Shown piece by piece: positions 1-64,000 of a stretch of 64,000 bases of DNA. The translations under genes were made by a program, and so were the position numbers. The stretch comes from Aplectana chamaeleonis (lineage: Eukaryota; Nematoda; Chromadorea; Rhabditida; Cosmocercidae). The stretch is taken from positions 290,501-354,500 of the forward strand of contig JAPDOI010000156.1 of the NCBI GenBank assembly GCA_029168955.1, in the 5' to 3' direction. Numbering within the stretch: position 1 is the stretch's first letter; each line of letters begins with the position of its first letter. The notes under the pieces were generated by a model. That model was not told where the DNA came from and did no database searches. It saw only the letters and a list, made by a program, of their open reading frames with translations.

Positions 1-597
1 CGCAATTCACGCAGTCGATGCTAGTGTACTATGCGCGCACCCGGGCAGGGCTAATACACCCCAAGTCGATTTTTTCGACCCGGACTCAGTCAGACTCGAT
101 CGGTTTTTTTTGACCAACAGTATGACGGGGCTATACAGTGAGACGTCAACGCGACGTAGAATCATTGTCGCGCTGCGACGACTCTCCTCAGCTCCTGAGG
201 CCTAGTGCATACTTCACACGGCTCGCGATTGCGACAGTGCGTATCAACAATATCGATTTTCGGTCGACGTAGATGACAAACATTATGCCGCGTCGCTTGT
301 CGCGGGAAGTATGCACTAGACCTAACACTTTACCAAGCGATGCGGACGTCACAAAGAGGAAGTTCATTTGGGTTCATTGTTACTGGCGATCAAGTTGTCG
401 ATGGATGAGGTTCCAGTGCGTCCTCGAAAATGACTCCACACAGTCTAGCTGACGACATCTGACCATGATGCGGCGATATCGTGGTGTTCTTTGTGAATCA
501 GTACTACGGGTTGCAAACAAGTTTCTGCCGCCGCGATTATGGATAAAACGTGTTGAATGGATGGTACAATTCATGTTCTACGAAAGCGATCCACATA
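1..597. other. No gene recognised
   Basis: Only short ORFs without splice context or familiar motifs are present. It precedes the large palindrome at 598 and is probably intergenic or old repeat sequence. Confidence 0.5.
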
Positions 598-639
598 TGT
601 GTTGAACGTTTGTCTGTAGCACGCACGAGGTGGTAGGAT

Positions 640-686
640 GACTTTATTGACTAACGTTTCGGCGGATTCGCCCTCGTCGGAGTCTG
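640..686 (-). ncRNA. Hammerhead-ribozyme-like fold, left arm
   Basis: On the minus strand a GACT/AGTC helix I encloses CCGACGA (consensus CUGANGA with U4 changed to C), a helix II GGCG-AATC-CGCC, then GAAA and an AATAAAGTC segment where cleavage would be expected. The altered core base predicts weak or no self-cleavage. It is homologous to the better-preserved copy at 19,671. Confidence 0.4.
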
Positions 687-870
687 TACAAAAGTCCTCA
701 GAAAACCATGTGATCAGTAACCATGGAACAGCAAAGCGGGTACCAGAGTGGCAGAAAGTACCCTAATCAGAAGCCGGACATCAGGCTCGGCTTCTGATTA
801 GGGTACTTTCTGCCACTCTGGTACCCGCTTTGCTGTTCTACTGATCACATGGTTTTCTGAGGACTTTTGA

Positions 871-919
871 ACAGACTCCGACGAGGTCGAATCCGCCGAA
901 ACGTTAGTCAATAAAGTCA
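871..919 (+). ncRNA. Hammerhead-ribozyme-like fold, right arm
   Basis: This is the mirror copy of the left-arm motif. Helix I pairs GACT (874-877) with AGTC (915-918). The core is CCGACGA at 878-884, and GAAA follows helix II. A G-to-T difference in helix II makes it weaker than the other arm. Confidence 0.35.
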
Positions 920-1292
920 TCCTACCACCTCGTGCGTGCTACAGACGAACGTTCAACACATTGTTCTGATGCCGAGGTTTATTGAGAGTCGAACTTGGAG
1001 ATCTACATATGAGTGCCCCGAGTCATCTTTAATTTACACTATTACGCTCCTAGGGATCGGTTGGCAAGTCTCGAAGTCATAAGGGACTGATGGAAGTTGA
1101 TACTCAGCGATCGCCATGCATTAGAATAAATTGGCGAATGAGAACATGACAAAAGGATTCCGCGTGTCCGTTCACGCGATCAGCGATTCAAAGATTTTGG
1201 TGCAGATGTAGATCGTGTGCAGGGAGTTAGGCTCATTTTCAAATCGTCAGGCAGGGGCGAGAATGTAGCAAGTGTAGAAATAGGTCGCTTAA

Positions 1293-1738
1293 AGGCAGTG
1301 TTCACAATAAATTTCACTTCCGATATCTCCACGGTTTACGAAAGGTCTGGTGCCCTATATAGCAAGGCATGCTTAAAAAGGACACGAAAGACGCGTTTTT
1401 GAGCAAAAATAGGCCCTCTCTTGTTTACGTTGATTTTTGGGCGTGGAGGAATTGACCGCTAGAAGTATGATACCTATCAGTGCAATGAAGCAAACAGCTA
1501 ACTTATCAGCACTTCCTTCATTCGGTCATTCCTATAATCTAAGTCTTCGTTTGTTCTTTTCGAGGGGCGGATCTGGGGCACGGGGCGTGTCTGGGGCACC
1601 AAAACGCTAGTCTGCAACCGTCATTTTGCAGCTCCTGGCTCGTTTTCTACCGTTCTTTCGACACTGGGAGCCTAGGATCCTTCTCGCCTATCATTTCACT
1701 GTGGAAAGTCAACGAGGATAATAATCGTGAACGCTGCC
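1293..1738. mobile_element. TTAA-flanked MITE, family A copy 1
   Basis: The element starts AGGCAGTGTTCACAATAA and ends ATCGTGAACGCTGCCT, with TTAA on both sides (1289-1292 and 1739-1742). Its right 90 bp match the right end of the copy at 22,282-22,759. TTAA duplication is the hallmark of piggyBac-superfamily insertion; no transposase is encoded. Confidence 0.75.
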
Positions 1739-1742
1739 TTTA

Positions 1743-3232
1743 AGCTGTGAAAGAAATCCCTAGAGATATCTGATACTCATCGGCTCATAAATTTGCAACA
1801 GATGCAAAAAAGCTAAGCATGTAAGAAAAGGTAGAGCAGATATTGAGCTCGCTCACTGTGGATAGCAGCATCAAGTCGTCCTCAGTGATAAAAAAAGCCT
1901 GTCACCATTGAGCGATTTCATATCCTTAGGAGTGACAGTGTTAGCTGAAGAATGAATAGTCTAGCCTTACTGCATACCGTTTACTCACCAGCTCTTCTCC
2001 CCGCTTCCTTCATGGCTTGAGGTGGGATCTGTGCAGATGGAAAGTGTTGTGTCGTATTGATAGAAAAATGGGCAGAGATCGATGCCAAATAGTACTCAGC
2101 TATCATTCTAAGGGAAGCCGCAGAACAGCGGGAAGGCAAAAAGTTTGAAAGCAGCAATTTGTAGCCTGAGTAGAAGTGCGCACCTGCGCATGCAGCCCGC
2201 TCCACAATCGCCCTCTGCGAACAGCATTTTTTGGGTGTACTTGAAGGAGATATTGGGCCGTCTTATTCTTCCGATCTCAACCAGATAAGCTTTGCGGTTC
2301 AGTCAGTCTGAAGATAGCTGCTTGTGCTACTCGGCATACATCCGCGTACCTATGCTCTAGAGGTTGTTCGTGCTAAAAGCTTAGAACAAGGTAAGGGTCG
2401 ACATGGGAGCGACCATTTTGGTCAACTCTTTTAAATAATCCGAAGGCCCCCAGAAACGCGAAAGAGGGACAATTTAGATGTTCCACATAGATGCACCATG
2501 GGACTATTTGTACACCGATCTTAATGGACTGGCAGGAATTCATCAGTTCCGGTAACGTTCAAGCACAGATATTGGCTTGAATGTCGAGGCAGGAACCTAG
2601 TTGCCACCCTGTAATTGGGTTTCGGCGATCCGCTCTCAGCAAAGTATGGATGTAATTTAAGGCTCCAGTGGTTGAGTGTCCGGAGTTTCGCAGGAATTTC
2701 TTTTGGTGACTAAGGCCGTAGTTATACACCGGCGAGGCGCTGCGGAAATAGCAAGACAACTACCGCTATTGTGCTTCCCAACTGTGCTGAGGCATGTCCA
2801 AAGGGAGAGTTGCCCCAGAAAAACGCGCCGGAAGACCGCTCCGAGCAGGTATACACGCCGAGGCACTGTGTACTGTATCCTGGCGGGACCAACCCTGTTG
2901 GACCTTTGCCAAATTCCATCAGCTGATTATTTTTCAGATCTAAATTTGTTAAAATGTCACCATAACAACATAATGAGCACTTCTATGACAAGAACAATAC
3001 ATTTATAGTGACTTTCTGCAATAAACAAGTGATAGAGGCGTGAAATATGGATAAAATACAATCGAAACGCCTAGAAATTTTCAGTCTGCAATATTGCGTC
3101 AAAGACGCCATATCGCAGACGAGCCCTGATCCACGCAGCAGGTGGCGGCAATGTCATCGCGGGACGTTTTCATTCCGCTGGTGTGTAACTAGGGCCTAAC
3201 TGTTCTTGTTTTGGGTGTCAACCAAGACACAG
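1743..3232. other. Probable intron of P0 and repeats, no exon recognised
   Basis: Upstream exons of P0 should lie here or before the window. I looked for a phase-matched Pro/Thr-rich exon and a Cys exon like those of P1-P3 and found none. ORFs at 2,657-3,008 overlap on both strands and lack splice signals. Confidence 0.4.
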
Positions 3233-3675
3233 GAACCTCGCAACAAGAGACGAAGGAAGGAAGAATGGACAATTCTAGCGAACCAACGGTTGCGAAGGGA
3301 AAAGGTTCTTTATTTATGCGATACACATTTTCTGAAAAGGATAAAATCGTTATATAAATCCGTATTGTGGGAACATTTTGTTTCCAGGAAAAAGAGAGAG
3401 ACCGCATCATCATCATCGCCGACAAACGGGGTTGAGCGGGAAGTTCGTTTTCAACTCACACCTAAATGTCTCATCGGTCCACTCACCGGAGAATCAATCC
3501 GTTTTTCAGGACTATTGCTATAATCGTAGCAGTCCTGTGCTGTGTGTTGGTGACGCTTATCATTGTTGGCGTGGTTATCTTGGTGAGATCTAAAAGGAAG
3601 AGATATAAGAAACGGAAGGTCAGGCAGACACCGAGTGGAAAAAGCAAAAGCCCGGTGTCTGCAGAAAACGAGTGA
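3233..3675 (+). CDS. P0: 3' end of a Ly-6-like type I membrane protein gene (exons 7-9)
   Basis: Three exons can be joined in one frame. Exon 7 is 3233-3304, after acceptor GACACAG. Exon 8 is 3388-3442, with the donor chosen to give a 67-nt intron; 3430 is an alternative. Exon 9 is 3510-3675 and includes the stop. Phases (2-nt start/1-nt end, 2/2, 1/stop) equal those of the same exons in P2. Exon 7 is polar and charged, exon 8 is short with an HHHH run, and exon 9 encodes a ~23-residue hydrophobic helix (TIAIIVAVLCCVLVTLIIVG) followed by a Lys/Arg-rich cytoplasmic tail with TPSGKSKS, shared with P2 (TPSGKTGKSKS). The signal peptide and ectodomain exons lie upstream, not found in this window. 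Function is unknown; a cell-surface role is inferred from the topology. Confidence 0.72.
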
Positions 3676-3694
3676 CGATCAGAAGATTTCTGAT

Positions 3695-3713
3695 CCAAAA
3701 CCAAACCTATCTC
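3695..3713 (+). promoter_or_regulatory. Shared 3' UTR motif of P0
   Basis: The motif CCAAAACCAAACCTATCTC lies 20 nt after the stop. It recurs nearly unchanged after P1 and P2 stops although the surrounding UTR has diverged. A conserved RNA-level element is inferred. Confidence 0.6.
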
Positions 3714-3811
3714 GATGTAATTAGCGTCTTGCTTTCGTTCAGTTGAAAGTAAATGGTTCTGACAGTGTAGCTTGAAATTCTATACAGTTCGTATCAAAAT
3801 TACTACAGCAC

Positions 3812-4090
3812 CCCTACTCTGAGAAAATCGGTGCCGCTGGTTTCGCGATAGCCCCGAGATTCTCGCTGGTATCGCGATGGGGTATCGGCAGTTGATTGGC
3901 GGCTCCGTGATCGTGGAAAAGTGGTGTGTGACGCAGTCGCCCCGCGATAGCCTTATGTCGGCTCCGCAGTCCGATAAAGAGGTAGCGTAGACAACACGGC
4001 TCCTCGGTGAAACAGCGTCGGCACCGCGATGGGTGTGCAGGCTTTCAGTATCCCGTCGGCTCCGCGTTCGACACACCTCCGAACTGGCAC
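3812..4090. repeat. GC-rich hairpin repeat, family C
   Basis: It begins TACTCTGAGAAAATCGGTGCCG and continues with many imperfect copies of GCGATAG/CGGCTCCG hairpins. The same CTCTGAGAAAAT end is seen at 32,443, and its complement at 6,526, 25,668 and 33,082. The right end is not resolved. Confidence 0.45.
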
Positions 4091-4125
4091 ACATCAGTCA
4101 TACTGCAGTATCGATCAGATTTCCA

Positions 4126-5716
4126 ACTAGACTCGCCGATATCTATTCCGGTGCTCTCCGAATTCGTTTTTTAATGTTATCCACATTTTGACCATAGCAT
4201 ACACTGCCAGTGTAGTAAAATTGGCTTTATACTGAATTTCCATCTCAAGCGTTAAGTCTTTTTTATGTTGCGACATTAACTAAGATAATCTTGAACGCCT
4301 GTTTGTGATCATGCGTCTCCGCGTATTACGCTTTTTGTATTCTTCGAGATTTCGGTTTCAAAGCTGCAGCAACCACGATCTAAGAAACAATGCCGTGTGT
4401 TACATTTCCTAAATTTTTGGGGTGTTTTCTGCAGTCCACCTGAATTTTGGCATTCATCCCTTAGGTAGAGGGACGAGTAGACATGGTCATTCGACACTCA
4501 TTTTCAAATAAACGAAAGAATATTGCATTTTCAAAAAACGACTGCTCCCGAAAAATTGAAAATTTCAATGGAAACTGTGAGAAAGTTTCAGATGAACGAT
4601 TCTTCAAAATATCGCCGTTTGAAAGTTATGAAGGAGGGAGTGTAATTCAATTATTTCTTTTTGAATTGCCTGATTGAATGAGAACTCCAAATTAAAGTTT
4701 TTCAAAATTTCCGAATGAGTGAACTAATCTGAAAACCTTACTCTATCCGTTTGGTATTTATATTCGGAAAAGCATTCTTCCTATCCGGCTTTTCAAATTT
4801 TCCATAGATATTTCTGCACATTGTTTTCAATCGCAGAATATTAGCCCGTGACCCAAAATGAGCGAATAGTTTTTTTTAAAAGATTTTTTTACAATAATCG
4901 AATTAATTGGACAACCTAACACTTAAATGTTTCTAAATTAATCATTAAGGATTCAGCGGATATTTGGATTTCATAAATCGATCGAATTCTCGAGAAATCC
5001 GACAATTTTAGTTCCCAGGTGAATAGAATATTCGAGTACTCGCGCATAAAACGAATAATGTGATTATTGTTCGATAAATTATCCGAACCCAATTCTAATA
5101 CGCTGTTTTTGACGATTTCTCACAAAAAAATCGCTTCATCCGAGTTACAGACTTTGTTTTCATTTTTTGTTGTTTCGAAAGCCGTGCTTTTTTGAACGGT
5201 CGACTGGTCGAATTACTCGAAAACCACACTTTCTTACGTTCTCGGTCTTCGCTGGGGAATATAAAGACGCTTTCGGAAATAACGTGGAGTGTTTTTTTTT
5301 CTTAAATGGTTTATGGCTTACTCTCAAACAAGGCATATAGACGTGGCGACGGACACATAACGCATAGCTGCTTCGAAATTGAAAGCGCGTTTCCCGTGTT
5401 GATTGTGTTAAAGCTAACTTTTCCAAAATATCTTGTTCCAGAGTAAGCAATGTGTCTCCTAAAAAGGGCTCTTGATGCTGATTTCAGATATCTCTTTGTA
5501 TCAACGAATGGTCTATTTTGAACAGAGTGTTGAAAAGAAGCATGAAAACTCCTTTTTGTGCTCAAAACACAAATGATATCAGCGGTATTGCACTTCATCC
5601 TGGCATCGCACCCGTAAATGGCGAACACTTCTCTAAATGCTGCGTCGTCTTGGAACAAAACGATTCAGAAGGCTCGAACTCTGACATAGCAGCGAAAACC
5701 ATAACGGTTAAAATCT
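4126..5716. other. AT-rich intergenic, no supported gene
   Basis: The plus strand at 5,518-5,700 has an 82-codon ORF, and the minus strand has ORFs of 96-115 codons over the same bases. Neither has convincing splice sites or a recognisable family. The rest is AT-rich. Confidence 0.4.
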
Positions 5717-5930
5717 GGGGCCGGATTCATCAACGAAATTTGGGGTATTTTATACCCCGAGTTTAATTAACTCCACTCCATACCCCAAAATAAACCCCAA
5801 ATGTATGTATCGGATACTCCCAAACATACCTCAGAAACTGGGGTTTATTTTTTGATGAATCGCAAAAATTTACCCCGCGGAGTAAATTATACCCTAAAAC
5901 CACGGTTTTATCGTTGATGAATCCGGCCCC
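5717..5930. mobile_element. 214-bp MITE with 19-bp inverted ends
   Basis: Ends GGGGCCGGATTCATCAACG and CGTTGATGAATCCGGCCCC are perfect reverse complements. The interior has further GGGGTAT/ATACCCC inverted motifs. No target duplication could be read with confidence. Confidence 0.8.
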
Positions 5931-6293
5931 TGTAGTCATTTGCATAGCGATAACGGTTCTCGTAAGATTCTGTCTAATTTTTAACGCAGCTGTCATGAAG
6001 ACTACATAAATTGAATTATTGCCCGATTAAAATGGTGAGGACTTCTGCATTAAAGTATCAAAGCTAGGTGTTTGCAATTTGCGTTTGATTAGCATGAAAT
6101 TTTATTTGGATTACGTATGGGTTTGAAAAGCTAAAATACCAAATCGTTCGAGTACTATTCCTAAGCAAAGGATTCCGAAGAAAACGTAAGATGGGGAACA
6201 GGCAAATGCTGGAAAGCTGTATCATCAGCTGTATCGGTGCGTTGCTTAACAAACAACTATTCGATATCCACTATGGGGAGGGCAGTTATATTT

Positions 6294-6540
6294 GGCTCAC
6301 CTCGGAGGCTTCGCAGCGAGGTCGCGTAGGTGTCTTGAAAAACACCTACGCGGTGTCAACGCTCAACCGACGCGGCAATCGGCTCTTCAGCGAGCTGCGA
6401 TTGCGGAGCCTACTTCGCTGTTTGCGTGCAGGCAGGGCAATTTGTAATGAAGGCACCGCAATGACCCCATGTAGGTGCCTATAGGGCACCTACACGGCCG
6501 CATTGCGGTGCCGTCACCACAGATTTTCTCTGAGTAATAG
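6294..6540. repeat. Hairpin cluster, family C
   Basis: Contains GCGTAGGTGT...ACACCTACGC (6323-6351), GTAGGTGCC...GGCACCTAC (6471-6493) and an outer GGCACCGCAATG/CATTGCGGTGCC pair (6443-6513). It ends at TTTTCTCTGAGTA, the family C terminus. Confidence 0.6.
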
Positions 6541-6788
6541 CACAATCACCGGGGTTTCCCGTAACTTTCATCTAATAGCGTAGCTACCATTAAAGGAATC
6601 GTACGTAAGAACGTCTCACTGTTTTTCAAGTTTGATTAGTTTATTGGGCCCGTCTGAAAACGTAGTAAGAGTTTGATGGGTCATTAACGCTTCGTTGTGA
6701 AGATGTATGAGGTCGAATGTTTCACATTCGGTAAAAAGAGGCCGGCTCTCCGACAGTCATGTGCCACAATTTGCTGTCAGCCATCGTA

Positions 6789-6998
6789 CAGTCCGTCCCG
6801 TAATTATAGGAATTGGCACTTGAATTTTGAATCTACTTCTCGCGACTTTGAAGCTGGACTATTATAGCCTAAACCATTAGATTCCTTGATAAAAATATAT
6901 GCGTAGACCGATTTTCAGAGCATTTGGTTGTCTCTGTGAGGTTTTACGCTTGATGTTCCTCGAAACGGTCACTTTTCGCCGTCCCATAATTATAGGGG
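6789..6998. mobile_element. Mariner-like MITE, copy 1
   Basis: Flanked by TA on both sides. It begins CAGTCCGTCCCGTAATTATA and ends ...GTCCCATAATTATAGGGG. It is homologous in inverted orientation to 9,602-9,808. TA duplication and a CAGT end suit the Tc1/mariner group. Confidence 0.65.
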
Positions 6999-7984
6999 TA
7001 CTGGCATGTTCACAAGAATACTCATTTCAAGCTGCAAAATAACAACAATAATAGAACATAACCATAATCAATGGGATTTCCCAATTTGGAAATTGTGGTG
7101 CTCGCGAAGCGCGCACCAGATTTGGTTTTGAATCGGCCATGCGCGCAACCCCTTTTTCGAAATCTCAGTTCAATGTGAACGTAGAATTTAGTTTTAAATT
7201 GCATAAAAAGAGCGCAAAAAGTTGGTATTGTTAACCAAGAATGGTTTGGAACGGTTTACTGGTTTTTGAATAAAAAGTTCAAAACCGCGCGTTTCTGTTG
7301 TTAATCTTTTATTTTTTTTATCAGACGGCGTTCATGATCTTGTTGGTACACTTTAAATTGAGCTAGGGAGCTCATTCTTTGAACTTGATGACTTAACTTT
7401 GAAGGGTACTTCGAAGTCGTGGGTTTCCCTACTGAATAAGCCGTGGAGCGCGAAAACTGCTTCAGCATGTTACGGCTGTGGAGACTAGGATTACCACATG
7501 TCGTCGGAGGTAAGTTTTGAACTTGCCAGGATTCGTACTCATGACACGTTATCGATCGATATTCAATATTATCGACTTCCGCGCTTTTTACACACAATGC
7601 AGCGAGGAGTGGTGATTGCTGAAGGGATTGGTTTTCTTGGTTGGGGAATTTCGCTCATCTGTCATTATCGATAAACACCAATCAATAACATAGATTTTTC
7701 GCCTGTTGCACAAAATGTCGCAATGATTTTTGATTGTTGTTGGCTCTATGTCACTTAATTGGGAAATTCTTCTCATCACACAAGATCAAATATCAATGGT
7801 CAATAATATCGAGTTGTCATATATTGCACAAAATGCGCCAATGAGTGTTTTTTAGGTTTCGGGTCATAAGTTTCAAAAATTGTTCTCATACGACAATATC
7901 GTCTGTTAGATGTTCCATCATTCCAAAATGGAAATCGTAGAGAAAAATTGAAGTCAGAAAGGGAACCTTCGGGAAAAATATGTG
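6999..7984. other. No gene recognised
   Basis: AT-rich sequence with short ORFs only. The stretch 7,440-7,570 has a gene-like look but no paired splice sites. Confidence 0.4.
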
Positions 7985-9185
7985 AAATTTATGAAAATTT
8001 AGCTTCCTGGCAAAAGAAACGATTTGGTATTGCCATTTATAGGTAAAAAAAGTGTCAAAAATATCTTCAAATATCTTAAGAAAATGATTTGGCGTCAAAT
8101 AGCCTGAGAAAAAAAGCTAGGAAATGAAGTGAAATAACTAAAAATACGATCTGGTGGTAGACCATTTCACAAGATTCTCCGTTAAACTTATCAAAACGAA
8201 ATCAAGCGCGCAACGGAAACAGCAAGCCATTTTTGAAAGCTGTAATACGAGAATCAGCATAGGTTAAAGGCAGCATACACGCTCGCAAGCATAGTCGAGA
8301 TAACAGCATGGATAGGTCCGCACGGCCCGTACTATGTCGTCAACGACGTTTGAAGCGCTGAAAACTGTCCAGGATGACAATGTTTGACAATGTTTGAGCA
8401 ATCTTGCCTTCCACGCCCGTATTTTCACACCCCTTCGAGTAACAGAATGAGAATCGATACTTGAGAAAACATGTGATAACATAGAATGATAGCACTATAA
8501 AAAGGGGAGTGCAGTAGAGAAAAACTCGATTTACCTCAATATAACATGTTTGTGCACTGATAAAATCCTCCATTTCAAGAGGTGAGCCAAAGTAGAGGCG
8601 GCATTCTCGAAAGTGGACGAGAGTCAATAGGTATGCAGACATGTTATACTCAAGTAAACCAAGCTTATTTCTCTCGTGCACTCCCATTTGATAGTGCTAT
8701 CACTCTCAATTATCACACGTTTTCACAAGTATCGATTCTCATTCTGTTACTCGAAAGGGGTGTGAAAATACGGGCGTGGAAGGCAAGATTGCTCGAACAT
8801 TGTCAAATATTGCCATCCTGGACAGTTTTCAGGGCTTCAAACGTCGTTGACGACATAGTACGGGCCGTGCGGACCTATCTATGCTGTTATCTCGACTATG
8901 CTTGCGAGCGTGTATGCTGCCTTTAAGCCAGGTGAAAGCAACTCTTCAATCTATATCGTGCCTGATTTTGCTTTGATAAGTTTAACGGAGAAGTCTGTTC
9001 AATGATCGCCCACCGAATTGTATTTTTGGTTATTTCATTTCATTTCCTAGCTTTTTTATTACTTCATGCTATTTTATGACAAACCATTTTTAAGCTATTT
9101 CAAGATATTTTTGAAACTTTTTTCTTTTAAAAATGGCATTATCAAATCTTTACCTTTGCCAGGAAGCTAAATTTTCAGAAACAAC
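7985..9185. repeat. 1.2-kb palindrome with a MITE at its centre
   Basis: Arms 7,985-8,262 and 8,937-9,185 are diverged reverse complements: GAAAATTTAGCTTCCTGGCA matches TGCCAGGAAGCTAAATTTTC, and CTCCGTTAAACTTATCAAA matches TTTGATAAGTTTAACGGAG. The centre is the TTAA-flanked MITE at 8,268-8,932, which is itself palindromic. Confidence 0.75.
8268..8932. mobile_element. TTAA-flanked long-palindrome MITE, family B copy 1
   Basis: Starts AGGCAGCATACACGCTCGCA and ends with its complement, flanked by TTAA (8264-8267, 8933-8936). The two ~310-bp halves are inverted copies of each other, so the ORFs inside mirror one another and are not genes. Confidence 0.85.
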
Positions 9186-9601
9186 ACTGTGAATACGACT
9201 CGGCATAGAAACAATGAGATTGCCGATCGTTGACTGAGGGATGTTAAGCTAGGCGTTGAAGACCGCATTTTCTAGCTCTGTACGGTGGAAGACTGTCTCC
9301 CATTTGCATATACCTGGAGCAAAAGGATGCCCCAGATGTTTACAATGAGATTAGGATCAGGGCTGCACCCCGGTCAGCTCATAACATCGGGGTTCTTGGC
9401 TTGAAACTAGGCCATTAACAAGCGACTTGCATGGATGGCCGCGTTATCCTGTTGAAATGTGTACCGTGCTCAAGCGCGAATCCTCAACCATGGAGAAAAT
9501 GCATTTGGAGGAGGTTCGGGTAGTCAGTGAAATTGGTTTTGGCTGGAATAACCGTCAACGCCACCGTTACAGAAGCACAGAACGCCCCCACAGAATGGGG
9601 T
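9186..9601. other. No gene recognised
   Basis: Short ORFs only; no family membership seen. Confidence 0.4.
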
Positions 9602-9808
9602 GTCCCTATAATTGTGGGACAGCGAAAAGTGACCGTTTTGAACAAAATCAAGCGTAAAACCTCACAGATACAACCGAATGAGCTGAAAATCAGTCTACGC
9701 ATGTATTTTCACCAAGGAATCTGATGGTATACGCTATAGTAGTCTAGCTTCGAAGCTGCGAGAAGTAGAGCGAAAATTCAAGTGTCTCTATAAATATGGG
9801 ATGGACTG
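9602..9808. mobile_element. Mariner-like MITE, copy 2 (inverted)
   Basis: The reverse complement of the element at 6,789-6,998 with moderate divergence. It ends GGGATGGACTG followed by TA. Confidence 0.6.
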
Positions 9809-10109
9809 TATAAGTAACTTGTCAACAACTGATAAAGTACAAATGAGGGTAAATTGATGCAATATATTGCACGGTTACAAGAAGACTATCATTTCTACCA
9901 ATACATATGCATTAGTTGATCTTTCCTTCCCCATAAATCACCTGAAAGAATGATAAACTTCATTTGATCAAGAGGCCATGGGTCAACACAGCGATCCCTG
10001 GCGATCAACTCTTCCATTTTTAGAAGCGGATTGAGGAAATTTCGGTTTGAAAGAAGCAGTTGACTTTTTCGCCGCTTTTTCAACGTATCTGTTATGTAGG
10101 GTGCAAGAG

Positions 10110-10161
10110 CAGTCATCGTAAACGGAAATGTCGGAAACGAAATCCATCGTGAACGATGCCT
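10110..10161. mobile_element. Right end of a TTAA MITE (AGGCATCGT type)
   Basis: ATCGTGAACGATGCCT followed by TTAA matches the right end of the copy at 42,923-43,379. I could not find its left end. Confidence 0.4.
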
Positions 10162-10327
10162 TTAATCTTCGCGCACCCGAAAATATTATAGGTGAAACTA
10201 CGAAAGTGCCGTGTTCCTTTTCTCGTTAGGTTGCTGGAAATGCTAGTTTAGTTCTTTGACAACTTGTGATAGGCTCCATTCAGAGCTGGCCACTGGGTTG
10301 ACTCCCACCCGTTGATACATACCATAA

Positions 10328-10623
10328 GGGGTATGGTATACTTTGTCGCTGTAATGAGCGACAGGCATGCAATCTAACACAAATCGCGGCGGGACCCGCA
10401 TCGGAGGAACGGCAACGGCCGTTATAGGAACAGATGTCGCGTGTGGGTCGCAGCGACGTATCGCGGAGGGCTGACATACTGCGAATATGCCATAGCCTGT
10501 CGCTACCACTGTCGCTGTCGCTGTGTAGTGCACTGCGACAGCGACAGATTTAAAGGGCGGGAGGATGTCGCTGTCGCTGTGCAGAGCGACGCGACCGTGT
10601 GTTGCAAAAGTATACCATACCCC
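10328..10623. mobile_element. PIF/Harbinger-like MITE
   Basis: Inverted ends GGGGTATGGTATACTTT and AAAGTATACCATACCCC are flanked by TAA on both sides (10325-10327, 10624-10626). The interior is rich in GTCGCTGTCGCTGT repeats. A 3-bp TWA duplication is typical of PIF/Harbinger. Confidence 0.75.
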
Positions 10624-11006
10624 TAAAAGTGGGAAACGGGAACAGAACATACACCTGATGATCCAGTCTGCGTTTGTTCGCAGAGCTACCCTCTAAAGAT
10701 TTTTCCATCGTTATAGCATCGCTATGAAATTGCGAAATTATTTCTTATTTCAAAAGAAATTATTTTTCAATTCTTATGCTGACCTTGGAGAGAGTCTTAC
10801 GCTGATCACAGAGGTATCTTTGAAATCGTCAAATCCCCGCTTTGAACAGAGTTATGGCTTCCTAAAGATGCCGATATTTTGAGGGTGAAACTCGCTTATT
10901 TGAAGGATTTGCGATCTCTACTTGGCATGTGTTATACATGAGGGGTGTACTACACAATCAAATAAAAATCACAAAATTCATGTCTGAGTGTGTACTGTGC
11001 TTTTAA

Positions 11007-11482
11007 AGGCAGTGTTCACGATGAAAAATGTGTTTCAGTTTCCACTAGGAATGGGTAGTGGAGGGGCACACTGTAACGTCAACGCCTGAAGGACGCATAA
11101 AATGAGCCAGGAAAAGTTCCAAAAGAGCCCGAAGTTGACACTTCGAGTGTAAGGCAAATCCCAGAAGAACAGTGCCCGCCTTCCGACGTGAACAAATACA
11201 AACTCGAGATCGTGAGATGAGCGATGGTTTCCTATGAATAGCCACATTTTTCCCTTTAATCGCAGCCTCTTTCTTCATACAGGTCGGCCCATATATACCT
11301 CCGTTGCAAATGGCGGAGATTGCAAGCCTCGGACCACTCGTCCACCGTGCTCCCCCGCTCATTTTTCCAGGGACCATAGCTTCGTTCCCAGAAGGTCTTG
11401 TACGACATCATTGGAATCAGCATGGGACCGTTTTAAAGATAGGCGGAAAACAGAACAACGATTCTGAGGTTGGACTGTGCCT
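11007..11482. mobile_element. TTAA-flanked MITE, family A copy 2
   Basis: Starts AGGCAGTGTTCACGATG after TTAA (11003-11006) and ends TGGACTGTGCCT before TTAA (11483-11486). The right TTAA is shared with the next element, so the two abut. The outer ends match only over AGGCA, so this may be a hybrid of two subfamilies. Confidence 0.6.
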
Positions 11483-11486
11483 TTAA

Positions 11487-12138
11487 AGGCAGCATACACG
11501 TTCGCAAGCATAGTCGAGATAACAGCATGGATAGGTCCGCACGGCCCGTACTATGTCGTCAACGACGTTTGAAGCGCTGAAAACTGTCCAGGATGACAGT
11601 ATTTGACAATGTTTGAGCAATCTTGCCTTCCACGCCCGTATTTTCACACCCCTTCGAGTACCAGAATGAGAATCGATACTTGTGAAAACGTGTGATAGTT
11701 GAGAGTAATAGCACTACAAAAAGGGAGTGCAGTAGAGAAAAAACTCGATTTACCTCAATATAACATGCTTGTGCACTGATAAAGTTCTCCATTTCAAGAG
11801 GTCAGCCAAAGTAGAGCGGCATTCTCGAAAGTGGACGAGAGTCAATAGGTTAGCAGACATGTTATACTCAAGTGAACCAAGATATTTCTCTCGTGCACTC
11901 CCATTTGATAGTGCTATCACTCTCAATTATCACACGTTTTCACAAGTATCGAATCTCATTCTGTTCTTCGAAGGGGTGTGAAAATACGGGCGTGGAAGGC
12001 AAGATTGCTCAAACATTGTCAAATATTGTCATCCTGGACAGTTTTCAGCGCTTCAAACGTCGTTGACGACATAGTACGGACCGTGCGGACCTATCCATGC
12101 TGTTATCTCGACTATGCCTGCGAGCGTGTATGCTGCCT
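11487..12138. mobile_element. TTAA-flanked long-palindrome MITE, family B copy 2
   Basis: Close copy of the element at 8,268-8,932: the same AGGCAGCATACACG ends, inverted halves and TTAA flanks (11483-11486, 12139-12142). Confidence 0.85.
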
Positions 12139-12142
12139 TTAA

Positions 12143-13173
12143 AAACCGTATAAAGGTCAGTATCAAAAGGCTGTAGCGAAGAAGCCAGGAAAAGTCGCCA
12201 AAGACTGATGTACATAATAATCCTTCCACAGCGATACAGGGCCCAATCCGTCAGGACACTGCTCAAGAGAGTACGGTTTAGGACAACATTTAGATAAAAA
12301 ATAATAGTAAGTTATGAGATGGATAGACAGTGGTCAGATACTGTGAGACCACCTGGAGTTTCGCATCACCGTAATCGCTGCAGCTTTGTTTTCGCATTCA
12401 TCATGTTCGCGGCTAAGGGAGTAATCATGAGGCCAACTTATCTTCTTTTCCTCCCCCAACCAGCTGTCTCAAATGTCTTTCGCACTGAATAACCTGAGGT
12501 AAGTACGGTCCTTCATGAGGAAACGTCTCACCGTTCTCGCCTCAACCGATGATAATGACCTGATTCAGTATATTCTCCTCTTTAACTTTCCCCCGACATG
12601 TGAATGTGTAAGTGGGGAAAGCACGGAAGCGAGAGCTGTTATGCAGCTAGAAGTAAACGCATCGGCGACCGAAACGACGACCTATACAAAGGTGGTTTGA
12701 TTTCTTGCAGAAATATACGATAAATGCAGGCCTTCTGCTGCAACGCGAGACAGACGCGTCGCGTTACTCTGTCGCGTCCAGGCGTAGTTCGTTTTATTGG
12801 TTGATGAGCACCTCCAGCTCTTGAACCTACACAACAACCCTAATCCAACCCTCGCTTACCTTCAACAGTCGTACGTGGTCGACTTGTGGCGCCGAACAAA
12901 GAGGAGCGTAGGCGGATCGGAAGAAAGGGCTAGGCACTGCTATTGGTCGACGCCACTTCGGTAACCAATAGCACTGCTGAGTTCGTTCCCATTATCAACC
13001 CAATCATCTCACAGTTTGGTGCCACAAGACGACCACCCAACACTCGTTCGTGCGTTGACCAGAAAGTGTTCATCATCTCGTTAAGTCAAGTGTATCACTG
13101 TTTTTGATATGGGTATACATGATAATATCTATAAGGGTGAGTCCGATTCTGTTTTCACTGGCCGTGGAGTAGC
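12143..13173. other. Upstream region of P1
   Basis: No exon seen. A small hairpin, CTATTGGTCGAC...GTAACCAATAG (12,936-12,974), and another ATTGGTTG at about 12,799 give CCAAT-type motifs 150-400 bp before the P1 start; a promoter role is only inferred. Confidence 0.4.
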
Positions 13174-13328
13174 ATGCTTAGTGAGTGTTACACAAGGATT
13201 TCTACTTCAGACTTCTCTGCAGTCTCTGAAGATCAACTCGATTTTCAGAGCTGCTAATTTTCATACTCGTATTACCGCCTCCGTCCCATGGATTGAAGTG
13301 CTACAAACTTGGGGTTGGACTAGAAATG
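13174..13328 (+). CDS. P1 exons 1-2 (signal peptide)
   Basis: Exon 1 is only ATG-CTT-A, before GTGAGTGTT. Exon 2 follows TCGATTTTCAG. Together they encode a hydrophobic leader ending PPPSHG and then LKCY. The 22 nt around exon 1 are nearly identical to P2 (CATGCTYAGTGAGTGTT), which fixes this start. Confidence 0.7.
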
Positions 13329-16300
13329 GTGAGGCAGTTCTCAGATTGCTTTCAATACAAGAGAAATCCCCGATAACTATTGGATTTTCATCAGTCGAAA
13401 AATAATGGGTTTTTGAGATAGCCAATCACTCTGCAGCACACCCCGTCCTCCTTCAAACCCTTTTCGGACCACAATCGTTTAGCAATTTGATAGCTTGATA
13501 TCCGTCAATGCTCACTGACCAGAAGCTATGACAAACAGCACAGTAACATCGCAATTATTTGTGAACTTTGCCACTTTCACCCTATGCTAACAATAAGCTT
13601 TTTTGTAACATGTTTGTAGCACTGATTCGCTAAAGAAGAAGAAGAAGAAGTAGCACTGAATCAAAAAAAGAAATAGACGTGCACATTGACTACCTTCGTG
13701 ATGGGGTAGGCTGCAAACACTAGGTTAGGAAATTGAATGCAGATGTAGGAATGTAGGTGTGAAGCTGCAGGAAGGATGGCTCATCTTGGTCACGGTTAGG
13801 GTGCGGTGCGGCACGAGGTGTGAGGGATTCCGATAGTGGTCAGACCCCCCCCCCCGCAGCAAGGTCTCGCTTAGCCTCCCACAATTTCATAAACATGCCG
13901 TGCATGTTCACTTTCACCTCCTCCTTATTGTGATTAACCCCTAAAAAATTTATAAAATTTCGACATTTCAACCTTAAAATAATTATTGAAGTTATAATTA
14001 CATCGCGTTCCATCCTTATGATAATAATAGTGCTATTTTGTACATGGCGAAAGAAACGACGACGACCCGGTTGTGGTGCCGGCCAGATGGGCGGTGTCAG
14101 TTTTCCAATTTTGAACCTCTTAGCCCCCCCCCGCCCCCTCTCCACAGAATAAAAACGTAACGGCCAACCGAACATTTCTCGTCACAACGCGGTCGCGTCA
14201 CGGCTTCTGTAAAAATTGATAACAATTGATAAAGGGTAGGGTATAACATAAGTTTAGAGCGGTGTGTCTTCATTCACATACCGTCCTTCTCCAAGGGTCA
14301 GCAGTTGAGTATCTGCATGGACTAGGAAGTAGGAAAACAGCACAGCCGGTGGTCAAGGTATACCAAAATCGGAGCAAAAAACTCAGAAAATTATAGAGCC
14401 GTGACGCGACCGCGTCGTGTTGAGCGATGTTCGGTTGGCCTTTACGTTTTTATCTCCACAGATCACCGGAGCTCAGACTCCCCACTGTGATGCCTCAAAC
14501 TTTGCGCCGTATCCTGGTCACAGCTCTACAATTTTCTGGTGCTGTTTTCCTCTTTCCCAGTTCAGGCAGATCTTCAACTGCTGTCCCGTAGAGAAGGACG
14601 GTATGTGAATGAAGACACACTGCTCTCCACTTCTTTTATACCCTACCCTTTATCAGGTTATTATCAATTTTGTTTACGAAAGCCATCCTTTTCGAAGCTT
14701 CATACCTACATTCCAGACAAGCACGCTCATGCCGATCAGTGGGCGAAGGGCTACAGTAACCCTCTTCTAAAAAGTTCCCAAATGTCAGCTTGGATAGGAG
14801 CACCTCGTTCTAGCCAGCACACATGCTTGCACAATTTCGACCTCCTTAGCCACTACCCGGTGGCTTATTGAAGAGAGCGGTGTGTGAATGAACGCATACC
14901 GCTCCTCTGCCCGTTTATACCCCGTATATTATTACGAGCGTAAGAAATCGTTCGTTATCATGTTTCGTTCAAGAATGGTTACGGTAGCCCGACGTAAAGA
15001 TTATCAGTATGAGCATTATAATACATTCCGGATGTAGCCCGCGCACATCGTTGTTGAATTCCTGCTGCATGAATACTTCTGAGTTATAGTTTCCCCTGAA
15101 CAATGAAAAATGAATATCTAAAAAAAGCCAGAAGACAAAATGCAAAAGTCGAAAAATTGTTCATGTATGAATGTCATGACAACATCTTAGATTTGATTGA
15201 GAAAATCGCCGTGGCCAGCCCGGTCGATACTTATGAGAAACATTGATGATAGAGGTTGAGAAAACACCCGGTGTATCTAGGTGTGTCTGACGCGGTCAAT
15301 ATGTATGAAATATGTGGAACGATATCATGGATATCATTCAATTTCTTACTTTGTATCATGTGAACATCGATCGGGTCAGCCACATCGGGTGTTTTTTGCA
15401 TCCCACCTGATTCATGTCTTTCATGATTATCGATATGGTCTTTCATGATTATCGACTACGCCGATCAAACAACTTTGACCGAGACCTGAGGTATAGGTTG
15501 GGCAAGAGACTCATAGCGTTATCGGATATCTGACAGCGAGCAAAATTTTAATTTTCATCAATGAATCTTGTGTGCCATCCTTCAACAACCTTGTCACAGA
15601 ATCTTTCAATTCTTGAAACTCACAGCAGTCTCGAATGATCTTTATTTATATTTATATAAAATACATCCGCGAATCCAAATGTGACCCACTTAATAAGAGG
15701 TTAACACTTTGGCAAAAATGAGAGAACTGACGTGCATCAGGGTGTAGACCCACCAGGCAACTGTATGAAACATTCGCTCAATTCCATAGATGAACATGGG
15801 GTCTTGATACCAGTGGTGCCTCCAACCGCCAGTAAGGACCGCAATTCATATAAAGATACCCTTTAACCGCTCGCACCCTAGCATACCACAGTCACATGAA
15901 GTAAGCAGCTACTCCTATTAGGAGCAAACGAGTAGCAGTATTTCGGCGGCACTAAAAAGTGGGTGGCCCAACCGGGGATTCATCGCCATGCACCTTGATT
16001 TTGTACACAATATCTTGAAGTCAGTCATGATCTTTGGAGAGGTTCGCATCCATTTTTAAGCTGATCGATTACCGAGCGGAAAATGCGGACTGCTGGCTTT
16101 CGTACAGAATCACTAGGAAGGAAGACTGTCCACTTGACGGCAAAGGAATAGACATGCGAGGAATGACAGAAGCGGTTGGCTACGAGAATTTTTTCAGATG
16201 ACGCATCGGGTTCTACGGAATTCAAAATTCATCCATTACAGGACGTACACGACCAGTTGTCAACTTCAGGAATGGTGTGGATTTGCGCCTCTGATCTATG

Positions 16301-19300
16301 CAATGATTTTGAATCTGTTTTAGAGAAGGTATCAGACGGAAAAAATGCTCCCTATATTTTGAGTTGGAACTTGTCCTCAATATTTCATTATCTTTTTCCC
16401 AACATTTCAATCTTCTTTACCTTGGAGTTTATGCAGCTGAACTATTGCTATGAGCTGGAAAAGACCGAAGATGCACCTTTCGCGCAATTCGGAATTAAAA
16501 GCAGTGTACTCTTTCGTAATAGGCGACCCACTTTGGCCAGGAAAAAAGCTCCTCGAGTTCGCTCAAAGGCACAGTATACCCTCAGCCAAGATTTTTTTGA
16601 TTTTTATTTGATTTTGTAGTAGACCCCTCCTATATAACACGTGCGAAGTACGAGATCTCAATTCCTACAAATAAGCGAGATATGATGTACCACCACAGGC
16701 CTCACCCCCTACTAGATTCCCCAAGTCGGCAGCGGCTTGATGGATGGGTGAATCCCCAAAGAGTCTTCGTTCTCCTGTCTCCATCTCCTGACTCGCTCTC
16801 GCGCAACGATTGCGAATGAAGAGAAATACAGGCCTGAGACAACTCGTCCACCAATTTTTTTACCCTCAAAATATAGGTATCTTTGAGGAGCCATAACTTT
16901 TTTTCACAGGGGATTCTGGGCGATTTCAGAGATACTGTGATGAGCGTGTGACTCTCTCCAAGATCAGCATGAAAACTGTAAAATAATTTTCTGGGTGTTC
17001 GATACCTTTAAACCCTACCTAAATCAACATCACAGGTTTACGAAGCAAAATATGTCCACATGTTTACCCACGTGCTCGTGTGTGTTCACACATCTGTTTA
17101 CGAGAAGCGCATTTCTGTTTCATTCCGTGGATGAACACTCTTCGGGCAAAAGTGGGTCGTCTGTCCATTTCGAAGAAGCACCAGAAGCAGGATTCGCTAT
17201 TAACTGATTGTTGAGCTCACCTCATTAGGATGTAGATCTGATCATCGCAGAAGTGCACAGTCATACCTCAGAATTACATAGTTGCGGGTGGACACGCAAC
17301 AGTCAGTCGTTCCAACTTCTTCCTGCGTGTTTTTTCTGACTTTTCGTTTATTTTCGCTCTTTGGATCGTCGAATCTACCTTCTAAGGAAATTAGCACAAC
17401 AACCGTTTCTATCGCGGACACTACTTTCAATCAGGTCGCACTCAGGGCTCGGGGATTCATTTATTCATTCATTCAATAGCTTTATTTTTCAATAAAGAAA
17501 CATACGTAATGTATCGAGGGAGGTTAAATACGCGATCCTGCGTTCGCAGGCAAGAGAACAACAAACAATACTCGTACAATTGGAGCACCATGTACTGAAA
17601 GGCAGCATAAAAGTTCTTAAAAGTGGTTGAGATAACTACGGAAATAGAATCGTATGACACAGAACACACCGCCTACGCAATTCGAAGCATCAGAAACGAC
17701 CCACAACGACACTACACGAGCAAGAAGTTGGCCGCGCCCTTGTATCTGCCCGCCTCCTGTGTTTGCTTCCTTGTCCGAAACTGGGGCCCTGGGTCATTCC
17801 CACCGTTGCCAATATATGTACGTTTTACAATAAGTACAGTAAGCAAAGCGAATTCATCGACAACGGTGAAAATGGCCCAGCATCACTGATTTTGAGGGAA
17901 ACAGCAAACTCAGGGGCGGGTAGATTCAGGGCGGGGCCATTTTCTTACTCGTGTAGCGGCATTGCGGGTCGTTTTTGGCGCTTCAAAATGCGTAGGCGTT
18001 GTGATCTGAGCGATACGATTATATTTCCGTTGTTATCTTGGACACGTTAAGAGGCATGTATGCTGCTTTTGAAGTTATAGCAGAAAGTGCGGCCATCCGT
18101 CCCTTGTAATGATCTGAGATTAAGGTGGAACAGTCTGCTCTGAAAAGGGCGTCAACGATTTCCGGGGGTAATTTGTTCCAAATTGGGATGACCCTGAACG
18201 CAAACGAATGCAGCACGTTAGATTCCGATGTAAATCTACGTTCGAGTAGACCGATCGGCTAACTCCCACCCAGTAGATAAGCACTGATCGGCTAACTCCC
18301 ATCCAGTAGATAAGCGCATGACAGGTGGTGTAGGTGATCGACTTGGCGAATTGATCAACGTCCGTTTGCAATCCATTCTGTATAGGAAATACACCCAATA
18401 AGTCTCGCTGCGTTCCGTCCGTAAGTCTTCCGTCATAGTTGGCCGATAGTCCGACGTAGTCCTCCTGGGTTATCCGTAGCCCCTTCCAGGTCGTCCGTAG
18501 TTCCACCTAGGTCGTCAATGAGGCAGCATAATGAGGCAGCAGCATTGGATGCCGGAATGATGGTATCCTTTATAAAACGTCGTAATTCACATAACTCGAG
18601 ACGCGAGCGATGTCTCAGCCTCCGTCTGCCCTCCGCTCTCTCATTGTCTCTAACCTCCGCTCTGCACCAGCACGCGTAGAACCCATGTGAGTTTTGCCGT
18701 TTTATAGCCTGTAGTGGTATTGAGCCTGTACGGATTTCGATCGGGCCGGAAACTCAGAATTTTTGAAACATTTTACCAAAGCCTTCCAGAGACTTACGAG
18801 GGTTCAACATACAATCAACTTATGTCTGGTTACAGAAACGATAATATTCTCGCAGCAGCTGGAAAAAACAAAAACCTGAAATGTAACGTATATCCGATAT
18901 CTGTTCATCGCTTCCATATGAATAAAAATAGTGGGCTTCAGATCTTTTTCGTAGTTAGGCTCCAAATTGCACATCATATAATCCTTTGTAAGATGTTGGA
19001 AGGCTTCGGTAACATGTTTGAAAAGTTCTGAGAAGGGGAGGGACTATCAGTGGGCAACTTTTTGTCTTTGCTCTGAGTGCTTTACTTGAGCATCGACTGG
19101 ATGGGCCCATGCTCTATTGTCCAGCTGTAGATGAAGCTCAAGAATCCGTAGCCGTCCATAATCCACCGAGCCGTGCGAGTATTGCTGCATATGACTCTCG
19201 TCGAATGAGCTCAGCCCCCGCTTCGACTACTGCACATTCCATTCCATTTCCGTTTATGTCGTCTGAGTATTGATTCCATAGTCGTCAGGGGATATCGAAA

Positions 19301-22300
19301 GTTCTAGCAGATTGCCGGACTCAGAAGGCCACGAGCGGTTTTCCGTCCCGAAAGCAAACGAACTCGGACGGCCTGTCGTCCAACGCAAACTGGGACCTTC
19401 AAGATGATGTAAAAACGCGTCTTCCAGCTGTGAATCGATTGGTATGGTCTTCGGCCTCGCTCCATTCTTTTGTGCCGATCGAGTGATTATATTGTTGACG
19501 TTGACTGCAGCTTTGCACGAGGTGGTAACAGACTTTGATCGACTGACGCTTCGGCACTTTTGCCTTCTTCACAGCTTTCTCCAGTTTGGAAATTTAAGAG
19601 TCGAATTTCTGTAGAGAGTTTACCGCTACGGCGTTTGATAGTGTATTTTCATAATTGGGCTCGACTCTTTCAGACTCTGAAGAAGGCGAAAGCGCTGAAA
19701 CGTCACTCGAATAAAGTCTGATACCACTCCGTGGAAAGCTGCATTCAACGTCAACATTATTTATTGTCTTAATGCCGAGGTTCAACGAGAGTCGTTCATG
19801 GTAACTGCGCAATAGATTTGATTTGGCATGGGTCCATCTGAAGAAAAGGGCATTTGCCGATTTTCAAGAGCGGTTGTCCGTTGTCGTAGACGAGATGTAT
19901 CAGAAACTTACATTACTCGAAGACGAATGATGATCATGACATTTGAGAAGTTGCCCCTCTTATAGGAACACCTGGGCGGGACCGGAATCATAATTTGGCC
20001 AGATATTAGGTGGCCAAAGGGTTGTGTGAATGGAAGTCTTATACCATTTTAGTGGGCGCATGAGCGCTTACTATCCACAGATTGAATCCTATTTGACCCC
20101 CCCCCCCAGTCGTACAAATGCATTCCATCTCGGCGTTGAGTCAAACTCCTAGACCATACATTAAGAGTTTTCTTACAGCTATCGCACAGCCTCCCTGTTT
20201 CTTGACATCAGTGCTACAGCAGTAGATGTGGTACTCTTCGACGTTGATTACGGATCTACCCCTATGACGAAATTCCTGCAATGCAGCAACAACGCATGGG
20301 AAAAGCTGAGTCTGTACAGCTCAGATTGAGAGATATCTCTCCAAAGCGACCTACAACTCAGGGGGGGGCGAAATTGCGGTTTGTGGCCAATCATCATGAA
20401 CCCTCTAAGTAGGCACATACAGGACTTAGAGTGTTACAAACTAGAGGATATAGTGTGCCGTACGACGGAACCTTTATGCAGTGTCTGGGATACTGTCTCG
20501 ATATAGCTCTGCACGCCATGTTGCACGAATGTTTCCTGCGTACACTAAAACGTCTGCTGGGTGTGCTTCACCGCCTTTCGTAAATGTCATAATTCTGATT
20601 GGTAGTTGTTTCGTATGTTTAGATTCGTGGTCTGCCAAAATCAGTACCTGATGCAAGCACGATCTTGCATGGTGAATGCTTGGAAGACATCGAAAGAGGT
20701 AGGGACTATGCTTGTATAGTTCCCGAATTATATTCAGTCTGACGCGTGGACCAGGCAGATGGCCTTGCGGTGTTGGTGGCATCAGAGGCTAACAGGGTTT
20801 CGATCGCGCGCGGCGATCTACCGTCGCAGCCTCGTTCATTCACCAGACTAAATTGATTATTTAGACCCTATTTTCTGTAAAAGCATGAATCATGAAGACG
20901 TAGTTTAGAAAGAAGAAAAAAGTTTCCAGTGCACATAACGCCAACACCTCCACTGACTACGACGAAAACGGTTTCAAAGCTTGTCGAAGCTTCCTCTTCA
21001 ACATCCCAGCCAGCAGGTACAGTCTGCTTCACTGAAAATGTCGACTAAAGCGATCGGTATGCGTAATTTTGGTTTTTGTGTCGACAATTTCTATACTGTC
21101 TGGGTGTAGTTTTTAGGATGTCGCCCACAATAACAAAAACTGCTCGTCTACATAGACTGCTATGCCTATTCTATCGTCGCTATGCCTGTCGCAAGAAAAT
21201 CTCAGGCGGAGAGGAATCGCGCCTCAATTATCAAAAGAATGGTAGTAAAATAACAGCTGCCAACATGCTTTCTGAATTGACCTAAACACTTCGTGCCCCT
21301 TTTCCGCCCCTTCGGCGTAGAAAAAAAAGAAAACTCGAGAACTCTCCCACTCTCAAAAGGCAGCGTAAGCTATGTTCACCCCATACTATGCCAAAAACAT
21401 GTTTCGCGTTCTCTTGAGCATGCTTTGTTACACGGGACACCAGAATTTCGTATGCCTTGGAGAACCCGAAAGTGGAACCTATTGTGAACATTGTCTCTAA
21501 AAGCAGCTCCGAGCCACTTTTCGAAATTGGGCGCTGTATCAGTTCCATCTGTCCTTTCATTCATCACCTACCCAATCGATCCAGTGCCAGGTTTTTCTCC
21601 AGCCTTCTCTGTTGGGTATCATTTTTGGTCAGAGAGACTTTTTACTCTCAGTTTCCATCTTCTCACACCCCATCAGGGATCTTAGTGAAGGAGTCTGGCC
21701 ATCCTGCTAAATGACGGCCAATTTCGCGCCTCAAGTACTGCGCTATATAATATGCTGAAGCTCTTGTCTAGCGATTGTCCTCAGATCGTAATGCGTTTCC
21801 GCTCAAAGCAATTTTTAGGCGACGTAGCATGTGCGATCGCATCCCTGATTTCTCGAGACCTCGATTTCTTTCTGACAATCGCATGGAATGGGAAACTCCA
21901 AGACTGGTCCCTTCGATTCCGCGCTGATGAACGCTATTCGCTCTTTCATCGTGCCTAAACGACACGCACCTCTCCAAAACATACATTATAGGCGATATGC
22001 ACATTATCACAAGGTAGCTGAGTTGAACGCAAAACTCAGATGTCAGGCAGGACTCGAACCTGCATTGCACGCTTTCCGGGCGAGAGTGTTACCATTACAC
22101 TACCGACACCGCGTTCTGCATAACTCAGCTATTATATATTCAAAACATCAATATGCACATTAGTTTTCATTATCCAGTTTTATACAGTATGTGGACGGTC
22201 TGGTACCCCATATAAAAAGGTATGCTTAGAAGAAACGTAGGAGCCTTGTTTTATGGCAAGAGTAGGACCACATTTGTTCAAAGGCGGTGTTCACGATAAA

Positions 22301-23540
22301 AATCGTTCTTCTGTTTTTCCGCCTATCTTGAAAACGGTGCCATGCTGATTCCAATGATGTCTCTGGAATCATACAAGACCCCCGAAAACGGAGTTATGGC
22401 CCCTCAAAAGTTGAGCTAGGGAAGCATTGTGGACGAGTTGTCCGAGGCTTGTAACTTCCGTCATTTGCAGCCAATGTGTGTGAGCTGTTCTGTGTAAAGA
22501 GAGAAATTCAGAGTAAAGGGAAGAACGGGGCTCTTGATAGGAAACCACCACTCGATCTCGAGTGCCCATTTTTTTCACATCGAGTGGCGGGTCCTGGAGC
22601 ACAGGGCGGTTCTGGTACACCAAAACGCTTGTTTGCAGTAGCTATTTTGCCACTCCTGACTCGTTTTCTGCAGTTTTTCCGACATTGGGAGCCCAGGAAC
22701 CTTCTCGCCTATCATTTCACTGTGGAAGGTCACTGAGGATGATTATCGTGAACGCTGCTTTTACGTTTGCCCAAGTGGACTTCTGAGCACGGAACAGTTA
22801 ATCGCTATGAAGGAGTTGTACCTTTCAGTGCGAACAGGCCATTCAACAGTACTTAGGCTCCGTCCATAGCAGACGACCAGCGGCAAAGCGTCAAGGCGTC
22901 GGAGCATTATGCGCCAGCGCTGAAACGCTGGCGCATGACGCTCGACGGCTGGCGCATTCAACGTGTCCGACAATGGCACGTGGTTAACGATGGTATCGAT
23001 AATATTAGTGACAGCCGTTACGGTCACTATACCTCCACCGTCAGCGACTGACCGGCTGCAGTGGTCGCTGAGGAGTCAGATCAATAACAAATGCTGAAGA
23101 TGCAAACCCCCAGCGTAACTTTACGGTCACTTGACGTTAATACGTCTGCTATGGACAGAGCCTTAGGCTCAGTGTTCAAGCAACCTTTTATTTTTCGAAG
23201 AAAAGCTTTCTCTAGAACTCAGACTTTAAGGCAATTTTCTTGGCAAGGAGGAGCCATCCAAACAACATCTTCCACAGAAGGATGAGAAGGAAGGATATTT
23301 CAGCAACATGTTTGTACTACTCTCCCCTTGAGTGCCTCATTGTTCAAGCATTCAAACAACGTAGTTTTCACTTCAAGGACTATTGGTATCATCGCGGGCG
23401 GATGCGTCCTAGTCGCAATTATCATTGCTGTTGTGATAATCATTGTGCGAGCAAAGAAGAGGAAGACGAAGAAGAAGAAGAAGTGTAGAGAAAGAAGGGG
23501 TAGTCGGGCATCAGATGAAACATTGCCCTCAAGAGAATAA
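13174..23540 (+). CDS. P1: Ly-6-like type I membrane protein gene
   Basis: Exons read from splice sites and phase: 1, 13174-13180; 2, 13249-13328; 3, 16061-16174; 4, 16242-16328; 5, uncertain (candidate 20482-20560); 6, 20930-21016; 7, 21206-21241; 8, 23231-23309; 9, 23378-23540. With that exon 5 the lengths give 243 codons plus stop. The product has a signal peptide (M-L-K-L-L...), mature start GLKCY, D-C-W-L-S-Y...D-C-P in exon 3, WICASDLCN in exon 4, a Pro/Thr/Ser stalk in exon 6, a membrane helix in exon 9 and a basic tail with KKRKTKKKKKC. Introns 2, 4 and 7 hold MITEs, a LINE and a tRNA-like sequence. Family and function are not recognised beyond Ly-6-like ends. Confidence 0.65.
13329..14148. 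other. P1 intron 2, first part
   Basis: Contains a (GAA)n run at 13,633-13,648 and two C-runs (13,847-13,856 and 14,124-14,138). No exon seen. Confidence 0.4.
14149..14453. mobile_element. Mutator-like MITE with exact 9-bp duplication
   Basis: Inverted ends start ATAAAAACGTAA and continue GGCCAACCGAACAT...CGCGGTCGCGTCACGGC for ~60 bp. CTCCACAGA is repeated exactly on both sides (14140-14148, 14454-14462). Long inverted ends with a 9-bp duplication fit Mutator-like elements. A related copy lies at 54,288-54,589. Confidence 0.8.
14454..14723. repeat. Inverted partial copy of the adjacent MITE interior
   Basis: The segment with CAACTGCTG...GGACGGTATGTGAATGAAGACA...ATACCCTACCCTTTATCA is the reverse complement of 14,220-14,350. 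The resulting ORFs are not genes. Confidence 0.55.
14724..15013. mobile_element. MITE, ACGCTCATGCC family copy 1
   Basis: Ends read CACGCTCATGCCGATCA and, inverted, TGCTCATACTGATAATC with a shared inner GGGCTACNGTAACC. It is homologous over ~285 bp to 34,496-34,787. Confidence 0.6.
15208..15472. repeat. Dispersed repeat, copy 1
   Basis: Matches 30,490-30,733 in the same orientation (GGAACGATATCATGGATA, TTGTATCATGTGAACATCG, TTCATGATTAT). Confidence 0.7.
15473..16060. other. P1 intron 2, last part
   Basis: No exon recognised before exon 3 at 16,061. Confidence 0.4.
16061..16328 (+). CDS. P1 exons 3-4 (ectodomain, DLCN motif)
   Basis: Exon 3 (16061-16174) follows TTTTTAAG and encodes DCWLSY...DCP. 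A 67-nt intron ends CATCCATTACAG. Exon 4 (16242-16328) encodes MVWICASDLCNDFESVLEK and ends at GTATCA. Both exons are phase 0. Exon 4 is 87 nt, as in P2. The longer open frame over 16,176-16,619 on this strand is read-through of the intron edges and is not the product. Confidence 0.75.
16329..17457. other. P1 intron 4, first part
   Basis: A CTGAACTATTGC segment after TTTATGCAG at 16,437 starts like exon 5 of the paralogues (Leu-Asn) but has no phase-1 donor. No other exon was seen. Confidence 0.35.
17458..18506 (-). pseudogene. CR1/L2-like LINE 3' fragment split by a MITE
   Basis: On the minus strand 18,080-18,216 encodes AFRVIPIWNKLPPEIVDA, typical of the C-terminus of CR1/L2-type reverse transcriptases. 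The 3' end is a (TGAA)n-like tail at 17,458-17,480. A family B MITE (17,600-18,068) interrupts it. A 33-bp tandem duplication (GATCGGCTAACTCCCA) lies at 18,250-18,312. The fragment is broken and non-coding now. Confidence 0.6.
17600..18068. mobile_element. TTAA-type MITE, family B copy 3
   Basis: Ends AGGCAGCATAAAAG and ATGTATGCTGCTT with diverged flanks (TGAA and TTGAA). It is inserted into the LINE fragment. Confidence 0.6.
18507..19630. other. P1 intron 4, middle
   Basis: No exon supported. An ORF at 18,714-19,031 lacks splice context and family. Confidence 0.35.
19671..19720 (+). ncRNA. Hammerhead-ribozyme-like motif in a Penelope-like LTR remnant
   Basis: CAGACT (19671-19676) pairs with AGTCTG (19715-19720) as helix I. 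CTGAAGA (19677-19683) matches the CUGANGA core. A helix II with GCGAAAGC loop follows, then GAAA (19697-19700) and AATA, the expected cleavage site. This copy keeps the canonical core, unlike those at 640 and 871. Family flanks extend to about 19,801. Confidence 0.55.
19802..20481. other. P1 intron 4, last part
   Basis: C-run at 20,097-20,107 and G-run near 20,361. No exon seen. Confidence 0.35.
20482..20560 (+). CDS. P1 exon 5, candidate
   Basis: TTTATGCAG precedes a 79-nt segment with phase-0 start and phase-1 end at GTGTGC, the phase required between exons 4 and 6. It encodes CLGYCLDIALHAMLHECFLR, only weakly like exon 5 of P2 and P3 (both start Leu-Asn). The minus strand has a 102-codon ORF over the same bases, so this call is tentative. 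Confidence 0.3.
20930..21241 (+). CDS. P1 exons 6-7 (mucin-like stalk and charged linker)
   Basis: Exon 6 (20930-21016) follows AGTTTCCAG and encodes HITPTPPLTTTKT...SSSTSQPA, a Pro/Thr/Ser-rich stretch. Exon 7 (21206-21241) follows ATCTCAG and encodes GEESRLNYQKN. Both start with 2 nt and end with 1 nt of a codon, as in P2. Confidence 0.65.
21242..22039. other. P1 intron 7, first part
   Basis: Overlapping ORFs on both strands at 21,282-21,714; no exon or family recognised. Confidence 0.35.
22040..22109 (-). tRNA. tRNA-like sequence or tRNA pseudogene
   Basis: The minus strand folds as a cloverleaf. It has a 7-bp acceptor stem (two G-U pairs), a GTGT/ACAC D stem, an anticodon stem with one mismatch, a GCAGG/CCTGC T stem with loop TTCGAGT, an A box TAGTGTAATGG and a B box GGTTCGAGTCC. 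The loop CCGGAAA would give anticodon GGA, but position 33 is C instead of U and there is no long variable arm as expected for tRNA-Ser. Probably a pseudogene or SINE head, antisense in P1 intron 7. Confidence 0.55.
22282..22759. mobile_element. TTAA-type MITE, family A copy 3
   Basis: Ends AGGCGGTGTTCACGATAAAAATCG and GATTATCGTGAACGCTGCT, flanks TCAA and TTTA (diverged TTAA). Confidence 0.7.
22856..23162. mobile_element. PIF/Harbinger-like MITE with TTA duplication
   Basis: Ends GGCTCCGTCCATAGCAGACG and CGTCTGCTATGGACAGAGCC, flanked by TTA on both sides (22853-22855, 23163-23165). The centre has an AGCGCTGAAACGCTGGCGC hairpin. Confidence 0.8.
23231..23540 (+). CDS. P1 exons 8-9 (linker, membrane helix, basic tail)
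   Basis: Exon 8 (23231-23309, 79 nt) is charged (KEEPSK...PQKDEKEG). A 68-nt intron ends CACTTCAAG. Exon 9 (23378-23540) encodes TIGIIAGGCVLVAIIIAVVI and then a Lys/Arg tail ending LPSRE. Confidence 0.7.
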
Positions 23541-23562
23541 TATTGACCGGAAGAGTTTTGAA

Positions 23563-23582
23563 CCAAAACCAAACCTATCTCG
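23563..23582 (+). promoter_or_regulatory. Shared 3' UTR motif of P1
   Basis: CCAAAACCAAACCTATCTCG, 23 nt after the stop, identical over its length to the P0 copy. Confidence 0.6.
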
Positions 23583-24840
23583 AAACATTTGGTGTCAAGT
23601 TTCCGTTGAGAGAAAAGTAAATGAGTTTCACTGTAATTCTTTCTTGCTCACACACTCGCTTTTGTCTACGGGACCCAATGGTGATGTCATCTAACGCAAA
23701 GCTTTCTGTAGACATCCAAAAAGGGCGAGGGTGGACCCTAGACAACTGCCTGTCGCCCCTTAAATGGGTTCCGTAGACAGCTTATCCGCGGAACAGCGGT
23801 TCCTATTGACTTCTCATCCAATAACGCAATTTTTTATTGTAGCTCTTACATCACCGCAGTGGAAAGAATCGAGTCTCCTTGAGAATTTCTCAATGACAAA
23901 GTACATCAGCTAGAGAGTGAGTGACGAGGCTCCACTGGAGAGTCAAAGTCGTTTTCTGGGAAAAGTTTCTGTACAGTTTGGTCTGAATTCATATTAGAAA
24001 ACTTCGTTCATTCCGAAATAAATCTACACCATCAGAGCTGGAAACTAATGGACGGTAACTAACAGCTGAGAAAGCATAACAACAGCTGAAATTTTCAAAA
24101 AAAATAAGCTGAGGCAAAAAAATTCATGAAACATTGGGAGCCTCCCGAGAAGGTCCTAAGTTCATCCACTGGTGGACGAGTTTTCAACGTTGTACTTCCT
24201 GGGTACCTGGCAGGAAGGCCCCCAGCTACCTGACGGATAGTTTGGAGGGCTCCTAGTCACCTAGCCGGTGAACTGAGAGAGATGTGGCTGCCTGCTACGC
24301 CCATCTCACGTTTCACAAAAAGATCAATATCTTCATGGCAGGTAGCGAGCGCTGTGCCAGTCCACTTACACATTGGGGTCGGGTATGCTATGCACGCCGG
24401 AATTCATTGATAACGGAGGTGAAACACAGCAGCCTTCTACCCGGCGGTCTTCTCGCCGTCTCTGCGGGCGGCTACTCATGCCTGTCTCTGCTCTCACTGT
24501 TGGCGAAGAGGGGGCCGCCACTAATGAAATCTCGATAGGGGAGGCACGAAAGTGGTTGCAATACGCCGGGCACGAGAGGGTGACGCCCCTCACCTGCGCC
24601 CGCGGTTTCATAAATACGGCCACGTGTGACATGCTTGAGACATCCAGGGAATGATGTTCATTTCACCTCAAGGTCTCTGGGAACTCACCTGTAAGTCGTG
24701 GGGATGTGGTGTTGCATGAATCCAGCGCTCGAGCTGCACTTCGCATCCATGTTACAACCACCATTTCCAGAGTGAGCAAATGCTCTGACAAACACGTGAT
24801 GTTCTGAGAAAATTAGCCCCGGCGGCAGACCAAACCTCCC
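23583..24840. other. P1-P2 intergenic, no gene recognised
   Basis: Short ORFs only. GC-rich ORFs at 24,284-24,654 overlap on both strands and lack splice context. Confidence 0.4.
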
Positions 24841-25690
24841 TTGAAGGATCCTAATCGGTGCCTGCAGGGTAGTGTCCATCCAGAGTTCCTCCACCCGCTA
24901 TGCCACTGCATCAACCTCCCCGCTGCGGTGTCTCAACCAGGACGCGACGGCTCCCAAACCCGGTCCGGAGGTACCTCAACCCCACCGCAACGGTGCCTGA
25001 ATCTGGCTAAGACGGTGCCCCATTGCGGCCGCGGCGGTGCCTGAAACCGGCTGCCTCGACTCGGACCGCTAAAAGGCGTAATCTTCGCCGAGGTCTGCGG
25101 TGAGAAATCACCCTCCCTGCAAACTAATGCGAAAGCCGCTCCACCCCTCCCCCCCCCCAGCTGTGAGAATCCACTATCCCCCAGCGGTGAAAATTAAGCT
25201 GGCCTCCGGAGAGGGACTCGAAGTCACCTTCCACGACTGGAATCAGAATGCCGAATGAGGACTCGAGTGAGATGAGGCACCAGTTATACCGGCTGTGCTC
25301 ATGGTAAACTTATTAACACGTGATCATTCGCTTTACCATGTTTTTTCATGCCTGCCACTGCATCCTTGCCTGCGATGAAGTGGTTCCGCAGCCCTCTCTG
25401 ACTGATCAGCCTGCTGAGTAGTGTAGCGGTGGCGTCGCGGTGATATCGCGAAGCGTTTTGTTGCGAGGCCCCCGCTTCGCTATCGCGAAACCGTTCATGA
25501 TGGCGGTGCCGTTGATGTACTGTTGCGGACAAGAAGGAATCTTCCAAGATTCCGGAGCCGTTGCTACAGTGTCGCGGCACGAGCTCGGATCACTGTGCCG
25601 TTACTACATCGACCGGGCACGGTCTCGGGTTGCGGTGCCGTCCCGCCACGGTCAATGTAAATTTTCTCAGAGCAGCAGATTAAAATCCGT
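24841..25690. repeat. GC-rich hairpin repeats (family C) with a promoter-like repeat (family D)
   Basis: Many GCGGTG/CACCGC hairpin units. The right end TTTTCTCAGAG lies at ~25,668. The family D copy (minus) covers about 25,140-25,300. A C-run is at 25,148-25,157. Confidence 0.5.
25205..25290 (-). promoter_or_regulatory. TATA + initiator module, family D copy 1
   Basis: On the minus strand TATAACTG (from 25288) is followed 32 nt later by CCTCATTCGG, then AAGGTGACTTCGAGTC. It aligns with the copies at 30.2, 32.8 and 38.0 kb. Confidence 0.45.
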
Positions 25691-26051
25691 ACCAAATACT
25701 GTAGTTGACTGTTGGGAAATAGCTGGAGTATTCACACCAGGCGTAGGAACTTTTAAAATGTATTTTTCGGGCTGAAGTAAATAAAATTGAAATAGAGTAA
25801 AAGAAATTGAAACAAGACGGCATCGGCGTTGTAGAATGATGTCTTTCGATGCGCAACCAGAGTATGCGATTTAGCAGTTTCCGTCCTGAACGTATCACTA
25901 CAGAAATTCGAAAAAAACCTCCTGTGGTTCTGCTCATTGACCGTGGATTTCATAAACTTTCCAAATCGTCGCTCTGTAGGCAACAACCCGTGTCTATACT
26001 GATTCGCAGCAGTCATTAGGATCGCCGCTAGATGAACTGTTTAGGGGCCCG

Positions 26052-26610
26052 TCTCGAGAGTCAGGAATATTATGCACGGTCTATCGTCAGTCACCCATGA
26101 AAATTGACAGTTATCTTGATGTTTTGACAGATACCCGTGTCCTCTCTCTGCTCTGATGAATAGAGCTAGATGTTGTCCTACCCAGCGCATGTCCGAAGTA
26201 CACGAACAGAGACTAGTACTTGCAACCGATAGAAGCGAAGTCGCAATAAGTCTTTACACGCTGTTGCTACCACCAGACTCGACAGTCAGAAATAATAATT
26301 AAGCAAGGCCTATTGTCAGTCGCTCGTGAAATTGAACAAATATCTTCATGTTGTGATAGATAACGTGTCCTCTCTCCGCGCTGATGAATAGAGCCAGATG
26401 TTATCCGACCAAGCGCGCCCGAAGTACACGAACAGAGACCACTTGCGACCGACCGTAGTCAAGTGCGCAATAAGTCTTCACACTCTGTTGCCACCACCAG
26501 ACTCGAGAGTCAGAAATAATAAATAAGCACGGTCTGTTTTCAATCACCCGTGAAACCGGACAAATATCATCATGTTGTGATAGATAACCTGTGTTCTCTC
26601 TGCCAATCGT
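26052..26610. repeat. 225-bp tandem repeat, about 2.4 copies
   Basis: Units start at CTCGAGAGTCAGRAATA near 26,052, 26,277 and 26,502 with moderate divergence. Confidence 0.8.
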
Positions 26611-27026
26611 TTTGCACCTGAACACATGCCCTAGGTTCGTACTTGGGGTAGATGCTGCTATTGGAAAAATCAAGCAATTTTGTGAGTTTATGTTTGAACA
26701 CAATGGAAGTGCCTCTGTATAAAAACCTCATTGAGTCCGTCAATTCGTGCATCACCATGCTCTCAGTTTTGGTGAGTGACTCCTGTCGTTACAGCACTTA
26801 CTTTGATGGGAGTTTTTTTTTCTGTTCAGATTTTGTGTACTTTGGCACTCTTTTTGATCACTCCAGGTGAAGCTGGCGGTAAGTTGTGTAATTTGTACCG
26901 AACTCTCAGGCATTTGGAGTAACAGTGGAAAACTTCAGGGCGCTTATACATGAAGGAGTATAGATCCAACCTGTGTGATTTTATAAAAACTTTTGCGATG
27001 AATTAAACGATCAATTGCTGCTTTAA
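26611..27026. other. No gene recognised
   Basis: ORFs on both strands at 26,652-26,870; no supported exon. Confidence 0.35.
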
Positions 27027-28333
27027 AAAATCGATTTATTTTATTTTATTTATTATACGCCGTTGCCGACGTGCTCATAAGCTACAGAGTAGGGAGTTGG
27101 AACCATGGAAATGAATACAAAAGCAAATAAAAAACTCAGCGCAACGATTTAACCGCCGACCACAAAACCATTGTTGAAATTATAGAATAATTGAAAAGGC
27201 CACACTGGATAAAGTCAAGAGCCATGAAAGGTTGTGGGGGCAGAAAGAAACAAAAAAAACCGCGAGTAGTGCTAGAAGCATGAAACTGACCAGTGTTTCT
27301 CGGTACGGGAAATAAATTCATAGTAATCCGTCTCATATTCAAGTAACTGTGATGGAAGCGACCCTACCCACGCGGCTTCCTAGGATGAATATGGTCCTCC
27401 GACCGCTGTTAGGTATCTGGGTGATGTATCTTAAGAAAATTCCAAATGTCAGGGGCTGATAAGTGTAGATGACAGGTGAAGATAATTCAGGTTCCAGCTG
27501 CAGGCCTATAGCACTAAACTTGAGATGGAGGGAAACTTGGATGCTGAAGGAAGAAATAAATATATGGCTCCGAACCCAGGTTACGACAACCTTATGAGAT
27601 ATGAGATGGGACCTTGGTCAGTGATCGACATAGTTAAATACGTTGCTGTGGAACGTTAATAAACCGCGAGAAGGCAATACAAGAAGAGAGGATCGTTTAG
27701 TGCTAGATAGTAGACACTGGTAGTTGAGCAGGTCGCCATGAGAAGTATAGAATAGCATTAAACAATGTCGGTGACGCCGATACATTGAAGAACATCAATT
27801 CTCTTCAGAGCTGCCTTGAACGTTCTGGAATCATCACAAGCCATAATATTCCTCGGTAATTGATTCAGCCAATTAGTTGTTCTGGAAAAAAAGCTGTGAA
27901 AACAAACTGAGCGTTTACACACTCCCAATTTATGGGATAGAGCAAAAAGTCCACCACGACGACCATTGGAAGTACGGAAAATCCAATACTTCGACGGTTT
28001 TATCCTGAGCTCTCCTTTCAAAATTTTAAAAGCCAATACAAGGTCCGCTAGAATTCTTCTGTTATACAACGATTTCATTTTGAGATCATGTAAACGGCTT
28101 TGATAAGATGGAAGAGTATATGGATAGCCAGTATCTGGAAAAACGCGATAATAAAGAATTCTGGTGAAAGTTTTTTGAACCATTTCGATTTTCTTAATAT
28201 CCTTAACCAGGAACGGACTCCAAACAGAACTGCTGTATTCAACTAGTGGCAAAATGAATGTTTTATAAAGTTTCATCCAAACTGACACATCCGAGCAATG
28301 GATATTCCTAAAGAGGCAGTGAACAGATTTCAT
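27027..28333 (-). pseudogene. CR1-like LINE fragment: reverse transcriptase C-terminus plus 3' UTR
   Basis: The ORF 27,758-28,333 (191 codons) has the classic CR1-type end of the RT domain: KLYKTFILPLVEYSSSVWSP, then DIKKIEMVQKTFTRILYYR, RRILADLVLAFKILKGEL and a late WLNQLPRNI. Catalytic YADD and endonuclease domains are absent, so it is 5'-truncated as usual for LINEs. The 3' UTR runs left to a (TAAA)n tail at about 27,027-27,055. It lies between P1 and P2 on the opposite strand. Confidence 0.8.
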
Positions 28334-28733
28334 TGAGATTGAGAAGAATCATTAATCTGATTGAGAAGAACCGAAGCGGCTTACCATGATTCAACTTTTG
28401 GAAAACCCGCTATTTAGGCAACACTACTCCGTCATTAATCTGTGCCGGTTTCAGTGATTTTTGGTGGTCTGTTTCCAGTGGTTTTGAGTACTATGTCTCC
28501 GGCCTCCCAGAGTTCAGAACTGCTCGGCGATAAAAACCGAAAAACTACAGCTCCTACCATACATTTCGCTCCATGTTTTTGACCTAGTCGCCTGCGCCAA
28601 GTATAGTCCTTTTCTTTCATTTTTACAACTCTAGATTGCAGCCCGAGCGATTTCGTTGGTACTCCATCAAAGGCTGAGTTAACATTGGCTTGATACGTAT
28701 TTGATTCTTCGCAGTCTTGTCCACCTAATTCAA
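28334..28733. other. Possible 5' extension of the LINE or unrelated
   Basis: A minus ORF of 103 codons (28,435-28,746) runs into the next MITE; no motif recognised. Confidence 0.3.
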
Positions 28734-29194
28734 AGGCAGTGTTCACGCTGAAAAATCTCTAGTTTCTTCACAGAAACTTGAGCTTTGGGACTCACCGACT
28801 TAAACTGTGAAGAGAGAATCACGAAAAACCATCGGGAAGTGGATGAAAATGGCATGGACCAGTCAACGCATTGGGCCACCCCGCCTCTCAAACCAATCCT
28901 TTCTGAGGAAGCTTGAACACGTAAACGGCCGGTCAGCAAAGGTATTGTCTTTGATAAGATGCAGTGGCTAAGGTGAATCACGTAATTAAATGGCAAGACT
29001 TTATTCCTTCACATCGGTCAATCCTTACATTCTCAAAAATATGACGTCACACAGTAGGTCCTGCTTAGGCGGAAAAAAGTGCTTTCTCGTCACTTTCTGC
29101 AGTTTTTTATTGACGCTGCTGTCACAGTAAGCTTTTGACCTATCATAATCTGCAAAAAAAACTGAACATCCATGATTTATCGTGATTACTGCCT
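28734..29194. mobile_element. TTAA-type MITE, family A copy 4
   Basis: Starts AGGCAGTGTTCACGCTG after TCAA and ends ATCGTGATTACTGCCT before TTAA. Confidence 0.7.
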
Positions 29195-29780
29195 TTAAGA
29201 ATTGAATAGCAGTGAAAGAAAATCTGGGTGGAACAATTACAATTAATTATTATTATGTAATTATTGTTACGGGAGAAAGAAAAAATTCCAACTCGATAAG
29301 GGCTTGAAGAGATTTCCATTTATTTGTGCGGGACGATTTTTGGATGGTTTTTCGTAATCGAGCTGAAAATAAGGGCTTATTATATTTGCATCAACTAAAC
29401 ACCATTTCCCGTATTCATCAACGCGTGTAGTTGGGTAGGGGTAAACGCGTAAGCACCTCTGATGATTACCCCGTGAAGGCGAAAGGCGTCCTACCCGGTC
29501 GGTGTCGCAGCTGCCCCAGCATATTAGCTGGGTAGGCTAAGGGCGCCTGGACACTGCACTTCATTGTGGTTCCTGCCATTATTCGCTACTGCTTTCACTC
29601 TGAAATCTTGGTTCAATCGTTAGTGTCTCATGTATACATTGGCCTCCTTTGGACACCTGTTAGACTCAGGCATTGTGGGGTTTGTAACGCGCAGCAAACG
29701 CGGGTCATATTCTGAACCGCTCCCGTTAGAAACGAAAAAATGGGCAAGGTGGGTGCCCCATACCCGCCGTTTGCCCCGCT
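29195..29780. other. No gene recognised
   Basis: Includes small inverted motifs at 29,440-29,550 (CTACCC/GGGTAG) but no exon. Confidence 0.4.
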
Positions 29781-29784
29781 ATAT

Positions 29785-29875
29785 CTGGCGATTCACTGCC
29801 GTTTGCAGGGTTCGATCATCTTCGGTTCTGCCCGCGATATTCGGCGATTCACTGCCGTTTGCAGGTTTCGACCAA
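29785..29875. repeat. 57-bp tandem duplication
   Basis: GGCGATTCACTGCCGTTTGCAGG occurs at about 29,787 and 29,844. Confidence 0.7.
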
Positions 29876-29949
29876 GCTAGATTAGATTTACTGCGACAAA
29901 GGAGGTCGTCATCTTATTACAGAAGCGTGTGGCGCTAGGGGCGGAGCCC

Positions 29950-30215
29950 CACGATTTCGATAGGAGCTGGTCTCCCCCAGCAAGGACCCGGTTCATGTCA
30001 CGGCCCGCGGGAAGGGGTCACCCCACCGCGGTCCACGACACGGACATCATCGACGCCACGGTCGACCGTGAGAGAGCTTCCCTTGCTGAGGACCGTGGGG
30101 GAGACCCCTCAGCGGTCAAAAATCGTCCAGAGAGTGACTCGTAGCCCATTTCCAGGAGCGGCCCCGAAAGGCCGACTGCGCTCACTCTGGGATGAGGCCC
30201 CTTATATACGTGCTC
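29950..30215 (-). promoter_or_regulatory. TATA + initiator repeat, family D copy 2
   Basis: On the minus strand TATATAAG (from 30208) is followed 31 nt later by CGCAGTCGG, then CGAGTCACT and a G-rich segment shared with the other three copies. Confidence 0.5.
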
Positions 30216-30489
30216 TGCTGCTGATATGGGCCTGGTCACTTGTGGAGTCATCGATAACGTGATTTGGCAGATCAAACGAGTTCATGCCCTATCAAGTCGT
30301 GTACGAACGCAACACCGAGCCTCTCTGCAGCAGTGACGTCATCGCCAGCCAAACGGCGGAATCCGTGGTTTGGCAGGCGCTGAACGCAGACCGGAATGGC
30401 CATGCGGGAACTCTGTCGTTTGCCACAGTTCGAAATGGGACGGTTCAGTGCTCGTTAGAAACGCCAGAATGTCTGAGAGTGGTGGTTGT

Positions 30490-30733
30490 AAAAACGCTGT
30501 GGCCAGCCGGGTCGATACGTATGAAGAGCACTGACGATGGAGGTTGCAAAAAACACCCGTTGTGGTCAGGTCTGGCTGACCCGATCAATATGTAGGAATT
30601 GTATGGAACGATATCATGGATACCACTCATTTCTCACCTTGTATCATGTGAACATCGGTCGAGTCAGCCACATCCCACCTCATTCATGTTTTTCATGATT
30701 ATTGACCGGGTTGGGTACGCCGATCAGCCAACC
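30490..30733. repeat. Dispersed repeat, copy 2
   Basis: Same-orientation copy of 15,208-15,472. Confidence 0.7.
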
Positions 30734-30899
30734 ATGGCCGAGGCCTTGACTGTGCTAGGCACGTACAGGCATTGAAAGCATATATTTAACTATTACTTCG
30801 TATGTCAGAGGATGCGAATATCGGTCTTGACCAGTAAGAAAGCTTCGATATTAGTGTTAATCTCCCGTGCTTCTAAATGGATCCACGCTCCGTTCATCA

Positions 30900-31541
30900 A
30901 TGACCAATGAGCTTTACTTACACTTCCTACTAAGCTCAGCTTCTAACCTGATCCAACAGATCGCTCAACAAAGAAGACTTCTCGACCACGAAACAGTTCT
31001 CGATTTTCATAACGTACCTCTTCTTTTCATCGATCCTTCTGTGTTGAGTGAACTCTTACGATTCCACTTGCAATATTCTCTACCGGTATTGATCCATGAG
31101 CCAAAATTGATCTATGTTCATCGCAAAGTCAAGAAATTTCGCTATCTCGAGGACCTTTCAGTCATTTCAACTGCCGACGATGGCCTCAAACCGCGCATAC
31201 GGAGAGGTAAAGCTGCAAATAGTATCGATTTGGCGTGTGAATATGCTTTTTCGAATCATTTAGGCATCTACAAGGTATCCAATGAAGGCCTCAACCTCGG
31301 TGACGCTAAGCGTGAGTCCTACTCACTGAAAGTCCTCAATGTCTCTCCTGAAAACAGATTTCAGACATTCTCCATGCAAACGGCCGTCTTGAAGCACGGT
31401 ACACTACAAGTAAGTGAATGAGTGAGATTAAACCACACTTCAACAAAAACTTTCCAGCACCTTGGATTTGATTGCGGCGTCATCCTTTCCACGTTACGGA
31501 GTACGATGTTACACTTCGACAATTCCCACGTTCCCCGTTAA
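30900..31541 (+). CDS. Two-exon gene, 197 aa, unknown function
   Basis: Exon 1 (30900-31409) opens at the first in-frame ATG after an upstream stop at 30,858 and ends CTACAA before GTAAGT. A 48-nt intron ends TTTCCAG. Exon 2 (31458-31541) encodes HLGFDCGVILSTLRSTMLHF and ends in TAA, overlapped by an AATAAA. Both sites are phase 0. The protein has no signal peptide or membrane segment, a leucine-rich first half and a basic patch (PRIRRGK) near residue 100. I do not recognise the family. Good splice sites and absence of repeats suggest a real gene. Its upstream boundary could be wrong if a further 5' exon exists. Confidence 0.6.
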
Positions 31542-32440
31542 ATAAATCTTGGCCTAATTGATCTCCAGGATTGTAGTAATTTAAGGTGTCAAACTCTTTT
31601 TGCCAAAGCTACGACGCTAGTTTTCTGGTCGAGCTTATGAGCACAGAAGGAATATAAGAAAACTTTTAATCAGTACACATTTCCGAAACTGTTAAAGAAA
31701 ACTGTAAATTGATTGTAGCTAAAATTTTGTAAAAACACGAAACCGTGGAGTGAGAAGCGAAACAAAGAGACTTCAACTCGACGACAAGAACATGGTAGCA
31801 CAAAAGATGGAAGCACTCCACGAAGATCGTCTTGATTCCTTGTGTTGCCCTCGTAGCTGCACGCACTAGTTTACTTAAAAAATTCAACTTTTTGCCACTA
31901 CTCGGCTCAAAATCGTCCGTTCGAGCTTGCAAAAGCATATTTAGCATTCACACAGAAAGCTCTTTCTTAAAATACCCATGTCCCACCGCTAAACAAGGCG
32001 TTGAGGACTTACGCAATCCATCAGTGTTCGAAACGATCAGTCAAGTTCTTCGAGGATGCTACAAATAGCTACATCCATTTGGTCTACTTCAAAAGCATGT
32101 ATGATACAGAGCAAAGTACCTTTTAGACATTTTTTGCGTCATTTCGGATTTTCGCGTAATAAAACTGAAATGATTCGGCCCTTGTGTGTTTTTGAGTTCT
32201 TGATGCGTAGCGGAGAGACAGTTGAAAAGAGCGGACGTTCATTGTGAAGAACCGAAGATGAACGAACATACGACGACAAGCGATCGCAATGAAAACAACC
32301 TGGTCATATGATACAATTTGGCTAGGCCTTCTAGAACACTCAATAAACAGAGAAGAAGTTGCAGATTACGAACTAGTGCATGCAATGAGAGGACTCACAG
32401 AAATAGCATTCTGTAAAGCTCCGGAATATCGATCACTTAC
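31542..32440. other. No firm gene
   Basis: The minus ORF 31,666-31,947 (with LLQARTDDFEPSSGKKLNFL) has a coding look, but overlapping plus ORFs and missing splice context leave it open. Confidence 0.3.
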
Positions 32441-32442
32441 TC

Positions 32443-33096
32443 TGAGAATTTTTGCATGGTTATTGCATAGCTACGGCACTGAATTGCAGCTTTTGCGCGG
32501 TATAGCATCGCTATGGCACTGAAATGCTTCGCGAAATAGCATTCCTATGGCATCGAAATGCAGCTCTTCCGCGGAATAGTATCGCTATGGCATAGAAAAT
32601 CATGCGGTGCGCGAAATAAATTCGCTATGGCATAGAAAATCATGCGGTGCGCGAAATAAATTCGCTATGGCATCGCTGTGGCATCGCTATGGTACTGCAA
32701 TCTTGAACTTGTTGAGGATTGAGTTTTTTTCTGATATCAGTATCATGCTCAGAGTAAACAAACCGACGGGTATAAAAGGCGCTCCATCTCACCAAATGCT
32801 CACTCGGCGTTTCGAGGCCGATCCTGGAAGGTGACTTCAAGTCACCTTCGAAGGATCACTTGGAAGCCGAAGAATAATTTTTGGCAGCTGAGGGGATGGT
32901 CCCCACGGCTAAGGGGGGGGGGGTGGTCCCGCACACGGAGACCGGGGTGGGAACCATCCTAATAACCCGCATGTGGCATCGAAATAACCCACATGTAACA
33001 TTGAAATAACTCACATGTGGCATCGAAATAGCCCGCATGTGGCCGGCCAGGCCACATGTGGGTTATTACGATACCATAGCGATGCAAATTTTCTCA
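32443..33096. mobile_element. Family C element with inverted ends
   Basis: Left end TACTCTGAGAATTTTTGCAT and right end GATGCAAATTTTCTCAGAGTA are inverted copies, continuing into GCTATGG/CCATAGC hairpins. The left half holds ~45-bp repeats (ATCGCTATGGCATNGAAA). The family D module is nested inside. Confidence 0.6.
32765..32960 (+). promoter_or_regulatory. TATA + initiator repeat, family D copy 3
   Basis: TATAAAA at 32771-32777, GCTCACTCGG with its A 31 nt downstream (32802), then the palindrome AAGGTGACTTCAAGTCACCTT centred near 32,842 and a 12-G run at 32,916-32,927. Confidence 0.55.
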
Positions 33097-33358
33097 GAGT
33101 AGTGGGTCATTCCCGCATCTAACAGGCCCGTTTTAGTGCCACGAAGCTCATTCTATTGGGCCTTATGTTTAGTAACAATGCATTCCATGAAGAATGCCTG
33201 TATGTTCACATTTCTCTGTAGTGACAGGACCGAGGAAACTAAAATTGTTTCCACTTCTGAGGTCGGCTGTCCAGTCGGCACCAGAAATTCCAAGTTCCAT
33301 GGAACAATTCGTTCTTAACGGTATAATGTTCGCTCGAGTTTCAACTCAAACAAAAATG

Positions 33359-33642
33359 TACTATGCTTCTCTGGGCCAAATTCCGGTCCGCAATCGCGTC
33401 TCGACACGCTTTGCGGCCCCGTGCTTCCGAGTCGGAAAAGCTTCCAGCGCCGCAGCCGCCAATCTGTTGACTCTAGGTGGGTTTCAGAAACTGGAAACTA
33501 AACAAAATTGGAGAAGACTGTATAAAAAAAGCCATACCGAGTCGGCTTCGGCGCTGGAAACTCGACTGACTCCAGCGCGTGCGGCCGCGAAGCGTGTCGA
33601 GACGCAACTGCGGACCGGAATTTGGCCCAGAGATGCATAGTA
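33359..33642. mobile_element. 284-bp MITE with ~60-bp inverted ends
   Basis: Ends TACTATGCTTCTCTGGGCC and GGCCCAGAGATGCATAGTA extend inward through CGTCTCGACACGCTT/AAGCGTGTCGAGACG. A TA flank is possible. Confidence 0.8.
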
Positions 33643-34131
33643 CTCGGCGTGAATTCGCAATATAAAGCACTACATTCACTTACGCAGGCGCGGGTCTCGC
33701 TGGGCGATTGAGAATAGTTAAAGAAAAAGGTAGAGAAATACCGCTCGGAACGAAGAATAATGATAAAAGCGATTCAAAACCCCCGTTCATGTTGAAAACT
33801 CCGTCTGTCGTCCGCATGTTGCGACGTCGCCCCCTCTCGTTCAACCCAAAGTCTTCCCGGGATTTCTTTTACAGTAGAAAAGTTGCTGTGAGGTCACATC
33901 CAATCCGTAATGTCTGCCTGTAACCTTCCCTTCCTTCAACCAATGACGTCATCACGTCATCACGTTACTGTGCCGTGTCTCGCAGAGATGCCAAACACCG
34001 TTATCCTTCGTAGATTTGGGAAGAGTTTGTTTAGTTGTTCTGTTAAACATAATCACCGCGCGCGATATAAAGATACAATGAATTCATCAACAGGATGGGT
34101 TGAAATCCATTTTCGTCGGCCGTCTTGTGGC
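33643..34131. other. Upstream region of P2
   Basis: No exon recognised. CATCAC repeats near 33,945-33,965. Confidence 0.4.
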
Positions 34132-34398
34132 ATGCTCAGTGAGTGTTCCTCGAAACTCCCTATCAGTGTTAAGAAGCATTCCGGCGTACCGTGAGTGCGG
34201 GCAAAGTTTCGCGCAGGTTCTGATATTTAAAAGCCAAGCATCATCTGAACCTGCTCGAATTTTTTCAGAACAACTTTGACCCAAGAATGCATTGTCGCAT
34301 TGTTCTACGGCAATATTATTTTAGGGCTGCTGACCTCCATACTCGTGGTCCCGTTCTTGTGCCGCGGATTGAAGTGTTACGAGAATGACGCCGGAATG
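34132..34398 (+). CDS. P2 exons 1-2 (signal peptide)
   Basis: ATG-CTC-A before GTGAGTGTT; exon 2 after ATTATTTTAG encodes the hydrophobic leader, then RGLKCYENDAGM, ending at GTAAGA. The longer open frame starting at 34,276 on this strand is a different reading that includes intron. Confidence 0.75.
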
Positions 34399-37300
34399 GT
34401 AAGAGATTCTTACAATTCTTCTGACGACGCTACCAGCCCTGAACATTCTGGAAAATAATCGGTTCCTTGTGATACAGATCAGCAGAACGGTTGGACAAGC
34501 ACGCTCATGCCAATCATTTTTTTCGCAGGGCTACCGTAACCCTCCTTTAAAATTTTTCCAAGTGTCAGCACATCTTAATAGCCAACGAACATGTTTGCAC
34601 AATTTCGACCTCCTCAGCCACTCCCCAGTGGCTTCTCGAGGAGAGCGGTGAGTGAATGAATGCATACCGCTCCTCCGCTCTTTTATACCCCGCATGTTAT
34701 GAGCGTGTGTTTACATTCGTTATCATGTTTTGTCCAAGAATGGTTACGGTAGCCCTGCGGAAAAAGTGATCGGCATAGGCGTGTTTTTAACGGTTGGAGG
34801 CCTTGCATCATAATTCTTCAAGTTCTCAGAACGTCGGAGGGCCGCGCCCCCGTACCCACCACTCAGCGAGGCGGGGCCCCCTTCCGCGCCTGGCGCCCTA
34901 GAGGTCCCCGCTCCAGCCCACGGCTCATAAGGGGGGGGGGGCGCCCGGACAACCAAGGAAAAGGGCGCGGGGCCCAGGCAGAACATTCCCACGATGTCAT
35001 CGCTTAATGATTGATTCCTTGTATAACGACTTCCGTGAATCACCTCTCTCACACCCTGGGTGGATGCTATACCCTTCTCCAAAATTTTCCAAACCTCATG
35101 GTGGGTGTCCCATTCAAGTCTAATCGATAGACTGGGGAACTTGCTTTACTGCCACCGCGCGAGTAAACTCCAAATACCGTGCGGTACCGATTGCCACGAT
35201 AGCCGCAAAATGGCGTGTGTGATGGTGTAGATGCAGAATCCATGGTAACAGCGACGCCTATTTTATTGATTAGCTGCGGAAATCCTGAAAAAACTTTCAC
35301 GTCTCCTTCGGAAAGCGGTAATTTCAGGTAGAAATGTTCATGAAGGTGGCAGTGAAATGTGACTGAGAGTAATAAGGGTACTGGCTTGGTACTTGAAGGG
35401 ATTTTGGGTAATCAGACAATATTTTCAATCTCGTTTGTTGTCTATTCACTCTGACTATAAGGCTGCTCGGTTTCATTTCTTCAATCAGAGTTTTGACCGA
35501 CAGTAAGATCGGCCCACATCCGAAGTTTCCCTTCCTTGCCGATTTTTGGTTTTAAATGTTTTTTTCCCGAATCGCAGCCAACACTAAAATCAACCTCCAC
35601 CCGGGGATTACCTCCTTTGCCTGACGGTGCAGCCCAAGGCTGCACCGTCCATTCAGGGTCTCAAATGATTTAAACCACTCCGAATTGCAGCCAACACGAA
35701 AATTGGCCCCCACCCGGGGATTACCTCCTTTGCCTGACGTCCATTCAGGGTCTCAAATGATTTAAACCACTCCGAATTGCAGCCAACACGAAAATGAGCC
35801 CCCACCCGGGGATTACCTCCTTTGCCTGAGGGTGCAGCCGAAGGCTGCACCGTCCATTCAGGGTCTCAAATGATTTAAACCACTCCGAGTTGCAGCCAAC
35901 ACGAAAATCAGCCCCCACCCGGGGATTACCTCCTTTGCCTGACGGTGCAGCCGAAGGCTGCATCGTCCATTCAGGGTCTCAAATGATTTAAACCACTCCG
36001 AATTGCAGCCAACACGAAAATCAGCCCCCACCCGGGGATTACCTGCTTTGCCTGACGGTGCAGCCGAAGGCTGCACCGTCCAATCTGGGTTTCAAGAGAT
36101 TTCAACCTGATATCTTTATTCTTGCTTCCGCGGTTGCACCGGCAATCCCTTTTCCACCGCCAAACAACCGTTCCCATGTGATTATTTATTGAGAATGCGG
36201 TTGCACTGGAATTGCAGGCGTGATTCCCGGTGTGAGTTGTGTAATTGCACCATACACTATATTTTACGGCTATCGTGGCAATTTGTACCGCACGGTATTT
36301 TTCGTCTAGTCACCGCGCGAAGTGCGCGACGATGTAAGTACTTACCCTGTGGTGCCTTCAATGAACTCATCATAAAATAGTGCTCCGTATGTGGTACGGG
36401 TTTGATTCTGGTGTTCAACGTGTCATGCGATTTGCCCGAGCTAATATGTTTTCCTCTGTTTCGAATTTTCCCTGCAGGACCAAGCTACCGAAATTTGGTG
36501 GCGCCCCCGCCTCGCGCCTGATGATTCTCCGCTAGCAAAACATGGCCCCCGCCGCTCGCCCTTGGTCGAAAATTCCCGGGCACACGGCCCTCCGACGTTC
36601 TGAGTTTGTTCTCTACTCGAGGATTACTGTTTAGTGCAAAACTAGTTGGGGAGGGGTAAATCAGGCTTCAGTTGAAGAACGAGAGATAGCGCTCACAGAA
36701 ATCGGGGCAATTTCAGGAGGTTCCCATGAAACCAGCGTATGATAACGCTATCAGTCAAATGATATCAACACAAATTTTCATTTTCATGGATGAATCATTT
36801 CATTTTCTTGAGCGCACCCCCTAACTAGTCTTGCACCTTCTGTTTTGTCGGAGGGAAGTTCCGGGGACAATTTGCATACGATTCGCATCAGGAACCACAA
36901 GGCCTTTTTATCACACTGTTGGAGTTTATGATGAAAGTCCCTAAGCGCAAGTTCAAGCTTGGCACAACAGACTGGCGGGATTCGGCTCACGACTTGATTA
37001 GAAGAAAACCGAATGCATGACAAATGCGAGCTGGGGTGATTCTATCCAAATCGACAACACTGTCTTGCCAAAAGCGAGTACGTTTCGATATCTTGGATCA
37101 ACGCTTAGCGACTCTGTGATGCTGATGGCGGAAGTTGACGCGAGCACCATTGCTGGTTGGTTGAAATGGAGGACCGCGATTGGATCACTCTGTGATAAAA
37201 ATGTTTGCGGCAGGGTCAAGTCAAAGATTTATCGATCGCTTGTGAGGCCCGTCGCACTGTATGGGACAGAATTATGTCCACAGACAGAGGAAGCAAAAAG

Positions 37301-40300
37301 ACGGCTCGGCGTTATGGAAACGATGGTGCTCAGGTCGGATTGTGGGCTGAACCGATTGGACCGAGTTCGGAATGAAGATGGGGGTGAGAGATTCGGTGTC
37401 GCGCCCATTTCAGACAAACTTCGCGAACGTCGCTTAAGTTGGTATGGGAGCGTTCTGCGAGATGGAGAACACTCGATACCCAGACATGAGGGCGGTTATT
37501 CCGCAGGAGAATGTCGGTTGCCCCTTCCTGGCCATCCAGCGTATAACCTATACTCTTTCTCCGTACAACCGCACAGACAAGTGGCTGGCTATTCGGCTGG
37601 CCCGCTGAAGCTCCGGCGGGGCAACTGATCTCACACCGCCAATCAACTGATCTCACACTGCGGTACAACCGAACCAGATTGCCGGTCACGCGCTTTTCAA
37701 TACATCCTGGGTATTCTCGGGGACATCCCTGTTGGGGTTCCAACAAAAGAGGTGATCCCACCGCCACGGTCCAAGATGAGGTGCACCCTACTGTGGACCA
37801 TGGGGAGATGACCCCACAGTTGGGTATCACCCCCCCCCCCCCAAGCCGTGGGGTGTCCCGTCTCCTCGGCGACAAAAATTATCCTCCGGCATCCGGTGAA
37901 TTGTCTGAAAAGTGACTCGAGGTCACCTTACGGGTCCGGCTCCAAAGAGCCGACTGAGGCACACTGTCAGATGAGGAGCCTTTTATACCCCTATCATTGT
38001 TTTGTCTAAACTTGTTGATGTCGGCGCATCCGTCTTCTGTCTGAGTTGCGGAACGTGCCACATATTGGACAGTAGAGCACGTTCCCGCCGTTGCACCGTC
38101 AACCCGTTTTCCACCGCCAAATAACCGTCTCCGTGTATTGAGTGTCTCTCTATCTGCGGTACAACCGACAGTGCGACTCCTCCCCGTTTTTGCTCCGGCC
38201 TTCGCACCGACAAGCCTCATAACCCCGCTGAACATCCGTCAGCGTGTCTGAGTAGCGAAAGCGGCTATGCCGCTCCAAGTGACGAGCAAAAGCGGCTGTG
38301 CAGCTCGAAGTGAAGCCCACTCTGGTTTCGAGGGTTTATCTCAGGTGGCTCGTTCTGTTCCTGAGTGAATCATATGTGTCAATTGGAAAAGCTTTTTTAC
38401 AGGAACCTATGACTCGTCATTCTGACAGGGGTTAAGAATAGCGTTGGGAGCCGATCGGACCATGCGGCTATTCGTTCACTCGTCACTTGCAGCTCGAAAA
38501 TGCAATAAAAATCTGGGCGTCACTTTTCGTGCGCTCTATCAATAACCTCCATATCTGACGCAATAGGCTACTGTCACTCCACATAGCTACTCATTCCGTG
38601 ATCACGACATGGCGGAAAGTAAAGGACGTACTACGCAGCTGATTCATTCATTTTCTTCAATTTTGTAATCCTTTCTGTTTTTTTTTTCGGCAGGCTCGAG
38701 CGCGAATTTCGCTCTCCAGAGTCTGCATCGTGATTGCTGTGCAGTTACAGCAGAGCTTCCGTGTTGCTGCCTACAAGACACCTAGGGGAAGAGCAGAGTG
38801 GCATCGAGGCGCGGCGCAACCTAATGGCGGGCTACTGTATTGTTAGATATCCACGATCTATCAATATAGCAGCCCGCCATTAGGTCGCGCCGCGATGCCC
38901 TATGCCCAGCATCTTACAAGGGAACCACAATTAGCCATAGTAACCATTCGGAGTGAGATGTATACACGATTGTAGGTCCAGGTAAGGTAGTAAACATATA
39001 TCAATACTAGCTGCCTAGACCTCCCACAGAGAGCGCTGTGACCCGCCGAAGTTTGCTCCCCGCAGAAGAGGGGACACGTCTACGCGGGGTAATCATTCCA
39101 CGGTGTGCCAGCCGTGGTATAGTGGTAGAGCTCTCGCTTCGTGAATGAGCTATGGGGGGTTCGATCTCCGAGCCGTGCAAAATTTTTGCATTTTTAGTTT
39201 TCTCCTCGGAATTTAATGATTTTCGTACCTTCGACATTTTTAGCACTTTCGCACATATAATCAGGTTTCGGAAATACAATTTTAGACACATTCTCTCGAC
39301 GCATTCTGTTGCCTTGATGGAAGAATTGCGTTGTTTTCTCTTCGTTTGGCGTTGAAAATGGAGAGCGAAAATTCATTTTAACACTGATGGAACGATACGA
39401 AAAAATGGGAAAAGCACAAATGATGTTCACAAACGGCGCATCGAATAAAAACCGTACACTGACATCCGTCCTCGAAACAGTCTGCGGCCTCAAGCCGGAA
39501 TAGGTATTCTCCCGGAGTGTCAAACTGACCTGGACGCTCGTCTACGTACCTTGCCATATGCCAAGAGTACTTGAGGAAATTCACAAATCTCGGCGCACAA
39601 AACATTCTGTAGACTTGCGAAATCACCATGAGAATGTTGTCTCTTTGTGCTACATTGAAATCGATGTCGTTAACGAGTATATGTGCTCGGATTCTCTTCA
39701 TGACATTCTTCAATGGCCCGAAAAAGAAGACGTCGAGAGGTTGAATCATCGACGTTGCACCAGGAGGGATGTTCCGTACAACTACGCGATGGCCTAAACT
39801 AGGTTTGCGTGAAGGAAATCTACCTACAGGAATAGTGTGAATTAATTACCTACGGTAACTGCTTTGTTTATGGTCTCGATATCTCAAAAGGACGACCACG
39901 AGTCTACAATGAGATATGTCTCACGAGGTCCTCCAGGTACAAATACGCAGCTCCTCAACCACTCCACCATGTGATTTTTCGTCATTATGTGAGTGGTACC
40001 AGCTCGAACAACGAGGTTTGGAGCCTCAAAGTGACCTTGACTAGGGAAAACTCCGTTTCTTTCCTGCAGAAGGACAAACAGCTTGTCTCCAAGTCTGCCA
40101 TCGGCGTAGACTAGTGGCAATAGGAGTGCGTGGTTGCCGCTTTGCTATCCACTATTCTTTCAACCTGTAAAGCCAGATGACGGTCATTTGGCTTATTGAA
40201 GGGGGTAATCAAAGCAATAGCTATTATTCACCTTTTTACAACCGGCTGGTGCCAGACTTCGAGCCGTGGTCATTTCTTTCGCAAAGCCGGATTGATCCCA

Positions 40301-43300
40301 TTACAAAAACAGGCCAAAGGAAGCGTTCTCATGTCGATTTTCACGGATTCCACGAACTCTCTTGCCTGCATTTCTATATCTTCACGGGATCTGAACGTCC
40401 GTCTTGTCACGAACGTTGTAATTCTCCTTGAAACGACTCCATAACATCTTTTGAATGAATCAATCCATGTTGAGCTCGCCGTTAAGTTCTCAATGTTTTG
40501 TTGACGTGCGAGGTTTAAAGCCAGCGAACGAAGGTCGTGATCATGCAGCGTTACTCCTTCAAAAATATTCGGGTGAATTTGTGTGACAATATTCTCCGTG
40601 TTATTACATTAGTACACACCTGCTTGAAACTTGCTCTGAACAATTTCATGAAGCAGATTGGCGAGATTCTTAAGTTTTGCGGCCCGCTGAAACCTCTGCA
40701 CGTCGTGCTCCTCAATCGCTCGCAATTTCGTCAAATGATTCCAACATTTGATCCATCGTAAATTATGTTGCATAACCTTCAGCGTACGACTACCCTTCAC
40801 TGATGCTCGATAGAAGGCAATAGCATCTTTAACCTAGAATATGTCCAAATGGAAAATGAATTTTGGAACAAAAAACATTCTCAAAGCTGACTAGTGGTTG
40901 TTAAACACACCCTGGCCGTTGGAACATAAGCGTCCCCGAAAATCACTACATCTTCGCCTGTTTCAACCGAGGAGTTTCCACCCAAGTAATCGTCTTCGCC
41001 GTTCCAGTCTGGATCATCGGCAGCATCGCTATCCAGGTCTTCTTCCGAGTCGGCGTCGCAGTGTGCCAAGATGCAGTCGCGTAGTATACGTATGAATTTT
41101 TCCGCAATCTTCTTCTCTTCGCGACAAGCATCTTGACAGTCGAAAGGCTGTCCAAACTCAGCGATTAATAGAGAAACAACCTTTCAGGACGGAAAACCAT
41201 CGCGAATAATCAATAGGCGGTAGACGGCGCGTGAACGGGAAAATCTCATGATCTCTCTAATCAATATATCACAAGCACCGTTGATTAACAGTCCGCTCAG
41301 TCTGCACCTGACTAGAGTCACTTAAACATTCTATTGTGGGTGCAAGTGCTCCAAAGAGATAAAAAGTTTTCTCTCCATTTTCAACGCCAAACGAAGAGAA
41401 AACAACGCAATTCTTCCATCAAGGAAACAGAATGCGTCCAGAGGATGTGCCTAAAACTGTATTTCCGAGACCTGATTATATGTGCGAAAGTGCTGAAAAT
41501 GTCGAAGGTAAGAAAATCATTAAATTCCGAGGAGAAAACTAAAAATGCAAAAATTTCGCACGGCTCGGGGATCGAACCCTCCATAGCTCATTCACGAAGC
41601 GAGAGCTCTACAACTATACCACGGCTGCCACACCGTGGAATGATTACCCCGCGTAGACGTGTCCCCTCTTCTACGGGGAGCGAACTTCGGCGGGTCACAG
41701 CGCTCTCTGTGGGAGGTCTAGGCAGCTAGTATTGATATATGTTTACTACCTTACCTGGACCTACAATCGTGTATACATCTCACTCCGAATGGTTACTATG
41801 GCTAATTGTGGTTCCCTTGTTAGAAGTTGTCCGCAAATTAACCACGGATGCATTGTGGCAACCTCTAATTTTTAAAATCGTTTACCATCATTGCGCTAGG
41901 GTAACCATTACCGTTCTCGTGTTGTTTTTACATACATGTTGGACAAACGGCTCAATTCGCCACTGGGTGGGGCGATTTCAACACAAACCTAGTGCATACC
42001 GAATGTCGTTCAAGCGGATAAGTGTTCGAGAGGAGAATCAAGAATGCTGGCTTTCATACATTGGAGATAACTGCCCAACCGATGGATCGACAATTTTATT
42101 GCATGGATCGCCGGCAACGGTTAGCTTCTAGTCGCTCGAACAGTTTATCACACCCGGCAGAGTCCAAGTTGATTCTATTTTAGGATCAGTCTACGGAGAT
42201 AGCGAGAGATTCTATGGTGTGGATCTGCAGAGACGATCTATGCAATAGCTTTGCATCGGTCGCTGAGCAGGTAAATTTAGAGTGAATTCGTATCTTATTG
42301 TCGAACCGAGTGTGGGGCAGTGGCAAGAGGTGCCGCGGTCACGCACACGGCCCTCAAGTTATTGTATAGGCCCTATACACATTCAAAAGCCTCCACGATT
42401 CTGAATAGAAGGCAGCCAAGAACTTTATCCTTTTTTATCCTTTATTGTCGAACCGTACAGTTCTGAAATTGAAAGTTAACCCGGAGGACTCCTTTTTGAG
42501 GGAACAAAGAAACATCCACATGTTGTATAGCCGATGCTGAACAGAAATTATAACTTGAAGACGAATGGTTCATGCTCGTGCACTTTGAGAAACGGCACGC
42601 GAGACATTGGTGATCGGCTGGTTCTCCTCAGGCGGCCCTGGGTCGCACTCCGGTACAAAGTGATTAGTATTTGTTTATCCTGGCGCGTGTGAAATGGGCA
42701 GGAGGAGAGTACAGAAGTGACCCGTGCTTGAAATTCCCTAAATGGCTGCGGGGATAACAAAAATGGCGTTCTCAGTGCTTCACAAAAAAGTAAGGGTCTG
42801 CCCATAATTCACCTATGAGAAAATGTTCTGGAAAAATTTACGGATTCAGCTCCAAACTTTGAACCGGTTCTCAATTGGGGCGCTGAACGCGAGTCAGGGT
42901 TTTTTTCTGCCGCTAGACTTAAAGGCATCGTACGTGAAGAAAACCGTATATTATTTTTTTATGTTTTTGTATAGATTGGCCTCTCTAGTGAAGGAAAACA
43001 TCGAAGAGGCCCATGAAAAACCTGCATTTGTAAAGCAAAGTCATTCGGAACACATTGTAAATATGAATTTAAAGTTCGCGCCAAAATTGTTTTTGAAGTT
43101 TTTCTGCGTTTGGAGGCCTTGTCACTGTCATTGTCGGGGTTTTTCTGCATGAAGAGCTTGTGCCGTAACTGTTTTTCATGTTGTTTGACGGTCAGCATCA
43201 GCATTCTACGAAAGAGTGCTAGATGACTGGTGAGAACTGGTGGCGGATCTTTATCTTTAACCCCTTCCAACTTCTTAACCCTAAGTTTTTGACGCGCCGG

Positions 43301-46300
43301 AGTTTACCAGTGTGGTCTACCGAACTCCACGAAATTCAGCCAGAAAAATGGAAATTGGTTTTCAGCGCGAACGATGCCTTTAAGGTTACGGTAGGTTATG
43401 CTGGACATAATGCCTTTTCTCTGGATTAACTTACCCTAAAAATTCGAAAAGCAAAAAATGGACCTCAAATTCGTGTTCACTGATTCAAGTAACACCCACA
43501 GAGAAATTTTCGAGCCAGATCTGAGACATTGGTCGAGCTACCGTATACCCACCGTTACGAACCGTAATCTAAGGAAAATCGATAAACCGACCACAGATCT
43601 GCGTTAGGTAGCCCAAAAAACCCTTCCGTAAAAATTTCAAGGCGATTTCATTGTAGCATTTTTGAAATCGTTAGAAGTCGCGTTTGGTTTGATTTGTTTC
43701 AGCTTGGCCAGCGAAATTTCCCCCTTCTGGAGTTTCGGACGAAATCAGACGGAATTTTCCAAATATTAACGAATGGGCCTCAGATTCGTAATCAGCACCT
43801 GAAATGCCCTCCAGAAAAAAATTTTGAGCTCAGCACTAGACAGTTTTTTGAACGCCCTGAAAACTGTCATTTGTGTACCCCTTTTCTCTTCGCAAAGCTG
43901 TGGGAATGCCCTCTTTTGCAAATCTTCTGTAAATCCCTGAGACATTTTGGGGATTCGGAAAATGTACTGTCAATGCTATGTCCTATACCGGACACTCTCA
44001 AAACGTGATTTTATAAAAGCCCTCTGCAATTGGGAGGTGAGCCCTAGTTAATGATCGCAAGCACTGGTTTCAAATGTTGTTTGCATCAGAAACAGTTGGT
44101 AGAATTTGATATTATTGTCAGGCCGCTGTGGGTATGAACCAGGGATGTGCGTAATCACGACTAACGACTAACGAATTTAACGACTAAAGGGGTCTTCAGA
44201 GTCCAAGTTGCGGCGTTGCTCGCAGCGACGAGCAACGCTGGTTGATGCAATATCGATCACTTTCAGCGACGGGGGCGACCGTCGCTACGTAAAGGGCGAC
44301 GAGGGGGCACCGCAGAGTGTATTGACGCCGCGACGGCCCTGCATCACTGCCAGCGAGCGGCAACCGACGCCGCGACGATAATGTTTCGAAACATTTTTGT
44401 CGCCGTGTCAAGGCTAACGCTCGGCGACCACTCGCCGGTCTCTGCAACTCTGCAGACCCCTTAACGGGCTTTTTGGGTGTTACGACTAACGACTAACGGA
44501 ATTGAAAATATTTTCGTAAGCAATCCCAGTATTCGTTCGAAAATCAATAGTCATCTGAATCGCGCTCCAATCCAAGACTTACACCAGGATTGATACATAT
44601 TGCCTTATTGTGCCTTGTTGGTCGCTCCAGGTGAATGGTACAAAATAGCCACATCCTTCAGTATTTATTATTTCTCTTGACACGGCAGTTTAGGACCCCC
44701 CCCCCATTTTGACCGCAAGTGAACGTTGCGCAAGGTTAGGCGCAGCATTAATGCGACTTCGCGTCGGTCGCGCTACTTTATGGTAGGCTCACTGAACCGG
44801 TTCCGGCACTAACCGGCGGAGATTTTCGCAGAGGGTACTATCAGAGGTGACAATAAGGAGCGGTACCCGCAGGCCACAACTGCCCAACGACGGGAACTGT
44901 ATCCGATGATTGGATTGTAAAGGGTGCCGTCCTTCGATTTTCAGTCAAAAATTCGAGATATGGGGTTTCTATAAATTATTACTGGGACCTCTCAGAGGTA
45001 AAATTTTCATTTGGATACTTTAACTTCCAGCCTTTCCCCATTGTGGGAACAAGCTCTAAACCACGCAAGCGCTCGGCTCGCGACGCTGAGCAAAGAACAA
45101 TGCAAAGCCGGTGCGACTTTCCGTGTTGTCAACATCGGGTAGATCTCAAATAACATCATGTAGCAAATTTTGCTCTGGAAAAAAAGCGAAGAGTTCTAGA
45201 TTTTCTCGGCTTCCCATATTGTTTGTTTCTTACCGAAAAAAAAATGACAAAAATCAATAAACACACACACTCGAGTATTAGGCTTTCATTCATATTTCAA
45301 ATTATGTATGTGTAAATTTGGAGTTTAAACGAGGTTCTCTAACAAGGAATGATTTGTGTCTTTAATTGCCACAAATGATTTGGAAAACATACGCCTCTTC
45401 ATGCCTTCTTTTTTTCTATTCAAAAGGGCTTTTTTCTGCCTCAACTGTGCTTGTTTTCGAAGCCTAGTTTTTTAACGACTAACGACTAACGAGGGTTTTG
45501 GCCGGTTGAACGACTAACGAATAAATATTCTATTACGCACATCCCTGGTACGAACCCTGCCGAACGCAAAATCTCAACTTTTCAGAATAAGTTAGTAAAG
45601 TGGAGCACTCATTCCACCCCCCTTCCCCCCACCCAAATCAGCAGCCTTCCCTATGCCTATTTCAGGGTTTCTCGTGCCTGAACTTCTCTCCGCTCGACTT
45701 TGAAATCTTTGAGGGGCCATACCTCTATTGATAGTGGGTTTCAAACGATTCTGGGGACACCACTGTTATCAGCACAAAAATTTCTCTAAGATGTGCTGAG
45801 AGACTGAGAAAACGCTTCTGAGGCTGGACTGTGCTTTTAAGTTCCGCCACATGACTTCTGATGACACTTGGAATCCGCGCTTCTGATAGATAACGGGTTG
45901 GTGGTATAGTCGCGAGACGTGGCGTATTTACCACACGTGCTCCTACTACAGGACGACGTCTGTTAAGGTTTGAAGCGCAAATGGAGCGTCAATGCCTTTT
46001 TTGTTCATCTGATGTCTTCGCTGGGGTTTGAGGGAAAGCGACAACCTTCCAACCGTTACCCTGCTAATGCTGCCACTAGAGTACGGATTGCTTGATTGAT
46101 ACAACTTCATTCTTGGTGATTCATAGGAATGTTCCTAGCGTCGTCCACACCACTCTGACTGGATTTTAGATCGTTGGCTAGCTATTTCAGGCCAGAAATT
46201 CATCTATGATGACGGGCTGGAATGCAAGAAAAGTTTTGAATATCTGCAACATGTGGTTGTGTTGAACTAGGTCAGAAGCTCTTAACTGTAGCTCGTAAGT

Positions 46301-49300
46301 GCTGCTGCTGAGTAGTCTTCGGGTTCGACAAGTTTTAAAAAAGTGGGAGGGTATTCTGACCGAAATCAATTCACAGTGAGTGGAAGTAAGTTTAATCCTA
46401 TGATAAAAAGATCAGAGAGCCACTAGTCCAGGCACTCTGGGGCTTACTCCCGCTTGGGAAACGGCTTAGATGCATCTGGGGTGGTGTTCTCCATTAACCC
46501 GTCAGCTTTTGCCGGGATGTTCGGAGCGATTCGAGTGTGTAGTCGTTACGTGTCGGTCGATATCGTGTGCCGATTGTCATCAAATCAATTGGGACGGGAT
46601 ATCAATCAAAAAATATCAAATACACACTGGAATCGCTTCAGATATCCCGGTGGATTGATGGGGAGTTCCACCAAGTGTTCAGCTTCGCAATCACGACAGA
46701 TCCATATCGTCTATGTTCAGCTCAATAAACCAATACCGAATGTTGCGGATGAAATAAGGAACGAAAAACGTAAATGCCTGGAAAACCTTGAGAGAGGTAG
46801 TTTGAAAACATTCCTAATGTCACCGTCCTGGTTTCGTTTCTGTAAGGGTGAACGTCAATTGTCAACAAGCCTTCAGCGAACGATGGAAAAGTGCTACCTG
46901 GTTCATCATTGCTGCCTCCAACAACCTCTGCTGCTCGGAAAACTGCTGAGGTCTCGACGAAGGCGCGGAGTACGACGCAGGCAACGGCGCGGACTGCGAC
47001 GCCGACAAAGAAGTGGACAACTTTATTTTCTCAGTCTTCCGAATCACCATCTACTATTTCTCAGACAGGTAAGGATTACTACATTTGGAATGTCAGAGAA
47101 CAGCGATTTTGTTCTAGATTTGTATTAAACTTCTTCGCTGTGAATGCAACATGCTGATTTCGTTGTTCCTTCAAAACGTTCTCTTGAATCCTCACACAAA
47201 AGTCCCTATGTAGCTAGACCCGCCCAGCTAGCGAGCTACTGGACCTGACCACGATTCATGCCAGCTCTGGAAGCGAGAAAGCGAGTCGTGGTTTTTGCAT
47301 CATGGGCGGGAGCACAGTATTTTGGTGAAGTTATGTTCTGGTTATTATTTGGTTTCCAGGAAACCACAATTCTTCCAAGGTTTATTCCCCGATACGTCTA
47401 TCGTCTTGTTGGTCACAGTGACGTCACCCGAGGCCATGACGTTTTTGGGGAAGAAAAACTTTTTAGCTGCTTTTTGCTTACGGGTGTTCCTGAGCTAAGC
47501 ACTGACGGACATTTTGCAACTTTTCGGCTTCTGCAGTGGTGGATAAATTTCCGTCGAGTCACATGAAGTCTTCGATGCAGCGCGCCCTGAGGCAGCGTCC
47601 ATACGTGGAGACAGCGTGCGTTACCGCTGTTGTGCGCCTTTCGACGCTCCTTAACGCTGGAGTAGCCCGTACCCGCAATTAAACACTGGCAAACACCCCC
47701 ACCCCGTTTTGACTTGATTGACAATCTTTGACCGGGTGATTAATCACTCGAATCGTCGCAACGGCTGATAATTTCCACAGGTTTGTGTATTCTGTGATGG
47801 GGTTATGGGGTACAAAGGCAATTGTTTTGCAACAGGTTTAATGTCTCCTACTTCAGGGATCGAGCAGGAAGCTTGAAACTTGTTGCTCCTTCTTTGAGCT
47901 GGCGTAAGCGTGCGAGAGCGAGCGGGCGTGAGCGCACGAGAGGGAGCGCGCGTGAGCGGAAAGCAAGACGTGTGCTCTTCATAAACATCGATTTTGCGTA
48001 TTTGCACGCTCTTGCGACGTATGGACGCGCCTGAGAAAGTCTCGCATTTTTTTCATTTCGCCGTTCCATTTTTGTTTGAAAGGTCGGTGAGGGCTTGTCC
48101 GTTAATATGACCGCATCATTTCAGATAAAGTTCGTGGTGCACATGGGATTAGACCAACGATATGAGAATTCTCTATTTTTTAGTCATCACGTTCATGATA
48201 ACCTCATCGCTGATTTTTTTAATGGCTGTACGAAACTCGGAAGTTGACATTTTGTTTACGAGCTCTTCAAGGCGTTGCTCGAATTCTGCCTTTTTTACTT
48301 CGTTGCTTTACGATTTGCTAAACCATTCGCAGATCCACTTGTAATCCTGTTAAAGGCAGTGTTCACGGTAATCTTCAATTTTGAGATTATTCGCTATATT
48401 GACTAAATGGCCCCCGTGTAGAACAAAAATGACGAAGAAATTGAGAAAAACGCACCAGAAGTACACGAAATCCTTAAGTAAGTGTCACCCCGCCTCTTAA
48501 GTATCACAGGAAGTGTTTGTTGTGACAATGAAATCTTTTGTGGACCCGTACTTTATAATTCTCTACTCTCTATTGCACCGTTCTCTACTTAGGGCCTTAA
48601 CTGATCCCGCTTTGCATAAAATATTCTTCTGTTTTCGATTGACCCAATTTTCCACCGGTGACAACCACCGTGAACATGTTCATCCAACCGGACAACTAGT
48701 CCAGGTTTAAGAATAATGTCGCTGAAATACGACGTTTTAATGCGTTTCTCGCCGATTCTTCGATATTTTCGTAACTTTGGAAGGCCAACGCATTATTTTA
48801 TGTGAAAAACTCGGGGACGAAAATCATCGTGAACACTGCCTTTAAGTACCTCATCTGCTATAGACGCACAAATACTATTCTGTCGAGGAAAAATCTCAAT
48901 TTAACTCTCGAAAACTGGTCCTTTTTCAGGAAAAGTTACAAGCCTAATCAATCAATGATTGCTTCGGAGAAATAAGCATGACTGTTAGCCTCAAAGGAAA
49001 AAATCTACAATCAACGCGAAAATGCTTTGCGGTCACCCTATGTGAGCCTCCAAATCTTGTAGGGTAGAAAGAACCGTTATCCTCGCGGGTTCGAGACTAG
49101 ATGTGTAGATATGATTTTTACAACAGTCATGGTAGAAAGCTTCCATTGTCATTCTCCTGCTAGTTAATCCGATACCATTAAGACTTGTAACGAGGGGTTT
49201 CTGAGAGCGCGGGGCGGCAGTGGCATTTGCCGTTGGTCCACTAAATTCACACGGATTACACTTGACCACTCAAATTGGGGTGTGACGGAGAATTTCTCAG

Positions 49301-49817
49301 TGCACTGTATTTAGTGGGAGATAAGGAAGCCTGACATAAACGGAGCTAGCCGAAGTTTTTAGGAGCCAGCAGCGATGATGAGCGTATGGGTGACATAGAC
49401 AATTTCAAGGAGCAGAACGAAGATGGTACGTTGCTCTTCTTGAAGAAATCCACTTTGCGAGTTGATGAAATATGTCGGAAGCATATTTTTCAGACGATTC
49501 TATGGAGGGGATATCGAATCATGGTACTCCAAAAGACGAGAACGTTGGATCAAACAGCAGGTAATGGTCCCATCTCTCGATTGGCAGCTTCACTAAAAGA
49601 CTAATTGAGGAACACATCAAACGTTCTACCTTTCAGAACTACTACAGTACTCGTGATCTTCTTGTGTTGTTTATTGATGACACTTGTCGTTATTGTCGTC
49701 ATAATCATAGTGCGTTTCAAGCAATCGAGGAAGAAAAAGCCCAAGATTCCAAAACCGAAAGTTTCGAAGACACCGAGCGGAAAAACGGGAAAGAGTAAAA
49801 GCACGCAGTCAAAGTAA
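34132..49817 (+). CDS. P2: complete Ly-6-like type I membrane protein gene, 283 aa
   Basis: Nine exons: 34132-34138, 34325-34398, 42015-42119, 42184-42270, 46721-46796, 46877-47068, 49363-49425, 49494-49560, 49637-49817. Their sum is 852 nt, an exact frame with stop. The product has a signal peptide (residues 1-17, M-L-R-L-L-T-S...) and an ectodomain with Cys 20, 38, 47, 77, 82 and 110. The start is GLKCY and the motif WICRDDLCN at 75-83 fits the C-x2-D-x-C-N end of Ly-6/uPAR domains. A Pro/Thr/Ser stalk covers about 120-180, acidic linker exons 181-223, a membrane helix ~227-249, and a Lys-rich cytoplasmic tail with TPSGKTGKSKS follows. Introns 2, 4 and 6 (7.6, 4.5 and 2.3 kb) hold most of the transposons. 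Cell-surface location is inferred; ligand and role are unknown. Confidence 0.78.
34496..34787. mobile_element. MITE, ACGCTCATGCC family copy 2
   Basis: Ends CACGCTCATGCCAATCA and TGATCGGCATAGGCGTG with inner GGGCTACCGTAACC/GGTTACGGTAGCCC; copy of 14,724-15,013. Confidence 0.65.
34825..36604. mobile_element. 1.78-kb inverted-end element carrying a 113-bp tandem array
   Basis: Ends CTCAGAACGTCGGAGGGCCG and CGGCCCTCCGACGTTCTGAG are perfect 20-bp inverted repeats. Inside are a 12-G run at 34,930-34,941, a minus-strand coding-like patch (34,980-35,300) with no recognised motif, and the tandem array at 35,570-36,085. No target duplication was identified. Confidence 0.7.
35570..36085. repeat. 113-bp tandem repeat, about five units
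   Basis: Units share ACCCGGGGATTACCTCCTTT, GGTGCAGCCNAAGGCTGCACC and CAAATGATTTAAACCACTCC. One unit (near 35,735) lacks the ~20-bp GGTGCAGCC hairpin. Identity between units is very high, so the array is young or homogenised. ORFs in it are by-products of the repeat. Confidence 0.9.
36990..37490 (+). pseudogene. RTE-like LINE fragment (reverse transcriptase C-terminus)
   Basis: Encodes FRYLGSTLSDS, KWRTAIGSLCDK, VKSKIYRSLVRPVALYGTEL and VMETMVLR...GLNRLDRVRNED, the region after the YADD block of RTE-type reverse transcriptases. It stops at YGSVLRDGEHSI and runs into unrelated repeat. Truncated at both ends; inside P2 intron 2. Confidence 0.8.
37690..37995 (-). promoter_or_regulatory. TATA + initiator repeat, family D copy 4
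   Basis: On the minus strand TATAAAA (37987-37981), GCCTCAGTCGG with its A 32 nt downstream (37955), then AAGGTGACCTCGAGTCAC and a G-run complementary to 37,831-37,842, as in copy 3. Confidence 0.55.
37996..38799. other. P2 intron 2, no exon
   Basis: Contains TTGCACCGTCAACCCG/TTTTCCACCGCCAAATAACCG, also present at 36,133-36,175, so a shared repeat fragment. Confidence 0.4.
38800..38902. mobile_element. ~100-bp hairpin element
   Basis: CCTAATGGCGGGCTACTGTA and TATAGCAGCCCGCCATTAGG are inverted copies inside a longer GCATCG.GGCGCGGCGC pairing. Confidence 0.75.
39108..39178 (+). ncRNA. tRNA-like Pol III box pair in left terminal repeat
   Basis: A box TGGTATAGTGG and B box GGGTTCGATCTCC are 30-odd nt apart, but the acceptor stem does not close fully, so it is tRNA-derived rather than a working tRNA. 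Confidence 0.5.
39480..41160 (-). CDS. DDE_1-type transposase, spliced or degenerate
   Basis: Read on the minus strand: an acidic N-terminal region (CILAHCDADSEEDLDSDAAD, ~41,100-40,905); a helix-rich DNA-binding-like block KDAIAFYRASVKGSRTLKVM (~40,830-40,610) after a possible acceptor; a middle part ending LIVDSWSSF (~39,890), the second catalytic Asp region; then NIPPGATSMIQPLDVFFFGP (~39,760-39,700), the family block before the third acidic residue. A stop right after SWSSF and several frame changes mean introns or decay; I could not join it into one frame. Pogo/jerky-like relatives use TA targets, whereas this one has TTA. Confidence 0.6.
41558..41630 (-). ncRNA. tRNA-like Pol III box pair in right terminal repeat
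   Basis: The inverted copy of 39,108-39,178 with an intact B box GGGTTCGATCCCC. Confidence 0.5.
42015..42270 (+). CDS. P2 exons 3-4 (ectodomain, DLCN motif)
   Basis: Exon 3 (42015-42119) follows GTTCAAG and encodes ENQECWLSYIGDNCPTDG. A 64-nt intron ends CTATTTTAG. Exon 4 (42184-42270) encodes DSMVWICRDDLCNSFASVAE and ends at GTAAAT. All phase 0. Confidence 0.78.
42271..42922. other. P2 intron 4, first part
   Basis: No exon seen. Confidence 0.4.
42923..43379. mobile_element. TTAA-flanked MITE, AGGCATCGT subfamily
   Basis: Starts AGGCATCGTACGTGAAG and ends GCGCGAACGATGCCT with TTAA on both sides (42919-42922, 43380-43383). Confidence 0.75.
43430..43960. repeat. Old dispersed repeat, copy 1
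   Basis: Diverged same-orientation match to 63,530-63,960 (AAATGGAC..CAAATTCG, CCGTATACCCACCG, ATCGATAAACYGACNNCAGAT). Confidence 0.55.
44140..45547. mobile_element. hAT-like element with heptamer subterminal repeats
   Basis: Ends CAGGGATGTGCGTAAT and ATTACGCACATCCCTG are inverted. The flanking 8-mers GTATGAAC (44132-44139) and GTACGAAC (45548-45555) form the duplication with one change. (ACGACTA)n blocks lie at ~44,157, 44,480 and 45,475-45,520 in the same orientation. No transposase is visible, so it is non-autonomous. Confidence 0.8.
44188..44461. mobile_element. PIF-like MITE nested in the hAT-like element
   Basis: Ends AGGGGTCTTCAGAGT and the inverse of AGGGGTCTGCAGAGT, flanked by TAA on both sides. 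It interrupts the left ACGACTA block of the host element. Confidence 0.65.
45548..46720. other. P2 intron 4, last part
   Basis: GGACTGTGCTTTTAA at 45,827-45,841 is a lone right end of the TTAA MITE type seen at 11,482. A Cys-rich open frame at 46,470-46,658 has no phase-matched place in P2 and is left out of the gene. Confidence 0.4.
46721..47068 (+). CDS. P2 exons 5-6 (sixth Cys; mucin-like stalk)
   Basis: Exon 5 (46721-46796) follows TATGTTCAG and encodes LNKPIPNVADEIRNEKRKCL; its P3 counterpart also starts Leu-Asn and keeps the Cys. An 80-nt intron follows. Exon 6 (46877-47068) encodes a stretch rich in Thr, Ser, Ala and Pro (TTSAARKTAEVSTKARSTTQ) and ends at GTAAGG. Overlapping frames on both strands over this region are not the product. 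Confidence 0.72.
47069..47586. other. P2 intron 6, first part
   Basis: A segment after TTTGGTTTCCAG (47,360) is open for 45 codons but does not fit the P2 phases. Confidence 0.35.
47587..48035. mobile_element. 449-bp MITE
   Basis: Inverted ends CTGAGGCAGCGTCCATACGT and ACGTATGGACGCGCCTGAG continue to AGCGTGC/GCACGCT. The centre has GAGCG/CGCTC-rich repeats (47,915-47,960). Confidence 0.7.
48354..48841. mobile_element. TTAA-flanked MITE, family A copy 5
   Basis: AGGCAGTGTTCACGG...ATCGTGAACACTGCCT with TTAA on both sides (48350-48353, 48842-48845). Confidence 0.8.
48846..49362. other. P2 intron 6, last part
   Basis: No exon seen before exon 7. Confidence 0.4.
49363..49817 (+). CDS. P2 exons 7-9 (acidic linker, membrane helix, basic tail)
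   Basis: Exon 7 (49363-49425) encodes ASSDDERMGDIDNFKEQNE. Exon 8 (49494-49560) encodes DSMEGISNHGTPKDENVGSN. Exon 9 (49637-49817) encodes TVLVIFLCCLLMTLVVIVVI, then RFKQSRKKKPKIPKPKVSK and TPSGKTGKSKS. Introns are 68 and 76 nt. Confidence 0.78.
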
Positions 49818-49845
49818 ACAGATGGCTAAAAGAGAAGATTCGATC

Positions 49846-49864
49846 AAAAAACCAAACCTATCTC
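49846..49864 (+). promoter_or_regulatory. Shared 3' UTR motif of P2
   Basis: AAAAACCAAACCTATCTCA, 29 nt after the stop; one or two changes from P0 and P1. AATAAA follows at about 49,889. Confidence 0.6.
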
Positions 49865-50020
49865 AAAACATTCTGCAAGATATTTTTAATAAAAAAAATT
49901 TCATTGATGCTGTCTTTCTGCTGAAATCAGATACTCATAACAATCAATTTTTGTTGTAAACATTTTTGCTAGCATCGGATTGTCCTCTAATCGAACGGAT
50001 ACATAGAGTTCGCGGAATCA

Positions 50021-50130
50021 TTTTAGTCTGATGAATGGACGGGGCTGCGACGGTAGATCATCCCGCGCGAATCGAAACCCCATTTTCCAGTGAGGCCGCC
50101 AACCTGGTCCATGCGTCAGACTAAAATGAA
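50021..50130. mobile_element. 110-bp MITE
   Basis: Ends CATTTTAGTCTGATGAATGGAC and the inverse of GTCCATGCGTCAGACTAAAATG. Confidence 0.75.
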
Positions 50131-50299
50131 AACGGAAGCCATACAATCGGCACGAATCGCACTGATACTTCGCGTTCCTTGTTGTGTGTAGGCACAAAGT
50201 CGGTGCACATACGGTATAACATGCGAGTTCGCGCCAACGCTCAATGAGGAACGCATTGTAGCAATGCGATCCACGCCGAACCAAGGAAGCGCTATGGAA

Positions 50300-51460
50300 G
50301 GCTCCGTATCCGGATAGGGTGCCTGATCCAAATCTTCTCTCTTTCTTTTTCTTGAGCGTTTGTCCCGCTAGATTGCAGGGTCCGCATAGATAGATCGTTG
50401 GCGCCTCTTTTCACGACCGTGCTCCTGATCGGGGTGTATACCAGCAGCCTTAAGATTGTTGCGCAACGTGTCCAGCCACCGCTGCTTCAGACGTCTTTTT
50501 GGTCTCCTGCCATGCATGGACTTCTAAATCAAGAGCGATCTTCCGGACGGAATCGTCTTTACCACGCCAAACATGACTATACTATATCAATCTTGATTCA
50601 CGGAGCTTTTCAGCAGTGGGAGCAGCACCTAATCGCTTCCGGATGTCTTCATTGTGAATATGATCGAGACGCGTGATACCGGCGCTCTATCGCAGCATTT
50701 TCGTTTCCATAACGCTCGAGCGACGTTTTGCCTCTTTGGTCGCTGGCCAGCACTCAGCCCCAAAGAGTGCAACAGGTCGTATTACAGACCTGTACACTTT
50801 GGACTTCAGACGATCAGCAATCTTCTTATCGCAAAAGACACCGGTTGTTGAGCGCCACTTAGACCGAGCAGCATTGATACGGGCTGTTATCTTACAAACA
50901 ATGCCGCCGTCAGCAGTCATTGTCGATCCAAGATACTTGAAAGCGTCCCTAAGCGGTAGATTGGTGCCATTTATACTTATAGTGCCTGACTCATCTGCAT
51001 CGGTTGTCAAGTATTCGGTCTTCCTGACTTTGAGTCAAAGGCTGAACTGTGCAAAATGGTCACTCCAGAGCTGTGCTTGTTGAACCACATCGTTTTTGTG
51101 CTCCGACACCGGCATCACATCATCCGCATAGAGCAACGTCCACGGTGCCGGCTTCTGCAGATCCTTCGAGGCGGCTGCATCCATAACAATGACAAACAAC
51201 TGTGGAGATAGGGCCAAGCCTTGGTGCACACCCACTGAAATCGGAAATTTTTTCGTTTTGCCAGCGGCAGCACGTACGCGGCGTCTTGGGAGGCTATAGA
51301 GAACTCGCACCCACTCAGTGAGTTGGTTAAGGCACAGCATTCCTTCGCAGGGCCTACCAGATAAGCTCATGCGGAACACGAAAGGCCTCCAAATCGATGC
51401 AAGCAAAACGAAGCGGTATTTTTTTCTCGCTTTTTTCTTCACGATTTCTCAAATGCGACC
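50300..51460 (-). pseudogene. RTE-like LINE fragment with YADDV
   Basis: Minus-strand frames give RPCEGMLCLNQLTEWVRVLY, GVHQGLALSPQLFVIVMDAA, TLLYADDVMPVSEHKNDVV (catalytic YADD), then FKYLGSTMTADGG and VKSKVYRSVIRPVALFGAEC. A frameshift near 51,020 and an in-frame TAG near 50,695 break it. No endonuclease domain was found; it is a decayed RTE/BovB-type element between P2 and P3. Confidence 0.85.
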
Positions 51461-51691
51461 ATCGATAATCTGCTCGGATATCTTCATGCTGTGAGAGAAG
51501 ACGTAAGGGCCAGTAATTGACATAGTCGGCAGGGCTGGGCAGGGCTTCCTTTCCTTTTCATCCGAATCAAATTACGAGATAGCGGAATGGTGCAGCTAGA
51601 GCGCTTCCGAGGCTCCACCTAAAACTGTTTGCACGGTCTTTTGTGTATTCAAGGCAGTCTGCAGGGTACCATAGTTGGTTTGGCAATTTGA

Positions 51692-52244
51692 AGGCAGTGT
51701 TCGCGATAAAAAACCGTATTCAAGTTATCGATATTTTTGAAAAGGCAGGTTCACAAAGTAGAGTGTAAAAGGGGAGTTTCATCATAAACTTCTCAAATAC
51801 TGGAGAAAAACTTTTCAAAAAAACCTATCGAATATTTAATTATGCCTCTTCGCGTGAAGAGCTCACTGCGGGCAAAGCATCGAGCCATACGTCGGTTATT
51901 CTTTCGCGCCTTGAAATTTTTGGGTGAGTGACTTTATTTTCTGTTTCGTGTACACTAGAAACTCTTCAAAAATAAGAGGGCGTAATGCGCATGCTTGGAT
52001 ATCAGAATTTATCGGGATAAAGAGTATTCAAAATTTGGTTACCGCTCCTTTGCTGAGGCGAATACCAACTGTTCCTACAATGAGCAGGACAACTCTTATA
52101 GGACGTGGGAGCGGTGGCCCAATCGGTTTTTCACCAATTTCCCGACCGTTTTTCGTCACACTTCCGTTCTTATACTTTCTAGAAAGACCCAGAACTTACG
52201 TATCCGCCAAAAAACGGGCATCTTTTGCATGGTGAACACTGTAT
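51692..52244. mobile_element. TTAA-type MITE, family A copy 6 (diverged)
   Basis: Starts AGGCAGTGTTCGCGATAAA after TTGA and ends near GGTGAACACTGTATTTG. Confidence 0.5.
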
Positions 52245-52247
52245 TTG

Positions 52248-52382
52248 GGGACGAATATAGTCCCGCCGCAGAAAGGCGCGGCAGCATGCAATGGTGGAGT
52301 ATCGATCATGCGGCGCCGCACGGTCGACTCCCCTCCATTGCACGCTACCGCGCCATTCAGCGGTGGGAGTCTATTCGGCCCC
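52248..52382. mobile_element. 135-bp hairpin element
   Basis: GACGAATATAGTCCCGCCGC pairs with GCGGTGGGAGTCTATTCGGC, with inner GCAATGG/CCATTGC. Confidence 0.65.
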
Positions 52383-53460
52383 TTCGGATCGCTTAGGCGG
52401 CCTGTACCGAACTAGACATATAGCTTTTAGCAGATTAACACATCCGATGTCAAAATCCATAATAATGGCACGCTAGGCCCCTCTCTACATCCGATGCAAC
52501 CTTTGTACCACATCGTGTCCCAAAATTACTTGTGCGCAGTTATTGTAGCGACACGAACACTCTTTTGAATGAAGATCTCTGTAACTTGATGATTCAACTT
52601 AACTATGCGTTTTCGCCTTGCATACTACATCTCACAGAGCTTGATCAATCGCGGGCAAAAAATCTCCACCGACAGCTTATCTCTGAAAGCTCCTGCTGGG
52701 TGCAAGACTATCCACAGCCTGAAATGGCATGTGCCATCTTGTGGGAGCACCGTCTAGAGGTCAGGGAGCTGCGTGGTGACCAAGTTGTAATTCGCCAATT
52801 TTATTGGTCGTGGGGGCCCTGAGCAACACGTGTTCAGCCCATTAATATTTGGAATGGAAAATGAACAGGAGAAATGATGTTACGCGTCTGACTAATACAA
52901 CATGGTGGTGAGGATCTGGAACAAGTCATCAAGCCGTGATCGTGCTTCTTTTATCCCAGAACGAGCTTGATTCATCACATATCCGTATGTGGGAGGGTTC
53001 AGCACTGCGATTCTGCACTCAGCATCCCGCAAGTGTGCCTGAGTAAGACATGAACTGTGCTCTAGAATTGAGGATAGACGTCGCATACAAGATTTGACTT
53101 CGAAACCGTTTTGTCTCGCAGCATACCCATGTGCATTGTGCTGCCTCACAGTATTGATGTGTAACCTATCTCCCTCATTCTGGGCCGGTCGAAGTAGGAC
53201 TTGTCTAGTTTATCACGTCAAAACCTTCTTATCATTGTTGTATTTGGCAACGACCGACCGCTCCGCTGCTTCCTCATCATCGGAGCAAATTACGCTAAGC
53301 TTTGTATCGTCTCATAGGATAAAGCTGTGAGAACAGCTGCTATTCGTCATAAGTGTCATAAACGTCATAAATGAAAGTGTGTTTATTAGCACCTTCAATC
53401 AAATGCAATCACTGCGAACGATAAGAGGATAACGTGTAATAGCTAGCAGGCAAGGTTCAA
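52383..53460. other. Upstream region of P3, one unassigned ORF
   Basis: A 96-codon plus ORF (52,532-52,822) contains several Cys (EDLCNLMIQL, SSCWVQDYPQPEMACAILW) but no signal peptide or splice partners. It could be a stray exon; not supported as a gene. Confidence 0.25.
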
Positions 53461-53667
53461 ATGCGTTCTTTTCATCTTTCGAACCGATATGCTTACCGTT
53501 ATGCTTTTTTTAGTGAGTATTCTTTTATGTGCTCCACTTTCGCAGCTGGAACCGTTCGATTGAGAACAACGGTAACCTCCATTTCAGAATTGCTCACTCT
53601 CATTGCCGTGTTGCCAAGTCCTTGTTGTGGATTGACGTGCTACCAGCATTTCGGTGGATTCAAAATA
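53461..53667 (+). CDS. P3 exons 1-2 (signal peptide)
   Basis: Exon 1 ends ATGCTTTTTTTA before GTGAGTATT. Exon 2 after CTCCATTTCAG encodes LLTLIAVLPSPCCGLTCYQ and ends FKI before GTAAGA. Exon 2 is 80 nt, as in P1. Confidence 0.7.
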
Positions 53668-56600
53668 GTAAGAATTTCATAGCAGTTGGTGCCGTAAATT
53701 ATGTACATCCATTGTACTCTATCGCACTCTGTCAAAAGCCGACTAATTGACCCCAAGAATTTTCCTGTGGTACTACCTTAGACGGGAGGGGGCACTCAAA
53801 ATCGAGAGAGAAATCAACTTAACCACCGACTGGTACGCTATCAATTAAAGGATTTCTATAGGGTTTTCATGACAACAATAAACTGATCGCAGAATCAAGC
53901 ATCTTTTGTCAGAGATTTGCTTCATTTATATCAATAAATTTTGGGTGCCCCCCCCCCATCTATGATAGAGCCTTCTGCTTGTGCTAAGCACTCCAGCTAT
54001 AAACCTCCCAACGTGTTTGAGCGGAACATTTCCTATCACTTCTGAAATTGTGAAGAGTCACGTTTTGCCTTCAAAAGTTCCCTCCAAAGAGCTTTGTTAG
54101 GAAATCGTAATTGGATCGGGTTTGACACATCAAACGCGAGCAATTTTTGAGCCGAATCCATTCCGCTCACCGAAAATTCCATGAGGCAGTATCCAGTAAC
54201 GCCAATAACTTGTCGATTTCTTTTAAAATAAGCACTGTCATTTTCAAAGTTTCTCCAATCGGCCAGGCCAGCTCGCTAAACATAAGAACGTAAAGGCTAA
54301 CCGAACATTGTTCGACACGACGCGGTCGTGTCACGGCTCTTGTGAACAAAATTGATGATATTCAATCGATAGAGTTTAGGGTATAAAAAAGTGGAGAGCG
54401 GTGTGTCTTCATTCACATACCGTCCTCCTCCAGCGGTCAGCAGTTGAGGATCTGCATTGACTAGGAAGTAGGAAAACAGCACCACCGGTGGTAAAGTCGC
54501 ATATAGCAAAATTGGAGTAAAGACTCAGAAAATTACAGAGTCGTGTCGCGACCGCGTCGTGTCGAGCAATGTTCGGGTGGCCTTTACGTTCCCATTCGCC
54601 AAACTACCCTTTAAGGACACTGTCGCTGCGAACCAAAATGAAGCGTGCTCTTTTATGTACATGCATCTCTGTCCCGTTGATGCAGATTTTTTAATGTTCG
54701 CAGATAGAAAAAAGGTATTCTCTCTCACAATTGCTTCTGCGTTCTATAGAGAAGGAGGTGATTAACAAAACTCACCCAGTTCAGGTCTCGTTTGAAATAA
54801 CAGATGAAAAGCTATACATCTCTTGCCACAGAGATTTGTGCAACAGCATAAGTGGAATAAGAGATAAGGTACGTTGATGTTCCGCCAAAATATCAGGGGC
54901 TCCATGTTTGTTCTAGGAATTATCAGATACTGTTGTTGAAGCTTTACCGATCCGTCAAGTGTTAGGAAACATTGTTAAAACATACGATTACTGCGAGTAT
55001 TCTAGTGGAAAAAGCTGAGAAGTGCATATTCCACACTCACCTCTCCAGAAAAGGAATGACGATGTGATGGTAAAGAAAAAATGTTTACATGCCACTTAAA
55101 ATATGAGGCTGTAGTAAACCTCCTCGGAATGAAGTGAAGTTTAAGGCAGCATACACGCCCACAAACATGGTTGAGATAACAGCATAAAAAGGACCTCTGG
55201 GCCCCTACCATGTCGTCAACGGCGTTTGGAGCGCTGAAAACCATCCAGGTTGACAGAATTCGAGCTTTCCCGTCTCGGAAGCCTGTGGAACCCCACTCCT
55301 ACGAATAACAGAATGAAGAGTGAGGCATGTGGAAGCATTGGATAATTTAGAGCGATATCACTATCAAATGAGAGTCTACGAGAGAAACAGTTTGATTTCC
55401 CTGATTATAACTTGTTTACATGCCGATTAATTTCCGTCCACTTTCAAGAATGCCGCTCTACTCCGGCTGGCTTATTAAATGGAGCCTTTTATCAGTAAAC
55501 AGATATGTTATATTGAGGTGAATCAAGCCGTTTCTCTCACAGACTCTTAATTGATAGTGCTATCACTCTAAATTGTCAAATACTTTCGCATGCTCTACTC
55601 TTCATTTTGTTATTCGTAGGGGTGGGGTTCTATAGGCTTTTGAGACGGGAATGCTCGAATTCTGTCAACCTGGGTGGTCTGCAGCGCTTCAAACGCCGTT
55701 GAAGACATGGTAGGGGCCAGGCGGTCCTATTTATGCTGTTATCTGAACCATGTTGTGAGCGTGAATGCTGCCTTCAAGATGATCCTAAAGGCACCGTACA
55801 CGACGAAAACCGAATTCCATTTTTCTTGTGCCCATATCGGATTTCTTGAGTAACCTCTTTTCCGGCGGGTCTGGTAAGGGTAGGGAATACCTAACATCCA
55901 GAAATCCTATCTCGAATTCTTGACGCAAGTCCTGGTGCTCGTCAGACTGGCCCTATCCCTAGCGTCATCCGCCTCCTGCACTTTTTACCTGCTTTCGAGT
56001 TCATAATGTTACCAGCGTGTGTGCAGCCCCCACCATTACCTCCAACTCATGGGTGTGAGATTTTTTCAACTTGTTCTCAAGGTACCGTTTCTTTCAAGAT
56101 GCCATTTACTGCACAGATGTTTGAGCTTTTACATGTCTTGCCATTTACTTTGTTGCACTTCCTAAGTACTATATCTTCCTACTTTCAATCTTCATTTTTG
56201 ATTTCATTGGATTTCTACCTATTTTAATGAGTTTTCTGAGATTTTCGTTGTGGCTAATTTGGTTATGAGCACCTGGAAAATCTCCGGTGAGCTACCAGAT
56301 TCGGCTAGCGCCATCAGCGGAGCGGTGGGCCTCATATGAATTTATTTCTTAAGTACTTTACTATCTTCCTAATTTTAATCTTCATTTCTGATTTCATTGG
56401 GTTTCTACCTATTTTAATGAGTCTTTCTGAGATTCTTGTTGTGGCCAATTTTATTATGGTTATGGTTATGAGCATCTGGAGCACTTAAAGGCAGTGTTCA
56501 CGATAAGAATCGTTTTCCTGCTTTTCCGCCTATCTTGAAGACGGTCCAGTGCTGATTCCAATGCTTTTTGTAATTGTACAAGACCTTCTAGGAACGGAGT

Positions 56601-59600
56601 TATGGTCCCTCAAAAATTTAGCAAGGGAAGCATCGTGGACGAGTTGTCCGAGGCTTGTAACTTCCATCTTTTGCAGCCGATGTATGCTGGCTGACCTGAG
56701 TAAAGAGAGAAGTTGGGAATAAAGGGAACGGGGCTATTGATAGGAAACCATCGCTCATATCACAATCTCGAGCATTCATTTGTTCACGTCGGTGGGCGTG
56801 GAAATTGCATTTAGGGTGTGACGAGCTGACGGGTGTCCAACTTTAGGGCCGTAAGGGACCGTTCCGAGCTCATTTTTCTTAGTTTTTTTCAACGTTAGGG
56901 TTGCGCTAGGCCCCGCAGCTGCCGATCTCCATCAAAAAATCAGACATGGTTTTTATCGTAGACACTGCCTTTAAAGAAATGAATAAATATAAAGCTGTGA
57001 ATAAACTCTGGGAAATCTCCGGTGAGCTACCAGATTTGATGGATGAGGAGGTGATGAGGAGGTTCGGTCAAGAAAGCGACGGCTCCTTGCTGTGATGATC
57101 GACAAATTTACAGCTCATAGTCAGTAGAAATGCCTAGAGCTTACCTGATGGTGACAGCGGTGGACATCAAGGGAACAGTCGCCTCGAAGAACAAAAGTCG
57201 AAGACGGTGTGAGAAGGCGGACAGGGGTTCAACCGTAATGCAAGGAGATGAACACATCTGGCAACAGAGGGGATGTGGTCTCGTGAACAGAGAGGTCGTA
57301 GGGTGGGCATGGACGAAAAGTGCGCTCTCCACTTGCTGTTTGTCATCCCAAGCAGGCCAACTAGGGCAACAGGGCTAGGGTTGTCCTCAAAGGAGAAAGT
57401 GTTCACCAGAGGCTGGGACAGGGGCCCACAGAGAGAGGAGTAGCCTCGTTTTTGCAGCTGGACACGCCACGTCTCTCAATTCGAGCAAAGTGGTATCGAA
57501 CGGAATTAAAGTCGCAGAAAGCGAGACAACTTTTCCCTCGGTGTGTAGAGAGCCCTTATTCACGTTATATCCGACCACGCTAATTTAAGGAACACAGGGT
57601 GGTATCAGTAGCGCAGCACAGAAAGGTGCAGAATTTATTTATTTATTTTTGACCTCTTATGCACGTTTTTTCAGCTCAATAGAGCAAGAAAGGTTGACGA
57701 ACTCATTCGTGCAATGCATCTACAATGTTTGAACTTACTAGAAGAGGGTAAGTTGTCTGAAATCTTTCGCATTTAATCTCTCATTTTAACCAAAAAAACA
57801 TCCATCACTCTAATTATATAACTTTTTCTCCGAATTATTGCCATAAGGAAAGCACTCACACGCCAGACAATTGAGAGCCTTTAGTGGTTGATCACTTTTC
57901 GACCCTGCAGACCGATGCTAAGTTCTGTGCAACAGCCGCCTACCGGCGCGAGTTGAATAGGAGTGTGATGCACACATTTCGCGGTGTTTGGTGTGCGTGG
58001 TCAGATCAGACGCTCTTTTTTGGGGTGTGTTCTAGAACACAATGAGGTGGCAAGTTCCACCAGTGCTCTGTGCCTATACGGAGACCTTTTGGTTTGCAGT
58101 GAGAGCACTAAAGTTTCTTGTGCAGCATAGAAATATGTCGGATCAGCATAAAGTCTGTAGGAGGAGCAGCAAACCTTGTAGCAGGAGCAGTGGAGCTTGT
58201 ATCAGAGATATTCTGTGTGAACAGGGATTAGAGAGACCTCAGCGATGGCAGCGATGTTTTTCGCAAGAGTATCGAAGTCTGTGGTACGGGCACCATAGTT
58301 AACAGCAGATTCACCGGAGCAATTAGCAGTGGCAGCGCACTCTGTACAAGGGGCACCGGGGTGCTATAGACCACAGTTCCCATTTTACAGGCTTAGAAAA
58401 CTCTTCCCAGGAACACCCCGGCTCTTGCTGAAGAATCCTGCATCCCTGCTGCAGAATTCAGCCGGCCGTGTATGGGCTCCACTTTCCCTTGTAAGGTTTT
58501 AGACCGCCGCATACGCTGGTGCGAGTGCAGCGGTCTGGAACCTAACAAGGGAAAGTGGAGCTCGTAGAGGGCCGGTTGAAGTCTGAGTGCACTAGCGTAT
58601 GGAGCGGTTTGAAACCTTAGAAGAGAAAATGGAGTCTGTACCGGGCCGGTTAAAGTCTGCAGCAGGGATGCAGGATTCTTCAGCAAGGGCAGCGTTGCCC
58701 TAGGAGGAGTTTTCAAAGCCTGTAAAATGGGAAGTGTGGTCTACAGCAAAGGACCAGAGTTGATGGAAAGGCATCAAAGCCTCTAGTAGGGGCGTTGATT
58801 GTCAAAGCAATTTGGAGGGGTACCGTAGCTTAAGCAGGGACACTGCTTGTAGGAGCGCGGCGTTTGTAGCAGAGTCACTGGAGCTAGCAGTATGGGCAAT
58901 GAAGCGAGGTGTACAGGAGCGGCATCGAACCTCGAACCAGGGCACCAAATTTTGAACACATGCACAGAAGTTTCGAAAGAAGCGTTTATATCTGCAGCAG
59001 AGGAACAGACGTATGTAGTTGTGTGCAGAACTCTATAACAGGGGTACCTACGCGTGTCATAGGGTCAATGAAGTCTCTAGACCAGCGATCAACGCGCATA
59101 ACAGGGTAACCTAGGCTCATAGATTGCGGACCGAATTCGGTAAAGTATGCACAGACATTTGCATTAAAGACGACAAAGTCAGGAGCTGCACAAAGGTCTC
59201 AATAAAGAACATCGAAACATGTAGCAGACAAACAGGAGCCTCGGTCATGAGCTACACAACCTTTGTCCAGAAGAGCGACGTCTGTAGCGTGAGCAGCGAC
59301 ACCTGTATCAAGAGAAAAGAAGCTTTTAGAGGGGCACACACTAGTCTATAGCATGTTCGGGAAAGCTTGTACCAGTCTCACCTAAGCCTATTGCGTTGCA
59401 CTGCGATCCATGAAATTCGTAGTAGGCGAGCCGTAGCCTGTATAAGGGGCACCGAAGCTAGTAGCACAGGCATGGAGGTACGTTTTAGGGTCTTAGAAAT
59501 CGGCAGCTGCTGACAAGAATTCAAGGGCACCGAATCATGTAGAAACGGTTGCGTAGCCCGGTAAGGGACAATAGATGTAGTCTGTTTTAGGTGCACCGAC

Positions 59601-60056
59601 GTCTGTACAGGGCGCACCAGAGACTGTGGAAGGAGCAGCAGAATGTTCTTGGGGTGCAGGGGTAACAACTAAAAGCGATGGTCCTGTCTGAACTCGGACC
59701 CTAAGCTTTATGGCTCTACGCTTCAACTGACTTCGAATAGCTCTAGGGCCCTTAGATTGTCTGAGTGCTTGAAGAGAATAAAGTCGAGGATGAAATAGCA
59801 CATGCCGTCATGATATCAGGATAATTTTGAGTTTTCAGGCGGTTATTCCTGTTCCCTGAACTAGTTTTCAAGCTTAATATTTTGACTAGATTCGAAAATT
59901 TAGGCCAGACACTCTTTTCAGAATATTTGAAACGCAATACAACCACTTCGGCCACCACAACTACAACCACCCCCATAACCACTACAACAACTTCGACGAC
60001 AACGCAGACAACTACTACTCAGAGGACAACCACTACTGCTCCTTCTACTACAGCAA
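53461..60056 (+). CDS. P3: Ly-6-like type I membrane protein gene, 3' end not found
   Basis: Exons found: 1, 53461-53512; 2, 53588-53667; 3, 54616-54714; 4, 54785-54868; 5, 57675-57747; 6, 59922-60056. Phases equal P2 throughout (1, 0, 0, 0, 1, 1). The signal peptide ends PSPCCG and the mature start is LTCY. Further Cys are in EACSFMYMHLCP, ISCHRDLCN and LQCLNLLEE, giving the same six positions as P2. The stalk is almost pure Thr. Exons 7-9 were not found before 64,000, so the gene probably leaves the window. The start is uncertain: the short ATG-CTT start of P1/P2 would be out of phase here because of a run of seven T, so the upstream ATG at 53,461 is used. Confidence 0.68.
53668..54287. other. 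P3 intron 2, first part
   Basis: C-run at 53,948-53,957; no exon. Confidence 0.4.
54288..54589. mobile_element. Mutator-like MITE, second copy
   Basis: Ends ACGTAAAGGCTAACCGAACA and inverse, with CGACGCGGTCGTGTCACGGC arms, homologous to 14,149-14,453. No clear duplication is left. It sits 27 bp before exon 3. Confidence 0.7.
54616..54868 (+). CDS. P3 exons 3-4 (ectodomain, DLCN motif)
   Basis: Exon 3 follows CCTTTAAG and encodes NQNEACSFMYMHLCPVDAD. A 70-nt intron ends CAGTTCAG. Exon 4 encodes LYISCHRDLCNSISGIRDK and ends at GTACGT. The continuous frame over 54,559-54,765 reads through the intron start. Confidence 0.75.
55144..55773. mobile_element. TTAA-type MITE, family B copy 4
   Basis: AGGCAGCATACACGCCC...GCGTGAATGCTGCCT, flanks TTTA and TCAA, inverted halves; diverged from copies 1-2. 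Confidence 0.7.
55789..55830. mobile_element. Lone left end of a TTAA-type MITE
   Basis: CTAA then AGGCACCGTACACGACGAAAACCG; no matching right end recognised before 56,489. Confidence 0.4.
56165..56485. repeat. ~190-bp tandem duplication
   Basis: AAGTACT..ATATCTTCCTA...TTCATTNNTGATTTCATTGG...CTACCTATTTTAATGAG occurs at ~56,165 and ~56,350. The tail GAAAATCTCCGGTGAGCTACC of copy 1 is found again at 57,008 after the MITE, so the MITE split copy 2. Confidence 0.7.
56489..56970. mobile_element. TTAA-flanked MITE, family A copy 7
   Basis: AGGCAGTGTTCACGATAAG...ATCGTAGACACTGCCT with TTAA on both sides. The left part is very close to copy 3 at 22,282. Confidence 0.8.
56971..57674. other. P3 intron 4, last part
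   Basis: Overlapping ORFs on both strands at 57,130-57,400; no exon supported. Confidence 0.35.
57675..57747 (+). CDS. P3 exon 5 (sixth Cys)
   Basis: TTTTTTCAG precedes LNRARKVDELIRAMHLQCL, then NLLEE; the exon ends G before GTAAGT (phase 1). It aligns with P2 exon 5 at Leu-Asn, the Asp-Glu pair and the Cys. Confidence 0.7.
58130..59650. repeat. Degenerate ~30-bp minisatellite
   Basis: Repeated variants of TGTAGCAGRGGCACYGRAG fill the region, so ORFs on both strands show a 10-residue period. It lies in P3 intron 5. Confidence 0.65.
58423..58690. repeat. Inverted repeat inside the minisatellite
   Basis: TTGCTGAAGAATCCTGCATC (from 58,424) pairs with GATGCAGGATTCTTCAGCAA (to 58,687). An inner pair CTCCACTTTCCCTTG/CAAGGGAAAGTGGAG spans 58,479-58,561. 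Confidence 0.75.
59922..60056 (+). CDS. P3 exon 6 (Thr-rich mucin-like stalk)
   Basis: CTCTTTTCAG precedes EYLKRNTTTSATTTTTTPI; roughly two thir ds of its 44 residues are Thr. It ends A before GTAAGT. The phase (2-nt start, 1-nt end) equals exon 6 of P1 and P2. Dense O-glycosylation is expected from composition. Confidence 0.7.
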
Positions 60057-60592
60057 GTAAGTGTAGAGTCTAATCCTATAAGGAGCGCGTGGAATGCCAA
60101 GAAGGAAGTACACGGTCCCAGAAGAAGTGTGAAGAATCTTACTTCAGAAGTTCAAGGTTTCATAGATAGTACGCACAAAACCGTCAAAGGTTTAGAGGCT
60201 TTGGAAAAAGAACTGTTCGTTAAAAAAAGTCAGGGCTCCAGAATGGGTGTAGAGCTCCTGTAGAGGGGTGAGCTAATTTCATTTAACGGCTGAGGGATCA
60301 CCGAATCGACCCATACAATGTTATTCAGCCGGTTTACGGTATTGCTGCACCCACCTACACACGGTGTTAATATCTGACAAAGGGAACTACTATAGGTCAT
60401 AGTAAATATTCCAAGTGAAATGTATTTTTCTAGAATCATTTTAGGACGAAAAGTCCGATTATGCCCATCGCAGCTGGCTAGACTCACACTGATCAAAGTT
60501 TTGCGGCAATGTAGGGGTAAAGGCTCATTTACAGCAGGTCGATTCAACCATTCGCGGCACTGTCAATAGTTACAAAATCCATCGCGCCAACA
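60057..60592. other. P3 intron 6, no exon
   Basis: No phase-matched linker exon found. Confidence 0.35.
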
Positions 60593-60757
60593 GATCCTGC
60601 ACTGAGTCGCGATGGTTTGGAACAGTTTGCAGTATCAGTCGCGATCGCCGAGCGACTGGGGTATTTCATAGCTGGTCGAAGCGACCTTGATTTTGTTAGG
60701 TCGCTTCGACTAATCACGTCGCTTCCATGATGGAAGCGACTTGTGTAGTCGAAGCGA
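60593..60757. repeat. Hairpin cluster GTCGCTTCGAC
   Basis: GGTCGAAGCGACCT pairs with AGGTCGCTTCGAC around a 10-nt loop. GTCGCTTCCATGATGGAAGCGAC is a near-perfect palindrome, and GTCGAAGCGAC recurs. Confidence 0.65.
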
Positions 60758-61236
60758 CTAGTCCGCAATCTTCTATTTTAACCTTGCGTATGTGCCGCAA
60801 AATTGCACGCGTCATAGTTCACTCGCATAAAATATGGCATGTGAAAGGGAAAAACAAGTATTTATCATACATTTACGATGAGAGAGATGAGAAAATGTAA
60901 TAAGGCTACCAAAAAATTATATTTCATGCTGGCTTCAAGCAACTAGTAACTTTAGTTTTAGTTTTATTTTGGTGTTCAAGCAAATTCCACCACATCCTCT
61001 TTTGGAACCATTTTTTTTTGTTTGAAAACTGTGCAAAACTCTTTTAGAAGGTAAGGGCAACAATGTCACAAAAAATGAGTAGGAATGCCGAGAAGAAAAG
61101 AAAAGCTTTTTCCGTTCCGGCGGCTTGGTCCGCAATTTTCCGTCTATTTCGCGCGAAATTACGTCCCCCCGAGCGTTTTGAAATCGCTGGACGAAACGAT
61201 TTCAAGTCGCGGCACGGAGCGATTCCAGATCGGGAC

Positions 61237-61340
61237 CAGGGATGTGCGGCAAACGATTTTAAAAAATCGGCAAACGGAAATCGACAAAATTTGTCTCAAA
61301 ATGGCCGGCAAACGGCAATCGGCAATCGACAAACGGCAAA
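61237..61340. mobile_element. hAT-like left end with (CGGCAAW)n subterminal repeats
   Basis: CAGGGATGTGCGGCAAACG shares its first 12 bases with the hAT-like element at 44,140. A run of CGGCAAA/CGGCAAT heptamers follows. Confidence 0.5.
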
Positions 61341-61734
61341 ATATTAAAAGCTGTTACAAAAACGATACAAATGTTCTAAAAGTACTTGTGAAAATACCAT
61401 TTTCTCATGCACATTTCGTATTTAAATAGTCAGATAAGACATTGTTTCTCAGTATTACCACAAGAAGTTGAACCTCTTACGTTGATACAATACCTGATAT
61501 AAACAGCACCGAAATTAACATTTTATTTAACACTAGTAAGCGAAATGTTGTGGTGAAAGGATACTAATTTTTCGAGGTTCTCTGATGTCAACCTTTTTTG
61601 GAATATGTAGAGTATTTCATTTGCTTCGGGTTCCAAATTCATCGCACAAAATTCAGAATATCACGCGATCCAAGTTAAGAGGGTGAGCACTCGAAATTTC
61701 TTCAAAGAAGTGAAGAGCTCAATGTGGCCTCGAT

Positions 61735-62345
61735 TTGGCTGATTGGTTTCTAACGAGCGTGGCAGCCACGCCGCTTCTCTGGTACATATTGCCGCTGCGG
61801 CTCCGCGATAAAGTCACACCGGCTCCTACAGGCACCACAGAGGCACTGCGAAAATGCCGCTGCGGCGCCGGGATCGATGGCCGTGCCTTTACAAAAATAG
61901 GACCGACTGAGAGAACCTCATATGAATTTAATTGTGAGTCATAGTACAAACGTGCGGGGCCTACGAAGAAAAATGTGCACCTAAGGTTGTTAGGTTCTCT
62001 ATCTGATAGGGACAGAGGGTATCCTCGTTACTGCGGGCAAGGAGATACGGGACGTGGGTAATCAAACTCGGGTGATTGAACCGGCGATACCACACAGGAC
62101 GGTGCAACGTAGTCGACGCGGGTTAGCTTATGCATCCTCGCGGAGCTGGTGCGGTTCTTACACGGAACCGCTGTGGTACTATCGAGCCAATGTCGCGGCG
62201 TTGTCGAGGGTCAAGGTACTGCAACAGAATCATAGCGGCAGTGATTCTCGTGGGGCCGCTGCGGTACTACCGCGGAACTATCGCGGCACAGTTAAGGGTC
62301 ACTTTACTTTCCCGGAACTGCTGCGGCAAACCTTCTCAGAGTTCG
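61735..62345. repeat. GC-rich hairpin repeats, family C
   Basis: Short pairs such as GCCGCTGCGGC and GGCAGCCACGCC, ending near ACCTTCTCAGAGT at 62,342. The ORFs here follow the repeats. Confidence 0.45.
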
Positions 62346-63190
62346 TCGCGTACCCGTTGACGTGCCTCACGGTGTGCTTACTGTTCCAACGGAATTAATT
62401 GAAAGATAATGACGTGGACAAATCCATTTAAGACGCATGTTTTTGGACGGTCTTGTAAGCGTTTTCGAGAAACCGCTCCATGTTCGGAATCTCTACCCCC
62501 AAGACCTTTCAAATTGCTTCTAAATTTTGCGCTAACAACTGAAATACAAACAATTGACTAGTTTTTCAAGCTTTGCACAAATACGACTCCTGAAAAACCG
62601 CGCATATCTCGAACCACCTTTTGCCTAAGCAGTACGCCACCTCTTATTCCCAACTGATCACTCTACACTCCGTGCATCCAGTTAAGAGTCAAGCAGCGAA
62701 TTTAATCAAAACGGATGTTCCCCACGCCTTGTACACCCTCTCCCACCCTTTCAACTCAGAACTCCAACTTTTAACTTGGTGCCATATTTTTCAACACAAT
62801 TGTGAGCATAATAGAAGATGGTGAAGTGCATAAGCCCACAAACTGCCACTGAAGTCCAACATCCTTTACACGACGCTTCGGAAATTATCTGAAAGAATTT
62901 GATCCATTCAGCGTATTCCCTGAACCATTTGTGCTCTCTCCTAAAAATGATCAAGGTTTTAAATCATGCCCCTTACGTTAATTGCTCAAGCCTCAGCGAG
63001 GAGGCGGTGGGGAATTCGGTGTTCTTCCAGACAAGAGGACCCACACGAGCATGACACTGCAATACTAGTAATTGCTTTGACGTGACCGCACGGTAGGTCA
63101 CATCAACTAGCTTGAAGTTTTGAAGTACGTATAGTCTGTTTCTCTACTTACGAGCCGGTCGCTGCAAGGCTTAGCAGGTTTTCCATGCGC
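62346..63190. other. No gene recognised
   Basis: Short ORFs only. Confidence 0.4.
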
Positions 63191-63239
63191 GTCCGAATCT
63201 CGGCGTTTGTTATCTATTTCGCACTTTTTGCCGAGTTTT

Positions 63240-63346
63240 GTCGAAAAGTGAGAGAAAAAACGGCAAACAACAATCGACAAAAATCTTCCGAAAGCGGCCG
63301 GCAAACGGCAATCGGCAACCGGCAAACGGCAATTGCCGCACATCCC
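63240..63346. mobile_element. hAT-like right end with (CGGCAAW)n repeats
   Basis: GGCAAACGGCAATCGGCAACC heptamers lead to TTGCCGCACATCCC, the complement of the 61,237 end. The last bases are CAG rather than CTG and no duplication is visible, so pairing with 61,237 is uncertain. Confidence 0.45.
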
Positions 63347-63529
63347 AGTATTGTTGAACCAGCTATGAATGAGCCTTAACAACCCTCCCCATGGAATTTT
63401 TGGGGTGTTTTCGAAAACTTTTCCGGATTTCGCTAAAAACATGTGTGCATGGATAATCTGGGGCGCTGAACACGAAACTGGGGTTCGCTTGTCAAAATTT
63501 TATGGTTTAGTGTAGGTTACGGTAAGGAT

Positions 63530-63960
63530 GCAAAACCTACCTCAATAATTGGAAAATCGAGAAATGGACAACAAATTCGCATTCAGCACCACAAATAACC
63601 CCCACATCAAAACTTTGAGACAAATCTGAGACTTTGACCAAACTGCCGTATACCCACCGCAATCTACCGTAAGCGGTCAAAAGTCGATAAACTGACATCA
63701 GATTTTTGTTGAGCACTCCAAATATCCCCCAGGTTTGTGCCACATCTGTTGCCACATTCCGGAAATCGTCAAAAGTCGATTTTGCCGTCAAAATTTTCTG
63801 CCGGTGGGAAGCTTTGAACGAATTTAGTCGAAAACTTCGGAAAAACGACAAATAAACCCCACATTCGTGATCAGAAACAGTCAAATCTAGAATATTTTTT
63901 AAAATGCTTTCTGCACACCGTATTTGATATAATTGAACGGTGGACCGAAAATCCGTACAT
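63530..63960. repeat. Old dispersed repeat, copy 2
   Basis: Same-orientation counterpart of 43,430-43,960. Confidence 0.5.
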
Positions 63961-64000
63961 TTCATTTGGAATGGTTAGTATGTCCTATAATAGTTCCCTT

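Follow-up and report, generated by a model that had tools for sequence, protein, structure and literature searches.

Tandem genes for predicted mucin-stalked membrane proteins with a candidate Ly-6-like, six-cysteine head in the nematode Aplectana chamaeleonis

Introduction

Proteins of the CD43 and PSGL-1 class carry a Thr/Ser/Pro stalk, a single helix and a basic juxtamembrane tail, with no six-cysteine head, and it is by description only that they share stalk, helix and tail with the nematode proteins considered here. Three-finger-type heads also occur on single-pass proteins with TGF-beta receptor-type ectodomains, BAMBI included; the present family differs in having a mucin-like stalk and no kinase. 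The ODR-2/HOT proteins (Pfam PF06579) are GPI-type neuronal proteins that have in common with this family their occurrence in nematodes and a relation to Ly-6 by name. The Ly-6/uPAR (LU) proteins, among them SLURP-1 and CD59 (Pfam UPAR_LY6 and CD59), share with it a signal peptide, an L-x-C start, a C-x4-C-N end, about 65 residues between these motifs, a small cysteine-stabilised head and an arrangement in tandem clusters. PMC4839075 gives the LU motifs in full as an N-terminal Leu-x-Cys-x2-Cys and a C-terminal Cys-Cys-x4-Cys-Asn, and prints disulfide pairs 3-26 and 64-69 of the domain. LU genes typically have three exons according to the same paper (PMC4839075), in contrast to the nine-exon genes described below.

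Results and Discussion

The window analysed here is a stretch of 64,000 nucleotides of contig JAPDOI010000156.1 (assembly GCA_029168955.1). A sequence-only reading of it had proposed four paralogous tandem genes with tiny exons, and these are borne out, with the same exons recurring at three further loci. With exons outside the window added, the predicted models of P1, P2, P3 and P4 all splice into closed frames that run from ATG to stop (4/4), of 843, 729, 852 and 837 nt, respectively (Table 1). The claim that all four exon sets lie in the window holds for P2 and P3. P1 has only its last three exons there (3233-3675), its head lying to the left and its other exons at C716:269859-286073, and the linker and membrane exons of P4 lie to the right (C716:366402-366867, or 75902-76367 on the window scale). 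The exact 852-nt frame that had been assigned to P2 exists but belongs to the third gene in genomic order, P3 (window 34132-49817).

P2, P3 and P4 each have nine exons with the same intron phases (0-1, 1-0, 0-0, 0-0, 0-1, 1-1, 1-1, 1-2, 2-stop). Exon sizes run from 7 to 192 nt, with 74-80 nt for exon 2, 99-114 for exon 3, 84-87 for exon 4 and 73-76 for exon 5, and it is the stalk and linker exons that vary in length. In P1 the phases are those of its sisters, but exons 1 and 2 are read as a single exon: no AG is present at the site of the sisters' exon-2 acceptor, and reading continues in frame there. Its stalk exon has two possible ends, which give 843 or 867 nt in total. Several splice donors are weak (e.g., GTTCGT and GTCCGT). 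Gene finders are prone to break up or overlook genes spread over such tiny exons.

Table 1. Predicted exons of the tandem genes inside the window (window coordinates)
Feature	Position	Strand	Remarks
P1 exon 7, polar linker	3233..3304	+	72 nt, phase 1-1; spliced frame
P1 exon 8, Arg/His-rich linker	3388..3442	+	55 nt, phase 1-2; weak donor, boundary uncertain
P1 last exon, membrane helix + basic tail, stop	3510..3675	+	
P2 exon 1, ATG + 4 nt	13174..13180	+	conserved ATGCTTA/GTGAGT (slash, exon end)
P2 exon 2, signal peptide end + L-x-C-Y	13249..13328	+	
P2 exon 3, C...CP	16061..16174	+	
P2 exon 4, C-x2-D-L-C-N	16242..16328	+	
P2 exon 5, helix-like, sixth cysteine	20623..20698	+	
P2 exon 6, Thr/Ser/Pro stalk	20930..21016	+	
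P2 exon 7, short acidic linker	21206..21241	+	least certain P2 exon
P2 exon 8, charged linker	23231..23309	+	best among candidate exons enumerated
P2 last exon, membrane helix + basic tail, stop	23378..23540	+	
P3 exon 1	34132..34138	+	
P3 exon 2, L-x-C-Y	34325..34398	+	
P3 exon 3, C...CP	42015..42119	+	
P3 exon 4, C-x2-D-L-C-N	42184..42270	+	
P3 exon 5, sixth cysteine	46721..46796	+	
P3 exon 6, Thr/Ser/Pro stalk	46877..47068	+	192 nt, largest exon of P2-P4
P3 exon 7, acidic linker	49363..49425	+	
P3 exon 8, acidic linker	49494..49560	+	
P3 last exon, membrane helix + basic tail, stop	49637..49817	+	
P4 exon 1, start in upstream ATG	53461..53512	+	52 nt
P4 exon 2, L-x-C-Y	53588..53667	+	
P4 exon 3, C...CP	54616..54714	+	
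P4 exon 4, C-x2-D-L-C-N	54785..54868	+	
P4 exon 5, sixth cysteine	57675..57747	+	
P4 exon 6, Thr-rich stalk	59922..60056	+	three remaining exons outside window, C716:366402-366867

Three more members, CX, C7a and C7b, were found on two other contigs (C1361 and C7) of the 1.04-Gb assembly, which brings the family to at least seven loci as a lower bound; the expansion suggested earlier is thus present, though modest. Closed end-to-end frames cover P1-P4, and the models of the three further members are partial; in CX, exon 1 and the stalk exon were sought and neither was found. Together the seven loci form a paralogous gene family with the same exon order and phases. Six ectodomain cysteines are invariant in the alignment of all seven members, as are four other residues: the Leu of L-x-C, the Pro of C-P, and both Leu and Asn of L-C-N. 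The ectodomain dN/dS is 0.24-0.64 in all 13 computable pairs (of 21), and that of the membrane exon is below 1 in 17 of 18 computable pairs (of 21). Nonsynonymous change is restrained across the family. Because the same exons recur at three further loci, the six cysteines are kept in 7/7 members and dN/dS is 0.24-0.64, the arrangement occurs beyond chance. Decaying gene fragments or uncollapsed haplotypes, in place of working genes, might be suspected from the large, repeat-rich genome, the missing exon-2 acceptor of P1 and the near-identity of the C7a and C7b membrane exons (dS 0.05). However, P1 reads through in frame at that site, four frames are closed, and head dS is at least 0.55 in every pair with dN below it. 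This last result leads us to reject uncollapsed haplotypes, and the explanation as a whole is scarcely credible.

The restraint on the head also bears on what these proteins might do. A small family with membrane-bound, LU-like heads and divergent ectodomains could act in gamete-surface recognition, as do the vertebrate LU proteins Bouncer and SPACA4. Bouncer determines the species specificity of fertilisation (PMC10267171), and SPACA4 is listed as an LU protein (PMC4839075). Whole-head dN/dS below 1 in all computable pairs speaks against a gamete role, which we consider improbable.

The motifs named in the sequence-only reading are all present: L-x-C, C...CP, C-x2-D-L-C-N (CNTPLCN in P1), Leu-Asn...Cys, the Thr/Ser/Pro stretch, the charged linker, and the helix with its Lys/Arg tail. 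How closely the head resembles an LU domain is a separate matter. At the mature N-terminus, Leu-x-Cys occurs in 7/7 members and the second Cys of Leu-x-Cys-x2-Cys in none; at the C-terminal end, Cys-x4-Cys-Asn occurs in 7/7 and the Cys doublet in none. LU domains have ten cysteines, with notable exceptions of seven or eight, whereas all seven members here have five in the domain region and a sixth after it, as the earlier reading had it, the sixth being in an added exon. The spacing of C1 to C2 is 18-27 residues versus 23 in LU and that of C4 to C5 is 5 in both (7/7), the bond pairing being putative in either case. From C1 to C5 the length is 61-74 residues versus 66. In place of the GPI anchor or secretion of LU proteins, 7/7 members have a predicted transmembrane helix and basic tail.

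Profile searches add a faint lean in the same direction. UPAR_LY6 gave no match in a Pfam search of the seven heads. CD59, the sole Pfam family matching more than one head, matched three of the seven when the signal peptide was included (E 0.028, 0.037 and 0.16; 12.1-14.5 bits versus a cut-off of 33.9), the other four not even then, and 0/7 when it was removed; no Pfam match of the head reached its curated cut-off. At E up to 10, a profile of exons 2-4 picked out a single solved sequence, SLURP-1 (E 1.7-2.2). Two of three profile versions found it, the match was lost with the gap-free core profile, and the probability from a profile comparison with a SLURP-1 stretch was 28.6% (40 columns). Of three decoys made from the gap-free core, two matched unrelated folds at E 0.18-0.93 and the third matched nothing; since a decoy can score better than this with another fold, such weak scores mean little. 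PF06579 matched none of the seven members, and the activin-receptor family is absent from their Pfam matches. As locus markers, PF06579 was rejected, its genome matches lying elsewhere (on C9, C204, C1383, C2, C324, and C7 near 1.84-1.85 Mb), and so was PF00021, which does not mark the family loci. Matches to DUF3268, DUF3884, DYN_lid, Orf78 and the like were taken as chance or low complexity.

The weak matches thus lean toward the LU proteins CD59 and SLURP-1, none of them significantly, and the Ly-6 reading of the head appears only partly supported: end motifs, length and this lean favor it, but no score is significant and decoys score better. With no significant score, no CD59 match in any head lacking its signal peptide, and better scores for two of three decoys, the head is at most a candidate descendant of the Ly-6/uPAR family. 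The head could instead be an unrelated small six-cysteine domain whose ends converged on L-x-C-Y and D-x-C-N. The absence of a significant profile score and the better-scoring decoys suit convergence, as do the limit of two LU bonds that could form and the extra exon with an invariant cysteine that has no LU counterpart. Convergence accounts less readily for the presence of the two end motifs, albeit shortened, for a C-x4-C-N spacing that matches exactly, for a distance of LU size between C1 and C5 and for the lean of the weak matches, and we regard it as plausible, short of probable. The CD59 matches also raise the prospect of a shield against host complement on the worm's exposed surface in the toad gut. 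CD59 is the top weak Pfam match in 3/7 heads and the genome is that of a gut parasite of toads. Yet those matches are far below cut-off and vanish without the signal peptide, and these members have neither the GPI anchor nor the ten cysteines of CD59 proteins, so that such a shield seems most unlikely.

The stalk exon is present in 6/7 members (P1-P4, C7a and C7b), with a Ser/Thr/Pro content of 47% in P3 and 71% in P4. The membrane exon is present in 7/7, each encoding a hydrophobic helix, predicted to anchor the protein, and behind it a 29-34-residue basic tail; the membrane segment has a hydropathy of 2.8 in P3 and P4, and the tail a net charge of +13 and +15, respectively. A Thr/Ser/Pro-rich stalk beside a single membrane helix is the mark of a mucin-like type I protein, and the type I topology (predicted from sequence), mucin-like stalk and six-cysteine ectodomain first proposed are supported. 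The acidic linker applies clearly to P3 (net -10) and barely to P4 (-2), but exon 8 of P1 is Arg/His-rich. Pfam New_glue matched the Thr-rich stalk of P4 at its cut-off (31.1 versus 31 bits) and was nevertheless put down to chance or low complexity.

Outside the genome, a provisional splice of the P2 head exons returned no candidate relative among annotated proteins, and a search with the seven-head alignment gave 261 candidates, all with E above 1. These searches used the head only and relied on shared 5-residue words and annotated proteins. As a control, a reverse-transcriptase ORF from the window returned proteins of Heligmosomoides polygyrus and Ancylostoma ceylanicum from the same database. 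Because nematode proteins are evidently within its reach, the blank is informative but weak. Literature searches on nematode three-finger/Ly6/uPAR/odr-2 proteins, transmembrane mucins, LU disulfides and Aplectana turned up no such family. The description of the family as lineage-specific agrees with the lack of a relative found outside the genome, but only to the extent that a search requiring shared words and annotated proteins allows.

Conclusions

On balance, the seven or more paralogous genes probably encode single-pass surface proteins with a recognition role, in which a Ly-6-like six-cysteine head is set on a mucin stalk and followed by a helix and polybasic tail. The reading we favor, from sequence comparison, is that the family serves in recognition, its members spanning the membrane and carrying an LU-like head of reduced disulfide content on a mucin stalk. 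The protein would be secreted via its signal peptide, and the stalk, judged by composition, is likely O-glycosylated and may serve as a spacer holding the head off the membrane and clear of the glycocalyx. Within the head, C1-C2 and C4-C5 would correspond to LU bonds 3-26 and 64-69, leaving C3 (in C-P) and C6 (exon 5) to form a bond absent from LU domains. The head may bind a putative protein ligand on an exposed surface, which could be that of the gut, the gonad or an epithelium that secretes cuticle. In sialomucin-type receptors, a basic tail engages acidic inner-leaflet lipids or a cortical actin linker, and by analogy the tail here may hold the protein at either one. A bolder version of this proposal, which we put forward tentatively and consider doubtful, is that the head represents a three-finger domain of a new, disulfide-reduced class, with two LU bonds kept, three lost and a new one made to an added C-terminal helix. 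Carried on its stalk, it would serve a family of transmembrane receptors that arose within a single nematode lineage. Were the head descended from LU proteins, the family would show how far the three-finger scaffold can lose and rewire its disulfides and still remain a displayed recognition module, and it would make a group of surface proteins available for a parasite of the toad gut.

Gene models and family members

The window spans positions 290501-354500 of contig C716 in a 1.04-Gb assembly. Scanning for motifs, comparing open pieces pairwise and inspecting splice sites revealed four tandem plus-strand paralogues, named P1 to P4 in genomic order. Each encodes a head (a six-cysteine ectodomain, exons 2-5), a Thr/Ser/Pro stalk, a charged linker and a membrane exon with a basic tail. 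The AG/GT splice dinucleotides were picked by the analyst and are no evidence in themselves; the models are supported because phases and near-equal lengths of exons 2-5 recur from gene to gene and because the frames close. Phases are identical across P2, P3 and P4, and the spliced P1 frame closes at 843 nt, or at 867 nt with an alternative stalk-exon end. The sequence-only reading had proposed a tandem array of four plus-strand genes with matching phases, which was recovered here as four closed frames. The exact 852-nt frame that it gave to P2 exists but belongs to P3. Its array limits held in part: the P4 stalk exon does end at 60056, but the P4 linkers and membrane exon lie farther right, and the first gene does not start at 3233, since the window holds only the last three exons of P1.

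Features of the array and its surroundings (window positions, or contig positions where prefixed C716)
Feature	Position	Strand	Remarks
P1 head and stalk exons	C716:269859-286073	+	left of window
P1 last three exons	3233-3675	+	sole P1 part within window
P2	13174-23540	+	729 nt, nine exons, closed from ATG to stop
P3	34132-49817	+	852 nt, nine exons, closed from ATG to stop
P4	53461 onward	+	837 nt, nine exons, closed from ATG to stop
P4 linkers and membrane exon	C716:366402-366867	+	right of window
Near-palindrome	597-961		365 bases; 93% match to own reverse complement
Repeat	1288-1746		~460 bases; at least ~40 more copies, 88-95% identity
tRNA-like gene	22039-22109	-	above Rfam threshold; within P2 intron 7
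Non-LTR reverse-transcriptase piece	37002-37628	+	strongylid proteins, 41-53% identity; oddly, many Panicum virgatum proteins also match, 32-51%
Tc5-type DNA transposon pieces	39378-39845, 40270-40608	-	Transp_Tc5_C, HTH_Tnp_Tc5
Non-LTR reverse-transcriptase piece	51035-51448	-	RVT_1 match

Unlike its sister genes, P1 has no AG at the exon-2 acceptor place (C716:269859-270026), where the stretch equivalent to the sisters' intron 1 is 81 nt, in frame and stop-free; its exons 1 and 2 read as a single exon. Intron 1 of P4 and that of C7b (75 nt each) are likewise open in frame. The exon-3 acceptor is AAG in all seven genes of the family (16061, 42015 and 54616 in P2, P3 and P4), and AAG occurs at other acceptors of the family as well. 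AAG acceptors are rare in nematodes.

When pieces of P2, C7b, CX, P3 and P1 were used as protein queries against the entire assembly, one further gene was found on contig C1361 (CX) and two on contig C7 (C7a and C7b), all on the minus strand. The remaining places among the matches listed are isolated (E ≥ 0.077), and the family has at least seven members, counting only the best candidates, which were scored. CX, C7a and C7b all yielded head exons 2-5 and the membrane exon, and C7a and C7b a stalk exon as well; a CX stalk exon was sought and not found. By eye, ends resembling those of the 1288-1746 repeat stand directly before CX exon 3. A tree of heads and membrane exons (seven rows, one of four inner branches starred) sets P4, C7a and C7b apart from P1, P2, P3 and CX at 100/100, and the array therefore mixes two subfamilies.

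Coding constraint and host

The seven genes are a real, constrained family. Head dN/dS is 0.24-0.64 in 13 of 21 pairs, with dS saturated and the ratio not computable in the other eight; for the membrane exon it is 0.21-0.65 in 17 of 18 computable pairs (three of 21 saturated). The exception is C7a/C7b, at 1.78 on a dS of 0.05. Third codon positions are the most divergent in 12 of 14 tabulated comparisons, which cover seven of the 21 pairs per segment; the two departures are the membrane exons of C7a/C7b, off pattern, and of P2/P3, where first and third positions tie. The C7a and C7b membrane exons (C7:4319939, C7:4338273) are far closer than their heads (dS 0.55), as if the 3' parts had been homogenised by gene conversion.

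The assembly (1,036,593,504 bases, 2087 contigs) contains 1,024 exact copies (522 + 502; control 0) of the nematode spliced leader SL1, which supports a nematode. The two best matches of a retrotransposon ORF are strongylids (50% identity), which says little about host identity. For Aplectana chamaeleonis, a toad gut nematode, PMC10043924 gives 1,036,852,746 bp, 2,088 sequences and 45.82% GC.

Stalk, anchor and tail

The stalk comprises 64 residues in P3 (47% Ser/Thr/Pro) and 45 in P4 (71%). The linker, earlier described as acidic, is so in P3 (43 residues, net charge -10) and slightly in P4 (46 residues, -2), but exon 8 of P1 is Arg/His-rich. Membrane segments of 26 (P3) and 25 (P4) residues, with a hydropathy of 2.8, precede tails of 33 residues each, with net charges of +13 and +15. 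Six of the seven genes have a Cys pair within the helix; P2 has one Cys there. A basic tail after the helix argues against a GPI signal, and in vertebrate receptors such tails bind acidic lipids or actin linkers. Beyond topology, any mechanism for the family is one that we infer.

Relation of the head to the Ly-6/uPAR domain

Against solved sequences, a profile of exons 2-4 matched SLURP-1 (6zze) over its whole domain, the single distinct sequence at E ≤ 10 (E 2.2). With exon 5 added, SLURP-1 (E 1.7) fell behind three glycosyltransferase sequences (E 1.1), and a core profile freed of gap columns had no match. When this core was reversed, unrelated matches appeared at E 0.18-0.83; one shuffle with invariant columns kept gave none and another shuffle gave unrelated matches at E 0.46-0.93. 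Since decoys reach such scores, the SLURP-1 E-values are weightless alone, and only the direction of the weak profile matches, toward the Ly-6/uPAR (LU) domain, is suggestive. Among Pfam families, CD59 weakly matched three of the seven heads when the signal peptide was included (P4, E 0.028; C7b, 0.037; P2, 0.16, over 22 residues only) and Tachystatin_B matched one (C7a, E 0.53), and three had no match; without the signal peptide, CD59 matched none of the seven. Given this result and the weak, decoy-matched profile scores, the family is not filed under Ly-6/uPAR.

All six cysteines (C1-C6) are invariant in the seven heads. C1 lies in L-x-C, C2 between C1 and C3, C3 in C-P, C4 and C5 in C-x4-C-N, and C6 in exon 5; C1-C2 spans 18-27 residues, C4-C5 exactly five and C1-C5 61-74. 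The LU disulfides, as listed in PMC4839075, are 3-26, 6-13, 19-39, 45-63 and 64-69. The family positions fit 3-26 and 64-69, whereas the other three bonds have no counterpart; C3 and C6, left over from this pattern, would pair with each other. An LU head with fewer disulfides, carried on a stalk in an unusual transmembrane architecture, is a plausible description of the family, though unproven.
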